From Streptomyces sp. NRRL F-5727 (GTDB lineage: Bacteria; Actinomycetota; Actinomycetes; Streptomycetales; Streptomycetaceae): DNA of 64,000 nt. A model generated the notes under the pieces. It made no database searches, was not told the DNA's origin, and saw only the letters and a program-made list of their open reading frames with translations. Below, piece by piece: positions 1-64,000 of this stretch. Position 1 is the first letter of the stretch, and each line of letters starts with the position of its first letter. The DNA lies in the NCBI RefSeq assembly GCF_000719555.1, contig NZ_JOGX01000005.1:124001-188000 (forward strand), in the 5' to 3' direction. The translations under genes were made by a program, and so were the position numbers.

Positions 1-169
1 CCATGCGGCGGCGGCGCAGCACACTGGTGTAGACGGCGGTCCCGAGCAGGCCGACGCCCATCAGGATCAGGCCGACCAGATCGAGGTCGACCGCCTGGAT
101 CTCCCAGTCGGTCGCGAACGCGAGGATGGCGCCGACGGCGATCATGATGATGAACAGTCCCAGACCCAT
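1..169 (-). CDS. Small membrane protein (partial at window edge), DUF6458-like
   Basis: The reading frame starts at an ATG at 169 behind a good GGGAGGAG site and runs off the left edge, giving at least 56 residues. It opens with a hydrophobic helix (GLGLFIIMIAVGAILAFA), has a short acidic linker with VDLDLVG, a second hydrophobic stretch (LILMGVGLLGTAVY) and then a run of arginines. This two-helix hairpin with a basic tail matches the small actinobacterial DUF6458 membrane proteins as I remember them; the function of that family is unknown. The C-terminus is not visible. Confidence 0.65.
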   Translation of the reverse strand, partial: MGLGLFIIMIAVGAILAFATDWEIQAVDLDLVGLILMGVGLLGTAVYTSVLRRRRM

Positions 170-454
170 GGTTGGTTGCTCCTCCCCTGCGGGTTGGACA
201 GTGTCCGCGTACCCGGGTGTCCTGGGATCATTCCGGCCGATAACCGAAGATGTCGTGACCTGCCCTCTCTCCACCCGTGAGCACGCCGGACCGTCGATCC
301 GCCTTCCTCCAGGGGGCGTTCGTAAACAGAGGGGCACGCGCGCGAACAGCGTTTCCGCCCAACGCACCTGACGCCTCGTCGGCATCCGGGGAGTGTGAGA
401 CCGCCGCCCGGGGCAACACGGAGTGCCAGGACACGGACATCGGAGGAGAATCCC

Positions 455-598
455 ATGACCGCACTGCTGGACCGCATCAAGCGATTCGCCCGCAGCCCCC
501 GGGGCCGTGGCGCGGCGGCGTCCCTTCGCCGCGCCGCCGCCGACCCGCGCAGGCGCGCCCAGGCACGTCGCCTGTTCGGCAGGCTGCGTCACCGCTGA
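455..598 (+). CDS. Small arginine-rich protein, 47 residues
   Basis: A short gene with a clear GGAGGAG ribosome site 5 bases before the ATG at 455. The product is strongly basic (roughly a quarter arginine), starts MTALLDRIKRF and contains two short runs of alternating basic and alanine residues that would form an amphipathic helix. A 16-bp terminator follows 31 bases after the stop, which supports a free-standing transcript. A longer frame from 395 exists, but only 455 has a ribosome site. Function unknown; small basic proteins of this kind are common and unannotated in Streptomyces. Confidence 0.6.
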   Translation: MTALLDRIKRFARSPRGRGAAASLRRAAADPRRRAQARRLFGRLRHR

Positions 599-629
599 CG
601 CGCGCCCGCCGGCCCTCGCGGCCGGACCG

Positions 630-665
630 CCGGCGCCCCGCGCGGTAGGCCGCGCGGGGCGCCGG
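630..665. terminator. Strong hairpin terminator
   Basis: Perfect 16-bp inverted repeat with a 4-base loop (TAGG). It lies between the stop of the small basic protein gene and the opposite-strand gene ending at 748, so it can end transcription from both sides. There is no U-tract, as is usual in Streptomyces. Confidence 0.8.
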
Positions 666-747
666 TGTGCGTCAGCGGTGCCGGGCGTGCCGCCCGCCCG
701 GTGGTGGGGGGGGCGGCATGCCCGGCCGGTGGTGGGGGGCGAGGCCG

Positions 748-1029
748 TCAGCCGTCGTGACCGCGCGTCTGCTCCTCGCGTCCCACCCCGGGGCGCTGGT
801 GCTTGGCGGCGTGACCGCCGGCGCCCTTCCGGTCGGTGGTGTCACGGCCGGCGGTCCCCTGGTGGCCGCCGGTCTCGCGCCGGCCGCCGGAAAGGCCCCG
901 GGAGGACACGGCCTCGTCGGCCTCCCTGCGGGCCTCCTTGTCGCCGCTCTCCCCCTCCGCGTCGGCAGGCGTGGTGCGCGGCCGACCGGCGCGGCCCTCG
1001 TCCGTCCTGTGCTGCTTCCGCTCGCCCAT
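748..1029 (-). CDS. Small hydrophilic, probably disordered protein, 93 residues
   Basis: Start ATG at 1029 follows GGAGGAG at good spacing; a longer frame to 1080 has no ribosome site. The product MGERKQHRTDEG... is made almost wholly of charged residues, glycine, alanine and threonine, with no hydrophobic core, so it is likely unfolded in isolation. This composition resembles the small stress-type hydrophilic proteins of Streptomyces, but no family can be named. It lies upstream of, and in the same direction as, nothing obvious; the SixA-like gene behind it is separated by about 130 bases. Confidence 0.5.
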   Translation of the reverse strand: MGERKQHRTDEGRAGRPRTTPADAEGESGDKEARREADEAVSSRGLSGGRRETGGHQGTAGRDTTDRKGAGGHAAKHQRPGVGREEQTRGHDG

Positions 1030-1162
1030 GGTCTCTCCTCCGTTTCCGTTCCGTCGCGGGACGCGCGCGCCCCGCCTCATCGCTCGGGCTCTTCCTCCGG
1101 GGCCGACCGGAATCCCGCCTCGCCCGCACGGGCGGCGGCTCGTGCCCGGCCGGGCGGCGGGA

Positions 1163-1723
1163 TCAGTCGCCGGGGGACCAGCGGGCGATCACCCTTCCGC
1201 TGCCCGGGGACAGCGACTCCCAGCCCCCGGGCAGCTCGATCAGCACCACGCCCGAGGTCGGGAAGCCCTCCCTGACCCGCCTCAGCAGCTCCGGAGGGCC
1301 GCTCCCGGACAGGCCGGCGGCCAGCTGGTGGATCCCCGGGTTGTGGCCGACGAGGACCACGACACGAAGGCCCGGGCTCCGCTCGGCCAGTACGGAGACC
1401 AGCTCGCCGGGTGGCGTCCGGTACAGCCGCTCGTCGTAGACGACGGGCGGCTGGTCGTCCAGCGCGGGGGCGGCGAGCCGCCAGGTCTGGCGGGTCCTGT
1501 GCGACGGGGAGCAGAGCACGAGGTCCGGTGTGAGGCCGCAGTCCGCGAGCCAGTGGCCGGTCCGGGGCGCGTCGCCCCTGCCGCGCTTGCTCAGCTCGCG
1601 GTCGAAGTCGTCGACCCGCCGGTCCTTGCGCACGGCCTTCGCGTGGCGCACCAGCAGCAGCCGGACCCCGGCCGCGCCGTCGGCGGCCGGTGCTGCCCGC
1701 CGGGATCCGGGCTCCGGGGACAT
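1163..1723 (-). CDS. SixA-type histidine phosphatase
   Basis: 186-residue member of the histidine phosphatase superfamily. The N-terminal RLLLVRHAKA holds the catalytic His in the RHA form typical of SixA-like enzymes; the second motif VLVGHNPGIHQLA supplies the acid/base region, and PSHRTRQTW carries phosphate-binding arginine. Start chosen at 1723 because AAGGAG precedes that ATG; the frame extends to 1942 without a ribosome site. SixA proteins remove phosphate from phosphohistidine in E. coli; the substrate here is unknown. No operon partner is evident, and 1724-1999 upstream shows no convincing gene. Confidence 0.85.
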   Translation of the reverse strand: MSPEPGSRRAAPAADGAAGVRLLLVRHAKAVRKDRRVDDFDRELSKRGRGDAPRTGHWLADCGLTPDLVLCSPSHRTRQTWRLAAPALDDQPPVVYDERLYRTPPGELVSVLAERSPGLRVVVLVGHNPGIHQLAAGLSGSGPPELLRRVREGFPTSGVVLIELPGGWESLSPGSGRVIARWSPGD

Positions 1724-1999
1724 GGCGTCTCCTTCCGCGCGCGTACGGCTCCGGCGTTCTGGAAGGCGCGTACCCCGTCTCCGCGGTCGCACGCACGGGC
1801 CGGCGCACCAGGTCATCCGGACCTGCCCGGCGTCGTGCGGACGGGCAGGGGCACGGGCCGCCACCGCTGGACCCGGTGGGGTGTGACATGGCCCGACAGC
1901 CCGCGCGGCGCGCTCCGACCACGTCCGGTCCGCCTTCGGCACCCTGCGCGGGGCCGCGACGGGAGGGCCCGATCACTCGCCTCGCGATGCTCGGCCGGA

Positions 2000-2206
2000 T
2001 CAGAGGTCACGCAGGTCGGCGCCGTGGCGGAGGCGGACCTCCGGGCTGATCGCGGCGATGTCCAGCTCGTTGGCGGCGGTGAGTTCGGCGAAGTCCCGGC
2101 GCGCTTGGAGGCTCGGACGCACCGGTGCGCCGGTGAACCGATCGGCGAACGTGCCCGAGGCACCGGCCAGTCCGCGGAACGAGGGCCGGTTGGCCCGGTT
2201 GGCGCA
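2000..2206 (-). pseudogene. 3' remnant of an unidentified gene
   Basis: About 68 codons ending in TGA at 2000 have almost perfect G/C third positions (for example GCCGCGATCAGCCCGGAGGT), ending ...EVRLRHGADLRDL. Upstream of about 2206 the GC-rich coding pattern stops abruptly and there is no ATG, GTG or TTG start in that frame, so the 5' part appears to be lost. I do not recognise the family. The break coincides with the AT-richer leader of the Rhs gene that reads the other way, suggesting that the toxin gene arrived by a junction here. Confidence 0.35.
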
Positions 2207-2333
2207 TACAACTCCTTCACATACTGGCTCGTTTGTGGCTGTGCCGTGTGCGGTGTCACGAGGAGGATGTGGCTGCTTTGTGGGCCGTTGCAGTTCAAAG
2301 CTGCATGTCGCGTGAAAGGTCGGGACGAGACCG

Positions 2334-5300
2334 ATGACCGGTGGGGCACGGAGACATCGCTGGGCGTACGGATTTCGACGGGGTCCATGGGCCCGGACCC
2401 GCGGGGCGGCACTGCTGCTGGCCCTCGCGCTGCCGGTGTCACTGGTCTCGGCCGGTGGGCTGACCGACTCGCCGGGCACGGTGCCGGTGGCAGCCGTCGC
2501 GCCCGCGCTCGGCAGCTGTGTACCGGGCAAGGAGGCCGGGACCAGGAAGGCCGCCGCACGGCCGTCCACGACGTGGGTCACCCCCGACACCGGGGTGACC
2601 AAGAGCGTCGCCCGTGACGGTGCCGAGGTGACGCTGTCGTCCCAGGCGGTGTCCGAACCCACCGAGGTCGGCATCGAGCCGCTGGACGCCACCTCCCTGC
2701 CGGGCCTCGGCGCCGGCATGGAGAACGTCACCAAGGGTCCCGAGGGCTACCGCTTCACCCCCACCCCGCACACCTTCGAGACGGGCATCACCGTCTCCCT
2801 GCCGTACGACCCCGACGCGCTGAAGAGCTCCGGGCACACCCCGGGCGACATCCGGACCTTCTACTTCGACGAGGCCGGCACCTGCTGGCGGGCGCTCGAC
2901 CGGATCTCCGTCGACGAGGACAAGCAGGTCGTCGTCTCGCGCACGGACCACTTCACCGACATGGTGAACGCCGTGGTCACCGCCCCCGAGGGCCCCGAGC
3001 AGGTCTCCTCGGACCCCAACCAGATCAAGAACATCCAGGCCGCCTCCCCGGTCACCGGCGTGAACCAGATGGCGGCCCCCGCCGCCAACAACCAGGGCGA
3101 CGCCCGGCTCTCGTACCCCCTCGAACTCCCCGACGGGCGATCCGGCCTGGCGCCCGCGCTGGCGGTGGAGTACACCTCGTCGGCCGCGGAGAGCTGGCTC
3201 GGCACCGGCTGGGACGTGTCCGTCCCGTCGATCTCCGTCGAGACCCGCTGGGGCGTGCCGCGCTACGACGCGGCCCGCGAGACCGAGACGTACCTCATGG
3301 GCGGCGACCAGCTGACGCCCCTGGCCCACCGCGCCACGCCCGGACCCCGCAGCACCGGCGACAAGGTCTTCCACGCGCGGATCGAGGGCGGCTTCGACCG
3401 CATCGTGCGCACCGGCACCTCGCCGGCCACCTACGGCTGGGAGGTCACCGACAAGTCCGGTGTGCGCTACCTGTACGGAGGCGAGGGCGCCACGCTCGCC
3501 GACGACGCGGGCAACATCTTCTCCTGGGCCCTGCGCGAGGTACGCGACCCGCACGGCAACACCGTCCGTTACTCCTACGCCCTGGTCAGTGACGCGGGGG
3601 TGGCGGGCGGCACCGTCGCCGGCCGCAACCTGTACGTCCAGAAGATCGCGTACACCGGGCACGGGGACACCGACGGGCCCTACACGGTGACGTTCGTCCG
3701 CGACCGGGACCTGGGCGAGGCCCGGCGGCCCGACGTGTCCATCGACGCCCGGGGCGGCTTCAAGCGGGTCACCGCCGACCTGCTGCGCCGGATCGACGTC
3801 CGCTTCCAGGGCGAGCCCGTCCGCTCCTACGCACTCGCCTACACCACCGGCGCGTTCGACAAGACCCTGCTGAAGTCCGTCGCCCAGCTCGGCGCGGACG
3901 GCAAGGAGTTCAACCGGCACCGGTTCGAGTACTTCGACGACATCCGCGACGCCAAGGGCGCCTACGAGGCGTTCGCCAAGGTCGACTGGACCTCGCCCGA
4001 CGACGACGTCCGCAACGGCGCCGTCGACACCGTGAAGCGGGGCGCCGGCGAGACGGGCGCCCTGCACGGCAACACCTCCCGGAGCGTCGGCGGCCACCTG
4101 TACGTCGGCTACGGTGCCAAGCCCTCCAAGAACGGCTCCGCCGGCATCAAGGCCGGCTACAGCAGGTCCGGAGACGAGGGGCTCCTCTCCCTGGTCGACG
4201 TCGACGGCGACAGCCTGCCGGACAAGGTCTTCAAGCGCGGCGACGGCTTCGTCTTCCGCAAGAACCTCTCCCGGCCGGGCGGCGAACCGAGGTTCGCCTC
4301 CACCACCACCCCGCTGCGCAACCTGCCCGGCATCCTCAGCGAGTCCGCCAACTCCCTCACCGTCGGCATCGAGGGTTACTTCGGCGCGGCCGCGCAGCTC
4401 GACTACGTCGACACCGTCTCCACCACCCGCCGCTACTTCAGCGACGTCAACTCCGACGGCGTCGTGGACCTCGTCGACGGCTCGTCCGTGCGCTTCGGAC
4501 ACGTGGACGCCGACGGCACCGTCGAGTACGGACCCGCCTCGCAGACCCCGGTGCCGATCGGCGCCGGCCAGGTCGACACCGACGGGCTGCTGCCCGACTA
4601 CGCGGCGGAGCGCGAGCGGCGCATCGACTCCTCCCCGCTGGTGGACACCCTGCGCCGGTGGACGGCGCCCTACGACGGCACCGTCCGCGTCACCGGCACC
4701 GTCGCGCTCCAGAAGACCGACGAGCAGCCCGAGTTCTCCCAGCCCGACGGCGTCCGCGTCGCCGTGCAGCACGAGGGCGGCGAGCTGTGGTCCCGCCGCA
4801 TCGAGGCCGGCGACGACACCGCGTACACCCCCCAGGGCGTCGACGCCATCGAGGTCAAGCGCGGCGAACGCCTCTACTTCCGCGTCGGTTCCGTCTTCGA
4901 CGGCGCCGGTGACCAGGTCGCCTGGGACCCGACGGTCACCTACACCGGCTTCGAGGCCACCGACGCCAACGGCCTGCCGCTGCACTCCTACACCGCGTCG
5001 AAGGACTTCACCCTGGCCGGCCGGGCCGGCACCGTCGAGGCCCCCGTCGACGGCACCCTTCAGCTGACCGGCGACGTGACGAAGAACGCCGCGACCACCG
5101 ACGACGTCACCGTCCGGATCCTCCAGGCCGGCACCCCGGTCGTCGAGAAGACCATCGGCGCCGCCGAGACCGGCACCTTCCCGGCCGGCGCCACGATCCA
5201 CGTCACCAAGGGCCAGAAGCTCCAGTGGCGGATCGACTCCGACTCGCCGGTCGACGTCACCGCCCTGGAATGGGCGCCGCTCGCCCGCTACACCGAGGCC

Positions 5301-8300
5301 GCCGGCGTCGCCGAGACGGCGGGCGACGACGCCCGGCCGCTGCAGTTCCGGCCCCCGTACGACATCGACACCTACGTGCCCTCCGGGCCCGCCGGCGTCC
5401 AGCAGCCCCTCACGTCCCCCGGCGGCACCTTCGGCCTCACCGCGTACGTGACGGCGGCCGAGAACACCACGGGCCGACTGGTGCTCACCGTCAAGAAGCA
5501 CGGCGCGCTCCTCGCGAAGCGGGCCTTCGACGTCGGCGACAAGCCGTCCGTCGAGGTGACGGCCCCCGCGGGCGAAGCCCTGTACGTCGACGTCACCGCG
5601 GCCTCGCCCGAACTCGCCGCGAAGATCCAGAGCGCCGACGTCGCCGTGAACGGCGGCCCGCTCACGCCCGCCACCGTGCAGGCCCCCACCGCCGAGGGCG
5701 TGTTCGGGCGCCTGTACCGCGGCTGGTCGTACGCCGGCTACAACGGCAACCGCGACCGTGCCACCCAGCCGGTCAGGCAGGACGACCTCACCGAGGAGAA
5801 GATCAAGGAGACCCTGCCCGCCGACGTCGACCCCGCCCGGGACCGCGAGGCGTTCGAGAACAACCCGACCATCACCCCGCCCACCGCCGTGCCCTTCGCC
5901 CCCGACGCCGAGCACGCCCGCTGGGGCTCCGGGGAACACACCTGGGCGGCGGCCTCCACCACCTCCAGCTCACGGTTCGGCGGCCAGACCATCGGCCTGC
6001 CCACCGCCGCGTCCCTGGCCTCCGCGCACGCCGTGCCCCGCATGGCCCACTCCAAGCAGCTCTCGCTCACCGGCTCCGTGGGCGGCGGCGTCGGCAGCGT
6101 CGGCGGCAGCATCGCCACGGGCACCACCCGCGGCGAGCTCGACTACCTCGACATGAACGGGGACGGCTTCCCGGACGTCGTCGGCGCGGGCGGCGTCCAG
6201 TACACCGACCCGACCGGCGTCCTCGGCGCCACCCGCGGCTCCCTCCCCGGCGGGGCGGTGCGCGCCTCCGACACCAGGAGCGGCAACGCCAGCGCGGGCA
6301 GCGCGGCCCGCACCATCTCCACCGGCCGTGGCCAGGCCGCCCCGCCCGGCTGGGGCACCGCCGACACCTCCTCCGCCGGCAACGACATGCCCCCGCTCGG
6401 CATAGGCGGCAACCTCGGCGGCAACCGCGCCGACGCCTCGTACGACCTCATCGACATCAACGGCGACAGCCTGCCCGACCGGGCGTACGAGGACGGCCGC
6501 GTCGCCCTCAACCTCGGCTACCGCTTCGCCGCGCCCGAGCCCTGGCCCGGCGGGAAGATCAACGAGGGCCACGGCTTCACCGCCGGCTTGAACATCGGCT
6601 TCAACACCGACTTCTACGGCTTCGGCGGCGGCGCCTCCTTCCAGCAGCAGTCGTCCTCGACGAAGAGCTCCCTCGCCGACCTCAACGGCGACGGCCGCGT
6701 CGACCGCGTCTTCGCCGGCAACCCGGTGCGGGTCGCGCTCAACACCGGCTCCGGCTTCGCCGCGCCCGTCCCCTTCCACGGCTCCCTGGACGGGATCAAC
6801 GCCGACTCCAACGCCCAGCTCGGCGGCGGCGTCTACTTCACCGTCCCCATCTGCTTCGTCGTCGGCTGCCTGATCATCAACCCGGGCGTCAACGTGTCCA
6901 CCGGCGCCTCCCGCGCCGAGCAGATGATCCGCGACATCGACGGCGACGGACTCGCCGACCACCTCGCCTCCGACAAGGACGACGAGCTCGTCGTCGCCGC
7001 CAACCGCACCGGCCGCACCAACCTGCTCAAGAACGTGACCCGGCCGCTCGGTTCACGCATCGACCTGAGCTACACCCGCGACGGCAACACCTACGACCAG
7101 CCCGGCTCCCGCTGGCTCCTCGCCGGCACCCGGGTCCACGACAACCTGCCCGGCGACGGCCCCGACACGCAGGCGTTCTCCTTCTCGTACGCCAAGGGGA
7201 AGTACGACCGCCTGGAGCGCGAGTTCCTCGGCTACGGCACCGTCACCAGCACCCAACTCGCCGACGGCGACCAGCCGTACCGCAACACCGTCCGCGAGTT
7301 CGACACCCGCGGCCACGCCGCCCGCGGCCTGCTCAGGCGCGAAGCGGTCACCGACGCCACGGGCGCCCTGTACACCGAGACCGTCAACACCTACACCCTG
7401 CGACCGGTGTTCGACGGCTCCGTCTTCCCGCAGCTGACCGGCACCGAGGCCCGCTGGTACGACGGCGAGGGCGGCACCACCCCGCGCAAGACCACGTCCA
7501 CCGAGATGAGCTACGACGACCTCGGAAACCTGGTGCGCAAGGTCGACCACGGCGAACCCGGCGCCGCCGACGACGTCGTGACGACGACCGTCTACACCGC
7601 CTGCACCGACACCCACATCGTCGGCATCGGCCGGACGGTGGAGGTCCGCGGCGGCGGAAGGCTGATGCGCTCGCGCGACGCCGAGGTCGACTGCACCACG
7701 GGCGACGTCACCCGGCACACCGCCCACCTGGAAGGAGACGCCGAGGCCGTCACCGACCTCGCGTACAACGCCGACGGCACGCTCAGGTCGATCACCTCGC
7801 CCGAGAACCACCGGGGCCAGCGCTACCAGCGCACCTACACCTACGACGAGCCGACCGGCACCCACGCCACCTCGATCGAGGACAGCTTCGGCTACCGCTC
7901 CACCGCCTCCTACGACCTGCGCTTCGGCCTGCAGACCGAGTCCACGGACATCAACGGCCGCACCACCGTGTCGGAGTACGACGCGCTCGGCCGCCTGACC
8001 GCCGTGACCGGCCCGCACGACCACGACGCCGGCCGGCCCACGATCGCCTTCGCCTACCACCCGGACGCGCCCGTCCCGTACGCGGTCACCCGCCACCTGG
8101 ACCGGGACACCGCGGGCGCGGTGAAGGACGACACGATCGACACCGTCACCTTCACCGACGGAGTGGGCCGCGTCGTCCAGACGAAGAAGGACGCCACCGT
8201 CGGCGGCGAGGACGTGATGACGGTCTCCGGCCGTCTCGTCTTCGACGCGCTGGGCCGCACCGTCGAGCAGTACTACCCGCTCACCGAGCCCAAGGGCGAC

Positions 8301-11069
8301 ACCGGCACCGTCTTCCACACCGCCTTCGACACCGTCCGACCCACCACCCACACCTACGACGTCCTCGACCGCCGGCTGCGCACCGCGCTGCCGGACGGCA
8401 CGTCCACCTCGGTGGCGTACGGCTTCGGCGACGACCGCGCGGGCAGGACCCAGTTCGCGACCGTCTCCACCGACGCCAAGGGCAACCGCACCACCGCCTA
8501 CAGCGACGTACGGGAACAGCAGACCGCCATCCGCGAGCCCGGCGCGAAGCCCGGCGACGCGCCGATCTGGACCAGCTACGCCTACGACCCGCTGGGCGAG
8601 GTCCTCGAGGTCACCGACGACCACGGCAACGTCACCACCTCCGCCTACGACAACCTGGGCCGCCGCACCGTCGTCGACTCGCCGGACGCCGGCCGCACCG
8701 TCACCGGCTACGACCCGGCCGGCAACGTCGTCCGGCAGCAGACCGCCAACCTGGCCGCCAAGGACCAGGCCATCACCTACACCTACGAGTTCGACCGCGT
8801 CACCGCGATCAGCCACCCCGTCTTCACCGGCAACGACGTCCGCTACACCTACGGCGCGCCCGGCGCGGAGCACAACGCCGCCGGCCGGGTCACCAAGATC
8901 GAGGACGCCGGCGGCGAGGTCACCCGGAAGTACGGCCCGCTCGGCGAGATCACCGAGGAGACCCGCACGCTCCCCGGCCCCGGCCCGCACATCCGCACCT
9001 TCACCACCGCCTACCGCTACGACAGCTTCAACCGCATGCTGTCCCTGACCTACCCCGACGGCGAGCGGCTGTCCTACACCTACGACAGCGGCGGCCAGGT
9101 CAGCGCCGCCCACGGCACCAAGAACGGCTTCGCCTACGCCTACGTCCGGTCGCTCACGTACGACAAGTTCGGCGACCGTGCGGCCCTGGAACTCGGCAAC
9201 GGCACCCGCACCACGTTCCGTTACGGCGCCGAGGACCGCCGCCTGGCCACCCTCACCTCCACCCTGCCGACCGGCTCCGCCTTCCAGAACCTCGCCTACG
9301 AGTACGACGCCAACGGCAACCTCACCGGCCAGAAGAACGCCACCCAACTGCCCTCCGAGACCCCCAAGCTGGGCGGCCCCACCGAGCAGAGCTACACCTA
9401 CGACAACCTGAACCGGCTGACCGGCGCCACCGGCTCCTTCCGGTTCATGGCGAACAAGACCGACCGCTACACCTACGCCACGTCGTACGACACCATCGGC
9501 AACATCACCGCCAAGGACCAGCACCACGGCATCGTCGTGGGCGGCGGCCACGAGCAGGTCCAGAAGAACACCACGTACCGGCACTCCTACACGTACAGCG
9601 CCGCACGCCCGCACGCCCCGTCCGTCATGGGCCGGCAGACCCTCACCTACGACGCGAACGGCAACCTGACCGACAGCGTGTCGTCCGCGCCCGGCAAGCC
9701 GCGCCGCCAGCAGATCTGGGACGAGGAGAACCGCCTCGCCTGCGTCCACGACACGTCCAAGAACCAGGACCAGGCCCAGGACCCGTCCTCCTGCAACCAG
9801 CCCGGCAAGCCCCCGTCGGTCCGCTTCACCTACGACGACCAGGGCACCCGGATCGTCAAGGACGGCGCCCAGACCACCCTCTACCCGAACCAGTTCTACA
9901 CGGCCCGCAACCAGACCGAGTTCAAGCACGTGTACGCGGGCGGCGTCCGCATCGCCACCAAGACCTCGAAGCCGGGCAACGCCTACGAGAAGGACCAGTT
10001 CTTCTTCCACGGCGACCACCTGGGGTCGGCGAACTTCGGCACGGACGGCTCCGGCCGGCTCGCCGAGCACCTGGACTACTTCCCGTCCGGCGAGACCTGG
10101 GTCGACGAACACCCCGGCGAGAAGGACCCGTACGGCTTCACCGGCAAGGAACTCGACCCCGAGACCGGCTACACCTACCACGGGGCCCGCTACTACGACC
10201 CGCGCGGCGGCATGTGGGAGTCCGCCGACCCCGCGCTGAGCGAGTTCCTGGACGGCGGGGCCGACGAGGGCGTCCACAAGCCGTCGAACCTGCAACTCTA
10301 CGGCTACGGCTACCAGAACCCGCTCCGCTACACCGACGCCGACGGCCGCGAACCCGGCGAGCCGTTCAACCTGGGCCGGCACCTCCAGGAGAAGTACACG
10401 GTCCACCACGACCAGGCGATCGTGATGGCCGCGGCCCAGCTCACGGCGATGGGCTCGGCGAAGCCCGGCGGCAGCTGGCAGGTCAGCATGGACCTCCAGT
10501 CCGTCAAGGGCGGCGGCGACCCGCGGAACCGGGTGATCGCCACCGGCGGCAGGGCCGACCTGCTGCTCTGGACGGACAGCACGGTCTACGTCTGGGACAT
10601 CAAGAACAAGGGCGGCCGGGCCGAGGACTCCGGCGCCGGAGACGTGCAGTGGTACGTCGCCGGCATCACGGCGCAGCTCAGGGCCCAGGGAGACATGCGC
10701 CGGGTCGTCGCCGGCTTCGACATCCTTCCGATGTCGGCGCCCTCCGCGACGCAGCCCAACACGGTGCTCCAGGTCGAGTCGTCGACGAAGCACCCCGGGA
10801 AGGGAGTCATCACCTACTCCGCCACCCAGCGTCAACCCCAGACGGTCCCCGTTCCGGCGACAGCCCCCGCACCGCAGCAACGCTCCCGCTGGCAGACGGC
10901 GGCGAGGTGGGCGGGCGGCGCCGCCCTCGTCATCGGCGCCGGCGCGCTCGTCGTCGCCACCCTCGCCGAGGACGTGGCGACCGGTGGCGCGGGAGTGGCC
11001 GACGACCCCGTCTCCTTCGGAGCGGCCGCCACCATGGCACGAACGGGCTGGGCCCTGGTCGCACCCTAG
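2334..11069 (+). CDS. SpvB/Rhs-repeat secreted polymorphic toxin with C-terminal nuclease-like domain
   Basis: 2,911-residue giant protein. Residues 1-45 look like a signal peptide (basic start, then LLLALALPVSLVSA). A SpvB-like segment follows (about 245-350, SYPLELPDGRSGLAPALAV). FG-GAP/VCBS calcium-type repeats occur near 621, 703, 1272, 1375, 1449 and 1533 (DVDGDSLPDK, DMNGDGFPDV, DIDGDGLADH). YD/Rhs repeats fill about 1700-2500, and the Rhs core ends with GDHLGSANF and YHGARYYDPRGGMWESADP near 2560-2635. After the core, residues 2676-2911 are variable: RADLLLW then VWDIKNKG match the D...DxK signature of the PD-(D/E)XK nuclease fold, followed by a glycine/alanine hydrophobic segment. Known family role: the Rhs shell encloses a toxin used against competitors. 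Start chosen after GGGACGAG; nuclease activity is inferred. Confidence 0.85.
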   Translation: MTGGARRHRWAYGFRRGPWARTRGAALLLALALPVSLVSAGGLTDSPGTVPVAAVAPALGSCVPGKEAGTRKAAARPSTTWVTPDTGVTKSVARDGAEVTLSSQAVSEPTEVGIEPLDATSLPGLGAGMENVTKGPEGYRFTPTPHTFETGITVSLPYDPDALKSSGHTPGDIRTFYFDEAGTCWRALDRISVDEDKQVVVSRTDHFTDMVNAVVTAPEGPEQVSSDPNQIKNIQAASPVTGVNQMAAPAANNQGDARLSYPLELPDGRSGLAPALAVEYTSSAAESWLGTGWDVSVPSISVETRWGVPRYDAARETETYLMGGDQLTPLAHRATPGPRSTGDKVFHARIEGGFDRIVRTGTSPATYGWEVTDKSGVRYLYGGEGATLADDAGNIFSWALREVRDPHGNTVRYSYALVSDAGVAGGTVAGRNLYVQKIAYTGHGDTDGPYTVTFVRDRDLGEARRPDVSIDARGGFKRVTADLLRRIDVRFQGEPVRSYALAYTTGAFDKTLLKSVAQLGADGKEFNRHRFEYFDDIRDAKGAYEAFAKVDWTSPDDDVRNGAVDTVKRGAGETGALHGNTSRSVGGHLYVGYGAKPSKNGSAGIKAGYSRSGDEGLLSLVDVDGDSLPDKVFKRGDGFVFRKNLSRPGGEPRFASTTTPLRNLPGILSESANSLTVGIEGYFGAAAQLDYVDTVSTTRRYFSDVNSDGVVDLVDGSSVRFGHVDADGTVEYGPASQTPVPIGAGQVDTDGLLPDYAAERERRIDSSPLVDTLRRWTAPYDGTVRVTGTVALQKTDEQPEFSQPDGVRVAVQHEGGELWSRRIEAGDDTAYTPQGVDAIEVKRGERLYFRVGSVFDGAGDQVAWDPTVTYTGFEATDANGLPLHSYTASKDFTLAGRAGTVEAPVDGTLQLTGDVTKNAATTDDVTVRILQAGTPVVEKTIGAAETGTFPAGATIHVTKGQKLQWRIDSDSPVDVTALEWAPLARYTEAAGVAETAGDDARPLQFRPPYDIDTYVPSGPAGVQQPLTSPGGTFGLTAYVTAAENTTGRLVLTVKKHGALLAKRAFDVGDKPSVEVTAPAGEALYVDVTAASPELAAKIQSADVAVNGGPLTPATVQAPTAEGVFGRLYRGWSYAGYNGNRDRATQPVRQDDLTEEKIKETLPADVDPARDREAFENNPTITPPTAVPFAPDAEHARWGSGEHTWAAASTTSSSRFGGQTIGLPTAASLASAHAVPRMAHSKQLSLTGSVGGGVGSVGGSIATGTTRGELDYLDMNGDGFPDVVGAGGVQYTDPTGVLGATRGSLPGGAVRASDTRSGNASAGSAARTISTGRGQAAPPGWGTADTSSAGNDMPPLGIGGNLGGNRADASYDLIDINGDSLPDRAYEDGRVALNLGYRFAAPEPWPGGKINEGHGFTAGLNIGFNTDFYGFGGGASFQQQSSSTKSSLADLNGDGRVDRVFAGNPVRVALNTGSGFAAPVPFHGSLDGINADSNAQLGGGVYFTVPICFVVGCLIINPGVNVSTGASRAEQMIRDIDGDGLADHLASDKDDELVVAANRTGRTNLLKNVTRPLGSRIDLSYTRDGNTYDQPGSRWLLAGTRVHDNLPGDGPDTQAFSFSYAKGKYDRLEREFLGYGTVTSTQLADGDQPYRNTVREFDTRGHAARGLLRREAVTDATGALYTETVNTYTLRPVFDGSVFPQLTGTEARWYDGEGGTTPRKTTSTEMSYDDLGNLVRKVDHGEPGAADDVVTTTVYTACTDTHIVGIGRTVEVRGGGRLMRSRDAEVDCTTGDVTRHTAHLEGDAEAVTDLAYNADGTLRSITSPENHRGQRYQRTYTYDEPTGTHATSIEDSFGYRSTASYDLRFGLQTESTDINGRTTVSEYDALGRLTAVTGPHDHDAGRPTIAFAYHPDAPVPYAVTRHLDRDTAGAVKDDTIDTVTFTDGVGRVVQTKKDATVGGEDVMTVSGRLVFDALGRTVEQYYPLTEPKGDTGTVFHTAFDTVRPTTHTYDVLDRRLRTALPDGTSTSVAYGFGDDRAGRTQFATVSTDAKGNRTTAYSDVREQQTAIREPGAKPGDAPIWTSYAYDPLGEVLEVTDDHGNVTTSAYDNLGRRTVVDSPDAGRTVTGYDPAGNVVRQQTANLAAKDQAITYTYEFDRVTAISHPVFTGNDVRYTYGAPGAEHNAAGRVTKIEDAGGEVTRKYGPLGEITEETRTLPGPGPHIRTFTTAYRYDSFNRMLSLTYPDGERLSYTYDSGGQVSAAHGTKNGFAYAYVRSLTYDKFGDRAALELGNGTRTTFRYGAEDRRLATLTSTLPTGSAFQNLAYEYDANGNLTGQKNATQLPSETPKLGGPTEQSYTYDNLNRLTGATGSFRFMANKTDRYTYATSYDTIGNITAKDQHHGIVVGGGHEQVQKNTTYRHSYTYSAARPHAPSVMGRQTLTYDANGNLTDSVSSAPGKPRRQQIWDEENRLACVHDTSKNQDQAQDPSSCNQPGKPPSVRFTYDDQGTRIVKDGAQTTLYPNQFYTARNQTEFKHVYAGGVRIATKTSKPGNAYEKDQFFFHGDHLGSANFGTDGSGRLAEHLDYFPSGETWVDEHPGEKDPYGFTGKELDPETGYTYHGARYYDPRGGMWESADPALSEFLDGGADEGVHKPSNLQLYGYGYQNPLRYTDADGREPGEPFNLGRHLQEKYTVHHDQAIVMAAAQLTAMGSAKPGGSWQVSMDLQSVKGGGDPRNRVIATGGRADLLLWTDSTVYVWDIKNKGGRAEDSGAGDVQWYVAGITAQLRAQGDMRRVVAGFDILPMSAPSATQPNTVLQVESSTKHPGKGVITYSATQRQPQTVPVPATAPAPQQRSRWQTAARWAGGAALVIGAGALVVATLAEDVATGGAGVADDPVSFGAAATMARTGWALVAP

Positions 11070-11087
11070 GGCGCGACCCGTTCCCGA

Positions 11088-11130
11088 GGAGCCGCCGCAC
11101 CCGCCCGCCGAGGGCAGGTGCGGCGGCTCC
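11088..11130. terminator. Terminator after the Rhs toxin gene
   Basis: Perfect 14-bp inverted repeat (GGAGCCGCCGCACC and its complement) with a 15-base loop, 18 bases after the toxin stop codon. It shows the toxin transcript ends here with no co-transcribed downstream gene. Confidence 0.8.
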
Positions 11131-11224
11131 GCCGTCCGCCGCGATGGAGCCGGGAGGTGAGAGCCCCCGACGCCGCGGCCCACGACACCATGAGTGGGCG
11201 ACCCCGGCGGCAGCCCGACGGCCG

Positions 11225-13135
11225 CTACCGGGGCCCGGTGCCCGCTGTATGGCCGTCCGGTGAGTTCCCGAGGAGTGCGGCGAGTCCGCGGCGGGTGGCG
11301 GCGACGACGACGCGGTCGGCGGGGTTCAGGACGTGGCCGGGGTGGAGGTCCCAGAGGAGGGACCGGTGGTCGCCGTCGTGGCCCGTGTGGGCCAGGTCGG
11401 GGGTGCGGGATTCCGGCCGTGCGGTGTCGAGGGCGAGGACGCGCCAGGCGCCGGGGCGGAAGGCTTCGGCGACGGTGCGGCCTTCGAGCTCGGGGTGGCC
11501 GGCGACGAGGAGGGCGGCGAAGAGCAGGACCTTGCGTTCGACGGAGACGGCGCCGAGGATCTGGCGGCCCATCATGGCGCCGGCGAAGGCGGGCGCGGCG
11601 AGGTGTGTGACGCTGCGGCTGCGGGTGACGGCGTCGGGGTGGGCGGAACGCAGGGTGCGGTAGACGGCGGCGGCGAAGTCGTCGTCGTACAGCCGGAGCG
11701 CGACGCGGAGGTCGTTCCTGAGGCTGCGGGCGGCGAGGGTCGCCTCCAGGTTGGTGGTGTCCGAGCTGGTCAGGGCGAGCAGCGCGTCGGCCCGGTGGAC
11801 GCGGGCCGCGTCGAGCACGCCGTCCTCGGTGACGTCGCCGAGGACCACGGGGACGCCGAGGTCGCGCGCGAGCGGGACGCCGCGGGCGTCGGGGTCCTGC
11901 TCCACGCAGACGACGGGGATGTCGAGCTCCCGCAGCCGGGCGAGGACGCGGGCGCCGACCTTGCCGAGGCCGAGGAGCACGATGTGCCCGGACAGACCGT
12001 GCGGCGGGCGGCGCAGCGCGCCGGTCGCGCGGAAGACGCCGAGTGCTTCCAGGCCGCCGGCGACGAGGAGGGGGAGCAGGGCGAGACCGACCAGGCCGGA
12101 GAGCAGCTGGAGGACCTGCCGGGTGGGGGACTCCTCGAGAGCGGGGTCGTTGATCGAGAAGAGGTCGAGCAGCGTCAGGTACGCGGCGTGGACGGGGTCG
12201 GCGTCGGTCAGCGCGGCCGTGGTGGCCGTGAGGGCGAGCACCGCGGCGGCGATGCCGGCGAGCGACCAGCGCAGGCGGGCGGAGAACACCTCCCCGAGCG
12301 GGGCGCCGCGCCGGGCGAGGCGGCGGGGCGGGAGCGCGGGCCCCGCGCGCCGGACGGCTTCGAGGACGACGGTGCCGCGGCCCGCTGAGCCCCGGACGGC
12401 CCGGTCGTCGGGCAGGAGCTCGGGACCCTGTGCGCCGCTCGCGTCCGAGCCCTCGCTGCCGACCGGGTCGTTGGTGGTGGACGAGAGCAGCGCCAGGGTG
12501 CACAGCCCCGGGTCGGGGACTTCGCCCCGGTCGGGTGCGGGGCGTTCGGCGGCGCGCAGCAGCAGCCCGTCGGCCTGCACGACCTTGTTGGTGTCGGCGA
12601 TCGCCGTGGCCACGAGCGCCGGGGCGGCGGTGTCCGCGTCGGAGAGGACGGTCGTGGACGCGTCGAGGACGCTGCGGTCGCCGCCGGGCGCGGCCACGAG
12701 GGCGGCCTGGTCGAGGAGTTCCTCCAGGTGGTGGCCGAGCTTGCGGTTGTACATGCGGACGACCAGGCGCAGTCCCGGGTTGAGCCGCCGCGCGGTGAGC
12801 GCGGCCCGAAGGTTCGTCTCGTCGTCCTCGTACAGCAGGGCCAGTGCGGCGGCGCCGTCCACGTCGGCACGGAGAAGTGCCGCTGTGGTGGGGGACGGTG
12901 CCGTTTCCACGTGCAGGGGAGGGACGGCGGCCCCACTGACGGGGTCGGGCTCGGCCGTGCTCCGGCCGGCCGCCTGCTCCTCCGCCTCGTCGGCGGGGGT
13001 CACGAGGACCACCCGTCGGCGGTACACCTCGCGCAGCTCGACCGCGAGCCGGCGTGCCAGCCCGTCGTCACCGCAGACCACCATGTGCCCGACGGCGCCC
13101 GGCGGCGTCCGCCCCTGGCTCGGCACCCCGACCAT
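11225..13135 (-). CDS. TrkA-N (RCK) NAD-binding, ion-channel-like membrane protein
   Basis: 636 residues. Two Rossmann-type TrkA-N domains flank a membrane section: the first begins near residue 17 (HMVVCGDDGLARRL), the second near 345 (GHIVLLGLGKVGARVLARL) with a following acidic ligand position (VCVEQD). Between them (about 265-335) are two hydrophobic segments separated by a pore-like loop (LTLLDLFSINDPALE). This is the layout of bacterial potassium-channel-related proteins that sense NAD(H) or nucleotides, although the loop lacks a recognisable TVGYG filter. Located at the cell membrane. It lies 27 bases after the flotillin gene and could be cotranscribed with it. Confidence 0.8.
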   Translation of the reverse strand: MVGVPSQGRTPPGAVGHMVVCGDDGLARRLAVELREVYRRRVVLVTPADEAEEQAAGRSTAEPDPVSGAAVPPLHVETAPSPTTAALLRADVDGAAALALLYEDDETNLRAALTARRLNPGLRLVVRMYNRKLGHHLEELLDQAALVAAPGGDRSVLDASTTVLSDADTAAPALVATAIADTNKVVQADGLLLRAAERPAPDRGEVPDPGLCTLALLSSTTNDPVGSEGSDASGAQGPELLPDDRAVRGSAGRGTVVLEAVRRAGPALPPRRLARRGAPLGEVFSARLRWSLAGIAAAVLALTATTAALTDADPVHAAYLTLLDLFSINDPALEESPTRQVLQLLSGLVGLALLPLLVAGGLEALGVFRATGALRRPPHGLSGHIVLLGLGKVGARVLARLRELDIPVVCVEQDPDARGVPLARDLGVPVVLGDVTEDGVLDAARVHRADALLALTSSDTTNLEATLAARSLRNDLRVALRLYDDDFAAAVYRTLRSAHPDAVTRSRSVTHLAAPAFAGAMMGRQILGAVSVERKVLLFAALLVAGHPELEGRTVAEAFRPGAWRVLALDTARPESRTPDLAHTGHDGDHRSLLWDLHPGHVLNPADRVVVAATRRGLAALLGNSPDGHTAGTGPR

Positions 13136-13162
13136 GTCCCACCCCCCCGCCGGACCGGTCTG

Positions 13163-14590
13163 TCACTCGGTGATCTCGACCGGTGTGCCGGGAGCCGCGG
13201 GAGCCGCGGCTTCGGGTGCCGGCGTCTTCCGGGCGATGCCCTGGAGGAGCGAGGCGAGGTCCATGCCCGTCGCGGAGGAGAGCAGTTCCATGCCCTGGGT
13301 GACGTTGTCCGTGACGGTGCGGGTCAGCCGGCTCGCTCCGTCGGTGGAGATGACGGTCATCTTGTCGACGGCGGCGAGCGGTTCGGCGGCCTTGGCGACG
13401 ACCTGGGGCAGGACCTCGACGAGCATCTGCAGGACGGCGGCGTCGCCGTACCCCGCGAAGGCGTCGGCCTTCTGCCGCATGGCCTCGGCCTCCGCCGCGC
13501 CCCTGGCGCCGATGGCGGCGGCCTCGGCCTCGCCCTCGATGCGTACGGCCTCGGCGAGCGCGGCGCGCTGGGCCTTCTCGCCCTCACCGGTGAGCCTGGC
13601 GCGCTCGGCGGCGGCCTCGGCCTCCTTCACCAGGGCGATGCGGCGGGCCTCGGCCTCCTGCTCGGCCTGGTAGCGGGCGGCGTCGGCGGGCTTGCGGACC
13701 TGGGTGTCGAGCTGGCGGTCTGTCAGAGCGGCCTGACGGGCCGCCACCTTCTCCTGCTCGGAGAGGATGTCCTGCTGACGCGCGGCTTCGGCGAGCGGTC
13801 CCGCGGCGTTGGCCTGGGCGGCGGCCTCGTCGGTCTGGGCCTTGATCTCGGCCTGCTTCAGGTAGAGGGTCCGCTGGGCGATCGCGATCTCCTCCTCGGC
13901 CTTCAGCCGGGCCTGTTCGGCGGCGCGCCGGGCGACGGCCTCGGCGATGTCGGCCTCCTGCTTGGCGCGGGCGGCCTCGGGCCGGCCCAGGTCCTCCAGG
14001 TAGGAGCCCTCGGTGGTGATGTCCTGGATCTGGAAGGCGTCGAGGACGAGGCCCTGCCCGGACAGGCTCGCCTCGGCCTCCTCGGCGACCTGCCCGGCGA
14101 AGGCGGCCCGGTCGCGGATGATGTCCTCGACCGACATCCGGCCGACGATCGACCGCAGTGCGCCGGACAGCACTTCCTGCGTGAAGCCGACGATGCCGTC
14201 CTGCTGCATCAGGAAGCGCTGGGCGGCGGCCCGGATGGAGTCCTCGGTGCCGCCGACCTTGACGATCGCGACGCCTTCCAGGTTCGCCTTCACACCGCGC
14301 AGGGTGACGGCGCCGCGTACGGCCACGGGAATGTGCCGGCTGGACAGGTCGAGGCTGAACTTCTGCTGCACGAACGGCACGACGAAGACCCCGCCGCCGA
14401 CCACGACCTTCTGGCCGCTGTTGTCCGTGTACTCCCGCCCGGTGGCCGGGTCGGTGGTCTTCTTGCCGCGCCGGCCGGTGATGATGAACGCCTCGCTGGG
14501 CCCGGCGACCTTGTAGCGCGTGACGACGACGAGGCCGAGCAGGACGACCAGGACGACGATGCCCACCACGGAGGTGAGGACAGGGCTCAT
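13163..14590 (-). CDS. Flotillin-family SPFH-domain membrane scaffold protein
   Basis: 475 residues. One N-terminal membrane helix (VVGIVVLVVLLGLVVVTRY), an SPFH/band-7 domain at about 30-210, then a long alanine/glutamate-rich coiled coil (about 215-395, repeated EAEA and AEAEAMRQKADAF) and a hydrophobic C-terminal part. This is the flotillin layout (FloT/YuaG family), which organises membrane microdomains. An AAGGGGG site precedes the ATG. The NfeD-like gene lies just upstream in the same direction, the usual bacterial pairing. The C-terminus ends in an alanine/proline tail. Confidence 0.92.
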   Translation of the reverse strand: MSPVLTSVVGIVVLVVLLGLVVVTRYKVAGPSEAFIITGRRGKKTTDPATGREYTDNSGQKVVVGGGVFVVPFVQQKFSLDLSSRHIPVAVRGAVTLRGVKANLEGVAIVKVGGTEDSIRAAAQRFLMQQDGIVGFTQEVLSGALRSIVGRMSVEDIIRDRAAFAGQVAEEAEASLSGQGLVLDAFQIQDITTEGSYLEDLGRPEAARAKQEADIAEAVARRAAEQARLKAEEEIAIAQRTLYLKQAEIKAQTDEAAAQANAAGPLAEAARQQDILSEQEKVAARQAALTDRQLDTQVRKPADAARYQAEQEAEARRIALVKEAEAAAERARLTGEGEKAQRAALAEAVRIEGEAEAAAIGARGAAEAEAMRQKADAFAGYGDAAVLQMLVEVLPQVVAKAAEPLAAVDKMTVISTDGASRLTRTVTDNVTQGMELLSSATGMDLASLLQGIARKTPAPEAAAPAAPGTPVEITE

Positions 14591-14644
14591 GACGAAACCC
14601 CCTTCGATCGGTACGAACGATGAAGAACAGCAGCCGACCCGCGG

Positions 14645-15151
14645 TCAGCGTTCGACGGGGCGGACGGTCACCGACGTCGGCGAGAGCACGGACTCGACCC
14701 ACACCTCGGTGCCGCGTGCGACGGGCGCGTCGGCCTTCGCCGCGTACTTCACCGGCTGACCCGCGAGACGCAGCAGCACCTCGCCGTAACCGGCCGCCGG
14801 GATCGCCGTCACCACCGCACCCGATGTCCCCGTCAGGTCCTCGCCCCGCGGTGCGGGCGCGGCACCGTCGCGCATCAGCACCCGGCTGAACCGCCAGGTC
14901 ACCCATCCCACGACGCCCCCCGCGACCACGCCCGCACCGGTGGCGACCCCCGCCCCCGCACCGGTGGTGCCGAGCACGAGCGCCCCCGTGAAACCGAGGG
15001 CCGACACGAACCCGGCGATCACCGGCAGCGACAGAAACCCGTCCAGCCCCCCGCCGAACCCGTCGAAGACCCCCTCCCACACCCCGTCGAAGACCAGGGC
15101 CAGGACCAGCAGCACCAGACCGCCGATGCCGAGACCGAGAAACCAGACCAT
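14645..15151 (-). CDS. NfeD-like membrane protein, partner of the flotillin
   Basis: 168 residues from an ATG at 15151 with GAGGGAG in front; the longer frame to 15217 has no ribosome site. Several hydrophobic helices (about 1-20, 38-60, 62-90) precede a soluble C-terminal domain (about 100-168) with the pattern GTSGAVVTAIPAAGYGEVLLR, typical of NfeD OB-folds. NfeD proteins work with flotillins in membrane organisation; the flotillin starts 54 bases downstream, so the two form an operon. Confidence 0.82.
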   Translation of the reverse strand: MVWFLGLGIGGLVLLVLALVFDGVWEGVFDGFGGGLDGFLSLPVIAGFVSALGFTGALVLGTTGAGAGVATGAGVVAGGVVGWVTWRFSRVLMRDGAAPAPRGEDLTGTSGAVVTAIPAAGYGEVLLRLAGQPVKYAAKADAPVARGTEVWVESVLSPTSVTVRPVER

Positions 15152-15227
15152 GTCCCCGCTCCCTCGGCTGCCGGGCTCCCTCTGCCGTCCCGGCCATCGT
15201 GGCACCGAACCGCACATGCGTTCACTG

Positions 15228-15264
15228 CCGGACCTCGGCAGTCTTTACGCCCCCTTCATGCCGT
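15228..15264 (+). repeat. 37-bp inverted repeat, left copy (IR-L)
   Basis: Contains GGCAGTCTTTACGCC. It matches the reverse complement of 16664-16700 at 31 of 37 positions, including 16 consecutive bases. The two copies bracket the frameshifted PucR-type gene. Its right half also forms one arm of the hairpin at 15248-15291. Confidence 0.75.
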
Positions 15265-15291
15265 GATCGTGAGGACGGCATGAAGGGGGCG
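15248..15291. terminator. 17-bp hairpin, probable terminator
   Basis: Perfect inverted repeat of 17 bases (CGCCCCCTTCATGCCGT and its complement) with a 10-base loop. It overlaps the left 37-bp repeat. It may be a terminator or a protein-binding palindrome; its location upstream of two divergent genes makes a regulatory role equally possible. Confidence 0.55.
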
Positions 15292-15579
15292 CATGGTGAG
15301 GCAGGAACGGCTCGTGGGGCGCCCGCCATCGCCGGGCACACGGCGGACGACGGGGTCGGACGGGCAGGCGAGCGCGATCGCGGCGCCGAGCGTGGCCCAC
15401 GACCACAGCGGGAGACCGCGCCGTCGAGGTCTTCACAGAACCGCCCTGACCAGTAGGATCGTGCGCCGGTGAGCCGGGGCCGGGGGGCTGGTCGGCCGGG
15501 GCGTGGCGCTCGTCGTCCTCTACGACTTCCTCGTCGGCCGTTCCCGGCGACGCCGACAGCGACCACCCGGGACGGGGAG

Positions 15580-16625
15580 ATGACGGACGGAAACGTGGAG
15601 GAGTACGAGCGGCTGCTCGCCGATGTCGCGGCGAGCGGGCGGCGGCTGAACCGGGACGAGCTCGAACGTCGCAGGGAAGCGGGGGAGCGGGCCGCACGCG
15701 AGGGACTTCCTCTTCGCACCCTGATCGGCCGGCATCTGGCGGCGGTCCGCGCCGCCTGGCCCGAGCAGCCGCTGTCCCGGCGGACGGCCCTCGGCCTGCT
15801 CACCGTCGTCGAGCAGTCCGTCGACGCCTTCGCCGGCGGCTTCGAGCGCGCCCAGCGCCTGGCGGTGCGACAGGAGGAGGCCGACCGCCGGGAGTTCATC
15901 GACGATCTGCTGTACGGCCGCAGCGACATCGGGCGCATAGCCGAGAGGGCGGAACGCTTCGGTCTGCGCCTGTCGCAGGCGCACGCGGTCGCCGTCGCCC
16001 GCAGTCGTACAGCGAGGCCGACCCGGTTCCGCAGCAGGTCGAGCGGTCGCTGATCGGCAGGTTCGGCGACCGGCACATCCTGCTCACCACGAAGGGCGGC
16101 CGGATCGTGTGCGTCGCCCCCGGTGACCAGGCCGACGTCCTGACGTACTTCGCGAAGCAGGCGTTCGCCGCCACCGGCGGCGGCCAGGTGGCGATCGGCC
16201 GCCCCCAGCCCGGGCCGCGCGGTGTCGTCCACTCCTACGAGGAGGCCCTCGGCGCCCTCGACCTCGCCGACCGCCTCGAGCTCGACGCGCCCGTGCTGCA
16301 CGCCTCCGACCTCCTCGTCTACCCGGTCCTCACCCGCGACCGGCAGGCCATGGAGGACCTCGTCCGCAGCGTCCTCGGGCCCCTGACGTCGGCGCGAGGC
16401 GGCGCGGAACCCCTGCTGGACACGCTGACCGCGTTCTTCGACTCCGGAGGCGTCACCACCCAGGCCGCCCGCCACCTCAATCTGTCGGTACGAGCCGTCA
16501 GCTACCGCCTCGACCGCATCCACCGCCTCACCGGCGCCGACCCCGCCGATCCGGTCAGCCGCTACACCCTCCAGACCGCCGTCATCGGCGCCCGCCTCCT
16601 CGGCTGGCCCGCGAAGGACCTCTGA
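15580..16625 (+). pseudogene. PucR/CdaR-type transcriptional regulator with a frameshift
   Basis: Two well-coded halves in different frames. 15580 to about 16003 encodes the N-terminal part (MTDGNVEEYERLLADV... ending AHAVAVARS), and from about 16004 the next frame continues SYSEADPVPQQVERSLIG to a C-terminal PucR helix-turn-helix (TQAARHLNLSVRAVSYRLDRIHRL, given here as TQAARHLNLSVR and SYRLDRIHRL). Removing one frameshift (-1) gives a protein of about 348 residues, normal for this family. So the gene is either inactivated or carries a sequencing error. It is flanked by 37-bp inverted repeats. PucR-type proteins are usually activators of nitrogen or purine use. Confidence 0.75.
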
Positions 16626-16663
16626 ACGGACCCCGCCAGGCGGCCGCCGGCAGGGGCGCGGTT

Positions 16664-16700
16664 CCGGCATCAAGGAGGCGTAAAGACTGCCGGGAACCGG
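16664..16700 (-). repeat. 37-bp inverted repeat, right copy (IR-R)
   Basis: Contains GGCGTAAAGACTGCC, the exact complement of the left-copy core. Lies 38 bases after the PucR-type stop codon and 104 bases before the next gene. Confidence 0.75.
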
Positions 16701-16803
16701 CAACGCGCCCGCGGGCGGCCGAGCGCCAGAATGGCTCTGGCGGCGGCGCGCCCTGTGTGCCCGGTGCCGAGTTCCGGAGGAGACGAGGGCGGGGGAGGCG
16801 GGC

Positions 16804-17226
16804 GTGTCCGAGTTCTTCGACGCGGCCTTCGGCTTTCCCGCCATGGTGCTGAGCGCCGCGCTCGTCACAGTCGTCGGCTTCTGGGCGCTCGTGCTCTGCC
16901 GCGTGGTCGCGCATGATGCCTTCGACGCCGACCTGGACATGGCAGCCCTGGGCTGCGGCGGCCTCCCGGCCGCGGTCGCCGGATCGGCGTTCGTCACGGT
17001 CGGGTGGGTGCTCGACATTCCCGCCACGGTGCTGCTGGACAGAGCCGATCTGCCCGGCCTGTGGTTCCTGCTTCTCTCCGTCGTGCTGCTCGCGGGGGCT
17101 CTGACCCTGTCGTGGCGGCTGACGACATGGCTGGCCGGCCGGGTGAGGAAACGGTCAGCCGCCGGCCACCGGGCCCGGCGCCATGGCACCGCGCCCGGCC
17201 CGCCCTCCACGCGCCCCGCAGCCTGA
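16804..17226 (+). CDS. Membrane protein, YqiJ/OB-fold-like flotillin partner
   Basis: 140 residues with a GTG start behind GGGGGAGG. Three hydrophobic segments (about 14-34, 55-75, 85-108) are followed by a basic tail. The start MSEFFDAAFGFPAMVLSAAL matches the short membrane proteins that in many bacteria sit directly upstream of YqiK-type flotillins. The following DNA is indeed the wreck of such a flotillin, so this gene is probably the surviving half of a lost pair. The usual C-terminal OB-fold domain is short or missing, replaced by an arginine/proline-rich end. Confidence 0.65.
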   Translation: MSEFFDAAFGFPAMVLSAALVTVVGFWALVLCRVVAHDAFDADLDMAALGCGGLPAAVAGSAFVTVGWVLDIPATVLLDRADLPGLWFLLLSVVLLAGALTLSWRLTTWLAGRVRKRSAAGHRARRHGTAPGPPSTRPAA

Positions 17227-17283
17227 GCGGCCGCGTTCCTTCTCCTTCGACCGACACGGGGTTCCCTCACGGATGCCATCACC

Positions 17284-17529
17284 GTGGGCATCGGCGTGCT
17301 CGCCGCCGTGGTCCTGCGAGCAGGACAGGGCGCTGATCGTCTCCAAGGTGCGCACGGTGGACGTCACCTTCACCGGACAGGCTCGCCCTGCCGGGACGGT
17401 CTGATCTGCCGGGACACCATCCGGGCCGACATCCGGATCTCGTTCTTCGTCCGTGTGAACAAGACGGCCGCGGACGTCATCAAGGTCGCCCAGGCGATCG
17501 GCACGGCACGGCCGAGCGACCAGGCGACG
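17284..17529 (+). pseudogene. Degenerate YqiK-type flotillin gene
   Basis: Three pieces of a flotillin appear in order but in two alternating frames: MGIGVLAAVVL (from 17284), then DRALIVSKVRTVDVTFTGQ, then DGLICRDTIRADIRISFFV continuing to KVAQAIGTARPSDQAT. In intact relatives about 25 residues lie between the second and third pieces, and several hundred follow the third; here these are gone. So the gene has at least two frameshifting deletions and a lost 3' end. Its position behind the YqiJ-like gene is the normal arrangement. Confidence 0.75.
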
Positions 17530-17710
17530 CGGCGAGGTCTGCGCGTCTTCCTGGGGACGGCCTCGGTGCCGGCCGCGGTGAGCTGGAGCATCGCCGGCCC
17601 GGCGCACCTGCACGTGGGCGATCCTCGCCGCGCTGCTCGTCGCGCGCGTGACATCCAGGACGTGGCGGGGACCTGGCCTGTCGGAAGTACGGCCGTGGCC
17701 GCAGGGTCGG

Positions 17711-18406
17711 TCAGCCCTCCACCATGCCCAGTTGCTTCAGCAGCCCGAGGTCGTCGAAGTTCCACCAGCTCTCCGCGATCTTGCCGCCCAGACAGCGGAA
17801 GGTCGCGTGGGCCGTTCCGGAGACCTCACGGTCAGTGGCCTCCATGCCCTGGTACGCGCCCACATGGCGCCCCTTGAACGACGCCCGTACGCAGACCATG
17901 TCGCCCTCGGCGACCATGCTCTCGACCGTCGCCACCGGATCGAAGGCCGCCATGATCTCCTGGTTCTCGGCCTTGGCCTGCTCGAGGCCCACGTCGTACG
18001 AGGACAGGGAGGGGTCGTGCTCGCGGTAATCGGACGTGCAGATCGCGTCCGCCGCGTCGACGTTCTTCCCGTTGATCACGTCCTCGAAGAAGCTCCGCAC
18101 CACGATCTTGTTGAGCTGTTCGTCGCGCATCACGTCCAGGTCCGTGAAGGACGGCTCGCCGTCACAGAGCGCGACCATCTCCCGAAAGATCCGGTCGGTC
18201 TCGGGCAGGTTCGAGTTCTGCATAGCCTCCTCGTACGAGGGGAACTCCACGATCTCCACGACGTGGGTGGAATCGGCGCGGTCCCTTCCCACGATCGAGT
18301 GGGTGGCCGTCCGCTTGCCCTGGGTCGCTTCGACCCAGGCGTCCATCAGCCTGTTCAACTCATCGGCCCGGCTCGTCTTGCAGTCGATGACCTGTACGAA
18401 CGTCAT
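17711..18406 (-). CDS. SnoaL-like (ester cyclase type) protein with N-terminal ferredoxin-like domain
   Basis: 231 residues. Residues 1-100 (MTFVQVIDCKTSRADELNRL) resemble a dimeric alpha/beta-barrel domain; residues about 105-225 form a SnoaL-like fold (NKIVVRSFFEDVINGKN, AFKGRHVGAYQGME-type core, final AESWWNFDDLGLLKQLG). SnoaL-like proteins include polyketide cyclases but most are uncharacterised. The start at 18406 has only a weak GGGAG site; the frame runs on upstream to 18568 without better support. No biosynthetic genes are adjacent, so its substrate is unknown. Confidence 0.78.
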   Translation of the reverse strand: MTFVQVIDCKTSRADELNRLMDAWVEATQGKRTATHSIVGRDRADSTHVVEIVEFPSYEEAMQNSNLPETDRIFREMVALCDGEPSFTDLDVMRDEQLNKIVVRSFFEDVINGKNVDAADAICTSDYREHDPSLSSYDVGLEQAKAENQEIMAAFDPVATVESMVAEGDMVCVRASFKGRHVGAYQGMEATDREVSGTAHATFRCLGGKIAESWWNFDDLGLLKQLGMVEG

Positions 18407-18573
18407 CACGTCTCCCGTCGTCCGAAGCGGCCCGGGACAATTCCAGCGTAGGCCCGGCGCGCGACCTGCGCCCAGCCGTTCCCCTGCCGTGAAGGCACCA
18501 GACCCGCCCGCTGCCGGGTGCGCCCGCCCCGGCCACGGTCGGACTCCGTGCTGCCATGGCCCGCACACCGAAC

Positions 18574-18600
18574 GGTTACCTCGGCGCCTCCGGGGCCGTC
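18574..18600 (+). promoter_or_regulatory. ECF41-like promoter upstream of the sigma factor gene
   Basis: GGTTACC, exactly 16 bases, then CGTC. The published ECF41 promoter pattern, from memory, is TGTCACA-N16-CGTC, and the same GTTACC-N16-CGTC recurs before the partner gene at 19556. It lies 37 bases before the start codon, which implies self-activation. Confidence 0.65.
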
Positions 18601-18637
18601 ATGATCATGACGGAGTCAGCGCAGGGAAGGTGACGGC

Positions 18638-19519
18638 ATGACCGGATGGGATCCGAACGAAGTGCTGGCGGGAGCCTTCGAGGAGCAGCGTGAGCGCTTG
18701 GTGGCAGTGGCCCACCGGATGCTCGGGTCGCGGGTGGACGCCGAGGACGCGGTGCAGGAGGCGTGGATCCGGCTGGCGCGGCAGGACGCGGCCGCGATCG
18801 ACAACCTGGCCGGCTGGCTGACCACCGTGGTCGGCCGGGTCTGCATCGATGTGCTGCGCTCGCGCAAGAACAGGCCCGAGCACTCGTACGACGACCGGCT
18901 GCCCGAGTTGGTGGTGACCGTGGACGGCGGGGCGGCGCCCGAGGACGACGCGATGCTCGCCGAATCGGTCGGGCTGGCGCTGCTGGTGGTACTCGACACC
19001 CTCACGCCCACCGAGCGGCTGGCGTTCGTGCTGCATGACATGTTCGCGGTGCCGTTCGCCGAGATCGGTGAGATCGTCGGCCGGTCCGCCGACGCGACCA
19101 AGATGCTCGCCAGCCGGGCCCGCCGGAAGGTGCGGGCTACCTCCCTGCCGGAGGAGGAGCCGCGGCGGCAGCGCGCGGTGGTCGACGCGTTTCTTGCCGC
19201 GGCGCGGAACGGGGACTTCGAAGGGCTCGTACTGCTGCTCGATCCGCAGGTGACCTGGCGCACGTACCACCCGCAGGGCGTGACGACCACGGTCGGGGCG
19301 GCCGAGGTGGCCGAACCGGTCCTGCGCGGCGCCCGGTCGATGACCTCGGTGCTTCCGGTCCTGGTCGACGGCAAGCCCGGGTTCGTGGCCTGGGGCGCGA
19401 AGGGCAGGGTGCTCGGCGTGGTGGCGTGCACCGTGGTCGACGGCAGGATCGCGGAGCTCCTGACGGTGAGCGACCGCAAGCGCCTCGACGCCATGGGGCT
19501 GCCGGAGCGGCCCGAGTAG
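18638..19519 (+). CDS. ECF41-family RNA polymerase sigma factor with SnoaL-like tail
   Basis: 293 residues. Sigma region 2 (about 14-80, AVAHRMLGSRVDAEDAVQEA) and region 4 (about 108-160, LTPTERLAFVLHDMFAVPF) are followed by a SnoaL-like domain of about 110 residues. The linker holds SLPEEEP, comparable to the WLPEP motif, and the tail ends with a DRKRLDAMG region near where ECF41 proteins carry NPDKL. In this family the tail works as a built-in regulator instead of an anti-sigma factor. GGGAAGG precedes the ATG. The next gene encodes a carboxymuconolactone-decarboxylase-type protein, the classic ECF41 partner, and both have matching promoters. Confidence 0.92.
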   Translation: MTGWDPNEVLAGAFEEQRERLVAVAHRMLGSRVDAEDAVQEAWIRLARQDAAAIDNLAGWLTTVVGRVCIDVLRSRKNRPEHSYDDRLPELVVTVDGGAAPEDDAMLAESVGLALLVVLDTLTPTERLAFVLHDMFAVPFAEIGEIVGRSADATKMLASRARRKVRATSLPEEEPRRQRAVVDAFLAAARNGDFEGLVLLLDPQVTWRTYHPQGVTTTVGAAEVAEPVLRGARSMTSVLPVLVDGKPGFVAWGAKGRVLGVVACTVVDGRIAELLTVSDRKRLDAMGLPERPE

Positions 19520-19555
19520 CGCACGTCGAGCCGTCAGGCTCATGGGGTTGCGGGT

Positions 19556-19582
19556 TGTTACCTCTCGGCCGACCCCTTCGTC
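19556..19582 (+). promoter_or_regulatory. ECF41-like promoter upstream of the CMD gene
   Basis: TGTTACC, 16 bases, CGTC: the same layout and nearly the same elements as at 18574-18600, and close to the known ECF41 pattern. The -10 element ends 37 bases before the CMD start codon, the same distance as for the sigma gene. Confidence 0.7.
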
Positions 19583-19619
19583 GTAGGGGTGCAAGCACCC
19601 GAAGACGAAGGAGTCCGAG

Positions 19620-20090
19620 ATGGAAACCCGGATCAACCCCATGAGCAACGAGGTCGGGTCGAAGTGGGCCAGGCACATCATCTCGTCGAACAAGGTCATC
19701 ACCGACTCGGGACTGCCGAAGGCGGTGCAGGAGCTGGTGAAGATCCGCGCGAGCCAGATCAACGGCTGCGGCGGCTGTCTCGACATGCACACCAAGGACG
19801 CCGCGGCCGCCGGTGAGAGCGCGGTGCGGATCCACCTGGTCGGGGCGTGGCGGGAGACGACCGTCTACACCGAGGCGGAGCGGGCGGCGCTGGAGCTCAC
19901 CGAGCAGGGCACCCGTCTCGCCGACTCCAGCGGCGTCAGCGACGAGGCGTGGGCGAACGCGGCGAAGCACTACGACGAGGGTCAGCTGATGGCCCTGGTG
20001 GCACTGATCTGTGTGATCAACGCCTTCAACCGGCTGAACGTGATCACCCGGACGCCCGGCGGCGATTACCAGCCCGGACAGTTCGGCTGA
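19620..20090 (+). CDS. Carboxymuconolactone decarboxylase/AhpD-like protein (ECF41 partner)
   Basis: 156 residues. The redox motif NGCGGCLDMHTK (CxxC followed by His) is the AhpD signature, preceded by VKIRASQIN. AhpD-like proteins act as thiol-dependent peroxidase partners or small-molecule decarboxylases. The gene lies directly behind an ECF41 sigma factor, whose usual regulated partner is a member of this family. A GAAGGAG site precedes the ATG. The CxxC is intact, so redox activity is likely. Confidence 0.92.
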   Translation: METRINPMSNEVGSKWARHIISSNKVITDSGLPKAVQELVKIRASQINGCGGCLDMHTKDAAAAGESAVRIHLVGAWRETTVYTEAERAALELTEQGTRLADSSGVSDEAWANAAKHYDEGQLMALVALICVINAFNRLNVITRTPGGDYQPGQFG

Positions 20091-20184
20091 CGCGGACGCT
20101 CCCGCTCAGGTTCTCACGCTCCCGGGCGGACCCGTGACGACCCCGGGTCCGCCCCCCCCGGACATGTCGCCAAGGACAGGACTC

Positions 20185-20571
20185 ATGAACACCGCACTGT
20201 GGATCGTCACCGGCCTGCTGACCGCCGTCTACCTCTTCTCCGGCTTCGGGAAGCTGTTCGTCCCGCGGGAGAAGATGGCCTCGATGTCCCACGCCGCTCG
20301 CTGGGTCCTCGACTTCAGAACCGGCACCCTCAAGGCCATCGGAGCACTCGAGATCCTCGGCGCCGTGGGCCTCGTCCTGCCCGCCGTGCTCGGCATCGCG
20401 CCGATACTCGTACCGCTGGCGGCCGGCGGCCTGGCGCTGATCATGACCGGCGCCACGATCGTGCGGATCCGCCGTGGGGAGACCAGAGCCGCGCTGGGGG
20501 ACGTGGCGTACCTCGCCCTGGCCGCCTTCGTGGCGATCGGCCGCTTCGCACGGGAACCCTTCACCGGCTGA
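20185..20571 (+). CDS. DoxX-like membrane protein
   Basis: 128 residues with four hydrophobic segments (about 3-22, 50-72, 76-96, 104-122) and the DoxX-type start TALWIVTGLLTAVYLFSGFGKL. Start at 20185 after AAGGACAGG; the longer frame from 20134 lacks a ribosome site. It follows the CMD gene by 94 bases in the same direction, so it may belong to the ECF41 regulon. DoxX-like proteins are often linked to redox and thiol stress; exact role unknown. Confidence 0.82.
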   Translation: MNTALWIVTGLLTAVYLFSGFGKLFVPREKMASMSHAARWVLDFRTGTLKAIGALEILGAVGLVLPAVLGIAPILVPLAAGGLALIMTGATIVRIRRGETRAALGDVAYLALAAFVAIGRFAREPFTG

Positions 20572-20650
20572 CCGGCCGTTACGGGGCACCGATGGTCGCT
20601 TCCCGCGCTGATGCCGGGCGGCAGTCCCGGCGTGACGACGATCACGAGCG

Positions 20651-20743
20651 CACCTGACCGTCCAGCCCGGAAGTCGATCAGCACGATCTCCGGGCCCGTG
20701 ACCGTGCTCTCGAAGTCTTCCTTGGTCGGCTCGACGGCGGGCG
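20651..20743 (-). pseudogene. Thioredoxin gene remnant
   Basis: On the minus strand, PAVEPTKEDFESTV followed by GPEIVLIDF is the N-terminal beta-strand region of a thioredoxin. The catalytic part has changed to RAGRSG where WAGWCGPC would be, and the rest is absent. A GGGAGGAG ribosome site survives upstream, but the start codon is gone (GGGGAACCCACG). A perfect CstR-type operator lies 17 bases farther up (20760-20785). It was once a member of the sulfur-stress regulon. Confidence 0.7.
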
Positions 20744-20759
20744 TGGGTTCCCCTCTCCT

Positions 20760-20785
20760 CCCGTATACCCGGTGGGGTATACGGG
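20760..20785. promoter_or_regulatory. CstR/CsoR-type operator 1
   Basis: CCCGTATACCC-GGTG-GGGTATACGGG, an 11-bp perfect palindrome with a 4-base centre, carrying the ATACCC/GGGTAT half-sites of CsoR-family repressors. It faces the thioredoxin relic on the minus strand. Confidence 0.8.
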
Positions 20786-20841
20786 AGGTTCAGCGGGAGT
20801 AGGGGCGGGTTTGTTCCGCGCTCCCGTGATCCCTCAGCTCC

Positions 20842-20865
20842 TCAAATACCCAGGGGGGTATTTGA
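20842..20865. promoter_or_regulatory. CstR-type operator 2
   Basis: TCAAATACCC-AGGG-GGGTATTTGA, 10-bp arms. First of two operators before the rhodanese gene at 20937; the region between may hold the -35/-10 boxes. Confidence 0.85.
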
Positions 20866-20900
20866 CAGCCTCGGCGTGAGGCGCTTACCGTCGAACACGA

Positions 20901-20918
20901 AATACCCAGGGGGGTATC
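20901..20918. promoter_or_regulatory. CstR-type operator 3
   Basis: ATACCC-AGGG-GGGTAT, the same core as operator 2, 19 bases before the rhodanese start codon and directly upstream of its GGAGGTG ribosome site. Confidence 0.85.
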
Positions 20919-20936
20919 TGGAGGTGAATCTCGCTC

Positions 20937-21263
20937 ATGGCTCGTGAAGTGGACCTGGATGCCTTCGCCGAGGCATGGAGTGCCGGTGCCGTGGTTCTCG
21001 ACGTGCGGGAGCCGGAGGAGTATCGGGCGGCGCACGTGCCCGGTGCGCACCTCGCCCCGCTGTCGGCGCCGACCGTCGCACTGCCCCCTGTGCCCGAAGG
21101 GCAAGCGGTGTATGTGATCTGTGCGAGCGGTAACCGCAGTCAGTGGGCCGCGGACCGCCTTGCCGCCGCCGGGATGGATGCCGTTTCCGTCGCCGGCGGG
21201 ACCCGGGGCTGGGCCGGCACGGGCCGCCCGGTCGTGACGGGGTCCGCCCCCGGGGCGGTCTGA
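20937..21263 (+). CDS. Single-domain rhodanese (sulfurtransferase)
   Basis: 108 residues covering one rhodanese domain. The active-site loop CASGNRS gives the catalytic Cys at residue 62; LDVREPEEYRAAHVPGA is the conserved entry motif. It would carry sulfane sulfur between persulfide donors and acceptors in the cytoplasm. Ribosome site GGAGGTG. Two CstR-type operators lie in its leader, and the persulfide dioxygenase gene follows, so it is the first gene of the sulfur-detoxification set. Confidence 0.93.
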   Translation: MAREVDLDAFAEAWSAGAVVLDVREPEEYRAAHVPGAHLAPLSAPTVALPPVPEGQAVYVICASGNRSQWAADRLAAAGMDAVSVAGGTRGWAGTGRPVVTGSAPGAV

Positions 21264-21320
21264 CCTTCCCCCGTTTCACGTGCCCGCCCCTCCGGGAGGC
21301 GGGCCACCTTTTGACCTCTC

Positions 21321-21340
21321 GGATACCCCCCAGGGTATCC
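21321..21340. promoter_or_regulatory. CstR-type operator 4
   Basis: GGATACCC-CCCA-GGGTATCC, 8-bp arms, 24 bases before the GTG start of the persulfide dioxygenase gene. It gives this gene its own repressible promoter inside the cluster. Confidence 0.85.
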
Positions 21341-21364
21341 GAGTCATCGCTTACGGAGGTTTCC

Positions 21365-22753
21365 GTGTTTTTCGCCCAGTACTACCTCGACTGCCTCTCG
21401 CAGGCGTCGTACATGATCGCCGACGAGACCACCGGCAAGGCGGTGGTCGTCGACCCCCGCCGGGACGTCTCGGAGTACCTGGCGGACGCCGAGGCCCGAG
21501 GCTTCACCGTGGTCGGCGTCATCAACACCCACTTCCACGCGGACTTCGTCGCCGGGCACCTCGAGATGGCGGCCGAGACCGGCGCCTGGATCGGCTACGG
21601 CCGCCGGGCCGAGACCGAGTACCCGATCCGCAAGCTTGCCGACGGCGAGACGATCAGCCTGGGCGACGTCACCCTGGAGATCATGGAGACCCCCGGGCAC
21701 ACCCCGGAATCGGTCAGCGTGCTGGTCTACGAGCACGGCATGGACACCGTCCCGTACGGCGTGCTGACCGGCGACGCGCTCTTCATCGGTGACGTGGGCC
21801 GCCCCGACCTGCTCGCCTCCGTCGGCGTCACCGCCGACGAACTCGGCGCCATGCTGTACGACAGCGTGCAGCACAAGCTGATGGGCCTGCCGGACGAGGT
21901 GCGGGTCTTCCCCGCGCACGGCGCCGGATCCGCCTGCGGCAAGAACCTCTCGACCGAGAAGCAGTCCACCATCGGCGAGCAGCGGGCCACCAACTACGCC
22001 TGCGCGCCCATGTCGCGGGAGGACTTCGTCGCGATCGTGACCGCCGGTCAGTCCGCGGCTCCCGGCTACTTCGTCTACGACGCGATCCTGAACCGCAGTG
22101 AGCGCCCGCTGTTCGATCCGGCCGTCGCGCCGAGGCCGCTGAGCGTCGAGGACCTCGCGGTCCTCCGGGCGTCCGGCGCCGTGGTCGTCGACGCCCGTGA
22201 CCCGCAGGAGTTCGCCGCCGGACACCTGCGCGGTTCGGTGAACGTGCCGGCCGACGGCCGCTTCGCCGAGCAGTCCGGCACCGTCCTGCCCACCGACGCC
22301 GACCTGCTGGTCGTCGCCCCGCAGAACCGCGAGGAGGAGATCGTCACGCGCCTGGCCCGCATCGGCTTCGACCGCGTGGCCGGCTACCTGCGCTCCCCGG
22401 ACGACGCCCTGACCGCCCTGGCCGACGAGGTCACCCCGGCCAGCCGCCTCACCGCCGCCCAGGTCCGCGCCGCCCTGGCGGGAGACAACCCGCCGGTCGT
22501 CATCGACGTCCGCACCTGCGGCGAGCGCGGAGACAACGGCTTCATCGAAGGCGCCCTGCACATCGCGCTCGGCGAGCTGCCGCACCGCCTGGACGAGATC
22601 CCGCGCGGCAGGCCGCTCGTTCTGCACTGCGCAGGCGGTCACCGCTCCTCCATCGCCGCGAGCCTGCTGCGTCACCGCGGCTTCGACGACGTCTCCGACA
22701 TCCTCGGCGGCTACGCGGCCTGGGCCCTGACGGCTGTCCCCGTCGCCGTCTGA
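21365..22753 (+). CDS. CstB-like persulfide dioxygenase-rhodanese fusion
   Basis: 462 residues starting at GTG 21365 after GGAGG. Residues 1-240 are a metallo-beta-lactamase fold with THFHADFVAGH (His56, His58, Asp60) and PGHTPESVS, as in ETHE1 persulfide dioxygenases that oxidise glutathione or thiol persulfides to sulfite. Two rhodanese domains follow: the first (about 260-355) has VAPQNRE where the catalytic Cys should be, and the second (about 365-460) has HCAGGHRS with Cys422. This catalytic, pseudo-rhodanese, active rhodanese order is that of staphylococcal CstB. The sulfite formed can leave through the TauE protein encoded downstream. Confidence 0.93.
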   Translation: MFFAQYYLDCLSQASYMIADETTGKAVVVDPRRDVSEYLADAEARGFTVVGVINTHFHADFVAGHLEMAAETGAWIGYGRRAETEYPIRKLADGETISLGDVTLEIMETPGHTPESVSVLVYEHGMDTVPYGVLTGDALFIGDVGRPDLLASVGVTADELGAMLYDSVQHKLMGLPDEVRVFPAHGAGSACGKNLSTEKQSTIGEQRATNYACAPMSREDFVAIVTAGQSAAPGYFVYDAILNRSERPLFDPAVAPRPLSVEDLAVLRASGAVVVDARDPQEFAAGHLRGSVNVPADGRFAEQSGTVLPTDADLLVVAPQNREEEIVTRLARIGFDRVAGYLRSPDDALTALADEVTPASRLTAAQVRAALAGDNPPVVIDVRTCGERGDNGFIEGALHIALGELPHRLDEIPRGRPLVLHCAGGHRSSIAASLLRHRGFDDVSDILGGYAAWALTAVPVAV

Positions 22754-22899
22754 TCCGCCGGACCGCATCCGCCGGCGCCCCCGCGACGGGGCCCTCGGCG
22801 CCCTGACGGGCACCGCCGGGGGTGCCTGCCCTCCCTACCCCCACCTGTACTCAGCCCCGTATTCCTGTCCGGGGTCGATCCACCACGACGGAGTTCTTC

Positions 22900-23480
22900 A
22901 TGACCATCGACGTCTCCCGCGCCACCGGCCTCACCCCCACCGCCCTGCAGCACCTGGTCGACAGCGGACGCGCTCCCCGCGTTCTGGACGTGCGCACTCC
23001 CGGCGAGTTCCGGACGGTCCACATCCCCGGTTCCTACAACGTCCCGCTGGACACCCTGCGCGAGCACCGCGCCGAACTCCTCACCCACCTCGACGAGGGC
23101 GTGGTCCTCGTCTGCCGCTCCGGGGCACGCGCCGCCCAGGCCGAGCAGGCCCTCTCCGAGGCCGGCCTGCCCAACCTGCGTGTCCTGGACGGCGGCATGA
23201 TGGCCTGGGAGGCCGCCGGGGCCCCGGTCAACCGGGGCGAGGCCCGCTGGGACATCGAGCGGCAGGTCCGCCTGGTCGCCGGATCGATCGTCCTGGCCAC
23301 CGGCCTCGTCGGGGTCCTGGTGCCCGGTGTCCATCTGATCGGTACGGCGATCGGCGCCGGCCTGACGTACGCGGCGCTCAGCAATTCCTGCATGATGGGC
23401 GTCCTCCTCTCGAAGCTGCCCTACAACCGTGGTCCGCGCACCGACATCCGTACCGTGATCGCCTCCCTGCGGGATCGCTC

Positions 23481-23484
<4 letters not shown>
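22900..23484 (+). CDS. Rhodanese with C-terminal two-helix membrane anchor (DUF2892)
   Basis: 194 residues. Residues 10-105 are a rhodanese (VLDVRTPGEFRTVHIPGSYN, active loop CRSGARA). Residues 115-170 contain two membrane helices (LVAGSIVLATGLVGVLV and GTAIGAGLTYAALSN) of the DUF2892 type. It would place a sulfurtransferase at the inner membrane face, next to the exporter encoded by the gene that overlaps its stop codon by four bases. Start 22900 chosen for its GGAG site; the longer frame to 22822 lacks one. Confidence 0.9.
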
Positions 23485-24743
<1,259 letters not shown>

Positions 24744-24754
<11 letters not shown>

Positions 24755-25160
24755 CCGACCAGCAGAGCGAGGGCTGCTGCAGCGCCCCGGAGCCCGCGCT
24801 CACGCAGCTCGGCAGCACGAGCTGAGGACTGTGCCGCTCGCCGTACCTTTCGTCGTGCAATCGCAGTCCGGGCCGCACGCCCCGCCCGGGCGGGAGCGGA
24901 CAGGGCCGGGCCGTGTGGTCGCCGGCCAGAGGGCCGGAGAAGGTTCGCCGCTCCGCGCCCCTGCCGTCGGGGTGCCGGATCCGGTCCGCGATCAGCACCG
25001 GCATCCGCGTTCGTACGGAGGCGCACACGCCTTCCTCACGGAGGTCGAGGAGCTCGCGGATCCCGTCGTCAGGCCCGGCGGTTTCACCGAGGAGATGAAG
25101 GCCAGTCGGTCCACCGCGTCCTCGCCGTACACCCGGTAGCCGGACCGCAACACAGTGGGC
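24744..25160 (-). pseudogene. MerR-family regulator remnant
   Basis: Reading the minus strand, GYRVYGEDAVDRLAFISSVK is the recognition-helix region of a MerR regulator (normally followed by LGL..DEI). The frame then breaks and continues, shifted, as IRELLDLREEGVCASVRTRM and VLIADRI, the dimerisation-helix part. The N-terminal half of the DNA-binding domain is missing, and the C-terminal end runs into the right arm of the 32-bp palindrome. At least one frameshift and one truncation; non-functional. Confidence 0.65.
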
Positions 25161-25341
25161 GCAGGCGGGCTGGGCATCGTCGGCCAGGCCGCCTCGCTGT
25201 GACCAGCTGGGCGGACGGCTGATCGCGGCTCTTGCGGCTGCGTGCCAGGGTGCCGGGCCGTGGCAGTTTCGGGCGGGTGTTCCCGGGCCGTTGATCGGAC
25301 GTGGGGCCGGAGTCGCTCGCCGTCGCGGGCCCGGTCGCCGG

Positions 25342-26625
25342 TCAACGGGTGTCGGGGCGGTGTTCGGTGATCCAGCGGGCGGCGAGGAGGCCGGAGGCCG
25401 CGGTGAGGACGGCGGCGGCGATGACGGTGGCGTTCAGGCCGAGCCAGTCGGCCAGGATCCCGGCGACCAGAGCGCCGACGGCGTAGCCGATGTCGCGCCA
25501 GAACCGATAGGTGCCCAGGGCGTTGGCGCGCCATGCGGGGTGGGCGTGGTCGGATATGGAGGCGATGAGGGCCGGGTAGACCATGGCGGTGCCGAGGCCC
25601 AGGAAGACCGCGGAGAGGACTCCGGCGAGCAGGGGGCTGTCGAGCAGGGCGAGAGCGACGACGAACCCGACCGCCTGGACGAGCATGCCCGTGACGATCA
25701 GCGGTTTGCGGCCGATGCGGTCGGCGAGGTGGCCGGTGGGGATCTGGCCGATGCCCCACAGGATCGGGTAGAGGCCCTTGATGAGGCCGACGGCGGCCAG
25801 ACCCAGGCCGTGGTCCGTGAAGAGCAGGGGGAAGACGCCCCAGGTGAGGCCGTCGTTGAGGTTGTTGACCAGGCCGGCCTGGCTGGCGCCGCGCAGGGAG
25901 CGGTTGTGCCAGGACGTACGGATGAACGTGGCCTTCAGGCCCGTGTCCTCGTCGCTGGGCAGCGGCTTGGAGTGCTGGGCGAGTTCGAGGGCGACGTGCG
26001 CGGCTGTGTCGCGGACGACCAGGGCGAGGGCCAGTCCGGCGACGACGAACACGACGCCGATCAACTCCGGGACCGGGCGCAGGCCGTAGGACGTCGCGAG
26101 GTATCCGGTGAGCAGGGCGGTGACGCCGACGGCGGTGTATCCGGCGGCCTCGTTCAGGCCGGTCGCGAGTCCGCGGCGGGACGGGCCGACCAGGTCGATC
26201 TTCATGTTGACGGTCATCGACCAGGTCAGGCCCTGGTTGAGGCCGAGCAGCACGTTGGCCGCGACGATCCAGCCCCATGACGGCGCCCAGGCGAGAACGA
26301 AGGGGACGGGTATGCCGATCAGCCAGCCGGTGACGAGGAGTTGCTTGCGGCGGAAGCGGGCGGTCAGCGCACCGGCGGCCAGGTTGGTGACGGCCTTGGT
26401 GACGCCGAAGGCGATGATGAAGGAGAAGACGGCCAGGTCGCTGGTGAGTCCGAAGGTCTCGGACCCGATGAGCGGAACGGTGGTGCGTTCGAGGCCGACG
26501 AGTCCGCCGACGCAGACGTTGACGATGACGAGCAGGGTGAACTGCAGCCGGTTCTCGCGCAGGCCGAGGCGGACGGGCCGCCCGTGTGCGTCGGTCGGTG
26601 ACGTGGTCGAAGGGGGGGCGTTCAC
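25342..26625 (-). CDS. Major facilitator superfamily transporter
   Basis: 427 residues, about 12 membrane helices, with the MFS loop motif GHLADRIGRKPLIVTG between helices 8 and 9 and a matching ARFRRKQLL after helix 2. It starts at a GTG overlapping the stop of the upstream metallo-beta-lactamase-rhodanese gene (GTGA), so the two are coupled. Transporters of this subgroup found beside rhodanese genes may move sulfur oxyanions or thiosulfate-like compounds; that role is inferred from position only. Confidence 0.88.
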   Translation of the reverse strand: MNAPPSTTSPTDAHGRPVRLGLRENRLQFTLLVIVNVCVGGLVGLERTTVPLIGSETFGLTSDLAVFSFIIAFGVTKAVTNLAAGALTARFRRKQLLVTGWLIGIPVPFVLAWAPSWGWIVAANVLLGLNQGLTWSMTVNMKIDLVGPSRRGLATGLNEAAGYTAVGVTALLTGYLATSYGLRPVPELIGVVFVVAGLALALVVRDTAAHVALELAQHSKPLPSDEDTGLKATFIRTSWHNRSLRGASQAGLVNNLNDGLTWGVFPLLFTDHGLGLAAVGLIKGLYPILWGIGQIPTGHLADRIGRKPLIVTGMLVQAVGFVVALALLDSPLLAGVLSAVFLGLGTAMVYPALIASISDHAHPAWRANALGTYRFWRDIGYAVGALVAGILADWLGLNATVIAAAVLTAASGLLAARWITEHRPDTR

Positions 26626-28001
26626 GCGGGCGTGCCCTCGGTTCCCTGGACGAGCTTCTGTTCGTGCGCGGCGGCGTAGTCGCTCGGTCCGCCGTCGAGG
26701 ACGGCGATGCCGGTGCGGCCGGCGCGCTCCAGGAGACTCGCCGCGGTCATGGCCCGCTCACCGTGACCGCAGGCCACGACCGCGCCCGCGGGGGCGTCGG
26801 CGGCATGAGCGGGGAGCATGCCGAGTTCGATGCCGAGGGCGCCGGGGACGTGTCCGGCCGCGAACTCCGATTCCTGCCGCACGTCGACGTACGGGCGGTT
26901 CGCGGCCCTTTCGGCGGTGACGAACTCGGTGGTGGTCTGCGGGTTTCCGGCCGCCGTCCAGCTCGCCATGCCACCGGAGAGACGGCCTGCGAGCCGCTCG
27001 TACCCGATCTTGTACGACTGCCAGACGACCTCCGACAGGTCCTGGTCGTCGTTGGTGACGAACGCGAGCGGGGCGGTGTCGGGCAGGAGCCAGCCCAGCC
27101 AGGTCGCGAACTGGCCGCGCAGCGGGATCGACAGGGAGCCGGGGATGTGGCCGGCCGCGTAGTCGGCCGCCGGGCGGGCGTCGACGACATGGCCGCCGTC
27201 CGCGAGCAGGGTGCGTACCTGGTCGGCCGTCAGGCCGGGCAGTGCGGGTGAGGTGGCGAGGACGGCCGGGCCGCGCCGGTTGGCCTCGGAGAGGCGGTCG
27301 AAGTAGGCCGGGCACGAACCGAGGCTCGCGAGAAGCTGTCGTACGAAGGTGTCCTCGTCCGGGGCGGCGAGGAGCGGGTTGGTCTGCTTCTGGTCGCCGA
27401 TGGTGCTGGTGCGTTCGGCCCCGGGTGGGGCGGAGCAGAACGAGCCGGCGCCGTGGGTCGGCCACACGGAGGTCGGGTCCGGCAGCTCGGTGAGGCGGCG
27501 AAGGGAGCGGTACTGGGCGCGGGCCAGCTCCTCGGCGCGGTCGGCGCCGAGCAGGTCGGTGCGTGCCGCGGAGTCGACGATCATCGAGCCGCCGGTGAAG
27601 ACTCCCAGCTCCCGGCTGCCGTCGAGGAGGAGGAAGGAGAGGTGTTCGTCGGTGTGGCCCGGCGTGGCGAGGGCCCGCAGCGTGAGGCCGCCCAGGTCGA
27701 CCTCGTCGCCGTCGCCGAGGCCCCGGTGCTCGAAGGCACGCTGCCCTGCCGCGGAGGCCAGGACGATCGCGTCGTCGTCGTGGGCGAGCTGGAGCGCGCC
27801 GGAGAGGAAGTCGGCGTGCAGGTGGGTGTCGGCGGCGAACGCGACGCGCAGTCCGCGCCGCGCGGCGGCCGCCTTCAGGGCCCGCAGGTCCCGGCTCGCG
27901 TCCACGGCGAGCGCGCGGCCGTCACCGAGGTCGACGAGGTAGGCGCTGTTGCCCAGGCCCTGGTCGACCAGCGGAATCAGATGATCATCGGCGAAGCCCA
28001 T
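26622..28001 (-). CDS. Metallo-beta-lactamase-rhodanese protein (second persulfide dioxygenase-like)
   Basis: 459 residues. The MBL domain (1-235) has DTHLHADFLSG and PGHTDEHLS metal-binding motifs; two rhodanese domains follow (about 255-350 and 360-455). The first has no Cys in its active loop (FVTNDDQDL), the second has ACGHGERA. It is a diverged paralogue of the enzyme at 21365. It is divergent from the ArsR-rhodanese regulator with a 90-base shared promoter region and coupled to the MFS gene downstream. Likely function: oxidation of persulfides; substrate inferred. Confidence 0.88.
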   Translation of the reverse strand: MGFADDHLIPLVDQGLGNSAYLVDLGDGRALAVDASRDLRALKAAAARRGLRVAFAADTHLHADFLSGALQLAHDDDAIVLASAAGQRAFEHRGLGDGDEVDLGGLTLRALATPGHTDEHLSFLLLDGSRELGVFTGGSMIVDSAARTDLLGADRAEELARAQYRSLRRLTELPDPTSVWPTHGAGSFCSAPPGAERTSTIGDQKQTNPLLAAPDEDTFVRQLLASLGSCPAYFDRLSEANRRGPAVLATSPALPGLTADQVRTLLADGGHVVDARPAADYAAGHIPGSLSIPLRGQFATWLGWLLPDTAPLAFVTNDDQDLSEVVWQSYKIGYERLAGRLSGGMASWTAAGNPQTTTEFVTAERAANRPYVDVRQESEFAAGHVPGALGIELGMLPAHAADAPAGAVVACGHGERAMTAASLLERAGRTGIAVLDGGPSDYAAAHEQKLVQGTEGTPA

Positions 28002-28049
28002 GGTTCTCTGTCCTTCCCTAGCTGACTGCCGGGCGGAGTGCGATGCCGC

Positions 28050-28085
28050 CGGACTTCATTTACAGTAATCCATAGATATTTGGAG
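28050..28085. promoter_or_regulatory. AT-rich divergent promoter/operator region
   Basis: TTTACAGTAATCCATAGATA and the bases after it are unusually AT-rich for this DNA and lie between the divergent ArsR-rhodanese and MBL-rhodanese genes, ending at the GGAGGAAG ribosome site. It is the natural place for an ArsR-family operator, although I see only an imperfect palindrome. Confidence 0.5.
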
Positions 28086-28091
28086 GAAGCA

Positions 28092-28769
28092 ATGCGGGAA
28101 GCCACCACCAGCGTCAGGAAGTCCGCCCTCTACGACGCCTTCGCGACCAGCGGCAAGGCGCTGGCCAGTGGAAAGCGCCTCGAACTGCTCGATCTACTGG
28201 CCCAGGGCGAGCGCACCGTCGACGCGCTCGCCAAGGCGTCCGGGCTGAACCTGACCACGGCCTCCGCCCATCTGCAGACGCTCAAGCAGGCCGGGTTCGT
28301 CGCCACCCGACGCGAGGGTGTCCGCATCCACTACCGGCTCGCCGGAGACGACGTCGCCCGGCTTCTCGTCCTCCTGCGGAAGGTGGCCGACCGCCACCAG
28401 GCCGCCGTCCCTGCAGCCCGGGACGCCTACCTGGGCGACGACGCGGCGGCCGAGGTCAGCCATGAGGAACTGCGCGCCCGCGTCGCCGCCGGGGGAGTGA
28501 CGGTGCTCGACGTCCGGCCGGTGGAGGAGTACCGGGCCGGGCACATCCCCGGCGCGCTCAGCATCCCGGTCGCGGAGCTGACGGACCGCATCGGAGAACT
28601 GCCCGAGGGCGAGGAGATCATCGTCTACTGCCGGGGCGAGTACTGCGCCCTGGCCTACGACGCCGTACGGCTGCTGACCCTTCGTGGACGCCGGGCGATC
28701 CGGCTCCACGACGGCATCGTGGAGTGGCGCCTGGCCGACCTGCCTGTCGACACGGCGGACCTCACGTGA
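28092..28769 (+). CDS. ArsR-family regulator fused to a rhodanese domain
   Basis: 225 residues. An ArsR-type winged helix (about 15-95: DLLAQGERTVDALAKASGLN, SAHLQTLKQAGFV) contains no cysteine. A rhodanese domain (about 115-220) has VLDVRPVEEYRAGHIPGALS and the active loop YCRGEYCALA with two Cys spaced by four. So sulfur sensing probably happens in the rhodanese loop, not in the DNA-binding domain. GGAGGAAG precedes the ATG. It is divergent from the MBL-rhodanese/MFS pair and four bases overlap the broken cysteine desulfurase start. Confidence 0.88.
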   Translation: MREATTSVRKSALYDAFATSGKALASGKRLELLDLLAQGERTVDALAKASGLNLTTASAHLQTLKQAGFVATRREGVRIHYRLAGDDVARLLVLLRKVADRHQAAVPAARDAYLGDDAAAEVSHEELRARVAAGGVTVLDVRPVEEYRAGHIPGALSIPVAELTDRIGELPEGEEIIVYCRGEYCALAYDAVRLLTLRGRRAIRLHDGIVEWRLADLPVDTADLT

Positions 28770-29632
28770 GCGCCGCGCCCGGAGGACCTGACGTGCTCCC
28801 CGCGATCGGCGGTATCCCGCCGCACCCGGCACTCGCCCGTGGGCCCGTCTCTCTCGACTGCGACGCCACCACGCCCGTGGACCCGCGGGTCGCCGAGGCG
28901 ATGCTGCCGCACCTGCCCGACTTCCTTGCCAACCCCTCCAGCAGCCCCCTTCTCCGAGGCGCCGCGTCAAGCGCTCGCCGAGGCCCGCACCCAGGTCGCC
29001 GGCTCCTCGGCGCCAGGCCGGGTGAGATCGTGTTCACCGCCTCGGGCTCCGAGACCGACCTGCTCGCGCTGCGCGGCGCGGTCATGGCCTCCGGCCGGTG
29101 CGCCCGCACATGACCACCCAGGCGTCCGAGCACCCGGCGGTCCTGGAGGCCTGTCGCGCCCTGGAACGCCTGCACGGAGCGCGCGTGACCGTGCTGCCCG
29201 TCGACGGGCACGGCCTCGTCGACCCCGCAGCACTGGCCGATGCCCTCACCGACGACACGGTCCTGGTGTCGGTGAGGGCCGCGAGCAACGAGACCGGCGC
29301 CCTCCGACCGATCACCGAGCTCGTCGCCCTCGCGCACGAGCACGGGGCCCTGTTCCACTGCGACGCAGCCCAGGCCGTGGGCAGGATCCCGATCGGTGGC
29401 CCTCGGCGCCGCCGCCCGTATCGCGACCGAGGAGCTCAACGCCGGGGCCCCGGCTCGCGTCGCCGCCCTGCGCGACGACCTCCACGCGCGACTCGTCGCA
29501 GCCTTCCCCGGACGCGTGCACCTCGCGGGAGATGCGCCGGACGGTGGCGGCCAACGCGACCATCGCGTTCGTCTTCAACACGGTGATCGTGGCCGGCATG
29601 GTCGCGGCGCTGGACGGTGGGCAGGGCGTCTG
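28766..29632 (+). pseudogene. Cysteine desulfurase (NifS/IscS-type) pseudogene
   Basis: Starts GTGA-coupled to the ArsR-rhodanese gene: ...SLDCDATTPVDPRVAEAML is the NifS opening. Further pieces are IVFTASGSETDLLALRG, then in another frame EHPAVLEACRALERLHGA to FHCDAAQAVGRIPI, then in another LGAAARIATEELNAGAPARV. The stretch that should hold the pyridoxal-phosphate lysine (HK) and the active-site cysteine loop between IPI and LGAAA is deleted. The end from about 29530 (RRTVAANATIAFVFN) does not fit a desulfurase and may be a fragment of another gene. Clearly inactive. Confidence 0.78.
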
Positions 29633-29662
29633 ACGGGTGCCGTCGGTCCTCGGGCGACGGTG

Positions 29663-29711
29663 GGGCGGTGGCCGGTTCGTCCGCGCGTGCGGGGTGAGCC
29701 GGCCACCGCCC
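29663..29711. terminator. Bidirectional terminator
   Basis: 13-bp perfect stem (GGGCGGTGGCCGG with its complement) and a 23-base loop between the convergent desulfurase relic and the alcohol dehydrogenase gene. Confidence 0.7.
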
Positions 29712-29718
29712 TGCGTGC

Positions 29719-30780
29719 TCAGGGGGTGAGCACGAGGCGGATCGGGTCCCCGATCTTCTTCTCCAGGCGGGCGACTGCGTCCGCGGCTTCCGCCAGCGGG
29801 ACGTGGGCGCTGACGGAGGGGCCGAGGTCGATCCGTCCGGCGGCGGCCAGTCCGACGAGCTGTTCCACGTGCTCCGGCTCGGAGCCGTAGTGTCCGCGGA
29901 CCTGGTTGACGTTGAAGCAGAAGCCGATGCTGTCGGCGATCGCGACCGGCTCCGGGGTGAGTCCGGCGAGGACGAGCGAACCGAAGGGACCGAGGACCGA
30001 CGCCGCCTGGGCGCGGGCGGCGCCCACGCCGGCGAAGTCGAACGCGACGTCGAGGCCACGCCCGGCCGTCGCCTCCCGCACCGCCTCCGCGAAGTCCGGG
30101 GCGAGGGGGTCGAGGGCGACGTCCGCGCCGAAGGTGAGGGCCCGCTCGCGGGCCGAGGGCAGCGGGTCGATCGCGATGATCGGTGCCGCGCCGACCATCC
30201 GGGCAAGCCGCACGGCGTGGGCGCCGAGGCCGCCCGCGCCCCAGATGCCGACCGACTGGGCGGGACGGACCGCGCCGGTGCCCACGATCGCGGCGTACGG
30301 GGTGGAGACCGCGTCGGGGATGATCGCGGCCTGGTCGAAGGGCAGGTCGTCCGGGATGGGGAGCAGAGTGCCCTCACGGGCGATCGCGTACTGCGCCCAG
30401 CCGCCGTCGTAGTCCAGGCCGCGGGTGAGGGGGCGGTGGCACAGCATGCGGCGCAGGCAGCCGCCGCAGTCGCCGCAGGCCTCGCCGGCCTGGAGGACCA
30501 CGCGCTGTCCGGGCGTCCAGTCGCCCTTCACGTCCGGGCCGAGGGTGTGGACGACTCCGGCGACCTCGTGGCCGAGGGTGACGGCGCCCGCCTTCGTGAC
30601 GGCGTCGGTGGGGAAGAAGGGGCTCAGGCTGCCGTCGATCAGATGGATGTCGGACAGGCAGACGCCGGCGGCCCGCACCTCCACGAGGACCTCGCCCGGG
30701 CCGGGGACCGGGACCGGGACCTCTTCGACGGCGAAGGTACGGGTGTCCAGGCGCAGTCGCCCGGCCAGCATGGTGTTCAT
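29719..30780 (-). CDS. Zinc-dependent alcohol dehydrogenase (MDR family)
   Basis: 353 residues. Catalytic zinc ligands in GVCLSDIHL and GHEVAGVV; structural zinc cysteines CGDCGGCLRRMLC; Rossmann motif GIWGAGGLGAHAVRLA near 180. It would oxidise an alcohol or reduce an aldehyde with NAD(P). Start 30780 chosen from GAGG spacing; the frame continues to 30852 across an operator palindrome, which is unlikely. The gene is divergent from the P450-reductase and shares its regulatory region, so it may process the hydroxylated product. Confidence 0.9.
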   Translation of the reverse strand: MNTMLAGRLRLDTRTFAVEEVPVPVPGPGEVLVEVRAAGVCLSDIHLIDGSLSPFFPTDAVTKAGAVTLGHEVAGVVHTLGPDVKGDWTPGQRVVLQAGEACGDCGGCLRRMLCHRPLTRGLDYDGGWAQYAIAREGTLLPIPDDLPFDQAAIIPDAVSTPYAAIVGTGAVRPAQSVGIWGAGGLGAHAVRLARMVGAAPIIAIDPLPSARERALTFGADVALDPLAPDFAEAVREATAGRGLDVAFDFAGVGAARAQAASVLGPFGSLVLAGLTPEPVAIADSIGFCFNVNQVRGHYGSEPEHVEQLVGLAAAGRIDLGPSVSAHVPLAEAADAVARLEKKIGDPIRLVLTP

Positions 30781-30832
30781 GCGGAAACCTCGATGTGTTC
30801 GGTGGAGGAAGCGCGTGCGTTGCTCAGGCGCT

Positions 30833-30878
30833 CGACATGGTCGACTGACCATGTCGTTTAACCGTGTCTACTGACGGT
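30833..30878. promoter_or_regulatory. Tandem palindromes in the ADH/P450 divergent promoter
   Basis: CGACATGGTC-GACT-GACCATGTCG (10-bp arms, 30833-30856) followed by ACCGT-N8-ACGGT (30861-30878). Probable operator(s) for a TetR-type repressor, perhaps the one at 34320. Confidence 0.65.
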
Positions 30879-31032
30879 GTCATCTGTCAAGCCGCTCCCG
30901 CCGGACGTTCGCGGCATGCCCAGAGTTCCGTCCTGCGACTGTGTCGTTCAGTACAGTCATCCGACATGTTCACCCGACAAAGTCGCGTGTATGTTGGCTG
31001 GTGACTGCTGGAGTGCAACGAAAGGCACGCTC

Positions 31033-34000
31033 ATGACTCAGGTGTCCGTAGGCGCGGCGCGGGCGATCCCCGAGCGCCCCCCGCTGCCCCTCGTAGGCCA
31101 CGCGTTCAACGTTCCGGCGGGCGCGGACTTCCTGGCCTACCTGCTGAAGGAGTTCAGGGAATTCGGGCCCGTGTACCGGCTGCGGCTCTTCGGGAGGGAC
31201 ACCGTCATGGTCGGCGGTCTGGACCTCGTGACCGAGCTGTCGGACGAGACCCGCTTCCGCAAGCACGTGCACGCCGACCTGGTCGAGGTCCGGGCCCTGG
31301 CCGGAGACGGTCTGTTCACCGCCTACAACCACGAGCCGAACTGGCGCAAGGCCCACGACATCCTGATGCCCGCGTTCTCACTCGGCTCGATGCGCAGCTA
31401 CCACGCCCCCATGCTCCAGGTCGCCCGGTCGCTGATCGGCAAGTGGGACCGGCTGGCCGGGGTGCAGTCGGTGGACGTGCCCGACGAGATGACCCGGCTG
31501 ACCTTCGACACGATCGGCCTGTGCGGCTTCGGCTACGACTTCGAGTCCTTCCGCCGCGACGACCTGCACCCGTTCGTCGAGGCGATGTCCCGGGCCCTCG
31601 TCTTCGCCCAGGAGAAGGGCGAGTCCATCCCGGGCTCCGAACTGTTCAAGAGGAAGAAGGTCGAGCAGTTCCGCGCGGACGTCGACCTGATGACGGAGCT
31701 CGTCGACGACGTGATCAGGGAGCGCCGTGCCTCCGGCGACACCAGCACGGACGACCTGATGGGGCTGATGCTGCACACGAAGGACCCCGTCACCGGCGAG
31801 CTCCTGGACGACGTCAACATCCGGCACCAGGTGATCACGTTCCTGATCGCCGGCCACGAGACCACGAGCAGCGCGCTCTCCTTCGCCCTGTACTACCTGA
31901 CCAAGCATCCGGAGGTGCTCGCCCGGGCCCAGGCCGAGGTGGACGCCCTGTGGGGCGACACCGAGTCCCCGGATCCCCAGTACGGCGACATCGGCAAGCT
32001 CACCTACATCCGCCAGGTGCTCAACGAGAGCCTGCGGCTGTGGCCGACGGCGCCCGCGTACGCCGTCGAGCCGATCGAGGACACCGTCATCGGCGGCAAG
32101 TACCCCGTGCGCAAGGGCGAGTCGCTGATGGTGATCGCCTCGGCCCTGCACCGTGACGCGGCCTGGGGGGAGAACGTCGAGCTGTTCGATCCCGAGCGCT
32201 TCACTCCCGAGCGGGAGGCGGCCCGTTCGGTGCACGCCTTCAAGCCGTTCGGCAGCGGTGAGCGGGCCTGCATCGGGCGCCAGTTCGCGCTGCACGAGGC
32301 CACCCTGCTGCTCGGCCTGCTGGTGCACCGCTATCGCCTGATCGACCACACCGACTACCAGATGAAGATCAAGTCGACGCTGACCATCAAGCCCGACGGG
32401 TTCAGCCTGAGGCTCGCCCGCCGCACCAGTGACGAACGGCGCCTGCCCGCCGCCGCGGCGGTGGACACCGCCGTGGGCCACACCGCGGCCGTGACGCGCC
32501 GGGCGAGCGGGACCGCGCTGACGCTGCTCCACGGCTCCAACCTCGGCACCTGCGCCGGCATCGCCCGCGACCTCGGCACGGACGGCGAGGAGCACGGCTT
32601 CGCCACGGCCGTCTCCCCCCTCGACGCGTACAGGGAGAGGCTGGCCGGCTCCGAGGGCCCCGTCGTCATCGTCGCCGCCTCCTACAACGGCCGGCCGACG
32701 GACGACGCCGCCGAGTTCGTCGCCTCCCTGGAGAACCTCGCCCCCGGCTCGCTCACCGGGCTGCGGTACGCCGTCCTCGGTGTCGGCGACCGCAACTGGG
32801 CCGCCACCTACCAGCGGATCCCCACCCTGATCGACGAGCGTCTGACCGCCGCGGGCGCCGTCCCGCTCCTGGAGCGCGGCAGCGCCGACGCCTCCGGCGA
32901 CTTCGGCGGAGTGGTCGACCAGTGGACGGAAGACCTGTGGAAGGCGCTCCTGGAGGAGTACGGCGAGGCGGTCGCCGGTGAAGCGGCCGCCCCCGCACTC
33001 GATGGGGAGGGAGAAGGGCTGTACGAGCTGGAGGACACCTCGGACTCGGTCCTCGGTGGCCTCGCCGAGCGCCACGGCGTCCAGGCGATGGAGGTCCTCG
33101 AAGCGTACGAACTCGTCGACACCGACCACGAGCTGGGCCGCTCCAAGCGGTTCCTGCGACTGCGGCTGCCCGAGGGCGTCACCTACCGCACCGCCGACCA
33201 CCTCGCCGTCCTGCCCAGCAACCCCGAGGGCCTCGTCCAGCGCGTGGCCGACCGCTTCGGCCTCGACCTGGACCGCACCGTCCGGCTGCGCGCCCGCCGC
33301 CGGAGCCGGGGCGCCCTGCCCGTGGACCGGCCGCTGACCCTGCGCCGCCTGCTCACCGACTTCGTCGAGCTCCAGGACGCGGCCACCCGGGAGCAGGTCG
33401 CCGTGCTCGCCGAGCACACCGAATGCCCGCCCGAGAAGCAGCCGCTCACGGCGCTCGCCACCGCCGATCCCGAGACCTTCCGGGAGCAGGTGACCGTCGC
33501 GGGGCTCAGTGTCCTGGACCTTCTGGAGCGCTACCGCGCGTGCGAGCTGCCCTTCGAGCGCTTCCTGGAGCTGCTGCCGGTCCTGCGTCCCCGGCACTAC
33601 TCGATCTCGTCGTCCGCCGCGGCCCGGCCCGGCGAGGCCGACCTGATGGTGTCGCTGCTCGCAGCGCCCCACCGGTCGGGCGAGGGCACCTTCCGGGGCA
33701 TCGCCTCGCACTTCCTGCAGACCGTGAACGCGGGCGACGTGATCCAGGCCCGGATCCTGCCGTGCAGCGAGTCCTTCCGCCTCCCGGAGGACACCTCCGT
33801 ACCGGTGATCCTGGTCAGCGCGGGCACCGGCCTCGCGCCCTTCCGCGGCGCGGTCCTGGACCGCCACCACACGGGCTCGACCGGCACCCTGCTCTGCTAC
33901 TTCGGCTGCGACCACCCGGACGTGGACTTCCTGCACCGGGAGGAGTTCGAGGCGGCCGAGGCCGCCGGCGCCGTCAGCATGCGTCCCACCTTCATGCACG

Positions 34001-34248
34001 CGCCCGAGAACGGCGCCCGTTTCGTCCAGGAGCGCATCGCCCGCGAGAGCGAGGAGGTGTGGTCGGTCCTGGAAGCCGGTGGGCGCGTCTACATCTGCGG
34101 CGACGGCCGTCGCATGGCACCCGCCGTACGGGAGGCGTTCATGGCGATCTACCGCGAGCGGACCGGTGAGAGCGACGAGCGGGCCGAGGCGTGGCTCGCC
34201 GCGCTCGTGGGATCCGGACGCTACGTCGAGGACGTCTGGGCCGGCTGA
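31033..34248 (+). CDS. Self-sufficient cytochrome P450-NADPH reductase, CYP102-like
   Basis: 1,071 residues, close to the 1,049 of P450-BM3. Heme domain 1-470: AGHETTSS in helix I (about 273), ESLR, and FGSGERACIGRQFALHE with heme ligand Cys413. Flavodoxin-like FMN domain from about 496 (LTLLHGSNLGTCAGIA). FAD/NADPH reductase domain from about 690 (RHYSISSS, SAGTGLAPFRG) and the BM3-style end EDVWAG. The family hydroxylates medium to long fatty acids near the omega end without separate redox partners. Start 31033 chosen to match the family N-terminus (PERPPLPLVGHAF); its ribosome site AAAGG is weak. A TetR gene lies convergent downstream. Confidence 0.95.
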   Translation: MTQVSVGAARAIPERPPLPLVGHAFNVPAGADFLAYLLKEFREFGPVYRLRLFGRDTVMVGGLDLVTELSDETRFRKHVHADLVEVRALAGDGLFTAYNHEPNWRKAHDILMPAFSLGSMRSYHAPMLQVARSLIGKWDRLAGVQSVDVPDEMTRLTFDTIGLCGFGYDFESFRRDDLHPFVEAMSRALVFAQEKGESIPGSELFKRKKVEQFRADVDLMTELVDDVIRERRASGDTSTDDLMGLMLHTKDPVTGELLDDVNIRHQVITFLIAGHETTSSALSFALYYLTKHPEVLARAQAEVDALWGDTESPDPQYGDIGKLTYIRQVLNESLRLWPTAPAYAVEPIEDTVIGGKYPVRKGESLMVIASALHRDAAWGENVELFDPERFTPEREAARSVHAFKPFGSGERACIGRQFALHEATLLLGLLVHRYRLIDHTDYQMKIKSTLTIKPDGFSLRLARRTSDERRLPAAAAVDTAVGHTAAVTRRASGTALTLLHGSNLGTCAGIARDLGTDGEEHGFATAVSPLDAYRERLAGSEGPVVIVAASYNGRPTDDAAEFVASLENLAPGSLTGLRYAVLGVGDRNWAATYQRIPTLIDERLTAAGAVPLLERGSADASGDFGGVVDQWTEDLWKALLEEYGEAVAGEAAAPALDGEGEGLYELEDTSDSVLGGLAERHGVQAMEVLEAYELVDTDHELGRSKRFLRLRLPEGVTYRTADHLAVLPSNPEGLVQRVADRFGLDLDRTVRLRARRRSRGALPVDRPLTLRRLLTDFVELQDAATREQVAVLAEHTECPPEKQPLTALATADPETFREQVTVAGLSVLDLLERYRACELPFERFLELLPVLRPRHYSISSSAAARPGEADLMVSLLAAPHRSGEGTFRGIASHFLQTVNAGDVIQARILPCSESFRLPEDTSVPVILVSAGTGLAPFRGAVLDRHHTGSTGTLLCYFGCDHPDVDFLHREEFEAAEAAGAVSMRPTFMHAPENGARFVQERIARESEEVWSVLEAGGRVYICGDGRRMAPAVREAFMAIYRERTGESDERAEAWLAALVGSGRYVEDVWAG

Positions 34249-34266
34249 TTCTCGCAAGGAGGAAGA

Positions 34267-34308
34267 AACGGTTGTGGGCGCACCTGGAAAGGTGCGCCCA
34301 CAGCCGTT
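34267..34308. terminator. Terminator between the P450 and TetR genes
   Basis: 13-bp core stem TGTGGGCGCACCT/AGGTGCGCCCACA with a GGAA tetraloop, extended by AACGG/CCGTT. Serves both convergent genes. Confidence 0.85.
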
Positions 34309-34319
34309 CTCGCGTCGTG

Positions 34320-34946
34320 TCAGGCCATCGGTACGTCCGGAAGGTCGAGGTCCCCCTTGGCCAGCGCCACGGTCGCGCCCACGAGTGCCCTGAGCCCCGT
34401 CCGCTCGGTGGCCTCGTCCGGCAGGCACTGGAGGACCTGCATGGTGAGTCCGTCGAAGCCGGAGAGGAAGAACCGGGCCACCGTCTCCGGAGACTCGGCC
34501 AGTTCCTGCCCCGTCCTCTCGGCCGTCTCCGCGATCACCTGCGCGGTCACCTCTATGACCCGCCGGTAGTGGCTCTGCCGGGCCTCGTTGAGGCCGGGCA
34601 CGCGCAGGGCGAACATGGTCAGTTCGCTGAGCAGCTGGTGGTGCGACGACGGCTCGCGCACGGTGCCCCACAGGGCACCCGCCAGGGCGCTGAAGGTCTC
34701 CTCGAAGCCAGCGTCCTCCGGCGCCGCCCGCCGCACCTGCGTCACCAGCTCGTCGGTGATCTGGTCCATGACGGCTCGGTACAGGTCCTCCTTCGTACCG
34801 AAGGTGTAGTGGACGGTGGCCTGCGCGACACCGAGCTCCGCGGCGATGGCGCGGGTACTCCCCGCGGCGACGCCCTCCCGGGTCATGAGGTCGATGGCCG
34901 CCTTGATCAGCTGAGGGCGGCGCTCCGCCGCGGAAACATGAGCCAT
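34320..34946 (-). CDS. TetR-family transcriptional repressor
   Basis: 208 residues. The N-terminal helix-turn-helix is typical (RPQLIKAAIDLM, GVAAGSTRAIAAELGVAQATVHYTF, here quoted in part as STRAIAAELGVAQATVHYTF). The C-terminal ligand domain is helical and unassigned. It lies opposite the CYP102-like gene, where BM3-type genes usually have a TetR or Bm3R1-like repressor responding to fatty acids. Start placed at 34946, leaving the palindrome at 34958-34972 outside the gene; the frame extends to 34979 through that palindrome. Confidence 0.88.
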   Translation of the reverse strand: MAHVSAAERRPQLIKAAIDLMTREGVAAGSTRAIAAELGVAQATVHYTFGTKEDLYRAVMDQITDELVTQVRRAAPEDAGFEETFSALAGALWGTVREPSSHHQLLSELTMFALRVPGLNEARQSHYRRVIEVTAQVIAETAERTGQELAESPETVARFFLSGFDGLTMQVLQCLPDEATERTGLRALVGATVALAKGDLDLPDVPMA

Positions 34947-34957
34947 ACGCCCACTAT

Positions 34958-34972
34958 ATCGACTTAGTCGAT
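34958..34972. promoter_or_regulatory. Palindromic operator upstream of the TetR gene
   Basis: ATCGACT-T-AGTCGAT, 7-bp perfect arms, 12 bases before the start codon, with overlapping extra GATCGATC. Typical position for TetR self-repression. A related GTCGACTGAC sequence lies at the centre of the 30833 palindrome. Confidence 0.65.
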
Positions 34973-34997
34973 CGATCAAGTCGGCCCGGATCAGGCG

Positions 34998-37187
34998 TCA
35001 CGTCGCTTCGGCGGTCGACGCGCTGTCCGCGGGAAGGGCCTGCTCGGCCCAGATGACCTTGCCCTCGCGACCGTGTCGTGTCCCCCAGCGCTCCGCGCAC
35101 TGGGCCACGAGGAGCAGGCCGCGGCCGCCTTCGTCGTAGATGCGGGCGCGGCGCAGATGCGGGGCGGTGCTGCTGGCGTCGGAGACCTCGCAGGTGAGCG
35201 TCGACTGGAGGATCAGTCGCAGCTGGATGGGGCTCTTGCCGTAGCGGATCGCGTTCGTGACCAGTTCGCTGACGACCAGCTCCGTGGTGAAGGAGAGTTC
35301 CTCCAACCCCCAGGCCGTCAGGACGTCGGAGGCGAAACGGCGGGCCCCGGACACGGCCGCCGGATCGGACGGGAGGTCCCTCGTGGCCACGTGGTCCGGG
35401 TCGAGGGCACGGGTCCGGGCGACGAGCAGGGCGACGTCGTCGGCGGGGCGGCCGGGCAGCAGTGCGGCCAGGAGCCGGTCGCAGATCTCCTCCAGCGAGT
35501 CCGGCGCCGAGGTGAGGACGTCGTGCAGAGTGGCGAGTCCTTGGTCCACGTCACGCGTGTGGCCGGCGATCAGCCCGTCGGTGTGCAGGACCAGCAGGCT
35601 GTCCTCCGGCAGCTCGAACTCCGCGGTTTCGAAGGGGAGTCCACCCAGGCCGAGAGGCGGTCCGATCGGTACCTCCGGCAGGGCCTCGCCGACCTTCGAG
35701 GGGGTGACGACGGTCGGCGGGACATGGCCGGCACTGGCCAGCGAGCACCTGCGCGACACGGGGTCGTAGACCGCGTACAGGCAGGTGGCGCTGGTCTCGC
35801 CCTCGTCCGGCGACTCCTCACGCTGCATGCGGATGACCACGTCGTCCAGATGGGTGAGGAGTTCGTCGGGCATGAGGTCGATGTCGGCGAAGGCGCGGAC
35901 GGCCGTGCGGAGTCGGCCCATGGTGGCGGCGGCGTGCAGGCCGTGACCGACCACGTCGCCGACGACCAGCGCGACGCGGGCCCCGGACAGGGGAATGACG
36001 TCGTACCAGTCGCCGCCCACACCGGCGCGGGACCCGGCGGGCAGGTAGCGCGAGGCGGTTTCGACGGCCGGGTGTCTCACCGTGTTCCGCGGCAGCAGGG
36101 TCCGCTGGAGGGCGAGCGCGGTGGAACGCTCATGGGTGTACCGGCGGGCGTTGTCGATGGACACCGCCGCCCGGGAGACGATCTCCTGCGCCAGCAGGAG
36201 GTCGTCGTCGTCGAAGGGGGCCGAGGTGCGATGGCGTACGAACTGCACCAGGCCGAGGATCTCCCCGCGGGCGTGCAGAGGCACGAGGAGTACGGAGTGA
36301 AGCCCGAGGTCGCGCAGGACTCGGCCGTGGGACTCCGACGGCGCCACCCACGGGGGCATCTCGGTCCCCGCGATGTGGTGCAGGGCGGACCGCCCGGTGG
36401 TCAGTGCGCGAACCGGTTCGGAGCCGTCGGGGTAGGTGTGGGTCCCACCGACGCGGAGCGGGGACTCCGGACAGTCGTCGAGGACGGAGCGCTGGGCCAC
36501 GCGGCGCTGCGTCAGGGCCTCCGGCGGACCGGTGCCGGTCTCGTCGAGTGCGGAGTCGAAGAGGTCGACGGTGACGAGGTCGGCGAAGTCCTCGGTGCAG
36601 ACCTCCGTCAGCTCCTCCGCGGTGCGGAAGATGTCGAGCGTGGTCCCGATCCGCTTGCTCGCCCGGTCGGTGAGGGCGAGCCGACGCTGCAGCAGACGGT
36701 CGCGTTCCTCCTGGTAGGCGGCGACGACCTGTTCCGAGGAACGGTCCACGTAGTCGAAACCGATCGCGACCAGTCTCACCGTGGCGAGGTTGATCAGGTG
36801 CCAGTCGCCGGTGAGGCGGGGAGCTTCGGCCTGGAGCTGTTCGAGCAGGCTGAGATGGCCGAGGCGGTAGGCACGGAGGAGCCGGCTCACCGGGATCCCC
36901 CGCCGGGCGTAGCGGCGGGCGATGTCCAAGGCGGCCGGAGGAGCTTCCGGCACGCTCGCGCCGGGGCGGTCCTCCAGGAGATCCAGGAGGACGGTGACGT
37001 GCTGGGCCGTCTCCTCCAGGGTCAGGACCTCGATGTCCGCGTTCTCCCACAGCTCGGGGAACTCGCCGTTCAGGCGCTGGAGCAGCAGGCCGGCCAGCTT
37101 CTTCACCTGCGGTCTGAGGTGGCGGGCCAGCTGACCAAGGAACGCACCGGCGTCGGTTCCCATAGTGCGAATGTAAGGGAAGGCCAT
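34998..37187 (-). CDS. PP2C (SpoIIE/RsbU-type) phosphatase with GAF and anti-sigma kinase domains
   Basis: 729 residues in four parts: an RsbRD/PucR-like helical N-terminus (about 1-170, RRGIPVSRLLRAYRLGHLSL), a GAF domain (about 185-350), a PP2C catalytic domain (about 365-575) with VGGDWYDV and VVGDVVGHG metal sites, and a C-terminal HATPase of the anti-sigma kinase type (about 600-715, VVSELVTNAIRYG and DEGGRGLLLV). The combination lets one protein phosphorylate and dephosphorylate anti-sigma antagonists; common in Streptomyces. GAGGAG precedes the ATG. The upstream PhyH gene, 48 bases away, may be cotranscribed. Confidence 0.9.
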   Translation of the reverse strand: MAFPYIRTMGTDAGAFLGQLARHLRPQVKKLAGLLLQRLNGEFPELWENADIEVLTLEETAQHVTVLLDLLEDRPGASVPEAPPAALDIARRYARRGIPVSRLLRAYRLGHLSLLEQLQAEAPRLTGDWHLINLATVRLVAIGFDYVDRSSEQVVAAYQEERDRLLQRRLALTDRASKRIGTTLDIFRTAEELTEVCTEDFADLVTVDLFDSALDETGTGPPEALTQRRVAQRSVLDDCPESPLRVGGTHTYPDGSEPVRALTTGRSALHHIAGTEMPPWVAPSESHGRVLRDLGLHSVLLVPLHARGEILGLVQFVRHRTSAPFDDDDLLLAQEIVSRAAVSIDNARRYTHERSTALALQRTLLPRNTVRHPAVETASRYLPAGSRAGVGGDWYDVIPLSGARVALVVGDVVGHGLHAAATMGRLRTAVRAFADIDLMPDELLTHLDDVVIRMQREESPDEGETSATCLYAVYDPVSRRCSLASAGHVPPTVVTPSKVGEALPEVPIGPPLGLGGLPFETAEFELPEDSLLVLHTDGLIAGHTRDVDQGLATLHDVLTSAPDSLEEICDRLLAALLPGRPADDVALLVARTRALDPDHVATRDLPSDPAAVSGARRFASDVLTAWGLEELSFTTELVVSELVTNAIRYGKSPIQLRLILQSTLTCEVSDASSTAPHLRRARIYDEGGRGLLLVAQCAERWGTRHGREGKVIWAEQALPADSASTAEAT

Positions 37188-37235
37188 GACGTGCGCTCCT
37201 CGGACAGTTGCGGCAGCCTCCGGTCGGCTCGGTTC

Positions 37236-38102
37236 TCAGAGGCCGAGGTGGTCGCCCAGGTCGGCGTAGTCGACCTGCCACAGGCCGGGAGAGCCCGTGG
37301 GGTACTGGGAGCGGAAGCCGAGCATGCGCTGGACGCGCGGCGAGAGCGTCTTGGCGAGCTCCCTGTCGACCAGGAAGGGGTACGCCTCCTCACCGGTGAG
37401 GAAGCCCGCGTTGAACGCGAAGGCGAGGCCGCGCCGGTACTCGTCGCCGGTCCGGTTCGCTCCGCCGCCGTGCGCGGTCTTGCCGCTGAAGAGAAGGACG
37501 TCCCCGGCGTCCATGACGGCGGGGATCGTCTGCTCGGGGGTCCCGCGGTCCTCGAAGTCGCTCCAGTGGTTGCTTCCGGGGATGACGCGGGTGGCGCCGT
37601 TCTCCTCCGTGAAGTCGGTCAGGGCGACCAGGAAGTTGATGGTGACTTCCGGACCGCTGGGCCCCATGCCGATGAACGGGAACCAGTTCTCCAGGTCACG
37701 GTGGAGCATCTGCGCCTTGTTGCCGGGGCCGATCTCGATCACCTGGGCGGTGGTCATCCAGTACGTGCCCGACTCCCGGAGGAAGACCAGGTCGCTGATC
37801 TCGTGGACCAGGGGGTGGTCGATGACCTCGCTGCGGAACGTGGCGCTGTGCGTCACCAGGTTCGTGAGGCGCTTGGTGTTGCTGCCGTGGAACGCGGCCA
37901 CGATCTCGTCCTCGTGGAGGGACCCCGGGGCGAGCGCCCGCAGCGGCTGCTCGATCTCGGCGTTGAAACGGACGATCTGCTCCTGCCTCAGGAAGCCCTT
38001 GATGATGACGCCGCCGTCACGCGTCACGATCTCGAGGATCTCCTCCGCCGGCGTGTCGTTCGCCACGGACGTCAGCGCCCGGGTCTTCTTCTGTGTCGTC
38101 AT
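37236..38102 (-). CDS. Phytanoyl-CoA dioxygenase (PhyH) family Fe(II)/2-oxoglutarate oxygenase
   Basis: 288 residues. Iron ligands fit HRD (His134, Asp136) and a distal His211 in KTAHGGGANRTGD; the arginine following (RRG, about 223) can bind 2-oxoglutarate. It would hydroxylate an unactivated carbon of an unknown substrate. A good GAAGAGGA ribosome site precedes the ATG. Upstream is a 115-bp block (38222-38336) shared with two other promoters of the catabolic island, suggesting co-regulation. Confidence 0.88.
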   Translation of the reverse strand: MTTQKKTRALTSVANDTPAEEILEIVTRDGGVIIKGFLRQEQIVRFNAEIEQPLRALAPGSLHEDEIVAAFHGSNTKRLTNLVTHSATFRSEVIDHPLVHEISDLVFLRESGTYWMTTAQVIEIGPGNKAQMLHRDLENWFPFIGMGPSGPEVTINFLVALTDFTEENGATRVIPGSNHWSDFEDRGTPEQTIPAVMDAGDVLLFSGKTAHGGGANRTGDEYRRGLAFAFNAGFLTGEEAYPFLVDRELAKTLSPRVQRMLGFRSQYPTGSPGLWQVDYADLGDHLGL

Positions 38103-38221
38103 GCGTGTCCTCTTCCTCGATCCGAAGCGCGGTTGGTCGGCTGTGCGATCAGCTGCGGACGTTCCGTCGTCCGGGGACTCCCGCGCGGCGTCCTCGCGAC
38201 GATCGGGCGGGTCCGGCGGTC

Positions 38222-38336
38222 AGGCGTTTCCGCGTCGTTCCTGTGGTGGTCGTCTCACTGTCGCCAGCCGGTACCGCAGGCGAGAACGACAGCGGGCACC
38301 TGCTTCGCCCGGGCCCGGTGCACGATGCACAGTCCG
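38222..38336 (-). promoter_or_regulatory. Conserved promoter block, site 1 (PhyH gene)
   Basis: In gene direction it holds CTGTGCATCGTGCACCG (13-bp palindromic core GTGCATCGTGCAC at 38318-38330), then GGTGCCCGCTGTCGTTCTC. The whole block matches site 2 (55408-55520) along nearly its full length, including the copied sequence around the site-2 start codon (GGAAACGCC), where here the A of ATG is missing. Confidence 0.75.
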
Positions 38337-38354
38337 GTCGCGGGCACGGCGGAG

Positions 38355-40007
38355 CTATCCGCTCACGGCGTCCTTGCCGGAGTCGACGCGAGCGGCGGGG
38401 GCGTTACGGGCGGAAGCGGGTCCCGACGCCGTGTGCCGGGGGTGTGTGGTCCGCTCCCGGGGACGCGCGCTGCCGAGCCATCCGAGGAGGAAGGCCGCCG
38501 GTACGGAGATCAGGCCGGGGGTGTGGAGCGGGAACAGGTTGAAGTCCTGCTCCGGCAGCAGCGCGTATCTCGTCCCGGACACAGCGGGGGAGGCGAGGGT
38601 CAGAAGGGTGCACAGGGACAGCCCTCCGTAGACGAGCCACAGCAGCCCGTGGCGGTTGAAGCCGGTCCAGAGGAAGGAATAGACGACCGCGGGGAACACG
38701 CACGTGGCCGCGAGGCTCAGCGAGAACGCGAGGAGGAACTCGACGGGGTAGCGGTGTACGGCGGTGGTGAGGAGAAGACTCACGACGCAGAGCACGACGA
38801 CGGAGAGCCGCAGGACCGCCGGCTCTCCGATCCCGATCCGGGCACTGCCCTTCCGCCCGAGCAGGTCGCGGGTCACGGAGACGGCGGCGGCGAAGGTCAC
38901 GCTCGCCACGGCCGTGAGCACGGCGAGGAAGGCGACACAGGCCACGAGGGTGATGAGCACGACCCGGCCGGTGGAGTGGTGGGGAAGCACCTCCGACGCC
39001 AGGAGGATCGGGGCTCCCTGCCCCCGCACGTCGACCGCTCCGATCCGTCCGCTGCCCACCACCGCGGCCGCGGCGAAGCCGGTCGTGATCAGCAGCAGGT
39101 AGAAGAGGCCGGTCAGCCCGACGGCGACGCTCAGTGAGCGCCGGGCGGAGGGCACGTCCCGGCTGGCGCTGACGCGCAGGAGCAGGTGGGGCATCATCGC
39201 GGTTCCGAGGATGACGACGATGTGGTCACTGAGCGTGCCGAGCGGTCCGCCCCCGGCGGAGTGCTCCCACAGCCCGGGGCTGAGGTATCCGCCCGGTGAC
39301 ACGCTCTGGTCCATGGCGGCCGACAGCAGGGATCCGGGACTCCAGTCGAAGAAGCGGAGCGCCAGCAGGGTCACCGCGGCGAGCGTCACCAGGGCCACGG
39401 GCACTTTGGCGACCTGCACGAAACTGGTGCCGCGCAGATCGGCCACTCCTGCGAAGCACGTGACCAGGAATCCCATCAGCACCGTGCACACCACCTGGGC
39501 CGGCTCGCTCGGCATGCCGATCAGAAGGGCGGTGGTGATGCCGCCGGCCCGCAGTTGCACCATGAGCAGGGGCACGGCGATGCACAGGGTCACCACGGCG
39601 CCGGCGATCCGTACGCCCGGCCCCTCGGCGCGCAGGGAGAACAGCTCGCCCAGGGTGTAGCGGCGGGTCGCGCGAATCCTGGAGGCGAGGAGCAGGAAGA
39701 CGCCGAGTGCGAGGGCGCTGTCGACGGCGGTCGAGACTCCGTCGTAGCCGAAGAGGGCGATGGCTCCCGGCAGCGAGACCAGGATGATGACCGTGATCTG
39801 TTCTCCCGCCATCGCGACGCCGTTGAAGACGGGCGGAAGGGACCGGCCGGCGACGTAGAGGCGTTCCGGGTCGTCGTCCTGCGTGGCGAGCGTGAAGACC
39901 CACAGCAGGCAGAGGCCGACGAAGACGAGGAAGGCGCTGATGACCGCGCCCCGCGCGGCGGTGCCGATGAGATCGGGCGAGCCGACGCTCAGGAGGTGCG
40001 TCGTCAC
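38355..40007 (-). CDS. Sodium:solute symporter (SSS family, acetate permease-like)
   Basis: 550 residues with about 13 membrane helices. N-terminal AGRSLPPVFNGVAMAGEQIT is the SSS signature; later motifs include ALALGVFLLLA and the TM6-like GTAMMPHLLLR segment. It starts at GTG 40007 overlapping the stop of the DUF485 gene by four bases, the same pairing as YjcH-ActP in E. coli, where the pair imports short-chain carboxylates. So the product probably imports a carboxylic acid. C-terminal 45 residues are polar. Confidence 0.85.
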   Translation of the reverse strand: MTTHLLSVGSPDLIGTAARGAVISAFLVFVGLCLLWVFTLATQDDDPERLYVAGRSLPPVFNGVAMAGEQITVIILVSLPGAIALFGYDGVSTAVDSALALGVFLLLASRIRATRRYTLGELFSLRAEGPGVRIAGAVVTLCIAVPLLMVQLRAGGITTALLIGMPSEPAQVVCTVLMGFLVTCFAGVADLRGTSFVQVAKVPVALVTLAAVTLLALRFFDWSPGSLLSAAMDQSVSPGGYLSPGLWEHSAGGGPLGTLSDHIVVILGTAMMPHLLLRVSASRDVPSARRSLSVAVGLTGLFYLLLITTGFAAAAVVGSGRIGAVDVRGQGAPILLASEVLPHHSTGRVVLITLVACVAFLAVLTAVASVTFAAAVSVTRDLLGRKGSARIGIGEPAVLRLSVVVLCVVSLLLTTAVHRYPVEFLLAFSLSLAATCVFPAVVYSFLWTGFNRHGLLWLVYGGLSLCTLLTLASPAVSGTRYALLPEQDFNLFPLHTPGLISVPAAFLLGWLGSARPRERTTHPRHTASGPASARNAPAARVDSGKDAVSG

Positions 40008-40279
40008 CACGCGCCCCCGGCCGAACGGGAGTCGGCCGTCGTCGCCGAGGCCGGTTCGAAGGAGGACGCGGCCCGGTTCTCGTACCACCAGGTCCCGCCG
40101 ACGAGGACGACCAGCTGGGTGAATGCCCACGTGATGGCGAGGGTGAGGCGGCCGTACACGGAGATCTCCCCGAGGGACGTGGAGCAGGAGAGCACGACAC
40201 CGACGGCCAGCGGCAGCGCGTTGACGGTGACCAGCACCCGGGTGTCACGAGGGGAATGCTGGGAGGAATCGGAGGGCAC
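40004..40279 (-). CDS. DUF485-like small membrane protein, partner of the symporter
   Basis: 91 residues from a GTG with GAGAGAGG in front. Two hydrophobic helices (VTVNALPLAVGVVLSCS region and LTLAITWAFTQLVVLVGG) then a polar end. DUF485 (YjcH) proteins accompany acetate-type SSS permeases and are needed with them. Stop overlaps the symporter start by four bases, so translation is coupled. Confidence 0.72.
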   Translation of the reverse strand: MPSDSSQHSPRDTRVLVTVNALPLAVGVVLSCSTSLGEISVYGRLTLAITWAFTQLVVLVGGTWWYENRAASSFEPASATTADSRSAGGAW

Positions 40280-40552
40280 GGGACCTCTCTCGGGAAGAAC
40301 GAGGAAGACGGACTCGGCGCGAGGGGGCGCGGAACGGCCGCAGCCGTGGAGGACGGGTGAGGGAGCCGGGCAGCCGTGCTCCGTACCGGTCGGAAGCCAT
40401 GCCGGTGACCGCCGGGATACGACGGTGGCGCGGCGTCCGCGGAGGAGGGCGCACCAGTGCCACGGCGAACGACGGCCTCGACGTGACGTCAGAGCGAGAC
40501 GGCCCGGCCGCGGTGAGGCAGGTGAAGCGCCTCGCACCGCGGGCGTCGGGCG

Positions 40553-41656
40553 TCAGCGGTGGCTGGTCGCGGTCAGGCCGGCGTGGTGCCCGGCCCGCTC
40601 CAGGAGCCGGGGGACTCCTGTTTCGAGCGACGGTCCGAAGACCGTGTCGTGAGGACGCTCGCCCCGCTGCCAGCGGGTGTGGATGGCCTCGCAGAAGATC
40701 GCCGCCTTCCAGAGGGCGAGGGCCTGGTACCAGGGGAGCGGGGTGAGATCGAGGTCGGTGCGGCGCCGGTAGCGGTCTGCCAGTTGGCGCTGGGTGAGGT
40801 AGCCGGGTGAACGGGTCACCTTGGTGAGTTCGAGCGGGGTGGCAGGGCTGCCGGCCTCGGACCAGGTGGCGGTGAGGTACCCCAGGTCCGCGAGCGGGTC
40901 GCCGAGCGTGGCCATCTCCCAGTCGAGGATCGCGAGGACCTCGGCCGGCGCCTGGGGCGCGAACATGAGGTTGCCCATGCGGTAGTCGCCGTGCACCACC
41001 GACGCCGACTGGCTCGTCGGCAGGTTCTGGGCGAGCCAGTCCGCGATGCGCTCCACCGCGGGCAGGCTGCGGGTGGTGTTGACCTCCCAGAGACCGCGGA
41101 ACCGCTCGACCTGTCGACGCAGATACCCCTCGGGGCGGCCCAGGGAGGCGAGTTCCCCATCGGTGACATCGATGCCGTGCAGGGCGACGAGGGTGTCGAC
41201 GACCGCCTCGCTGGTCAGCCGGCGCTGTTCGGCGGGGGAGAGGTGGGGCGGGATCGTGTCGGTGACGATCGTGCCGTCGAGCCGGGACATCAGGTAGAAC
41301 GGCACGCCCAGGACGTCCTCGTCCTCGCAGACGGCGAGGATCTCCGGCACCGGCACCCCGTGCCCGTGGAGGATCTTCTGGATGCGCGCCTCGCGCACCA
41401 TGTCGTGCGTCGACTTCGGCAGCGGCGGGCGCGGGCCGCGGCGCAGGACGACGGACTCGCCGCCGCGTTCGATCAGGTAGGTGACGTTGGAGTGGCCGTC
41501 GCCGATGCGCTGCCACGCGAGCGGTCCGCTGCCGATGCCGTGGGCGTCGAGGAAGCCGGTGACCGCGTCGAGGACGAGGAGGGGAGGGCTGTCGAGATGA
41601 CGGGCCCGCTCGCGGCTCGCGACGACCTCCACGCCGTCGGGGACGGTGTGCATCAC
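40553..41656 (-). CDS. Aminoglycoside-phosphotransferase-fold kinase (ACAD10/11-like)
   Basis: 367 residues. Catalytic VVHGDYRMGNLMF and ILDWEMATLGDPLADLGYL loops, and NVTYLIERGGESVVLRRGPR as the ATP-binding start. Actinobacterial members adjoin acyl-CoA dehydrogenases, as mammalian ACAD10/11 fuse the two; the human enzymes phosphorylate 4-hydroxyacyl-CoA before dehydration. The acyl-CoA dehydrogenase gene immediately upstream overlaps by four bases (GTGA), so the partner fits. Suggests a 4-hydroxyacid step in the pathway. A second possible ATG lies one codon in. Confidence 0.85.
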   Translation of the reverse strand: MMHTVPDGVEVVASRERARHLDSPPLLVLDAVTGFLDAHGIGSGPLAWQRIGDGHSNVTYLIERGGESVVLRRGPRPPLPKSTHDMVREARIQKILHGHGVPVPEILAVCEDEDVLGVPFYLMSRLDGTIVTDTIPPHLSPAEQRRLTSEAVVDTLVALHGIDVTDGELASLGRPEGYLRRQVERFRGLWEVNTTRSLPAVERIADWLAQNLPTSQSASVVHGDYRMGNLMFAPQAPAEVLAILDWEMATLGDPLADLGYLTATWSEAGSPATPLELTKVTRSPGYLTQRQLADRYRRRTDLDLTPLPWYQALALWKAAIFCEAIHTRWQRGERPHDTVFGPSLETGVPRLLERAGHHAGLTATSHR

Positions 41657-42891
41657 GCGCCCCCGTCCCGGCCGACGACGGCGTCGCCCAGGTATCGCTC
41701 ACCGGCCTGGACGGCGGTCCGCCGGCCGGCCGAGGCACGGCGTGCGATGGCCCACCGGTGGGTCTCGTTCGAGCCGTCGTAGATGCGGAACGGACGGACC
41801 TCGTTCAGATACTGGGCCAGCGGCAGTCCGTCGGAGACGCCGTCGCCGCCGCAGATCTGGACGGCACGGTCGATCACCCGGTGGATCGCCTCCGAGCAGT
41901 GGACCTTCGCGACCGAGGACATCGCCGAGCCCGCCTTCGGATCGCTGTGCAGCAGCGCCGCGGTCTTGGTGATGATCGCGTCGGAGGTCTCGATGTCGAT
42001 GACGGACTCGGCGATCAGGTGCTGGGCCAGGCCGAGCGAGTCGATCGGACCGCCGAACAGCTCCCTCTTCGCGGCCCGGTCGAGGGCGATGTCGTGCGCC
42101 CGGCGTGCCAGTCCCAGCCAGCGCATGCAGTGCGTGAGCCGCGCGGGGCCGAGCCGTACCTGCGCGTAGCGGAAGCCGAGCCCGACCTCGCCGAGGACCG
42201 CGTCGTCGGGGACGAAGCAGTTCTCCAGGTACAGGTGCGGGTGGCCGCCGTCGATCGCGCGGTCGACGGTGTGGATCGGCTCGCCGACCCGGATGCCGGG
42301 GTCGGTCAGGTCGACGAGGAACATGGTGGCCCCCTCGGGGAAGCCGTCGCCGGCCGGGGTGCGCGCCATGACGATGCAGAACGCGGCACCCACGGCACCG
42401 CTGGTGAACCGCTTGTGGCCGTCGATGATCCAGCCGCCGTCGGTGCGTACGGCGGTGGTCCGCAGCGCCGCCGGGTCGGACCCGGCTCCGGGGTGGGGCT
42501 CGGTCATGCCGAAGCACGAGCGGACGTCGCCGGCCGCCAGAGGCGCGAGGTAGCGCTTCTTCTGCTCCTCGGTGGCGATGAGGTTCAGCATGTGCATGTT
42601 GCCCTCGTCGGGGGCCATGCAGTTGAGCACGCTGGGACCGATCGGCGAGTACCCGGCCTCCTGCAGGACCGGCGACCAGTGTTCGATGGGCAGGCCCTGC
42701 CCGCCGTACTCCTTCGGTACGAGCGGCGCGAAGACGCCGGCCTCCTTCGCCGCGGTCTGCAGCCGGTCGCGGGTGGCCCGGTCGAGACGTCCGCCCGGTA
42801 CGGGCTCCGCGTCGACGACGACCTCACGGATGAACCGGCGGGTGCGCTCGCGCAGCTCCGCGAACTCCGGCGGAAGGTCAGGGGTGGTCAT
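41653..42891 (-). CDS. Acyl-CoA dehydrogenase
   Basis: 412 residues. Motifs CFGMTEPHPGAGSDPAALRT (FAD/substrate loop) and the C-terminal QICGGDGVSDGLPLAQYLNE with NETHR are typical of the family (ACAD11-like subgroup). Performs alpha,beta-dehydrogenation of an acyl-CoA. Weak ribosome site AAAGGA. Overlaps the kinase gene and is 29 bases from the SDR gene. Confidence 0.92.
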   Translation of the reverse strand: MTTPDLPPEFAELRERTRRFIREVVVDAEPVPGGRLDRATRDRLQTAAKEAGVFAPLVPKEYGGQGLPIEHWSPVLQEAGYSPIGPSVLNCMAPDEGNMHMLNLIATEEQKKRYLAPLAAGDVRSCFGMTEPHPGAGSDPAALRTTAVRTDGGWIIDGHKRFTSGAVGAAFCIVMARTPAGDGFPEGATMFLVDLTDPGIRVGEPIHTVDRAIDGGHPHLYLENCFVPDDAVLGEVGLGFRYAQVRLGPARLTHCMRWLGLARRAHDIALDRAAKRELFGGPIDSLGLAQHLIAESVIDIETSDAIITKTAALLHSDPKAGSAMSSVAKVHCSEAIHRVIDRAVQICGGDGVSDGLPLAQYLNEVRPFRIYDGSNETHRWAIARRASAGRRTAVQAGERYLGDAVVGRDGGA

Positions 42892-42920
42892 GGCAGTCCT
42901 TTGTGGGAGGGTCGAGGTCG

Positions 42921-43688
42921 TTACGCGGTGCCGCCGGCGACCGTGAGGCCGCCGTCGACGGTGAGGACGTGGCCGGTGACCCAGGAGGCGTCCTCCGAGG
43001 CCAGGTACGCCACGGCGGAGGCGATGTCGGAGGGCACGCCCAGGCGCCGCAGGGGGTAGTCGGCGGCCACCTCGGCTTCCCTGCCCTCGTACAGGGCTTC
43101 GGCGAACCGCGTCTTGACGACGGCGGGGGCCACGGCGTTGACGCGGACCTCCGGGCCGAGCTCGACGGCCAGGGTCCTGGTCAGGTGGGAGACGGCGGCC
43201 TTGCTGACTCCGTAGAGGCCGATGCCGGGTGACGGGGTGTCGCCGGTGACGGAGGAGAGGTTCACGACGGTGCCGCCGCGCTCGGTGAAACCGAGCTTCG
43301 GATGGGCCACGGCGTCCTGCACCCAGGCGAGGGGGGCCAGGACGTTGACCTCCAGCACCTTGCGGGCGACGTCGAGGTCCAGGCCGACGACGGGGCCGTA
43401 GGCCGGGTTGATGCCCGCGTTGTTCACGAGGACGTCGAGCCCGCCGAACTCGCGCGCGACGGTGTCGAAGACCTCGCGGCGGTGCTCGGGATCGTCCGCC
43501 CTGCCGGCGACGGTGACGACACTGCCCGGGGGAAGGGTGGCGGCGGCCTCTTCGAGGGGGCCGGCCTTGCGCGCGGTCAGGCACACGCGCGCTCCTTCGG
43601 CGACGAGGCGTTCGGCGACGGCGAGGCCGATGCCCCGGCTCGCTCCGGTGATGACGGCGGTGCGTCCGGAGAAACGATTCTGACTCAT
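42921..43688 (-). CDS. Short-chain dehydrogenase/reductase
   Basis: 255 residues with TGASRGIG cofactor loop, NNAG, catalytic Ser in NLSSVTG and YGVSK (Tyr, Lys). Oxidises a hydroxyl such as 3-hydroxyacyl-CoA. Lies three bases from the stop side of the ligase gene upstream, within the same run. Confidence 0.92.
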   Translation of the reverse strand: MSQNRFSGRTAVITGASRGIGLAVAERLVAEGARVCLTARKAGPLEEAAATLPPGSVVTVAGRADDPEHRREVFDTVAREFGGLDVLVNNAGINPAYGPVVGLDLDVARKVLEVNVLAPLAWVQDAVAHPKLGFTERGGTVVNLSSVTGDTPSPGIGLYGVSKAAVSHLTRTLAVELGPEVRVNAVAPAVVKTRFAEALYEGREAEVAADYPLRRLGVPSDIASAVAYLASEDASWVTGHVLTVDGGLTVAGGTA

Positions 43689-43691
43689 GGA

Positions 43692-45362
43692 TCAGTCCTT
43701 CGAAGGGGATACCGCTCCGGCGTCGCGGAGCTCGGCGCGGCGGATCTTGCCGCTCTGCGTCTTGGGCAGGTCGGAGAGGAAACGGATCGCCCGCGGGCAC
43801 TTGTAGGCCGCCAGCCGCTCACGCGTGAACGCGATCAGCTCGTCCGCCGTGGCGTTCAGACCCGCCTTGAGCGAGACGTAGGCGACGACGGTCTCGCCGC
43901 GGTAGGCGTCCGGCTGCCCGACGACCGCGGCCTCCAGGACCGACGGATGCTCGTACAGGGCGTCCTCGACCTCGCGCGGCCAGACCTTGTACCCGGACAC
44001 GTTGATCTGGTCCTTGAGCCGGTCCACCAGGTAGACCCAGCCCTGCTCGTCGATGACGGCGACGTCGCCGGTACGCAGCCGGCCCTGCGGCATCGTCCGG
44101 CGGGTGGCCTCGGGCTTGTCCCAGTACCCGGGCACCACCTGCGGTCCGCTCAGCTCCAGCTCACCCTGCTGACCGGGGGGCACCGGATCGCCGTGCAGGT
44201 CGACGACGCGGGCGGTGAGACGCGGCAGCGGCTTGCCGATCGACAGGGTCCCGCTCGGCAGATGCACCGGTGCCCGCTCACCCGGCGGCACGGCGATGAC
44301 GGCGGACGTCGTCTCGGTCATCCCGTAGCCGTTGTGGAGGTAGACGCCGAACCGCTCCCGGAACCGCTCGACGGTCGCCGGCGGGATCGGCGCGCCCCCG
44401 GAGTACAGGGCCTTCACCGACGCGAAGTGCTCCGGCCCGGCCTGCGGCAGCTGGAAGATCGCGTTGTACGCGGTGATGGAGCCGATCGTGTAGGTCACCC
44501 CGTACTCGGCGAAGGCCTCCAGGGCGACCTCGGGGTGGAACCGGCCCGCCAGGACGAGCGTGGTGTCGGTGAGCAGGGAGATCGTCGCGTTGACCACCGC
44601 CCCGGTGATGTGGAACAGCGGGGCCATGGCGAAGACGACGTCCCCGTCGCCCACGCCCATCCACGACGCGCAGGTCGTCACCACGCTCAGGACGTTGCCG
44701 TGGGTGTTCATGGCGCCCTTCGGCGGCCCCGTCGTTCCTGACGTGTAGGTCAGGAACGCGACATCGTCACGCGTCAGTTCCACGGGCGAGGGGCCGCGGC
44801 CCTCGAACTCGCGGATCAGGGCCCCCAGATCGCCGTCCGGCGCGGGTGCCAGGCGTTCCGTCGTCGCGAAGACCCGCGGATCGTTCCGCGACTGGTAGTC
44901 CAGGGCCGACGTGCTGATCAGCCACCGCACCGAGCTCCCCGCGAGCGTGCCGAGCGTCTCGTGGACGTCCTCGTCCGCGCAGACGACGCCGACCGCCCCG
45001 GAGTCCTCGATGATCCGGCGGAGTTCCCGGCCCCGGTACATCGGGTTGAGTCCCAGCGCCGTGGCCCCCAGCTTCCACAGCGCCAGCAGCACCAGCGCGT
45101 ACTGCGGAACGTTCTGCAGGTACACCCCGACGCGGTCGCCCCGGCCGGTCCCGCGGGCCTCGAACGCGGCGGCCAGGGCGTCCGACGCCGCGTCCACCTC
45201 CCGGGCCGACAGGGCACCGTCGAAGAAGCGGAGCGCGGTGCCCTCCGGGTTCCTCGCCACACGTGCCTTCCAGGCGGCCACGAGCGAGCCGGGTGCCGTG
45301 TCCGGCCCCGTACCGGCCCCGCCGGGGAACGCGTCCCACCGGCGGCCCTCATCCACTGTCAT
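43692..45362 (-). CDS. AMP-binding acyl-CoA ligase 1
   Basis: 556 residues. AMP-binding signature TYTSGTTGPPKGAMNTHG, then GYGMTETTSAV and the C-terminal RTGDVAVIDEQGW, WPREVEDAL and KTQSGKIRRAEL (catalytic Lys). Activates a carboxylic acid to its CoA thioester via an adenylate. One of two ligases in this operon, indicating two acid intermediates or two specificities. 42 bases separate it from the other. Confidence 0.92.
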   Translation of the reverse strand: MTVDEGRRWDAFPGGAGTGPDTAPGSLVAAWKARVARNPEGTALRFFDGALSAREVDAASDALAAAFEARGTGRGDRVGVYLQNVPQYALVLLALWKLGATALGLNPMYRGRELRRIIEDSGAVGVVCADEDVHETLGTLAGSSVRWLISTSALDYQSRNDPRVFATTERLAPAPDGDLGALIREFEGRGPSPVELTRDDVAFLTYTSGTTGPPKGAMNTHGNVLSVVTTCASWMGVGDGDVVFAMAPLFHITGAVVNATISLLTDTTLVLAGRFHPEVALEAFAEYGVTYTIGSITAYNAIFQLPQAGPEHFASVKALYSGGAPIPPATVERFRERFGVYLHNGYGMTETTSAVIAVPPGERAPVHLPSGTLSIGKPLPRLTARVVDLHGDPVPPGQQGELELSGPQVVPGYWDKPEATRRTMPQGRLRTGDVAVIDEQGWVYLVDRLKDQINVSGYKVWPREVEDALYEHPSVLEAAVVGQPDAYRGETVVAYVSLKAGLNATADELIAFTRERLAAYKCPRAIRFLSDLPKTQSGKIRRAELRDAGAVSPSKD

Positions 45363-45404
45363 CTGCCGTCCTTCCCACCCGTGTCCGTGCGCTCGGCGCG
45401 CCGG

Positions 45405-46961
45405 TCACGTGAGTTCGCGCTTGAGGATCTTTCCGGTGGACGTCATCGGCAGCGTCCGCACGACTTCGACGATGCGCGGGTACTTGTAGGCGGCCATCTG
45501 CTCCTTGCCCCAGGCGACCAGCTCGTCGGGGCGGGCCTCGGCGCCACGCTCGAGGATCACGAACGCCTTGATCTCCTCGCCGTGACTGTCGTGCGGCACG
45601 CCGACGACCGCGGCCAGGCTGATCGCCGGGTGCGTCATCAGGACCTCCTCGATCTCGCGCGGGTACACGTTGAAGCCACCGCGGATGATCAGGTCCTTCG
45701 CCCGGTCGACGATGTAGTAGAAGCCGTCCTTGTCCCTGCGGGCCAGGTCGCCGGTGCGGAACCAGCCGTCCCGGACGGCTTCGGCGGTGGCCTCGGGGCG
45801 GCCGTGGTAGCCCTTCATCACGTTGTGGCCCCTGACCGCGATCTCGCCGACGGCGCTGCCCGTGCCGTCGTCCTCGACCTCCGACCAGTCCGCGTCGACG
45901 AGCTTGACCTCGACGCCCCAGATCGGCACGCCGATCGACCCGGGGCGGGGCTCCCGCGCCGGATCGCTGAAGGTCACCACCGGCGAGGTCTCGGAGAGGC
46001 CGTAGCCCTCCAGGACCTGGACGCCCAGTCGCTCCCTGACCTGCTTGACGAGTTCCGCGGGGAGCGCGGCGCCGCCGGAGACGCCGACGCGCAGGTTCCG
46101 CGCGATCCTCTCGACGTCGACGTCCTCGGTGAGCGTCTGCAACAGGCCCCACCACATGGTGGGGACACCCGCGAAGACGGTGATGTCCTCCCGCTGCATC
46201 AGGGACACCGCCTGCCGGGCGTCGAACCGCGGCAGCAGCACCAGCGTGCTCGCCGTGGAGAAGCCGGCGTTCAACTGCACGGTCGCGCCGAAGGAGTGGA
46301 ACAGCGGCAGCACGACCAGATGGGTGTCCAGCGCCGGCCGGTTCTCCAACAGCTGGTTGACCGCCAGGGCGTTGAGCGTCAGGTTGGCGTGGCTGAGTTC
46401 GGCGCCCTTCGCCTGCCCCGTCGTACCGCTCGTGTAGAGCAGCACGGCCGGGTCGTCCCCCGACGTCCCGATGCTGTCGAACGTCGCCGCGGTGCCCCGC
46501 AGCGCGGCGCCCAGGGTCTCGACGCCCTCGATCCGGCTCTCCGCCGCGGGATCGGCGGTGATGAGGAAGAAGTGCTCGCAGGCCGGGGTCTCGCTGAACC
46601 CGGCGTGCCCCTCCGCCCCCATCGGCAGGCCCTCGCCGCCCTCGAAGCAGAAGTACGCCTTCGCCTCCGAGTCGGAGAGGTGGTAGGCGACCTCCCGGCC
46701 CTTGAGCAGGACGTTGAGCGGGACGACGACGGCGCCGGCCTTGAGGATCCCGTAGTAGACGATCGGGAACCAGGGCACGTTCGGACAACTGAGCGCGACC
46801 TTGTCGCCGGGCCATATGCCGCGGTCGACCAGGAGGTTGGCGACCTGGTTGGCGGCGGCGTCGATCTGGGCGTAGGTGAGACGCGTCGTGCCGAGGACGA
46901 CGGCGTCCCGGTCCGGGTGCGTGCGGGCGGAGTCCTCGAGCAGGACCGAGAGGTTCAGCAT
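45405..46961 (-). CDS. AMP-binding acyl-CoA ligase 2
   Basis: 518 residues from ATG 46961. LYTSGTTGQAKGAELSHAN, GYGLSETSPVV, RTGDLARRDKDGF and MTSTGKILKREL are conserved. Closer to long-chain/dicarboxylic-type actinobacterial ligases than to the first. The ribosome site is weak (TTTCGGA) and a longer frame to 47012 exists, but family alignment favours LNLSVLLEDSARTHPDR as the start. Confidence 0.9.
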   Translation of the reverse strand: MLNLSVLLEDSARTHPDRDAVVLGTTRLTYAQIDAAANQVANLLVDRGIWPGDKVALSCPNVPWFPIVYYGILKAGAVVVPLNVLLKGREVAYHLSDSEAKAYFCFEGGEGLPMGAEGHAGFSETPACEHFFLITADPAAESRIEGVETLGAALRGTAATFDSIGTSGDDPAVLLYTSGTTGQAKGAELSHANLTLNALAVNQLLENRPALDTHLVVLPLFHSFGATVQLNAGFSTASTLVLLPRFDARQAVSLMQREDITVFAGVPTMWWGLLQTLTEDVDVERIARNLRVGVSGGAALPAELVKQVRERLGVQVLEGYGLSETSPVVTFSDPAREPRPGSIGVPIWGVEVKLVDADWSEVEDDGTGSAVGEIAVRGHNVMKGYHGRPEATAEAVRDGWFRTGDLARRDKDGFYYIVDRAKDLIIRGGFNVYPREIEEVLMTHPAISLAAVVGVPHDSHGEEIKAFVILERGAEARPDELVAWGKEQMAAYKYPRIVEVVRTLPMTSTGKILKRELT

Positions 46962-47061
46962 GGTGCCATTTCCGAAAGGTGGACCGGGCCAGGCCGCGGA
47001 GGAACAGAACACGCGGCCTGGCTCGGGGCGGGTGGGGGTGACGCGTGGCTCGATGCGGGTG

Positions 47062-48318
47062 TCACAACCTCCGCAGGAGCCGGTCGAGGGCCTCGGCCGT
47101 CGCCTCGACGTCGGCGGTGGTGTGCGCCGTGCTGAGGAAGACCTTGCCGGACGGCATGAAGAGGAAGCCCTGCCGCAGCATCCCTTCGAGGATCACCGCC
47201 CAGAGCCCGCTCGTTCCGTGCAGCCCCGTGGCGCCCCCGGCGGGGACGTACTGGAGGAGCGAGCCGACCCGGTTGAGGCTGCCGAAGTCGGGCGACGAAC
47301 CGAGAACGGCGCCGACGAGGGCTTCGAACTCGGAGGAGATCCCTTCGAGTTGCGCGTGGACCTCGGGGTCGGCCAGGACGCGCATCGTCGCCGCGACGGC
47401 CGCCAGTGCGACCGGGTTGGCGTTGAAGGTTCCGGCGTGCACGACCCCGGACGTCACCTGGTCGATCAGATCGGACCGGCCGACGACGGCGCTCTGGGTG
47501 AAGCCGCCGGCCATCGCCTTCCCGAAGACGGACAGGTCGGGAAGGACTCCGTACTTCTCGGCCGCCCCGCCCCGGGCGATCCGGAACCCGGCGATCACCT
47601 CGTCGAAGACGAGGACGACACCGTGCCGGTCGCAGAGGGTCCGCAGCGTCGACAGGAACTGCGGCGAAGGCGCTTCGACGCCCGCGTTGCTCATCACCGG
47701 GTCGACGAGCACGGCCGCGATGTCGCGCTCGACGGCCTCGCCCAGCAGGCGCTCGGCCAGCTGTACGTCGTTGAAGCGCGCCACGACCAGGTCGTCGAGG
47801 ACGCTGGCCGACTGTCCCGCCCCACCGGGGGTGGCGGGGCGATCGCAGTCGTCCTCGGACATCCCGGCGTACACGGTGTCGTGCCAGCCGTGGTAGCTCT
47901 TCGCGAACTTGAGGACGCGGCGCCGTCCGGTGGCGGCGCGCGCGAGGCGCAGCGCCACCTGCACCGCCTCGGTCCCCGTGTTGCTCCACAGCAGCCGCTC
48001 GCCGTGCGGCACGGCCTCGAGGACCGCTTCCGCCGCGAGGTACTCCAGCGGATGCCCGGTGCCGACGACCTGCATCCTCGTCGCGACCTCGGACACCGCC
48101 GACAGGACGCGCGGGTCACCGTGACCGAGGACGAGCGGCCCCCAGGCCATCACGTAGTCGACGTACCGGTCGCCGTCCAGGTCCCAGACGTGTGCGCCCC
48201 GCGCCTCGCGCACGAAGAGCGGATGGGGTGGCATCGCGGCGCGCAGGCCCGACCCCACACCCCCGCCGACGCTGCGGCGGGCTCGCTCGAAGGCCGAGCG
48301 GGATGATTCCAGGGCCAT
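47062..48318 (-). CDS. Class III aminotransferase (glutamate-1-semialdehyde aminomutase-like)
   Basis: 418 residues. NTGTEAVQVALRLARA, YHGWHD, VFDEVIAGFR and catalytic Lys in SVFGKAMAGG, HAGTFNANPVA: the fold type I class III pattern nearest to HemL-like enzymes, but in a catabolic setting rather than a haem operon. May transfer the amino group of an amino-acid or amine intermediate. 18 bases before the alcohol dehydrogenase gene stop. Confidence 0.88.
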   Translation of the reverse strand: MALESSRSAFERARRSVGGGVGSGLRAAMPPHPLFVREARGAHVWDLDGDRYVDYVMAWGPLVLGHGDPRVLSAVSEVATRMQVVGTGHPLEYLAAEAVLEAVPHGERLLWSNTGTEAVQVALRLARAATGRRRVLKFAKSYHGWHDTVYAGMSEDDCDRPATPGGAGQSASVLDDLVVARFNDVQLAERLLGEAVERDIAAVLVDPVMSNAGVEAPSPQFLSTLRTLCDRHGVVLVFDEVIAGFRIARGGAAEKYGVLPDLSVFGKAMAGGFTQSAVVGRSDLIDQVTSGVVHAGTFNANPVALAAVAATMRVLADPEVHAQLEGISSEFEALVGAVLGSSPDFGSLNRVGSLLQYVPAGGATGLHGTSGLWAVILEGMLRQGFLFMPSGKVFLSTAHTTADVEATAEALDRLLRRL

Positions 48319-48335
48319 GAGATCGCCCCTGCCTT

Positions 48336-49451
48336 TCAGTACGTGATCACCGAGCGGATGCCGATGCCGCGCTTCATCTGGTCGAACGCCTCGTTGACGT
48401 CCTGCAGACCGATCACGCTCGTCACCAGGGAGTCGAGATCGATGCGGTCGTTCATGTAGTGGTCGATCAGCAGCGGGAAGTCGGAAGCGGGCTTGCTGGA
48501 GCCGTAGTTCGAGCCGATGAGCGAGAGCTCCTGATCGGACATGACGAAGGGGTCGATGGAGACCTTCAGGCCGTCCGCCACCTGCCCGGCGACCACCGCC
48601 GTGCCGCCCCGGGCCAGGACCTCGTAGGCCGCCTCGATGGTGCGGGGCAGCCCGATGGCCTCGATGGCGATCTCCACACCGCGTCCGTCGGTGAGCTGCC
48701 GCACCCGGTCCGCGAAGTCCTCGCGGCCGTTGTTGATCAGGTCGGTCGCACCGAAGATGCGCGCCTGCTCCAGCTTCTCGTCGGAGATGTCCGCGGCGAT
48801 GATCCTCCGCGCGCCGGCGAGCCGGGCCCCCTGGATCGCGTTCAGGCCGACGCCGCCGCAGCCGAGGACCAGCACGGTGTCGCTCGGCCGCACGCCGGCG
48901 GTGTTGACGGCCGCGCCGACACCGGTCGTGACGGCGCACCCGACCAGAGCCGCCTGCGGGAACGGGGCGTCGTCCCGGACGGCGATCGCACCCGACTCGG
49001 GCACCAGGGCGTACTCGCCGAACGTTCCGAGGCCCGCGAAGCTGAGGACGTCGTCCCCGCCGGCGGACGTGATCCGGGACCGGCCGTCGAACGACAGGTG
49101 GTTCGCCGAGTGCTCGCTCACCATGTCGCAGAGGACGGGCCTGCCGCTGATGCAGTAGCGGCAGCGGCGACACGAGGGCGTCCAGGACAGCACGACGTGG
49201 TCGCCCTTCTTCAGCGTCGTGACGCCCTCGCCGACGCTCTCGACGATCCCGGCTCCCTCATGGCCGAGGATCATCGGCGTAGGAACCTGCCATTCGCCCA
49301 GGAGGACGTGGAGGTCGCTGTGGCACACCCCGCTCGCCTGAAGCCGCACGAGCACCTCGCCGGGCGGAGGCGTCGAGGGGAGCGTCACCCGCTCGATGGT
49401 CAGCGGTTCGTTCGGCGTCCTGAAGACGGCGGCGTCGAACTCGATCGTCAT
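48336..49451 (-). CDS. Zinc alcohol dehydrogenase (class III-like MDR)
   Basis: 371 residues. GVCHSDLHVLLGEW and GHEGAGIVESVGEGV (catalytic zinc), structural zinc CRRCRYCISGRPVLC, Rossmann VLGCGGVGLNAIQGA. Converts an alcohol to an aldehyde, for example a hydroxy acid to an oxo acid, with NAD. Good AAGGAAG site. The aldehyde dehydrogenase gene lies 29 bases upstream, so the two enzymes likely act in sequence. Confidence 0.92.
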   Translation of the reverse strand: MTIEFDAAVFRTPNEPLTIERVTLPSTPPPGEVLVRLQASGVCHSDLHVLLGEWQVPTPMILGHEGAGIVESVGEGVTTLKKGDHVVLSWTPSCRRCRYCISGRPVLCDMVSEHSANHLSFDGRSRITSAGGDDVLSFAGLGTFGEYALVPESGAIAVRDDAPFPQAALVGCAVTTGVGAAVNTAGVRPSDTVLVLGCGGVGLNAIQGARLAGARRIIAADISDEKLEQARIFGATDLINNGREDFADRVRQLTDGRGVEIAIEAIGLPRTIEAAYEVLARGGTAVVAGQVADGLKVSIDPFVMSDQELSLIGSNYGSSKPASDFPLLIDHYMNDRIDLDSLVTSVIGLQDVNEAFDQMKRGIGIRSVITY

Positions 49452-49479
49452 GAAAGTCTTCCTTCCGTGTGGGGGGCGG

Positions 49480-50838
49480 TCACGTCCGAGCGGTACGGAT
49501 GAGCTTCTTGTTGGCGAACTCGTCGATGCCCGCCCGTCCCAGCTCGCGGCCGAAACCGGACAACTTGACGCCACCGAAGGGCAGTTCCGCGCCATCGAGG
49601 CCGACGCCGTTGATGAAGACCATGCCGGCCTCGATCCGGTCGGCGACCCGCAGCGCCTGCTCGGCGTCCGTCGTGAACACGTAGGAGCCCAGCCCGTACG
49701 GGGTGTCGTTCGCCAGCTCGACGGCCTCGTCCTCGGAACCGACCCGGTAGACGGTCGCGACCGGGCCGAAGAGCTCCTCGGTGGCCGACGGCGACGCCGG
49801 GGAGAGGCCCGTCAGCACGCCGGGCGGGAAGTACGCCCCCTCGCGCTGCCGTGCGGAGACGAAGGTCGCCCCCTCGGCGACGGCGCGCCCGACCTGCTCC
49901 TCGACGTACTCGGCGGCGGCGACCGAGGAGAGCGGCGCCAGTCCGTCGGTCAGCGCGAGCACCTTCTCGGTGAACCTGTCGAGGAAGGCGTCGTAGACGT
50001 CATCGGCGACGATGAAGCGCTTCCCGGCGTTGCACGCCTGCCCGGCGTTCTCGAACCGCGCCTCGACCGCCGCCTGGACCGTGGCGTCGAGGTCGTCGGT
50101 CGACAGCACGATGAACGGGTCCGAGCCGCCCAGTTCGAGCACCACCTTCTTGAGGCTGCGCCCGGCCTTCTCGGCGACCTCCGCGCCGGCCCGCTCCGAA
50201 CCGGTGAAGGAGACGCCCTGCACGCGGGGGTCGGCGATGGCGCGGCCGATCTGCTCGCCGGTGGCGTGGACGTTGACGTAGCAGCCCTGGGGGAGGCCCG
50301 CGTCCGTGAACAGCTGCTGGAGGGCCGCGGACGACTCCGGACACTGCGACGCGTGCTTGAGCACGATGGTGTTGCCCAGCGCGAGGTTGGGCGCGGCGAA
50401 CCGGGCCACCTGGTAGTACGGGTAGTTCCAGGGCATGATTCCAAGGAGCACGCCGACCGGCTGGCGGCGGACGAAGGCGGTGCCCTCTCCCTCCAGGAGC
50501 TCGATCGGTTCGTCGGTGAGGAACCTCTCCGCGTTCTCGGCGTAGTACCGGTAGATCGAGGCGCTGAACTCGACCTCCCCGACGGCCTCCTCCACCGGCT
50601 TGCCCATCTCCCGGTGGATGATCTCGGCGAGCTGCCGGCTGCGCTCGTCGTGGAGGGTGGCGACGGTGTGCAACAGCCGGGCGCGCTGTGCCACGGAGGT
50701 CTGCCTCGACCAGTGCGCGTAGGCCCCCGCCGCCGCGTCGAGCGCCGCGTCTACGGTCTCGTCCGTCGCGGTGGGGTACTCCTTGACCAGCTTGCCGGTG
50801 GCGGGGTCCACCACCGCGTACACGTGCCGCTTCGCCAT
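49480..50838 (-). CDS. Aldehyde dehydrogenase (succinate-semialdehyde type)
   Basis: 452 residues. Active Glu in LELGGSDPFIVL, nucleophile Cys in NAGQACNAGKR, and FTGSERAG. The shape (short N-terminus, PWNYPYYQVARFAAPN) is that of GabD1-type semialdehyde dehydrogenases. Oxidises an omega-oxo acid to the dicarboxylate. AAGGAG precedes the ATG. Confidence 0.92.
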   Translation of the reverse strand: MAKRHVYAVVDPATGKLVKEYPTATDETVDAALDAAAGAYAHWSRQTSVAQRARLLHTVATLHDERSRQLAEIIHREMGKPVEEAVGEVEFSASIYRYYAENAERFLTDEPIELLEGEGTAFVRRQPVGVLLGIMPWNYPYYQVARFAAPNLALGNTIVLKHASQCPESSAALQQLFTDAGLPQGCYVNVHATGEQIGRAIADPRVQGVSFTGSERAGAEVAEKAGRSLKKVVLELGGSDPFIVLSTDDLDATVQAAVEARFENAGQACNAGKRFIVADDVYDAFLDRFTEKVLALTDGLAPLSSVAAAEYVEEQVGRAVAEGATFVSARQREGAYFPPGVLTGLSPASPSATEELFGPVATVYRVGSEDEAVELANDTPYGLGSYVFTTDAEQALRVADRIEAGMVFINGVGLDGAELPFGGVKLSGFGRELGRAGIDEFANKKLIRTART

Positions 50839-50864
50839 GCTGACTCCTTCGTCGTGATTCGGGT

Positions 50865-51569
50865 TCATGCGGGGGCCCCGGCCGTGCGGGCCGGGTACGG
50901 GTCCAGAGCCGCGTCGCGGTCGTACAGCGCGCGGTAGGCGCGGAAGTAGACGAATCCCTGGGTGCCCCAGGTCGCCAGCGCGGCGGTGTAGAAGATCGTG
51001 CGGTTCGCGTCGTCGAACGGCAGGGGGAAGAAGTCGTACGTGATCGCGATGGTGGTCCCGGCGGCCGTGACCAGTCCGGTCCAGACCGCCGGCCACCGCG
51101 CGCCCGCGCTCCAGAGCCGTTTGACGAAGTAGCAGAGGAACGCGGCCGTGAGGAGGTTGACGACGACGTAGAACACGGAGACCCAGAACGCACCGCGGTC
51201 GGTGTCGAGATCCGCGCCGTGGAAGGGGCGGAGGAACAGGGCGGCCACGATCGCGACCCCGAACACGGCGACGTCGACGCCGCGGCTCGGCTTGTAGCGA
51301 TGGGTGACCTTCATCAGGCCCAGGACCAGGATGAGCGTGATGCCGACCGACCTGGAGAACGCGTCGAAGAAGTACGCCAGGTCGTACAGGACGCTGTCGC
51401 TCTCGGCCCCGAGCAGCGACCAGAGCAGGAAGTTGGTGCCCGACGTGGCGACGACCATCCATTCGAGGCCCAGGAGGTAGTTGCCGTAGCGGCGGATGAA
51501 CTTCCAGCCGTAGAAGTAACCGGCGAAGATCATCCACAGGTCGGCCAGCAGGAACAGCGTCTCCTTCAT
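50865..51569 (-). CDS. Uncharacterised 6-7 helix membrane protein
   Basis: 234 residues with hydrophobic segments at about 3-22, 33-55, 68-90, 98-115, 127-150, 162-183 and 190-210, a polar C-terminus, and the start KETLFLLADLWMIFAGYFYG. It does not match any transporter family I can name. It overlaps the amine oxidase stop by four bases (ATGA) and precedes the aldehyde dehydrogenase, so it is fully embedded in the operon. It may be a sensor, a lipid enzyme or a small carrier; unknown. Confidence 0.75.
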   Translation of the reverse strand: MKETLFLLADLWMIFAGYFYGWKFIRRYGNYLLGLEWMVVATSGTNFLLWSLLGAESDSVLYDLAYFFDAFSRSVGITLILVLGLMKVTHRYKPSRGVDVAVFGVAIVAALFLRPFHGADLDTDRGAFWVSVFYVVVNLLTAAFLCYFVKRLWSAGARWPAVWTGLVTAAGTTIAITYDFFPLPFDDANRTIFYTAALATWGTQGFVYFRAYRALYDRDAALDPYPARTAGAPA

Positions 51570-52960
51570 CGGGACGCCCCCTCTCGGACGTCGCGGGTCA
51601 GCAGGGTGAGGACGCTCTCGGCGGTGCGCTGGCCCGTCAGGACCGCGCCGTTCATGGTTCCGGCCCATTCGCCGGCGGTTTCGGAGCCCGCCCAGTGGAC
51701 GCGCCCGTGGGGCTCGCTCAGCGCCTTGCCGAAGCTCGTGGTCGCGTAAGGGGCGACGGCGGGATTGGGGCCGCCCGGGGCGAAGGGCTCCGCTCCCCAG
51801 CAGTGGTCCACGTAGTCGATCGGGGTGAGCGCCTGCGGACCGTAGAGGTCGGCGAGCTGCCGGACCACCCGGTCGCGCCGGGTCCCGGGGCCGAAGCCGT
51901 CGAAGACGCGCGGATCGCAGAAGGCCATCAGGACGCCCGGTCCGCCGGGGGCGGGGGACACGTCGAAGGTGATGAACACGGTTCCGGTGTCGGTCACCGC
52001 CTCGCCGGAACAGCCGTCGGTCCGCCAGAACGGCCTCTCGTAGGCCACGAACGCCTTGCTCAGCACGCCCATGCGCCAGGTCCGCGTGAGCCCTTCGCCC
52101 CGTTCGGACAGGGCGGGCTCGAAGGTGATGGCGGCGCGGTGCGCCGGCGAGGCCGTGACGATCGCGTACCGGGCGCGGATCTCGCCTGAGTCGGTGCGGA
52201 CGGTGACGCCGTCGTCGTCCTGTGCGATGCGGCGCACCGGTGTCTCCAGGCGCACGCGGTCGCCGAGCCGCTCCGCCACCCGCTTCGCGATCTCCTGGGT
52301 GGTCTCGACGATCCGGTCCTGCTGCTGGCCGCCCTCGACGTCCAGCATGTGGTCGAGTCCGCCCGCCGAGCGGATGTAGCGCAGTGCGTGCAGCAGGGAG
52401 ACGTCTCCCGGGGTGCAGCCCCACTGCACCTTGCTGATGACGGTCATCAGCGCACGGGTGCCGGGCAGTGCGTTCTTCCGGTCGAGCCACTCGCCGAACG
52501 AGACGGCGTCGAGCCGGCCGGCCCCCGGCGTCTCCCACGCCGCGTCCACGTCGACGGTCGCGACCAGCTTGTTCACCGCCGCCTGCATGCGCGCCATGTC
52601 CACCAGGGCCGCGGGGGAGACCTTCGGAATGGTGCCGCTGTAGGTGCGGCGCCGGCCCGCCATCCACAGCACGTTGCGGCCCTGGGCGAACTGGTCGGTG
52701 GTGGTGCACCCCACCCGGCTCGCGAGGTCCCGGACGGCGGTGTGGCGCCGGGCCACCCACGTCGCCCCGAGGTCGACCTTCACGCCGGCCACCTCGCCGG
52801 AGAGCGAGCGGCCTCCGACCCGGTCGCGGCCTTCCACGACCAGGACGGACCGCCCCGTGCTCACCAGCCGCTCCGCCGCGCTCAGACCGGCGAAACCGGC
52901 ACCGACGACCACGACGTCGACCGTGGTGCTCCCGGAGCGTGGCTCACGAGATCCGGACAT
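51566..52960 (-). CDS. Flavin amine oxidase (monoamine oxidase family)
   Basis: 464 residues. N-terminal dinucleotide fold VVVVGAGFAGLSAAERL and RVGGRSLSGEVAGVKVDLGA, then GGLDHMLDVEGGQQQDR, and the FAD-contacting VHWAGSETAGEWAGTMNGAV. Bacterial MAO-type enzymes in this group oxidise primary amines (putrescine, tyramine, cyclohexylamine) to the aldehyde or ketone with ammonia and H2O2. No cysteine for covalent FAD binding, as usual in bacteria. Start 52960 follows GGAGGCAGCC; it overlaps the hydrolase gene end by 17 bases. Confidence 0.92.
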   Translation of the reverse strand: MSGSREPRSGSTTVDVVVVGAGFAGLSAAERLVSTGRSVLVVEGRDRVGGRSLSGEVAGVKVDLGATWVARRHTAVRDLASRVGCTTTDQFAQGRNVLWMAGRRRTYSGTIPKVSPAALVDMARMQAAVNKLVATVDVDAAWETPGAGRLDAVSFGEWLDRKNALPGTRALMTVISKVQWGCTPGDVSLLHALRYIRSAGGLDHMLDVEGGQQQDRIVETTQEIAKRVAERLGDRVRLETPVRRIAQDDDGVTVRTDSGEIRARYAIVTASPAHRAAITFEPALSERGEGLTRTWRMGVLSKAFVAYERPFWRTDGCSGEAVTDTGTVFITFDVSPAPGGPGVLMAFCDPRVFDGFGPGTRRDRVVRQLADLYGPQALTPIDYVDHCWGAEPFAPGGPNPAVAPYATTSFGKALSEPHGRVHWAGSETAGEWAGTMNGAVLTGQRTAESVLTLLTRDVREGASR

Positions 52961-53879
52961 GGCTGCCTCCTTCACCCACGCGGGTCGCGTGCTGCGCGAT
53001 GTAGGTCGTGAGGGGGTCGACGAGGGACTCGGGGAGGTGATGGCCCATGCCGGGAATGACCACGTGCTGGGCCGAGCGGATCGCCTCGACCGTCGCGACG
53101 CCGCCGCTCGGGTTCACCAGGGGGTCCCGGTCGCCGTGGATGACCAGCGTCGGGGCGGTGATCCGGCTCAGCTGGGCCGTCCGGTCCCCGGAGCGCTGGA
53201 TCGCCTGGATCTGGCGCGCCGTGCCGGCCGCCGGGTCGCCGCCGCTGCGGTCCCAGCCGCGCGCCGCGATGGCCGCCTCGGCCGCGTCGTCGATGGGATG
53301 TTCCGTTCCCGCGATGTGACGGGTGAGCCTCAGATGGGCACGGACCGCCGCGGTTCTGTTCCTCGCCGGCGGGGCGGCGAGGAGCCGGATCGTCGACAGC
53401 GCCGGCTGCCCGACCTTGCGCGCCCCGGTGGTGGAGTAGAGGGAGGCCAGCGACAGGACCCGCTCGGGCGCCGTGGCCGCGATCGTCTGCGCGATCATCC
53501 CGCCCATCGACCGCCCGACCAGGTGCACCCGCGCGATCCCGAGATGGTCGAGTACGCCGACGGCGTCCTGGGCCATGTCGGCCAGCGTGTACGCGTCGCC
53601 GCGCGGACGCGCGGCGATCTGACGCAAGAGCCCGGGAGGGGGCGAGGCGACGAACGTCGACTGGCCGGCGTCGCGGTTGTCGATCGCGACGACCCGGAAA
53701 CCGCGGGCGACGAGGGAGCCGACGAACGAGTCGGACCAGAAGGTGAGGTCTTCGCCCAGTCCCGCGATGAGCAGCATCGCGGGGTCGTCCTCGTCGCCGT
53801 GGTCCCGGAAGCAGATCGTCATCCCGGACGGCAGGGTCGCGTACCGGTCGCCGCTCTCGACGGCGCTCGTCTCAGGCAC
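52944..53879 (-). CDS. Alpha/beta hydrolase
   Basis: 311 residues. Catalytic triad visible: Ser in GRSMGG, Asp in HGDRDPLV and His in GMGHHLPE. No lid signature. Between a Baeyer-Villiger-type monooxygenase gene (overlap 8 bases) and an amine oxidase gene (overlap 17 bases), so it most likely opens the ester or lactone that the monooxygenase produces. Confidence 0.9.
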   Translation of the reverse strand: MPETSAVESGDRYATLPSGMTICFRDHGDEDDPAMLLIAGLGEDLTFWSDSFVGSLVARGFRVVAIDNRDAGQSTFVASPPPGLLRQIAARPRGDAYTLADMAQDAVGVLDHLGIARVHLVGRSMGGMIAQTIAATAPERVLSLASLYSTTGARKVGQPALSTIRLLAAPPARNRTAAVRAHLRLTRHIAGTEHPIDDAAEAAIAARGWDRSGGDPAAGTARQIQAIQRSGDRTAQLSRITAPTLVIHGDRDPLVNPSGGVATVEAIRSAQHVVIPGMGHHLPESLVDPLTTYIAQHATRVGEGGSHVRIS

Positions 53880-55407
53880 GGGTGGCTCGCCTCCCGCCGG
53901 GCGCCGGCGCGGCCGCCCGGCGGGCGCCGAACCGGAGGTTCTCGTCGGCCACCGGGCCGCGCAGCGCCCTGGCGTCCTCGGGGTAGGACATCGCCATCCG
54001 CCAGGGCTTCTCGGGGCCCTGCTTGGGCAGGAGCTTCTCGCCGCGCTTGGCGTACCCGGCCTGGAGGTCCATGACGGGCCTGCGGTTCGTTCCCGGCGGT
54101 GCGACCGGAACCACCGTGTCGTATCCGCGGGCGTCCATGTGCCTGACCAGGTCGATGAAGTAGCGGCACATCAGGCTCACCTTGAGCGTCCAGGACGAGG
54201 TGGTGTAGCCGATCGCCATCGCCCAGTTCGGCATCCCGCTCAGCAGCATGCCGCGGTAACAGAGCGCGTCCGCGATGTCGATCTGGTGCCCGTCGACCAC
54301 GATGGGCATGCCGTCGAAGAGCCGCAGGTTCAGCCCCGTCGCGGTGACGATGATGTCGGCTTCCAGCTCCTCACCCGACGCCAGCACGATGCCGCGCTTG
54401 CTGAACCGCGCCACGGCGTCGGTGACGACGGAGGCCCTTCCGTCCTTGATCGCGTCGAAGAAGTCGCCGTTCGGTGCCACGCACACCCGCTGGTCCCACG
54501 GGTCGTACGGCGGGTTGAAGTGCTTGTCGACGTCGAATCCCCTGGGAAGGCGCTTGACGTTCTCGCGCCGGATGAAGGCCCGTCCTGCCTTGGGGAAGGT
54601 CCGCAGCCCCTTCACGACGGCGTGTTCGGTCCAGATGTTCTTGAACCGCGTCACGGCGTACCCGCGTTCTTCCCCGAGCAGCTTCGTGAGCGCCAGGGCG
54701 ACCTTGTCGACGCGGGGGAGCGCCATGACGTAGGTGGGGGTGCGCTGCAGCATCGTCACGTGCCGGGCGGCGCCCGCCCCGGTGGTCATGGCCGGCACCA
54801 GCGTGATCGCGGTCGCGCCGCTGCCGATGACGACGACCTTCTTGTCGCTGTAGTCGAGTCCCTCGGGCCAGTGCTGCGGATGGACGATCCGGCCCTCGAA
54901 GTCCTCCCGTCCCTGGAACTCCGGGGAGAACCCCTCGTCGTACCGGTAGTAGCCGGTGGCGGCGAAGACCCATCCCGCGTGGATCGTCCTGGTCCGGGTC
55001 GCTCCCGTGGCGGGGTCCGACGTCTGGACGGTGAGGGTCCACCGTGAGTCCGCCGTGGACCACTCCGCGCGGACGACCCGGTGGCCGAGCCTGAGGACGC
55101 GCTCCAGGCCGTTCTCCTCGACGGTCTCGTGGAGGTACTCCTTGATGAGGGGAGCGTCGGCGATCGCTGCTTCGTGGCGCCAGGGCTTGAACGCGTATCC
55201 GAACGTGTGGAGGTCGGAGTCCGAGCGGATGCCGGGATAGCGGAACAGGTCCCACGTGCCTCCGATGTCGTCGCGCGCTTCCAGTACGGCGAGCGACTTG
55301 TCGGGCAGTTCCCGGCTGAAATAGGTGGCCGCGCCGATCCCGGAGATCCCGGCTCCGATGATCACCACGTCGAACTCCTCGACGGCGTCCAACACCTCAG
55401 CTGTCAT
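53872..55407 (-). CDS. Flavin-containing monooxygenase, Baeyer-Villiger type
   Basis: 511 residues. FAD motif IIGAGISGIGAATYF, the Baeyer-Villiger fingerprint FEGRIVHPQHWP (FxGxxxHxxxWP) and NADPH motif VVIGSGATAITLVPAM. Converts a ketone to an ester or lactone using NADPH and O2; the motif alone does not exclude other FMO-type oxygenations. First gene of a minus-strand operon with its own promoter block (55408-55520) and GAGGAAAC ribosome site. C-terminus is alanine/arginine rich. Confidence 0.9.
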   Translation of the reverse strand: MTAEVLDAVEEFDVVIIGAGISGIGAATYFSRELPDKSLAVLEARDDIGGTWDLFRYPGIRSDSDLHTFGYAFKPWRHEAAIADAPLIKEYLHETVEENGLERVLRLGHRVVRAEWSTADSRWTLTVQTSDPATGATRTRTIHAGWVFAATGYYRYDEGFSPEFQGREDFEGRIVHPQHWPEGLDYSDKKVVVIGSGATAITLVPAMTTGAGAARHVTMLQRTPTYVMALPRVDKVALALTKLLGEERGYAVTRFKNIWTEHAVVKGLRTFPKAGRAFIRRENVKRLPRGFDVDKHFNPPYDPWDQRVCVAPNGDFFDAIKDGRASVVTDAVARFSKRGIVLASGEELEADIIVTATGLNLRLFDGMPIVVDGHQIDIADALCYRGMLLSGMPNWAMAIGYTTSSWTLKVSLMCRYFIDLVRHMDARGYDTVVPVAPPGTNRRPVMDLQAGYAKRGEKLLPKQGPEKPWRMAMSYPEDARALRGPVADENLRFGARRAAAPAPGGRRATRA

Positions 55408-55520
55408 GGCGTTTCCTCGCTGTTCCTGTGGCGGTTACCTCACTGTCGCGAGCCGCGACCGCCTGCGAGAACGACAGCGGGCACCTCCTTCGCCGGGGCT
55501 CGGTGCACGATGCACAGGCG
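55408..55520 (-). promoter_or_regulatory. Conserved promoter block, site 2 (monooxygenase operon)
   Basis: In gene direction: CTGTGCATCGTGCACCG (palindrome GTGCATCGTGCAC at 55503-55515), GGTGCCCGCTGTCGTTCTC, then a GACAGTGAGGTAACCGCCAC part reaching the ribosome site GAGGAAACGCC. Nearly identical to site 1. Confidence 0.8.
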
Positions 55521-56023
55521 GACCGGGCCGCTGCGCCCGTACGGTGTCCGACGTTCGGGCGGGGGCCCCGGCCGCGCCTGCGGCCCGGCCCTTCCGGGAG
55601 CAGGGCGGCCGGATCCCGCCGCCCGGCGGACGGTCGTGCCGCAGCCATGACGGAAGCAGGACCGGCGCGGTAGAGGTTTACTCCCGGCGTTTAGTGGTAC
55701 TAAACGTCTCGTCGTGGTCGTGCGCAGAGGACGTACCCGCTGTCGTCACGACCTCGCTGCGCGTCGCGCCCCCCCCGGTTGTGTCGAGCCGCAGGGGAAT
55801 CGCCGCCGTCGCTCCCGTGATCGCGGCCGAGCGGAAGCGGCCGACGACCCGGAACCCGCACGGGGCCACGTCTTCTCGGGCGGCAGGAGCCGCCTCCCGC
55901 CGCTCCGGCCCAGCCACCGTGAGGAAGCCGCACCCGTTCGTGCGCGCAGGCGCACCGCTCCACGCACTCCTTCACCCACCCATGACGAGCCGGTACCGGC
56001 CCGTGAGCCGAAAGGTGATCGCG
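55521..56023. other. Upstream region of the permease gene, no intact gene
   Basis: About 500 bases. It holds motif 2 (55676-55705) and, at about 55723-55762, a short stretch encoding DVPAVVTTSLRV that resembles EPAVVTTSPRV in the downstream oxidoreductase (58336-58371), a possible gene relic. No complete gene or ribosome-site-backed frame seen. Confidence 0.5.
55676..55705. promoter_or_regulatory. Motif 2 operator (permease gene)
   Basis: GTTTAGTGGTACTAAAC (55689-55705), a palindrome with GTTTA/TAAAC arms, preceded at 55676 by the half-site GTTTACTCCC. The same 17-bp pattern, with two changes, lies before the PucR gene at 61088. Confidence 0.7.
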
Positions 56024-57472
56024 ATGACCGACCTCTCCAAGACAGGGCACGCCGAAGCACCCGGCGGTGCAGCGGGATCGGGCAACCCGCTCCACCGCGG
56101 GCTCGGCGTGTCGCAGATCGTGTTCATGGTCGTCGCGGCGGCGGCACCGCTCGGCCTCGTGGCCGGCGGGGTGCCGCTCGCCTTCGCCGTGAGCGGCAGC
56201 CCGGGAATGCCGCTGTACTTCGCGCTGTCCACCGTGCTGCTGCTGGTCTTCGCGGTCGGCTTCACGCTGATGGCCGGACGGGTACGCGACGCGGGGGCCT
56301 TCTACGCCTACGTCCAGGCGGGGCTGGGCCGGATCCCCGGTCTCTCGGCGGCGACCCTCGCGCTCTTCTCCTACACGCTGCTTCTCGTCGGGGTGAACGC
56401 CTATGTTGGGGTCGCGACGAGCAACGTCATCGAGCGGTACGCCGACGTCGGCTCCCCGTGGTGGGCCTGGGCGCTCGTCTCGCTCGGCGTCATCGCCTTC
56501 CTCGGCTACCGCGACATCGAGTTGAGCGCCAAGGTGCTCGGTGCCGTGCTGGTGCTGGAGTCCCTGCTGCTCCTGGTCCTGGACCTCGGCATCGTGGGCC
56601 ACGGCGGCGCCCACGGCCTGACGGCCGAGCCGGTGTCGCCCTCGATCGTGGGCACCGGCTCCCTGGGCCTCGGCGTCATGTTCGCCCTCTTCGGGTTCAT
56701 CGGCTTCGAGGCGACGGCGGTGTTCCGCAACGAGGCGAAGGACCCCGACGTCACGGTCCCGCGGGCGACGTACGTCGCGATCCTGGTGATCGGAGCCTTC
56801 TACTCGTTCACCGTGTGGGCGATCGTGGTGGGTTCCGGCGTCGACGCCGTGGTCGGAGCCGCGCAGGCCGACCCCGAGGGCCTGGTCCTCACGCTGACGC
56901 GGAGCTACGTGGGGTCCGTCTGGGCCGACGCCATGCAACTCCTGCTGATCACCAGCCAGTTCGCTTGCGTACTGGCCTTTCACAACGTCGTGACGCGCTA
57001 CCAGTTCGCGCTGGCCCGGGCCGGCGCGCTTCCGGCGTCGCTGAGCGTCGTCCACCCCCGGCACCGCGCGCCGTCGGCGTCCTCGGCCGTCGCCTCGGCG
57101 GTCGCGTTCGTCACCACGCTCGTCGTCGCCTCGCTCGGCCTCGACCCGATCGGGGACCTCTACGCCTGGTTCTCCGGTGCCGCCACCCTCGGCATCGTCC
57201 TGCTGATGGCGGCCACCAGCCTCGCCGTCATCGGCTTCTTCCGTCGCGCCGACGGGCGGCAGTCGGTGTGGCGGACGGTCGCGGCCCCGGCCGTCGCCTT
57301 CCTCGGCCTGGCCTGCGTGGTCTGCCTGATGGTCGCCAACTTCCCGCTCCTCGTCGGCACCACCACCGGTGCCTGGGTGATCGGCGGCCTCGTCGCCCTC
57401 TCGGCCGTGGCCGGCGCGGTGCAGGCCCTCGTCCTGCGCGCGCGCCGACCGGCTGTCTACGAGCGACTCTGA
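56024..57472 (+). CDS. APC-family amino acid/amine permease
   Basis: 482 residues, about 12 membrane helices. Start VSQIVFMVVAAAAPLG and FALFGFIGFEATAVFRNEAKDPDVTVPRA (only part quoted: FGFIGFEATAVFRNEAKDP) are APC signatures. Imports an amino acid or amine at the cell membrane, probably the substrate of the nearby oxidases. Start 56024 has AAAGG eight bases before. Motif 2 lies about 320 bases upstream. Confidence 0.9.
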   Translation: MTDLSKTGHAEAPGGAAGSGNPLHRGLGVSQIVFMVVAAAAPLGLVAGGVPLAFAVSGSPGMPLYFALSTVLLLVFAVGFTLMAGRVRDAGAFYAYVQAGLGRIPGLSAATLALFSYTLLLVGVNAYVGVATSNVIERYADVGSPWWAWALVSLGVIAFLGYRDIELSAKVLGAVLVLESLLLLVLDLGIVGHGGAHGLTAEPVSPSIVGTGSLGLGVMFALFGFIGFEATAVFRNEAKDPDVTVPRATYVAILVIGAFYSFTVWAIVVGSGVDAVVGAAQADPEGLVLTLTRSYVGSVWADAMQLLLITSQFACVLAFHNVVTRYQFALARAGALPASLSVVHPRHRAPSASSAVASAVAFVTTLVVASLGLDPIGDLYAWFSGAATLGIVLLMAATSLAVIGFFRRADGRQSVWRTVAAPAVAFLGLACVVCLMVANFPLLVGTTTGAWVIGGLVALSAVAGAVQALVLRARRPAVYERL

Positions 57473-57512
57473 GCGACGTGCCGGTCAGCTCATGAGCGCA
57501 AGGGCGCGGCCG

Positions 57513-57568
57513 GTCTGTGCACCGTGCACCGCCCTCGGAGGAAGCCGGTGCCCGGTGTCGTTCTCACC
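57513..57568 (+). promoter_or_regulatory. Conserved promoter block, site 3 (oxidoreductase operon)
   Basis: CTGTGCACCGTGCACCG (palindrome GTGCACCGTGCAC at 57517-57529, fully symmetric here) followed by GGTGCCCGGTGTCGTTCTC. Same order and spacing as sites 1 and 2 but on the plus strand, 150 bases before the operon it faces. Confidence 0.75.
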
Positions 57569-57678
57569 ACGGCCGTGGCCTGTGACGGTGGGGTACCAGG
57601 CAACCGCCACCGGCGAAGTCAGGTTTCGCCGAGCACCGTGTCGTGGGCGGGCCGACCGAGGCGCCCGAGGGAGTGACG

Positions 57679-58791
57679 TTGAAGATTCGGACTGTCGTGG
57701 TGGGGCTCGGCGCCACCGGCCGGGCCATCGCCTCCTCCCTGCTGCGACGCGCGGACGTGGAGATCGTGGGAGCGGCGGACCGGGACCCCCGCGTGGTCGG
57801 TCAGGACCTCGGAGTGCTCCTCGGCGGCGTCGCGAACGGTGTCGTCGTCGTGAGCGACCCGGCCGAGCTGCCCGCCGCCGACCTCGCGATCGTGGCGACC
57901 GTCTCGGATCTGCACAGGGCGGCCGACGTCCTGCTGCCGCTGCTGGAGCGTTCGTACAACGTCCTGAGCATCTGCGAAGAGCTGGCCCATCCATGGCGGA
58001 GCCACCCCGATCTGGCCCGGCGGCTCGACGACACGGCGAAGGCACACGGCGTGACCGTCCTGGGCAGCGGGGCGAACCCGGGCGTCCTGATGGACACCCT
58101 TCCCCTCCTCCTGACCGCACTGACCCAGCGTGTGGAGAGCGTGCGGATCCGCCGGCGGACCGACATGTCACGCTACGGCGCGATCCTGGCGAAGTTCGGC
58201 CTCGGTCTGACCCCGCGCGAGTTCGCGACGGCTCGCAGCCGTGGCGAGGTCGTCGGCCACCACGGCTTCGAGCAGGCCATCGGGGCGCTCGCGGCAGGGC
58301 TCGGATGGGATCTCGACTCGGTGGACGTGGGAGAGGTCGAACCCGCCGTCGTGACGACTTCGCCGCGCGTCGGGGACCACATGCGTATCGAACCGGGACA
58401 GATCGCGGCGGTCACGCACGCCGCCCGGGGCGTGCTCAAGGGCGACGTGGTGATCGATCTGGAGATCACGTTCGGGTTCTTCGAGCCGGCCGACGAGACG
58501 GCCGCGGGCGACGACTACCGGATCGTCGGAGAGGAGCAGGTCGTCGGCCTCCGTTCCTCCGTGGGCTTCGACTCCTTCCTCAGCACCGTCGCGGCGGCGG
58601 TCAACGCCTCCGCCGCGGTCGTCGAGGCGCGTCCCGGTCTCCTGTCGATGGGGGACCTGCCCGCGCGCTCGGTCGCGGCCAAGGGAGAGCGGCGAGCGGG
58701 CCGGGCCTCGCTCGGGGCCACGCATTCTCGGGACCGAGAGAGCACGACGTGGGGCGGACGCCCCACCTGGAAGGAGAGCGGGACAGCATGA
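57679..58791 (+). CDS. DapB-like NAD(P)-dependent oxidoreductase (2,4-diaminopentanoate dehydrogenase-like)
   Basis: 370 residues from a TTG with GAGGGAG at good spacing; GTG 57673 and 57643 are alternatives. Rossmann start TVVVGLGATGRAIASSLL; the central GSGANPGVLMDTLPLLLTAL is typical of DapB-fold dehydrogenases such as 2,4-diaminopentanoate dehydrogenase. It may remove an amino group from an amino acid by oxidation. Stop overlaps the flavin oxidase start by four bases. The C-terminal 50 residues are arginine-rich and unlike the family. Confidence 0.75.
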   Translation: MKIRTVVVGLGATGRAIASSLLRRADVEIVGAADRDPRVVGQDLGVLLGGVANGVVVVSDPAELPAADLAIVATVSDLHRAADVLLPLLERSYNVLSICEELAHPWRSHPDLARRLDDTAKAHGVTVLGSGANPGVLMDTLPLLLTALTQRVESVRIRRRTDMSRYGAILAKFGLGLTPREFATARSRGEVVGHHGFEQAIGALAAGLGWDLDSVDVGEVEPAVVTTSPRVGDHMRIEPGQIAAVTHAARGVLKGDVVIDLEITFGFFEPADETAAGDDYRIVGEEQVVGLRSSVGFDSFLSTVAAAVNASAAVVEARPGLLSMGDLPARSVAAKGERRAGRASLGATHSRDRESTTWGGRPTWKESGTA

Positions 58792-60152
58792 GGACCGACA
58801 ACACGAAGTACAGCAGCTTCACCGGCTGGATCGACCCGCCGGCCGACGTGCAGCCCGCGCTGGACGGCGACCTGACCTGCGACATCGCCGTCATCGGCGG
58901 CGGCATGGGTGGCATGGCGGCTGCGCTGCGCCTCGCGGAGCGCGACCAGGACGTCGTCCTGCTGGAGGCCGAGTTCTGCGGCTACGGCTCGGCCTCGCGC
59001 AACGGCGGGCAGATCGCCGGGGCGCCGGGCGGCGACCTGCGGATGCTCAGCCTCCAGTCCCCGAAGAAGATGCCGGTCATGGCCAGACTGGCGGAGCACG
59101 CGGGCCGCTACGTGGAAGACCTCATCAAGAGGCACGACATCGACTGCGACTACGTGGCGAACGGCCTGGTGTGGGGTGCGGTCTCACCCCTCATGATGCT
59201 CAGGGTGCGTACCCAGGCGGCCATCCTGCGCGCCTTCGGTGGGGGCGGGACCGTCGGCAGCAGAGAGGAGCTCGGCCTCCCCGCCGGCTTCGTGGGCGGG
59301 ATGCGGGAATCCATCGGCGGGATGCTGAACCCGGGCAAGCTCGCCCGTGGTGTGCGCCGCGCACTGCTCGCCTCCTCGGCCAGGGTCTTCGAGCGGACGC
59401 GGGTGAGCGATGTCCGGCGCACGGGCGGCATCGTCGAGATCACGACACCGCACGGCACGGTGCGGGCCGACAAGGTGCTGCTCGCGACCAGCGTCTACGG
59501 CGGCGAGTGGGACATCACGCCCAAGAACCTCGCGACGCCGCTGTACGTCATCGAGATCGAGTCGGAACCCATCGCGCCGGAGCGGCTCGCCGCGCTGGAC
59601 TGGACCAGCCGGTCCGGCATCATCACCCAGCACCAGTTGATGACCCACTACCGGCTCACCGAGCGCAACACCATCGTCTGCGGGGTCCGCACAGCGCAGC
59701 GAGGCCAGACCTACCCGCTCCCGGACCGGGTCCCGGACCCCGCTGTCGTGCGGGACATGGGGAAGGATCTGGCCAACCGGTTCCCGTCGCTGTCCGACGT
59801 GGCCATCGAGCGGGCCTGGGGCGGTTGGATCGGCATCAGCCCGGACTGGCTGTCGGTCGCCGGGCAGGTGGGTGACAACGTCTTCTACGCGATGGCCTGC
59901 AACGGCCACGGCCTCTGCCAGGTGCCGTACGTGACCCATCAGCTCGCCGACTACATCGTCGACGGCGAGATGCCGGAGGACCTCGCCGGCATCTGGTCGG
60001 ACGCCCCGAAGTACTCGCCGTCGATGTCGCTGTTGCTGCAGCCGTTCGTCCTCCGGGCCGTCTGGGGGCTGGACCGGTTCAACGACTTCTTCAACGGCAG
60101 CAGGACACGGGCCCGGCGGGCGCTCCGTCGTGGCAGGCGCGGGGGTTCCTGA
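58788..60152 (+). CDS. FAD-dependent amine/amino-acid oxidase (DadA/PuuB-like)
   Basis: 454 residues. Opening CDIAVIGGGMGGMAAALRLAE; ASRNGGQIAG active-site loop; C-terminal GWIGISPDWLSVAGQVGDNVF and CNGHGLCQVPY, as in gamma-glutamylputrescine oxidase/DadA-type enzymes. Oxidises an amine or a D-amino acid. Coupled (ATGA) to the DapB-like gene. With the permease upstream it forms a transport-oxidation module. Confidence 0.9.
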   Translation: MRTDNTKYSSFTGWIDPPADVQPALDGDLTCDIAVIGGGMGGMAAALRLAERDQDVVLLEAEFCGYGSASRNGGQIAGAPGGDLRMLSLQSPKKMPVMARLAEHAGRYVEDLIKRHDIDCDYVANGLVWGAVSPLMMLRVRTQAAILRAFGGGGTVGSREELGLPAGFVGGMRESIGGMLNPGKLARGVRRALLASSARVFERTRVSDVRRTGGIVEITTPHGTVRADKVLLATSVYGGEWDITPKNLATPLYVIEIESEPIAPERLAALDWTSRSGIITQHQLMTHYRLTERNTIVCGVRTAQRGQTYPLPDRVPDPAVVRDMGKDLANRFPSLSDVAIERAWGGWIGISPDWLSVAGQVGDNVFYAMACNGHGLCQVPYVTHQLADYIVDGEMPEDLAGIWSDAPKYSPSMSLLLQPFVLRAVWGLDRFNDFFNGSRTRARRALRRGRRGGS

Positions 60153-60285
60153 GGGCCGGGCGACGGCTGCTCCGTGACGACGCGGGGTGAGAGCGCCACC
60201 CGCTACGACGAGACCGCCGGGTCCTGCGAGACAGCCGCCGCCCCCGCACCACTCCTGACGCGGGCCCGGCATGCGACGACAGGAT

Positions 60286-60894
60286 CTAGGCGGGCCCTCG
60301 CGCGGCGCGCGGCAGGGGAGGCGACAGGACCCAGAGGACCTCGCTCACCGTCGTACCCGGATTGTCGAACTGGTGAAGCGTCCGGCCGGAGAACGACGTG
60401 GACGCCCCTTCCGACAGCATCCGGGTCTCGCCCCCGACGATCAGACGGGTCGAACCGCTCAGCCCCATCGCGAAGATCGTGGCAGTGTCGAGCCGATAGG
60501 GGCCTCCGGTGCCCCCGCCCGGCTCGATCACGGAACGGAAGACCTGGAACGCCGTGGCGCCGGCGGGCGTGAGCAGGTACTCGGCCACGCCCTCACCGCC
60601 CATGCCGATCCGGCTTCCGCCGTCCACGACCTGCTCGTCGGGGTACGCGAACAGCTCCCCGACCCCGATCCGCAGCACCTCGCAGACGCGCAGCAACGTG
60701 GGGACGGACACGCTGGTGAGCCCACGCTCCAACTGGCTCAGAAAGCCCTTGGTGACCTCTGCCCGGTGCGCGACCTCCGTCAACGACAGGCCGCGGTCGA
60801 GCCTGATCCTCCGCAGCTGCGCGCCGGTGGACGCTTCGAGGGCGGCGGCGCCCCGTTCCGCTCCGTCTGCTGTCCCGCCGTCACCGATGGACAT
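60286..60894 (-). CDS. XRE-family regulator with cupin domain (PuuR-like)
   Basis: 202 residues. Helix-turn-helix near 30-85 (LRRIRLDRGLSLTEVAHRA, KGFLSQLERG) and a cupin sensor domain in the C-terminal 100 residues (FRSVIEPGGGTGG, HQFDNPGTT). PuuR-like proteins repress polyamine or amino-acid catabolic genes and bind the substrate in the cupin. Divergent from the PucR gene; a candidate reader of the GTGCAYCGTGCAC palindromes, although this is a guess. Start 60894 has only a weak GAGCA-type site. Confidence 0.88.
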   Translation of the reverse strand: MSIGDGGTADGAERGAAALEASTGAQLRRIRLDRGLSLTEVAHRAEVTKGFLSQLERGLTSVSVPTLLRVCEVLRIGVGELFAYPDEQVVDGGSRIGMGGEGVAEYLLTPAGATAFQVFRSVIEPGGGTGGPYRLDTATIFAMGLSGSTRLIVGGETRMLSEGASTSFSGRTLHQFDNPGTTVSEVLWVLSPPLPRAARGPA

Positions 60895-61219
60895 GGTGTG
60901 CTCACCGCCCGTCCCGAGGCCGAGGTCGTGTGCCCGTCAGGTGACAGGCCGACCCGGACGAGTCCTCTCCGTGGCACGAGGCTAAGGCATGCGTTCCAGG
61001 GGCGGCCGGTGCGCCCCTGCGGAGGGGGAGAGGGCGATGGTGCCGAACCCCTTGTGGTGCCGACGAGAGCGTGGTAAATCTGCCGCCGTTTAGTGGGAGT
61101 AAACAGCGGCGGAGGGCGACGCCTTCGCCGTCGGCCAGGCCGCCGACAAGCCCTTCACCGGGCTGGGACACGGCATGTCGGGAGCCTCGGCTCCCCGAGA
61201 GCAGAGGGACACTGAGAAC
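60895..61219. other. Divergent regulatory region between the two regulator genes
   Basis: 325 bases without a gene. Contains motif 2 at 61088-61104 inside a larger CCGCCGTTTA/TAAACAGCGGCGG palindrome. No block of the site 1-3 type is present, so these regulators have different control. Confidence 0.6.
61088..61104. promoter_or_regulatory. Motif 2 operator (PucR gene)
   Basis: GTTTAGTGGGAGTAAAC, matching the permease site at 15 of 17 positions and flanked by CCGC/GCGG symmetry. 115 bases before the PucR start codon. Confidence 0.72.
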
Positions 61220-62455
61220 ATGGAAGAGCTGTGGCCCCCGCCCTCGCGTGAGGTCGCCGATGCGATCAGGTCCCTGTGCCAGCGCCTGCTGACGGAAACG
61301 GACGCCCTGATCGACGCCTTCGCAAGGCCCTCTCTCGTCGCCCAGAACGATCCCGCTCTCCTCGCGGACGCGTCGCTGGTCGAGGAGGACCGCGCGCTCA
61401 ACCGCTCTGAGGTGGTCCAGTGGTTGACCGCGAACGTTCAGCAACCGGGGCGGAGGGTGGAGCCCTACGTCAGTCCGAGGACCACGGCGTACATCAACGA
61501 CCTCGTCTCCCGGGGCATCGCGCCCGACTTCGCCGTCGCCTGGCGTGTGGCCCTGGGGATCGGCTGGCGGCGATGGCTGGAGGAATGCGTGGCGGACTGC
61601 GCGGACCCCGATCTCCTCGTGGGGGTCCTGGACGTGACGGCGCAGTCGCTGGTGCAGTACGCCCTCGACTCCGTCGCGGCCCTGCGGCAGGCCGGCCTCG
61701 CCGCGGCGATGGGGAACACGGACGCCGAGGGAATCGCGATGATCCAGCTGATCGCCAGTGGGGCACCGATGGCGGAGGACCTCGCCGAAGGACGCCTGCG
61801 CTACCGGATGGCGCGGTGGCACGTGGGCCTCGTCCTCTGGGTCGACGATCCCCAGCAGGCCGGTGCCTTGGACGAGGCGATCGCCGCCGTGCGCTCCTCC
61901 GCCGGAGGCCGGAGCGCCCTGGTGGCGCGCGCCAGCGCCACGTCGCGGTGGATCTGGCTTTCGGGGGAAACCGTCCCGGACCTGCACCACGCGGAGAAGG
62001 CCCTCGCGGCGACCGACGCGGTCCGCGCGGCGGTGGGAAGGCCGGGACGCGGACTCGAAGGATTCCGCTCCAGCCACCAGGACGCCCTCGCGGCGCAGGC
62101 GCTCGTGATCCGGCTGGGTTCCGGCCGGCGGTTCACCGCCTACGCCGACGTCGAGCTGATCGACGCGCTCACCAAGGACCGGCCCGGCGCGCGTCGGTTC
62201 GTCGTCAACACCCTCGGGCCGTTGGCCGAAGCCGACACGGCCCTGCGGCAGGCACTGCTCACCTACGTGCAGTGCGGCTTCAGCACCACCCGGGCGGCCG
62301 CCGACCTCTACGCGCACCGCAACACCGTCGAACGGCGCGTCTCACGGGCCAACGAGCTCTCGGCCGTCAAGGTGGAGGAGAACCCGACCCACGTGGCGGC
62401 GGCGCTCCTGGTACTGGACATCGCGCCTGACATCGTGACGATCGCTCCGGGCTGA
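61220..62455 (+). CDS. PucR-family transcriptional regulator
   Basis: 411 residues. Central GGDEF-like region (about 150-330) without catalytic residues, and a C-terminal PucR helix-turn-helix, LTYVQCGFSTTRAAADLYA with HRNTVERRV. Such proteins activate nitrogen-source genes on ligand binding. Start 61220 chosen with AGAGGGA upstream; 61175 is possible. Last gene of the catabolic island; probably its activator. Confidence 0.85.
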   Translation: MEELWPPPSREVADAIRSLCQRLLTETDALIDAFARPSLVAQNDPALLADASLVEEDRALNRSEVVQWLTANVQQPGRRVEPYVSPRTTAYINDLVSRGIAPDFAVAWRVALGIGWRRWLEECVADCADPDLLVGVLDVTAQSLVQYALDSVAALRQAGLAAAMGNTDAEGIAMIQLIASGAPMAEDLAEGRLRYRMARWHVGLVLWVDDPQQAGALDEAIAAVRSSAGGRSALVARASATSRWIWLSGETVPDLHHAEKALAATDAVRAAVGRPGRGLEGFRSSHQDALAAQALVIRLGSGRRFTAYADVELIDALTKDRPGARRFVVNTLGPLAEADTALRQALLTYVQCGFSTTRAAADLYAHRNTVERRVSRANELSAVKVEENPTHVAAALLVLDIAPDIVTIAPG

Positions 62456-62681
62456 GCTCACGAGGCACGGGGCCGCGGTCGTCATCTGCCGAGCGGGTCG
62501 CCAAGGGTCGGCCCCGGACCAGCCGACGGCCGCCTGCGACGCGTGAAAGCCGGGGCGGGGGCCGTATCACCTGGGCGGAGCGACGTTCCTCACAAGCATC
62601 GTCCGGCGTGTGCCGGTGTACAGTCGAGGACGCCCTTGACCTGCACAAAGCAGGCAGGGAGCCGTCTCGGAGGAGTCCACA

Positions 62682-62714
62682 GTGCTGCGCACTCTGTTCA
62701 AGTCCAAGATCTGA
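62682..62714 (+). pseudogene. panD: panD 5' end, truncated by an integrative element
   Basis: GTG start behind GGAGGAG, then MLRTLFKSKI, the first ten residues of actinobacterial aspartate 1-decarboxylase (which continues HRATVT). A stop codon follows directly and the sequence changes to AT-richer foreign DNA (TGACTATTTGG). So the gene is cut at codon 10-11. The rest would be found at the other end of the element. Confidence 0.75.
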
Positions 62715-62856
62715 CTATTTGGCGTCGCCGCAGGTCAGGGGCATCATGTGCCCCCCCTCAGGTCAGCAAACGGTCAGCATGCGTCCCCGACGTGTCCCCG
62801 CTTGCTGACCTTCGACCGACAGTGCGGCGCCTGAGCAGGTTCTTGGGCTGGAACGG
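62715..62856. repeat. Repeat-rich element edge with likely integrase-binding sites
   Basis: GGTCAG occurs at 62733, 62761 and 62772, and GGTCAGCAA (62761-62769) is matched by its complement at 62802-62810. GGGGCA-TCATG-TGCCCC forms a hairpin at 62738-62754. Short repeats next to the integrase gene and the panD junction are typical of attL/attR arm sites. Confidence 0.6.
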
Positions 62857-64000
62857 ATGGTGCGACACACGGCCCGACAGCTCGCCCGCGGCATGGGGTC
62901 CTTCTTCAAGGACTGCGACTGCGCCAAGCCCACCCGCTGCCCCCACCCGTACTCGATCCGCTTCCGCGACGCGCTCGGCAAACAGCGCGAGGAATCCGGA
63001 TACGACACGCAGGACGACGCGATCGAACGCCTCACGCAGCTCTACGCGGAGAAGAAGACCACGGCACCGTCCGTGGCGGCAGCCCGCCGAGAACTGGGCC
63101 AGCTGACGGTCGAGGATTACGCGAAGCAGTGGAGGCCCCGGCAGCGCAGGATGACGGACTACTCCACGGGAGAGCACGTCGACAGCTCGATCAACGTGCA
63201 CATCGTCCCGCGGCTGGGAGCGCGGAAACTGAACTCGGTCACCCCGATGGTGGTCGAGCGGTTCCTGGACGAGATGGAGAGCGACGGGGTCGGCCGGGGG
63301 AACCAGGTGAACATCTTCCGGGTCCTGAAGACGATCCTTCGGGACGCGTATGCCAAGGGGGCGATCGCAGACGACCCGGTGAAGGGTGTCCAGGAGCCGG
63401 AGTACGTGCGCGAGCAGGTGGCCATCCCGTCCCTCGCCTACGTGACGAAGGCACTGGCCGTCGCCGACGAGGACTTGGCGCTGGAGATCGTCATGATGGC
63501 GGGATGCGGCCTGCGAAACGGCGAGGCGCGGGCGGTGAACGTCCACAATGTCGTGGCGCAGGACGTGTACCGGGTACGGGAGCAGATCCACTCGAACACG
63601 CTGAGGCCGGCGAAGCTGAAGCACCGCAAGGCGGGGGAGTTCCGGGAGGTTCCGCTACCGCGGTTGGTACGGGAGGCGATTGAGCGGTACGAGGAGAAGC
63701 ACGGCACCGTGAAGGGCGGCTATCTGCTGCGTGGGCCGGGTGGCTACTTCACCGAGGGCATGGAGCGACGCCGGGTGAGGAAGCTCTTCGCAGACCTTCC
63801 GCCAGAGGAGGGCGTCGGGATGTACGGCTTCCGGCACTACTTCGCATCGAACGCACTCGGGAACGGCATCCCCATCACCGACGTCGCGGAGTGGATGGGC
63901 CACAAGTCCATCGAAGAGACGTACCGCACCTACCGGCACCTGATGCCGGGCAGCATCACCAAAGCCGCCCGGATCCTGGACGCAGGCCTCTGGGAAGCCG
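62857..64000 (+). CDS. int: Tyrosine-type site-specific integrase (partial, runs off the end)
   Basis: At least 381 residues. N-terminal zinc-ribbon-like CDCAKPTRCPHPYSIRFRD, a core-binding domain (about 80-190), then the catalytic domain with GCGLRNGEARAV (first Arg), YGFRHYFASNALG (HxxR region), GHKS, and Tyr in SIEETYRTYRHL. Typical of Streptomyces integrative elements. Start 62857 or 62893 (MGSFFKDCDC); neither has a strong ribosome site. Confidence 0.9.
   Translation, partial: MVRHTARQLARGMGSFFKDCDCAKPTRCPHPYSIRFRDALGKQREESGYDTQDDAIERLTQLYAEKKTTAPSVAAARRELGQLTVEDYAKQWRPRQRRMTDYSTGEHVDSSINVHIVPRLGARKLNSVTPMVVERFLDEMESDGVGRGNQVNIFRVLKTILRDAYAKGAIADDPVKGVQEPEYVREQVAIPSLAYVTKALAVADEDLALEIVMMAGCGLRNGEARAVNVHNVVAQDVYRVREQIHSNTLRPAKLKHRKAGEFREVPLPRLVREAIERYEEKHGTVKGGYLLRGPGGYFTEGMERRRVRKLFADLPPEEGVGMYGFRHYFASNALGNGIPITDVAEWMGHKSIEETYRTYRHLMPGSITKAARILDAGLWEA

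Follow-up and report, generated by a model that had tools for sequence, protein, structure and literature searches.

Polyamine breakdown by the puu and γ-glutamyl pathways involves PuuR, an APC permease, an FAD oxidase and an aldehyde dehydrogenase, and the lower nicotine pathway of pAO1 comprises the genes mao, mabO, sad and pmfR. Type I Baeyer-Villiger monooxygenases (BVMOs) carry two fingerprints, FxGxxxHxxxW[P/D] and [A/G]GxWxxxx[F/Y]P[G/M]xxxD. In Brevibacterium oxydans IH-35A cyclohexylamine is degraded by CHAO, then CHMO, to adipate, according to the available portion of the report (PMC3608611), and in Pseudomonas putida KT2440 the lva operon serves levulinate, as stated in the accessible sections of PMC6692424 and PMC12440821. 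The locus described here resembles each of these systems in part. It lies in a 64,000-nucleotide stretch of the Streptomyces sp. NRRL F-5727 genome (the window) and contains 19 genes, a 12-gene run with its flanking genes, whose enzyme families were assigned by Pfam/NCBIfam:

37236..38102, minus: PhyH-family 2-oxoglutarate dioxygenase, 288 aa (PF05721, E 2e-37); operator ~155 bp upstream
38258..38330, minus: composite operator upstream of PhyH, 0/27 mismatches
38355..~40088 (start uncertain), minus: SSF sodium:solute symporter, monocarboxylate-type (PF00474; MctC model 298 bits, cut-off 670)
40553..41656, minus: APH-fold kinase, ACAD11-kinase-like, 367 aa (PF01636; ACAD11 structures 154–157 bits, 9o56 225 bits)
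41653..42891, minus: acyl-CoA dehydrogenase (ACAD), ACAD11/LvaC type, 412 aa, with predicted catalytic Asp
42921..43688, minus: SDR oxidoreductase, 255 aa (PF13561)
43692..45362, minus: AMP-forming acyl-CoA ligase 1 (CoAL1), 556 aa (PF00501)
45405..46961, minus: AMP-forming acyl-CoA ligase 2, 518 aa (PF00501, longer ORF)
47062..48318, minus: class III aminotransferase (AT3), HemL-like, 418 aa (PF00202, longer ORF; two HemL models 333 and 320 bits, both under their cut-offs of 398 and 527)
48336..49451, minus: zinc alcohol dehydrogenase (ADH), 371 aa (PF00107/PF08240, longer ORF; NDMA-dependent ADH model 341 bits, cut-off 440)
49480..50838, minus: aldehyde dehydrogenase (ALDH), succinate-semialdehyde-DH-like, 452 aa (PF00171, longer ORF; NCBIfam 457 bits, cut-off 730)
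50865..51569, minus: TM6 membrane protein, 234 aa, no Pfam family
51566..52960, minus: flavin amine oxidase (MAO), 464 aa (PF01593, E 3e-70, ORF with longer start)
52944..53879, minus: alpha/beta hydrolase (ABH), 311 aa, nucleophile motif GRSMG (PF00561)
53872..55407, minus: class B flavin monooxygenase (FMO), 511 aa, Baeyer-Villiger fingerprints (FEGRIVHPQHWP at 170, GGTWDLFRYPGIRSD at 49)
55443..55515, minus: composite operator upstream of the FMO operon, 0/27 mismatches
55689..55705, no strand: palindrome GTTTAGTGGTACTAAAC upstream of the permease, candidate XRE-cupin site
55982..57472 (start uncertain), plus: APC-family amino acid/amine permease (PF00324, longer ORF)
57517..57588, plus: composite operator upstream of ORD-DAO, 4/27 mismatches
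57643..58791 (start uncertain), plus: ORD, 2,4-diaminopentanoate-dehydrogenase/native-amine-dehydrogenase-like (PF19328)
58788..60152, plus: DAO-family FAD oxidase, 454 aa (PF01266; AmaA model 111 bits, cut-off 600)
60286..60894, minus: XRE-cupin regulator, PuuR-like (HTH_31 and Cupin_2; PuuR model 41 bits, cut-off 211)
61088..61104, no strand: GTTTAGTGGGAGTAAAC, between the XRE and PucR genes
61175..62455, plus: PucR-type regulator, GGDEF_2 and HTH_30 (PF17853, PF13556)

The 12 minus-strand genes from FMO, starting at 55407, to APH, ending at 40553, are separated by 11 gaps that are all ≤100 bp, with overlaps of 4–17 bp at four junctions, confirming the tight packing described in an earlier note on this DNA. 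PhyH and the SSF symporter, preceded by gaps of 252 bp and 464 bp, lie outside the run. The enzymes named in that note match their Pfam/NCBIfam families and both regulators are present alongside, although TM6, which overlaps MAO by 4 bp, had been overlooked and the neighbour called ‘DapB-like' is the PF19328 protein ORD. The term ‘island' suits the patchy spread of the locus, with 5 of 295 congeneric genomes, its own included, carrying a close FMO (89–100% identity), but not its base composition (GC 0.71 at 36001–62000, against 0.72 before and 0.68 after). The generic chain proposed in the note, from amine oxidase through BVMO, hydrolase, ADH and ALDH to CoA ligases, agrees with the families and with both BVMO fingerprints. 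Assignment of the amine oxidase, BVMO, hydrolase, dehydrogenases and CoA-activating enzymes to one predicted catabolic unit is supported.

Among 27 FMO sequences, including that of the window, the first fingerprint is found in 25 and missing from two, while the second is found in all 27; the presence of both in the window protein supports its prediction as a BVMO. PDB matches to BVMOs are confined to the N-terminal part of FMO.

Of the 51 loci fetched, 26 hold FMO and MAO, each at ≥60% identity, close together; these 26 (16 Streptomyces and 10 others), which range from Streptomyces to Mycobacterium, are termed core loci. All 16 Streptomyces core loci also contain ABH, TM6, ADH and the PucR gene, which are found in 7, 9, 8 and 7 of the 10 others, respectively, and cluster relatives occur in Arthrobacter and Nocardioides. 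The gene grouping exceeds chance. Outside Streptomyces the gene order varies.

The composite operator, GTGCATCGTGCAC, 25 bp, CTGTCGT-N21-GCGACAG, is present at three window promoters, those of the FMO operon and PhyH (both perfect) and that of ORD-DAO. Genome-wide matches rest on patterns of the first two blocks only, fitted to the window sites with two letters made degenerate to accommodate the ORD site; this two-block pattern has three perfect matches in the 7.9-Mb genome, all in this cluster, and at three mismatches yields five further matches compared with one for the reversed control. At ≤6/27 mismatches the operator is present in 26 of 26 core loci, and 53 of the 54 sites found in the 51 loci face cluster genes (FMO 23, ORD 7, MFS 7, MAO 7, TM6 5, PhyH 4); the consensus rests on 18 relatives plus the window, and the close Streptomyces loci are not independent. 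Dinucleotide shuffles (1.08 Mb) gave no site at ≤5 mismatches and two at 6. In Tetrasphaera a site with five mismatches precedes MFS-ALDH-ADH-CoAL1-SDR-ACAD-APH. The Rhodococcus, Tsukamurella and proteobacterial loci searched contain no site at ≤6 mismatches; the Tsukamurella FMO is preceded at 43 bp by a match with 7 mismatches, a score that chance also gives. As the operator is common to them, PhyH and the divergent ORD-DAO genes belong with the main operon, and its recurrence in every core locus, facing cluster genes at almost every site, indicates that the operator-bearing genes are one conserved regulon, as judged from sequence. The composite operator across the cluster promoters is a new observation. 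The PucR-type protein, whose gene co-occurs in 23 of 26 core loci and is beyond range in three, is probably the regulator that acts through it. The palindromes GTTTAGTGGTACTAAAC and GTTTAGTGGGAGTAAAC occur genome-wide only at 55689 and 61088, with none expected by shuffling, and the former, ahead of the permease, is a candidate site for the XRE-cupin protein.

The best PDB matches of ACAD are ACAD11, and its catalytic Asp and R/H/R cluster align with the ACAD10/11-LvaC residues described in the literature; the motif RIYDG, which holds this Asp, is present in 13 of 13 sequences. As in the lva operon, the kinase, ACAD, SDR, CoA ligase and SSF symporter occur together, and the ACAD with catalytic Asp and the APH kinase also recall mammalian ACAD10/11. 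The window ACAD is 45% identical to LvaC, while identities to the p12939-PER lva copies are 34% for SDR, 27% for APH and 29% for SSF; APH (27% over 195 aa to LvaA) and SSF (29% to LvaG) were rejected as lva orthologues. The ACAD/kinase pair is of the ACAD11/LvaC type, predicted to process 4-hydroxyacyl-CoA via 4-phosphoacyl-CoA, and the adipate end of the cyclohexylamine route is therefore unsupported. Unlike the lva operon, the window has a PucR-type regulator in place of a PrpR-like one, its genes sit inside an amine/BVMO operon, and none of its 19 proteins matches LvaB, APH and ACAD overlapping by 4 bp; one published lva cluster, in the text available, likewise lacks LvaB. Of the 10 core loci outside Streptomyces, 1 has APH/ACAD/SDR within range. 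A search of 10 whole genomes of core loci yielded just two close ACADs, one in Tetrasphaera (74%) and one in Amycolatopsis (56%, on another contig); other matches were ≤43%, including 37–38% in the two Streptomyces searched, and the Arthrobacter genome gave no match at 1e-40. The 4-hydroxyacid end is thus not shared by all members, several relatives lacking the ACAD11-type gene.

The substrate may be considered in the light of these data and of MAO itself. The earlier note likened the cluster to the cyclohexylamine/cyclohexanone route; conversion of cyclohexylamine (or cyclopentylamine) through a lactone to adipate or glutarate would require the enzymes found here, and the succession of a MAO-family oxidase and a BVMO follows the logic of B. 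oxydans IH-35A. MAO carries GGP like CHAO, Pro398 replacing MAO-A Tyr407, as it does in 38 of 47 aligned relatives, and its last 100 residues match CHAO second best (58 bits, after 8p84 with 66; MAO-A 50–53, putrescine oxidase ≤33). At the other MAO-A cage position, however, Thr435 aligns with CHAO Tyr459 (the printed chain numbering is offset from that of the paper), and among loci with ≥65% identity the 31 that have a residue there all carry Thr, Ser or Cys, two more being gapped. Over its full length MAO scores CHAO (195 bits), MAO-A and putrescine oxidase alike at 195–199 bits, against 290 for 8p84. FMO is not near CHMO, whose chains score 81–90 bits over approximately residues 2–230 only, a 21-kb stretch of Acinetobacter holds a MAO (72%) but neither FMO nor ABH, and the downstream genes suggest 4-hydroxyacyl-CoA rather than adipyl-CoA. 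This substrate is thus improbable. A regulon for putrescine- or spermidine-like polyamines, with the BVMO and hydrolase dealing with a conjugated polyamine or a by-product, is doubtful. The ALDH, which resembles succinate-semialdehyde and aminobutyraldehyde dehydrogenases, AT3, DAO, APC permease and PuuR-like XRE protein are consistent with such a role, the last two together with an FAD oxidase and an aldehyde dehydrogenase being shared with the puu pathways. Tsukamurella has glutamine-synthetase-like and annotated γ-glutamyl-GABA hydrolase family genes beside FMO-ABH and DAO-TM6, Rhodococcus has similar genes, judged from translations, and an annotated γ-aminobutyraldehyde dehydrogenase belongs to the cluster on a P. 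aeruginosa plasmid. Plain polyamine pathways, by contrast, have no need of a BVMO-hydrolase core, a 4-hydroxyacyl-CoA kinase or PhyH, and none of the 19 cluster genes encodes a γ-glutamyl enzyme. In addition, MAO has Ile aligned with putrescine oxidase Glu324, the residue that binds the second amino group, although the putrescine oxidase chain used in the alignment could be a mutant form. The combination of MAO, DAO, SSADH-like ALDH and a PucR-type regulator recalls pAO1, but that system differs in the FMO/ABH core, and MAO scores just 49.7 bits against the methylamine-forming 4-methylaminobutanoate oxidase 7rt0.

Among its relatives, ORD falls nearest to those on the AmDH4/2,4-diaminopentanoate dehydrogenase side (6g1h, 196 bits), enzymes that, in the parts of the literature available, use amino-oxopentanoate substrates and have also been adapted for levulinate; its score against the 2,4-diaminopentanoate dehydrogenase equivalog NF040740 is 244 bits, under the cut-off of 400. 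Related native amine dehydrogenases accept ketones, as the accessible text of PMC11164908 indicates, which would also suit a cyclohexylamine route. These properties, with the lva-type gene set, raise the prospect of 4-amino/4-oxo acid catabolism (4-aminopentanoate, levulinate-like), in which ORD and AT3 would make a 4-oxo acid, lva-like genes would finish its degradation and the BVMO and hydrolase would cut a methyl ketone in parallel. FMO/PhyH/DAO/TM6 genes indeed lie near an lva operon on the P. aeruginosa plasmid, whose PhyH is 59% identical to that of the window, and on an A. lactucae contig. Such acids are nevertheless unlikely substrates: nothing within 15 kb of any of the five other plasmid lva operons inspected matches FMO, DAO or TM6 (5 of the 7 lva operons examined lack these neighbours), most relatives searched have no close ACAD, and ORD is accessory. 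Of the 16 Streptomyces core loci, seven have ORD and seven have DAO within range, and in nine ORD is beyond it. Natural-product clusters also hold flavin monooxygenases, SDRs and aminotransferases, but a biosynthetic tailoring role is highly improbable, as none of the 19 genes encodes a polyketide or peptide synthase, catabolic enzymes and two uptake-type transporters prevail, and the locus is spread over Mycobacterium, Arthrobacter and Nocardioides.

We give about even weight to the view that the cluster is a regulon for catabolism of an aliphatic amine, probably under PucR-type control; enzyme families, fingerprints, operon spacing and conservation of the operator and across genera support it, while we infer the substrate, the order of steps and the pairing of regulator with operator. 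The PucR-type protein would probably bind the two-part operator ahead of the FMO-to-APH operon, PhyH and ORD-DAO. The amine would enter through the APC permease, perhaps with TM6, and be deaminated to a carbonyl by MAO and, in some strains, also by DAO and ORD. CHAO is reported, in the text available, to prefer alicyclic and sec-alkyl amines, and an amine-to-ketone-to-BVMO chain therefore fits. The BVMO would insert oxygen into the carbonyl product, the hydrolase cleave the ester or lactone, ADH and ALDH oxidize the released alcohol, and AT3 remove a further amino group before CoA activation. In strains with the relevant genes, reduction by SDR, phosphorylation by APH and dehydrogenation/dephosphorylation by ACAD may then deliver a 4-oxo or 4-hydroxy acid to β-oxidation, comparable to the LvaD-LvaA-LvaC/ACAD11 route. 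More tentatively, the locus could represent an undescribed amine pathway with related forms in Actinomycetota and Pseudomonadota, in which MAO, teamed with TM6, feeds the BVMO/esterase pair and, in several lineages, carbon exits by the ACAD11/Lva-type 4-phosphoacyl-CoA route. If so, one inducible regulon would couple amine oxidation and Baeyer-Villiger chemistry to the 4-hydroxy-acid kinase/dehydrogenase route, a recent discovery; that route would gain one natural upstream substrate, and the conserved operator would be a genomic signature of the pathway in Actinomycetota and a sequence probe for regulon members and substrate.

The cluster would also supply candidate BVMO, amine oxidase and amine dehydrogenase enzymes, and the TM6 family (686 homologues at E ≤0.001) would gain a functional neighbourhood. 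In both actinobacteria and proteobacteria TM6, with approximately seven helices in the structural model, adjoins either the FMO core or a flavin amine oxidase. On a Rhodococcus plasmid, a member of a different BVMO family (NCBIfam PtlE-like, 259 bits, cut-off 1100) has an amine oxidase, DAO and TM6 as neighbours.

Between 55407 and 40553 the minus strand encodes, in order, a Baeyer-Villiger-type monooxygenase (FMO), an alpha/beta hydrolase (ABH), a flavin amine oxidase (MAO), a 234-residue membrane protein (TM6), aldehyde and alcohol dehydrogenases (ALDH and ADH), a class III aminotransferase (AT3), the CoA ligases CoAL2 and CoAL1, an SDR, an ACAD11/LvaC-type dehydrogenase (ACAD) and a kinase resembling that of ACAD11 (APH). 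The families identified, together with 11 intergenic gaps of −17 to +100 bp from FMO to APH, bear out the packed run described in the earlier note, which overlooked the TM6 gene (50865-51569, no Pfam family matched). The run is flanked on one side by a 2-oxoglutarate dioxygenase (PhyH) and an SSF symporter, and on the other by a permease, an amine-dehydrogenase-like PF19328 protein (ORD), an FAD oxidase (DAO), an XRE-cupin regulator and a PucR-type regulator (PUCR). Directly past PhyH, a minus-strand gene for a GAF-SpoIIE-HATPase protein (34998-37187) apparently marks the cluster boundary. The plus-strand ORF 60271-61077 was rejected as a gene, as were several first-choice ORFs, on the grounds of no family and the wrong codon-position GC. 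Elsewhere in the window, 2334-11069 (plus strand) encodes a 2911-residue RHS-repeat protein that carries SpvB and TcdB_midN domains and resembles a Tc-toxin B component.

The cluster is a real and conserved entity and, judged from sequence, a predicted co-regulated amine-catabolic regulon; no description of this gene combination was found in the open-licence literature searched at the level of titles and abstract starts. Searching genome contigs with MAO identified 51 loci, and FMO and MAO recur together at ≥60% identity in 26 of these (core loci). S. flaveolus JCM 4032 has a MAO of 98% identity. Sixteen are from Streptomyces and ten from Amycolatopsis, Streptoalloteichus, Arthrobacter sp. NtRootA1, Nocardioides, Tetrasphaera and Mycobacterium/Mycolicibacterium. 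Genes were counted within ≤10 kb per side, so absences arise partly from locus ends, and matches of <40% identity were dropped while coverage was unfiltered. All 16 Streptomyces loci contain ABH, TM6, PUCR, ADH, ALDH and AT3, which occur in 7, 9, 7, 8, 5 and 3 of the ten other loci, respectively. Presence in the cluster varies least for FMO, ABH, MAO, TM6 and PUCR. DAO (7/16 Streptomyces, 4/10 others) and ORD (7/16 and 2/10) look optional, and ACAD is in range in 11/16 and 1/10. The description of the cluster as an island holds in that its spread is patchy, but base composition gives no mark of one. Among 295 genomes of the genus, five, the cluster's own included, encode an FMO of 89-100% identity (matches above E 1e-80 dropped).

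When the upstream DNA of 19 FMO genes was aligned, conserved blocks emerged that form a composite operator, GTGCATCGTGCAC, 25 bp, CTGTCGT, 21 bp, GCGACAG, which occurs at three promoters in the cluster.

Composite operator sites in the window
55515 to 55443, minus strand, upstream of FMO, perfect
38330 to 38258, minus strand, upstream of PhyH, perfect
57517-57588, plus strand, upstream of ORD-DAO, 4/27 mismatches

A pattern of the first two blocks, with two letters made degenerate to admit the ORD site, returned eight matches with ≤3 mismatches in the 7.9-Mb genome, the three cluster sites at 0 and five others at 3, while its reversed control gave one. A stricter pattern matched twice, both times in the cluster (control 0), and the pattern CTGTCGTTCTCGCN{8,14}CGACAG, whose gap range is too short for the element, gave no matches. 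Scanning the 51 loci (sites with >6/27 mismatches dropped) found 48 sites in the 26 core loci, each carrying at least one, and six in the other 25 loci. Dinucleotide-shuffled core-locus sequence (1.08 Mb) yielded 0 sites at ≤5 mismatches, 2 at 6 and 9 at 7. Within 450 bp, 53 of the 54 sites face cluster genes (FMO 23, ORD 7, an MFS transporter of the relatives 7, MAO 7, TM6 5 and PhyH 4) and one faces none. As the consensus derives from the scanned sequences and close Streptomyces loci are non-independent, the weight of the argument comes from one genome having the same element at promoters that are unrelated. Three mycobacterial core loci lack an FMO site and display the operator at TM6 and MAO instead, and in L027, L028, L029 and L030 a MAO of 72-74% identity, downstream of PhyH in three of the four, lies under the operator with 4-6 mismatches. 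In Tetrasphaera one site precedes the run MFS-ALDH-ADH-CoAL1-SDR-ACAD-APH, which links the 4-hydroxyacid genes to this control in a second genus as well. A seven-mismatch match 43 bp upstream of FMO on a Tsukamurella plasmid is, by score alone, at chance level. The PucR-type protein, present in 23 of the 26 core loci, is likely the putative operator binder.

A second palindrome, GTTTAGTNNNASTAAAC (written GTTTAGTGGTACTAAAC as a target candidate for XRE-cupin), has just two occurrences in the genome, at 55689 and 61088. Twelve of the 16 core loci from Streptomyces contain it, the same 12 that show the XRE-cupin gene (14 by a looser gene count), and none of the ten others does; no XRE gene is in range there either. 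This palindrome probably serves as the XRE-cupin site.

The generic logic of the earlier note, in which amine oxidase, Baeyer-Villiger monooxygenase (BVMO), hydrolase, dehydrogenases and CoA ligases act together, stands on the families found and on the presence of both Baeyer-Villiger fingerprints in FMO (motif counts drop sequences of <44% identity or <85% length). On a Rhodococcus koreensis plasmid, a BVMO of a different family (259 bits to PtlE, its best NCBIfam model, against a cut-off of 1100) neighbours ADH, ALDH, DAO, TM6, a flavin amine oxidase and a protein resembling 3-aminobutyryl-CoA ammonia-lyase (L096:12283-12660, 155 bits against a cut-off of 160), suggesting that a BVMO has come to join this amine set in different lineages.

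MAO is closest to the bacterial monoamine oxidase 8p84 (290 bits). Over the whole length MAO-A, putrescine oxidase and cyclohexylamine oxidase (CHAO) score about equally (195-199 bits); a view of CHAO and putrescine oxidase as equally distant from MAO holds for these scores but fails over the last 100 residues, where CHAO is the second-best match. The cage tyrosines 407 and 444 of MAO-A are replaced with Pro398 and Thr435. CHAO (PMC3608611) has the same proline and keeps the second tyrosine, Tyr459. Proline occupies the first position in 38 of the 47 aligned relatives with a residue there, and at the second all 31 relatives of ≥65% identity carry Thr, Ser or Cys (four loci are left out, two with gaps at the cage positions and two lacking a MAO match). 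MAO may act on an alicyclic or sec-alkyl amine, and such a substrate would suit the BVMO. The C-terminal match to CHAO raised our estimate for the cyclohexylamine-to-adipate route of the earlier note, which is nevertheless improbable: the rest of the operon adds no support, and its adipate end is unsupported, ACAD and the kinase being of the ACAD11/LvaC type.

TM6 belongs to a family of 686 homologues with no Pfam model (in the window, and in L092, L093, L095, L096 and L101), most named NCBI entries among the matches listed being annotated just 'transporter'. It adjoins or lies near DAO or MAO in Actinomycetota, on proteobacterial plasmids and in Acinetobacter, placing it beside flavin amine oxidases in two phyla. 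E36, D69, R73, H90 and D179 are among its invariant residues (38 sequences), and the AlphaFold model (pLDDT 86.9) displays about seven transmembrane helices. No function was assigned from the fold, as matches to seven-helix receptors were not clearly above the helical-bundle background. Between amine oxidase and TM6, Caballeronia contains an annotated c-type cytochrome gene and Cupriavidus apparently a cytochrome c-like gene (CxxCH motif, by eye). TM6 could be either a transporter or an electron-transfer partner of the oxidase. In Acinetobacter lactucae, a 41-residue TM6 remnant with a stop (G690:C10:108362-108484) appears to lie immediately downstream of the 72% MAO.

The best structural relatives of ACAD are ACAD11 chains, and it contains the catalytic Asp and Arg/His/Arg cluster reported to be unique to ACAD10/11 and LvaC. 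For the adjoining kinase, scores are 154-157 bits to the kinase domain of ACAD11 and 225 bits to 9o56. ACAD, APH, SDR, the CoA ligases and SSF correspond in function to the levulinate (lva) route, but LvaB is missing; the genes are not simply an lva operon, as ACAD alone is fairly close (45% to LvaC) while APH, SSF and SDR share 27-34%. In ten whole genomes that hold core loci, ACAD reaches 74% identity in Tetrasphaera (inside the cluster) and 56% in Amycolatopsis (different contig); the best match is ≤43% in seven more, and the Arthrobacter genome has no match at 1e-40. The ACAD11-type end is therefore not in every lineage's cluster. These mostly distant matches lowered our estimate for catabolism of a 4-amino or 4-oxo acid, which we regard as unlikely, and also that for a new amine pathway, in which MAO and TM6 would feed a BVMO/esterase step and, in several lineages, an ACAD11/Lva-type exit. 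We hold the new amine pathway as a tentative proposal, open to considerable doubt.

The Pseudomonas aeruginosa plasmid p12939-PER carries an lva operon with an annotated lvaB; this operon adjoins FMO (50%), ABH (47%), two PhyH (59% and 36%), DAO (33%), TM6 (42%), ALDH, an iron ADH, a permease and two aminotransferases. LvaC matched at 1e-120 in 6 of 293 Pseudomonadales genomes. One A. lactucae contig (G690) carries an lva operon, an APH-ACAD pair, PhyH proteins, FMO and TM6-DAO within about 60 kb, FMO being 31 kb and TM6 49 kb from lva. In G940 the FMOs are >560 kb from lva, in G962 the FMO among the matches listed is on a different contig, the matches listed give no position for G698 or G854, and G803 is not among the genomes with FMO matches listed. 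A plasmid survey gave 195 records with an LvaC match at 1e-60; FMO, DAO and TM6 were absent within 15 kb of all five other lva operons examined. A general lva-BVMO link was thus rejected, and the data are suggestive of an association with BVMO and amine genes that is not general. The neighbourhood PP_2799-PP_2805 of KT2440 presumably resembles the p12939-PER cluster. A multidrug RND efflux operon, generic by model match and which we take to be AdeABC-like, lies between FMO/PhyH and TM6-DAO in A. lactucae (G690 contig C9, ~48-106 kb; L111-L113, L101), and RND pump genes adjoin the p12939-PER cluster too.
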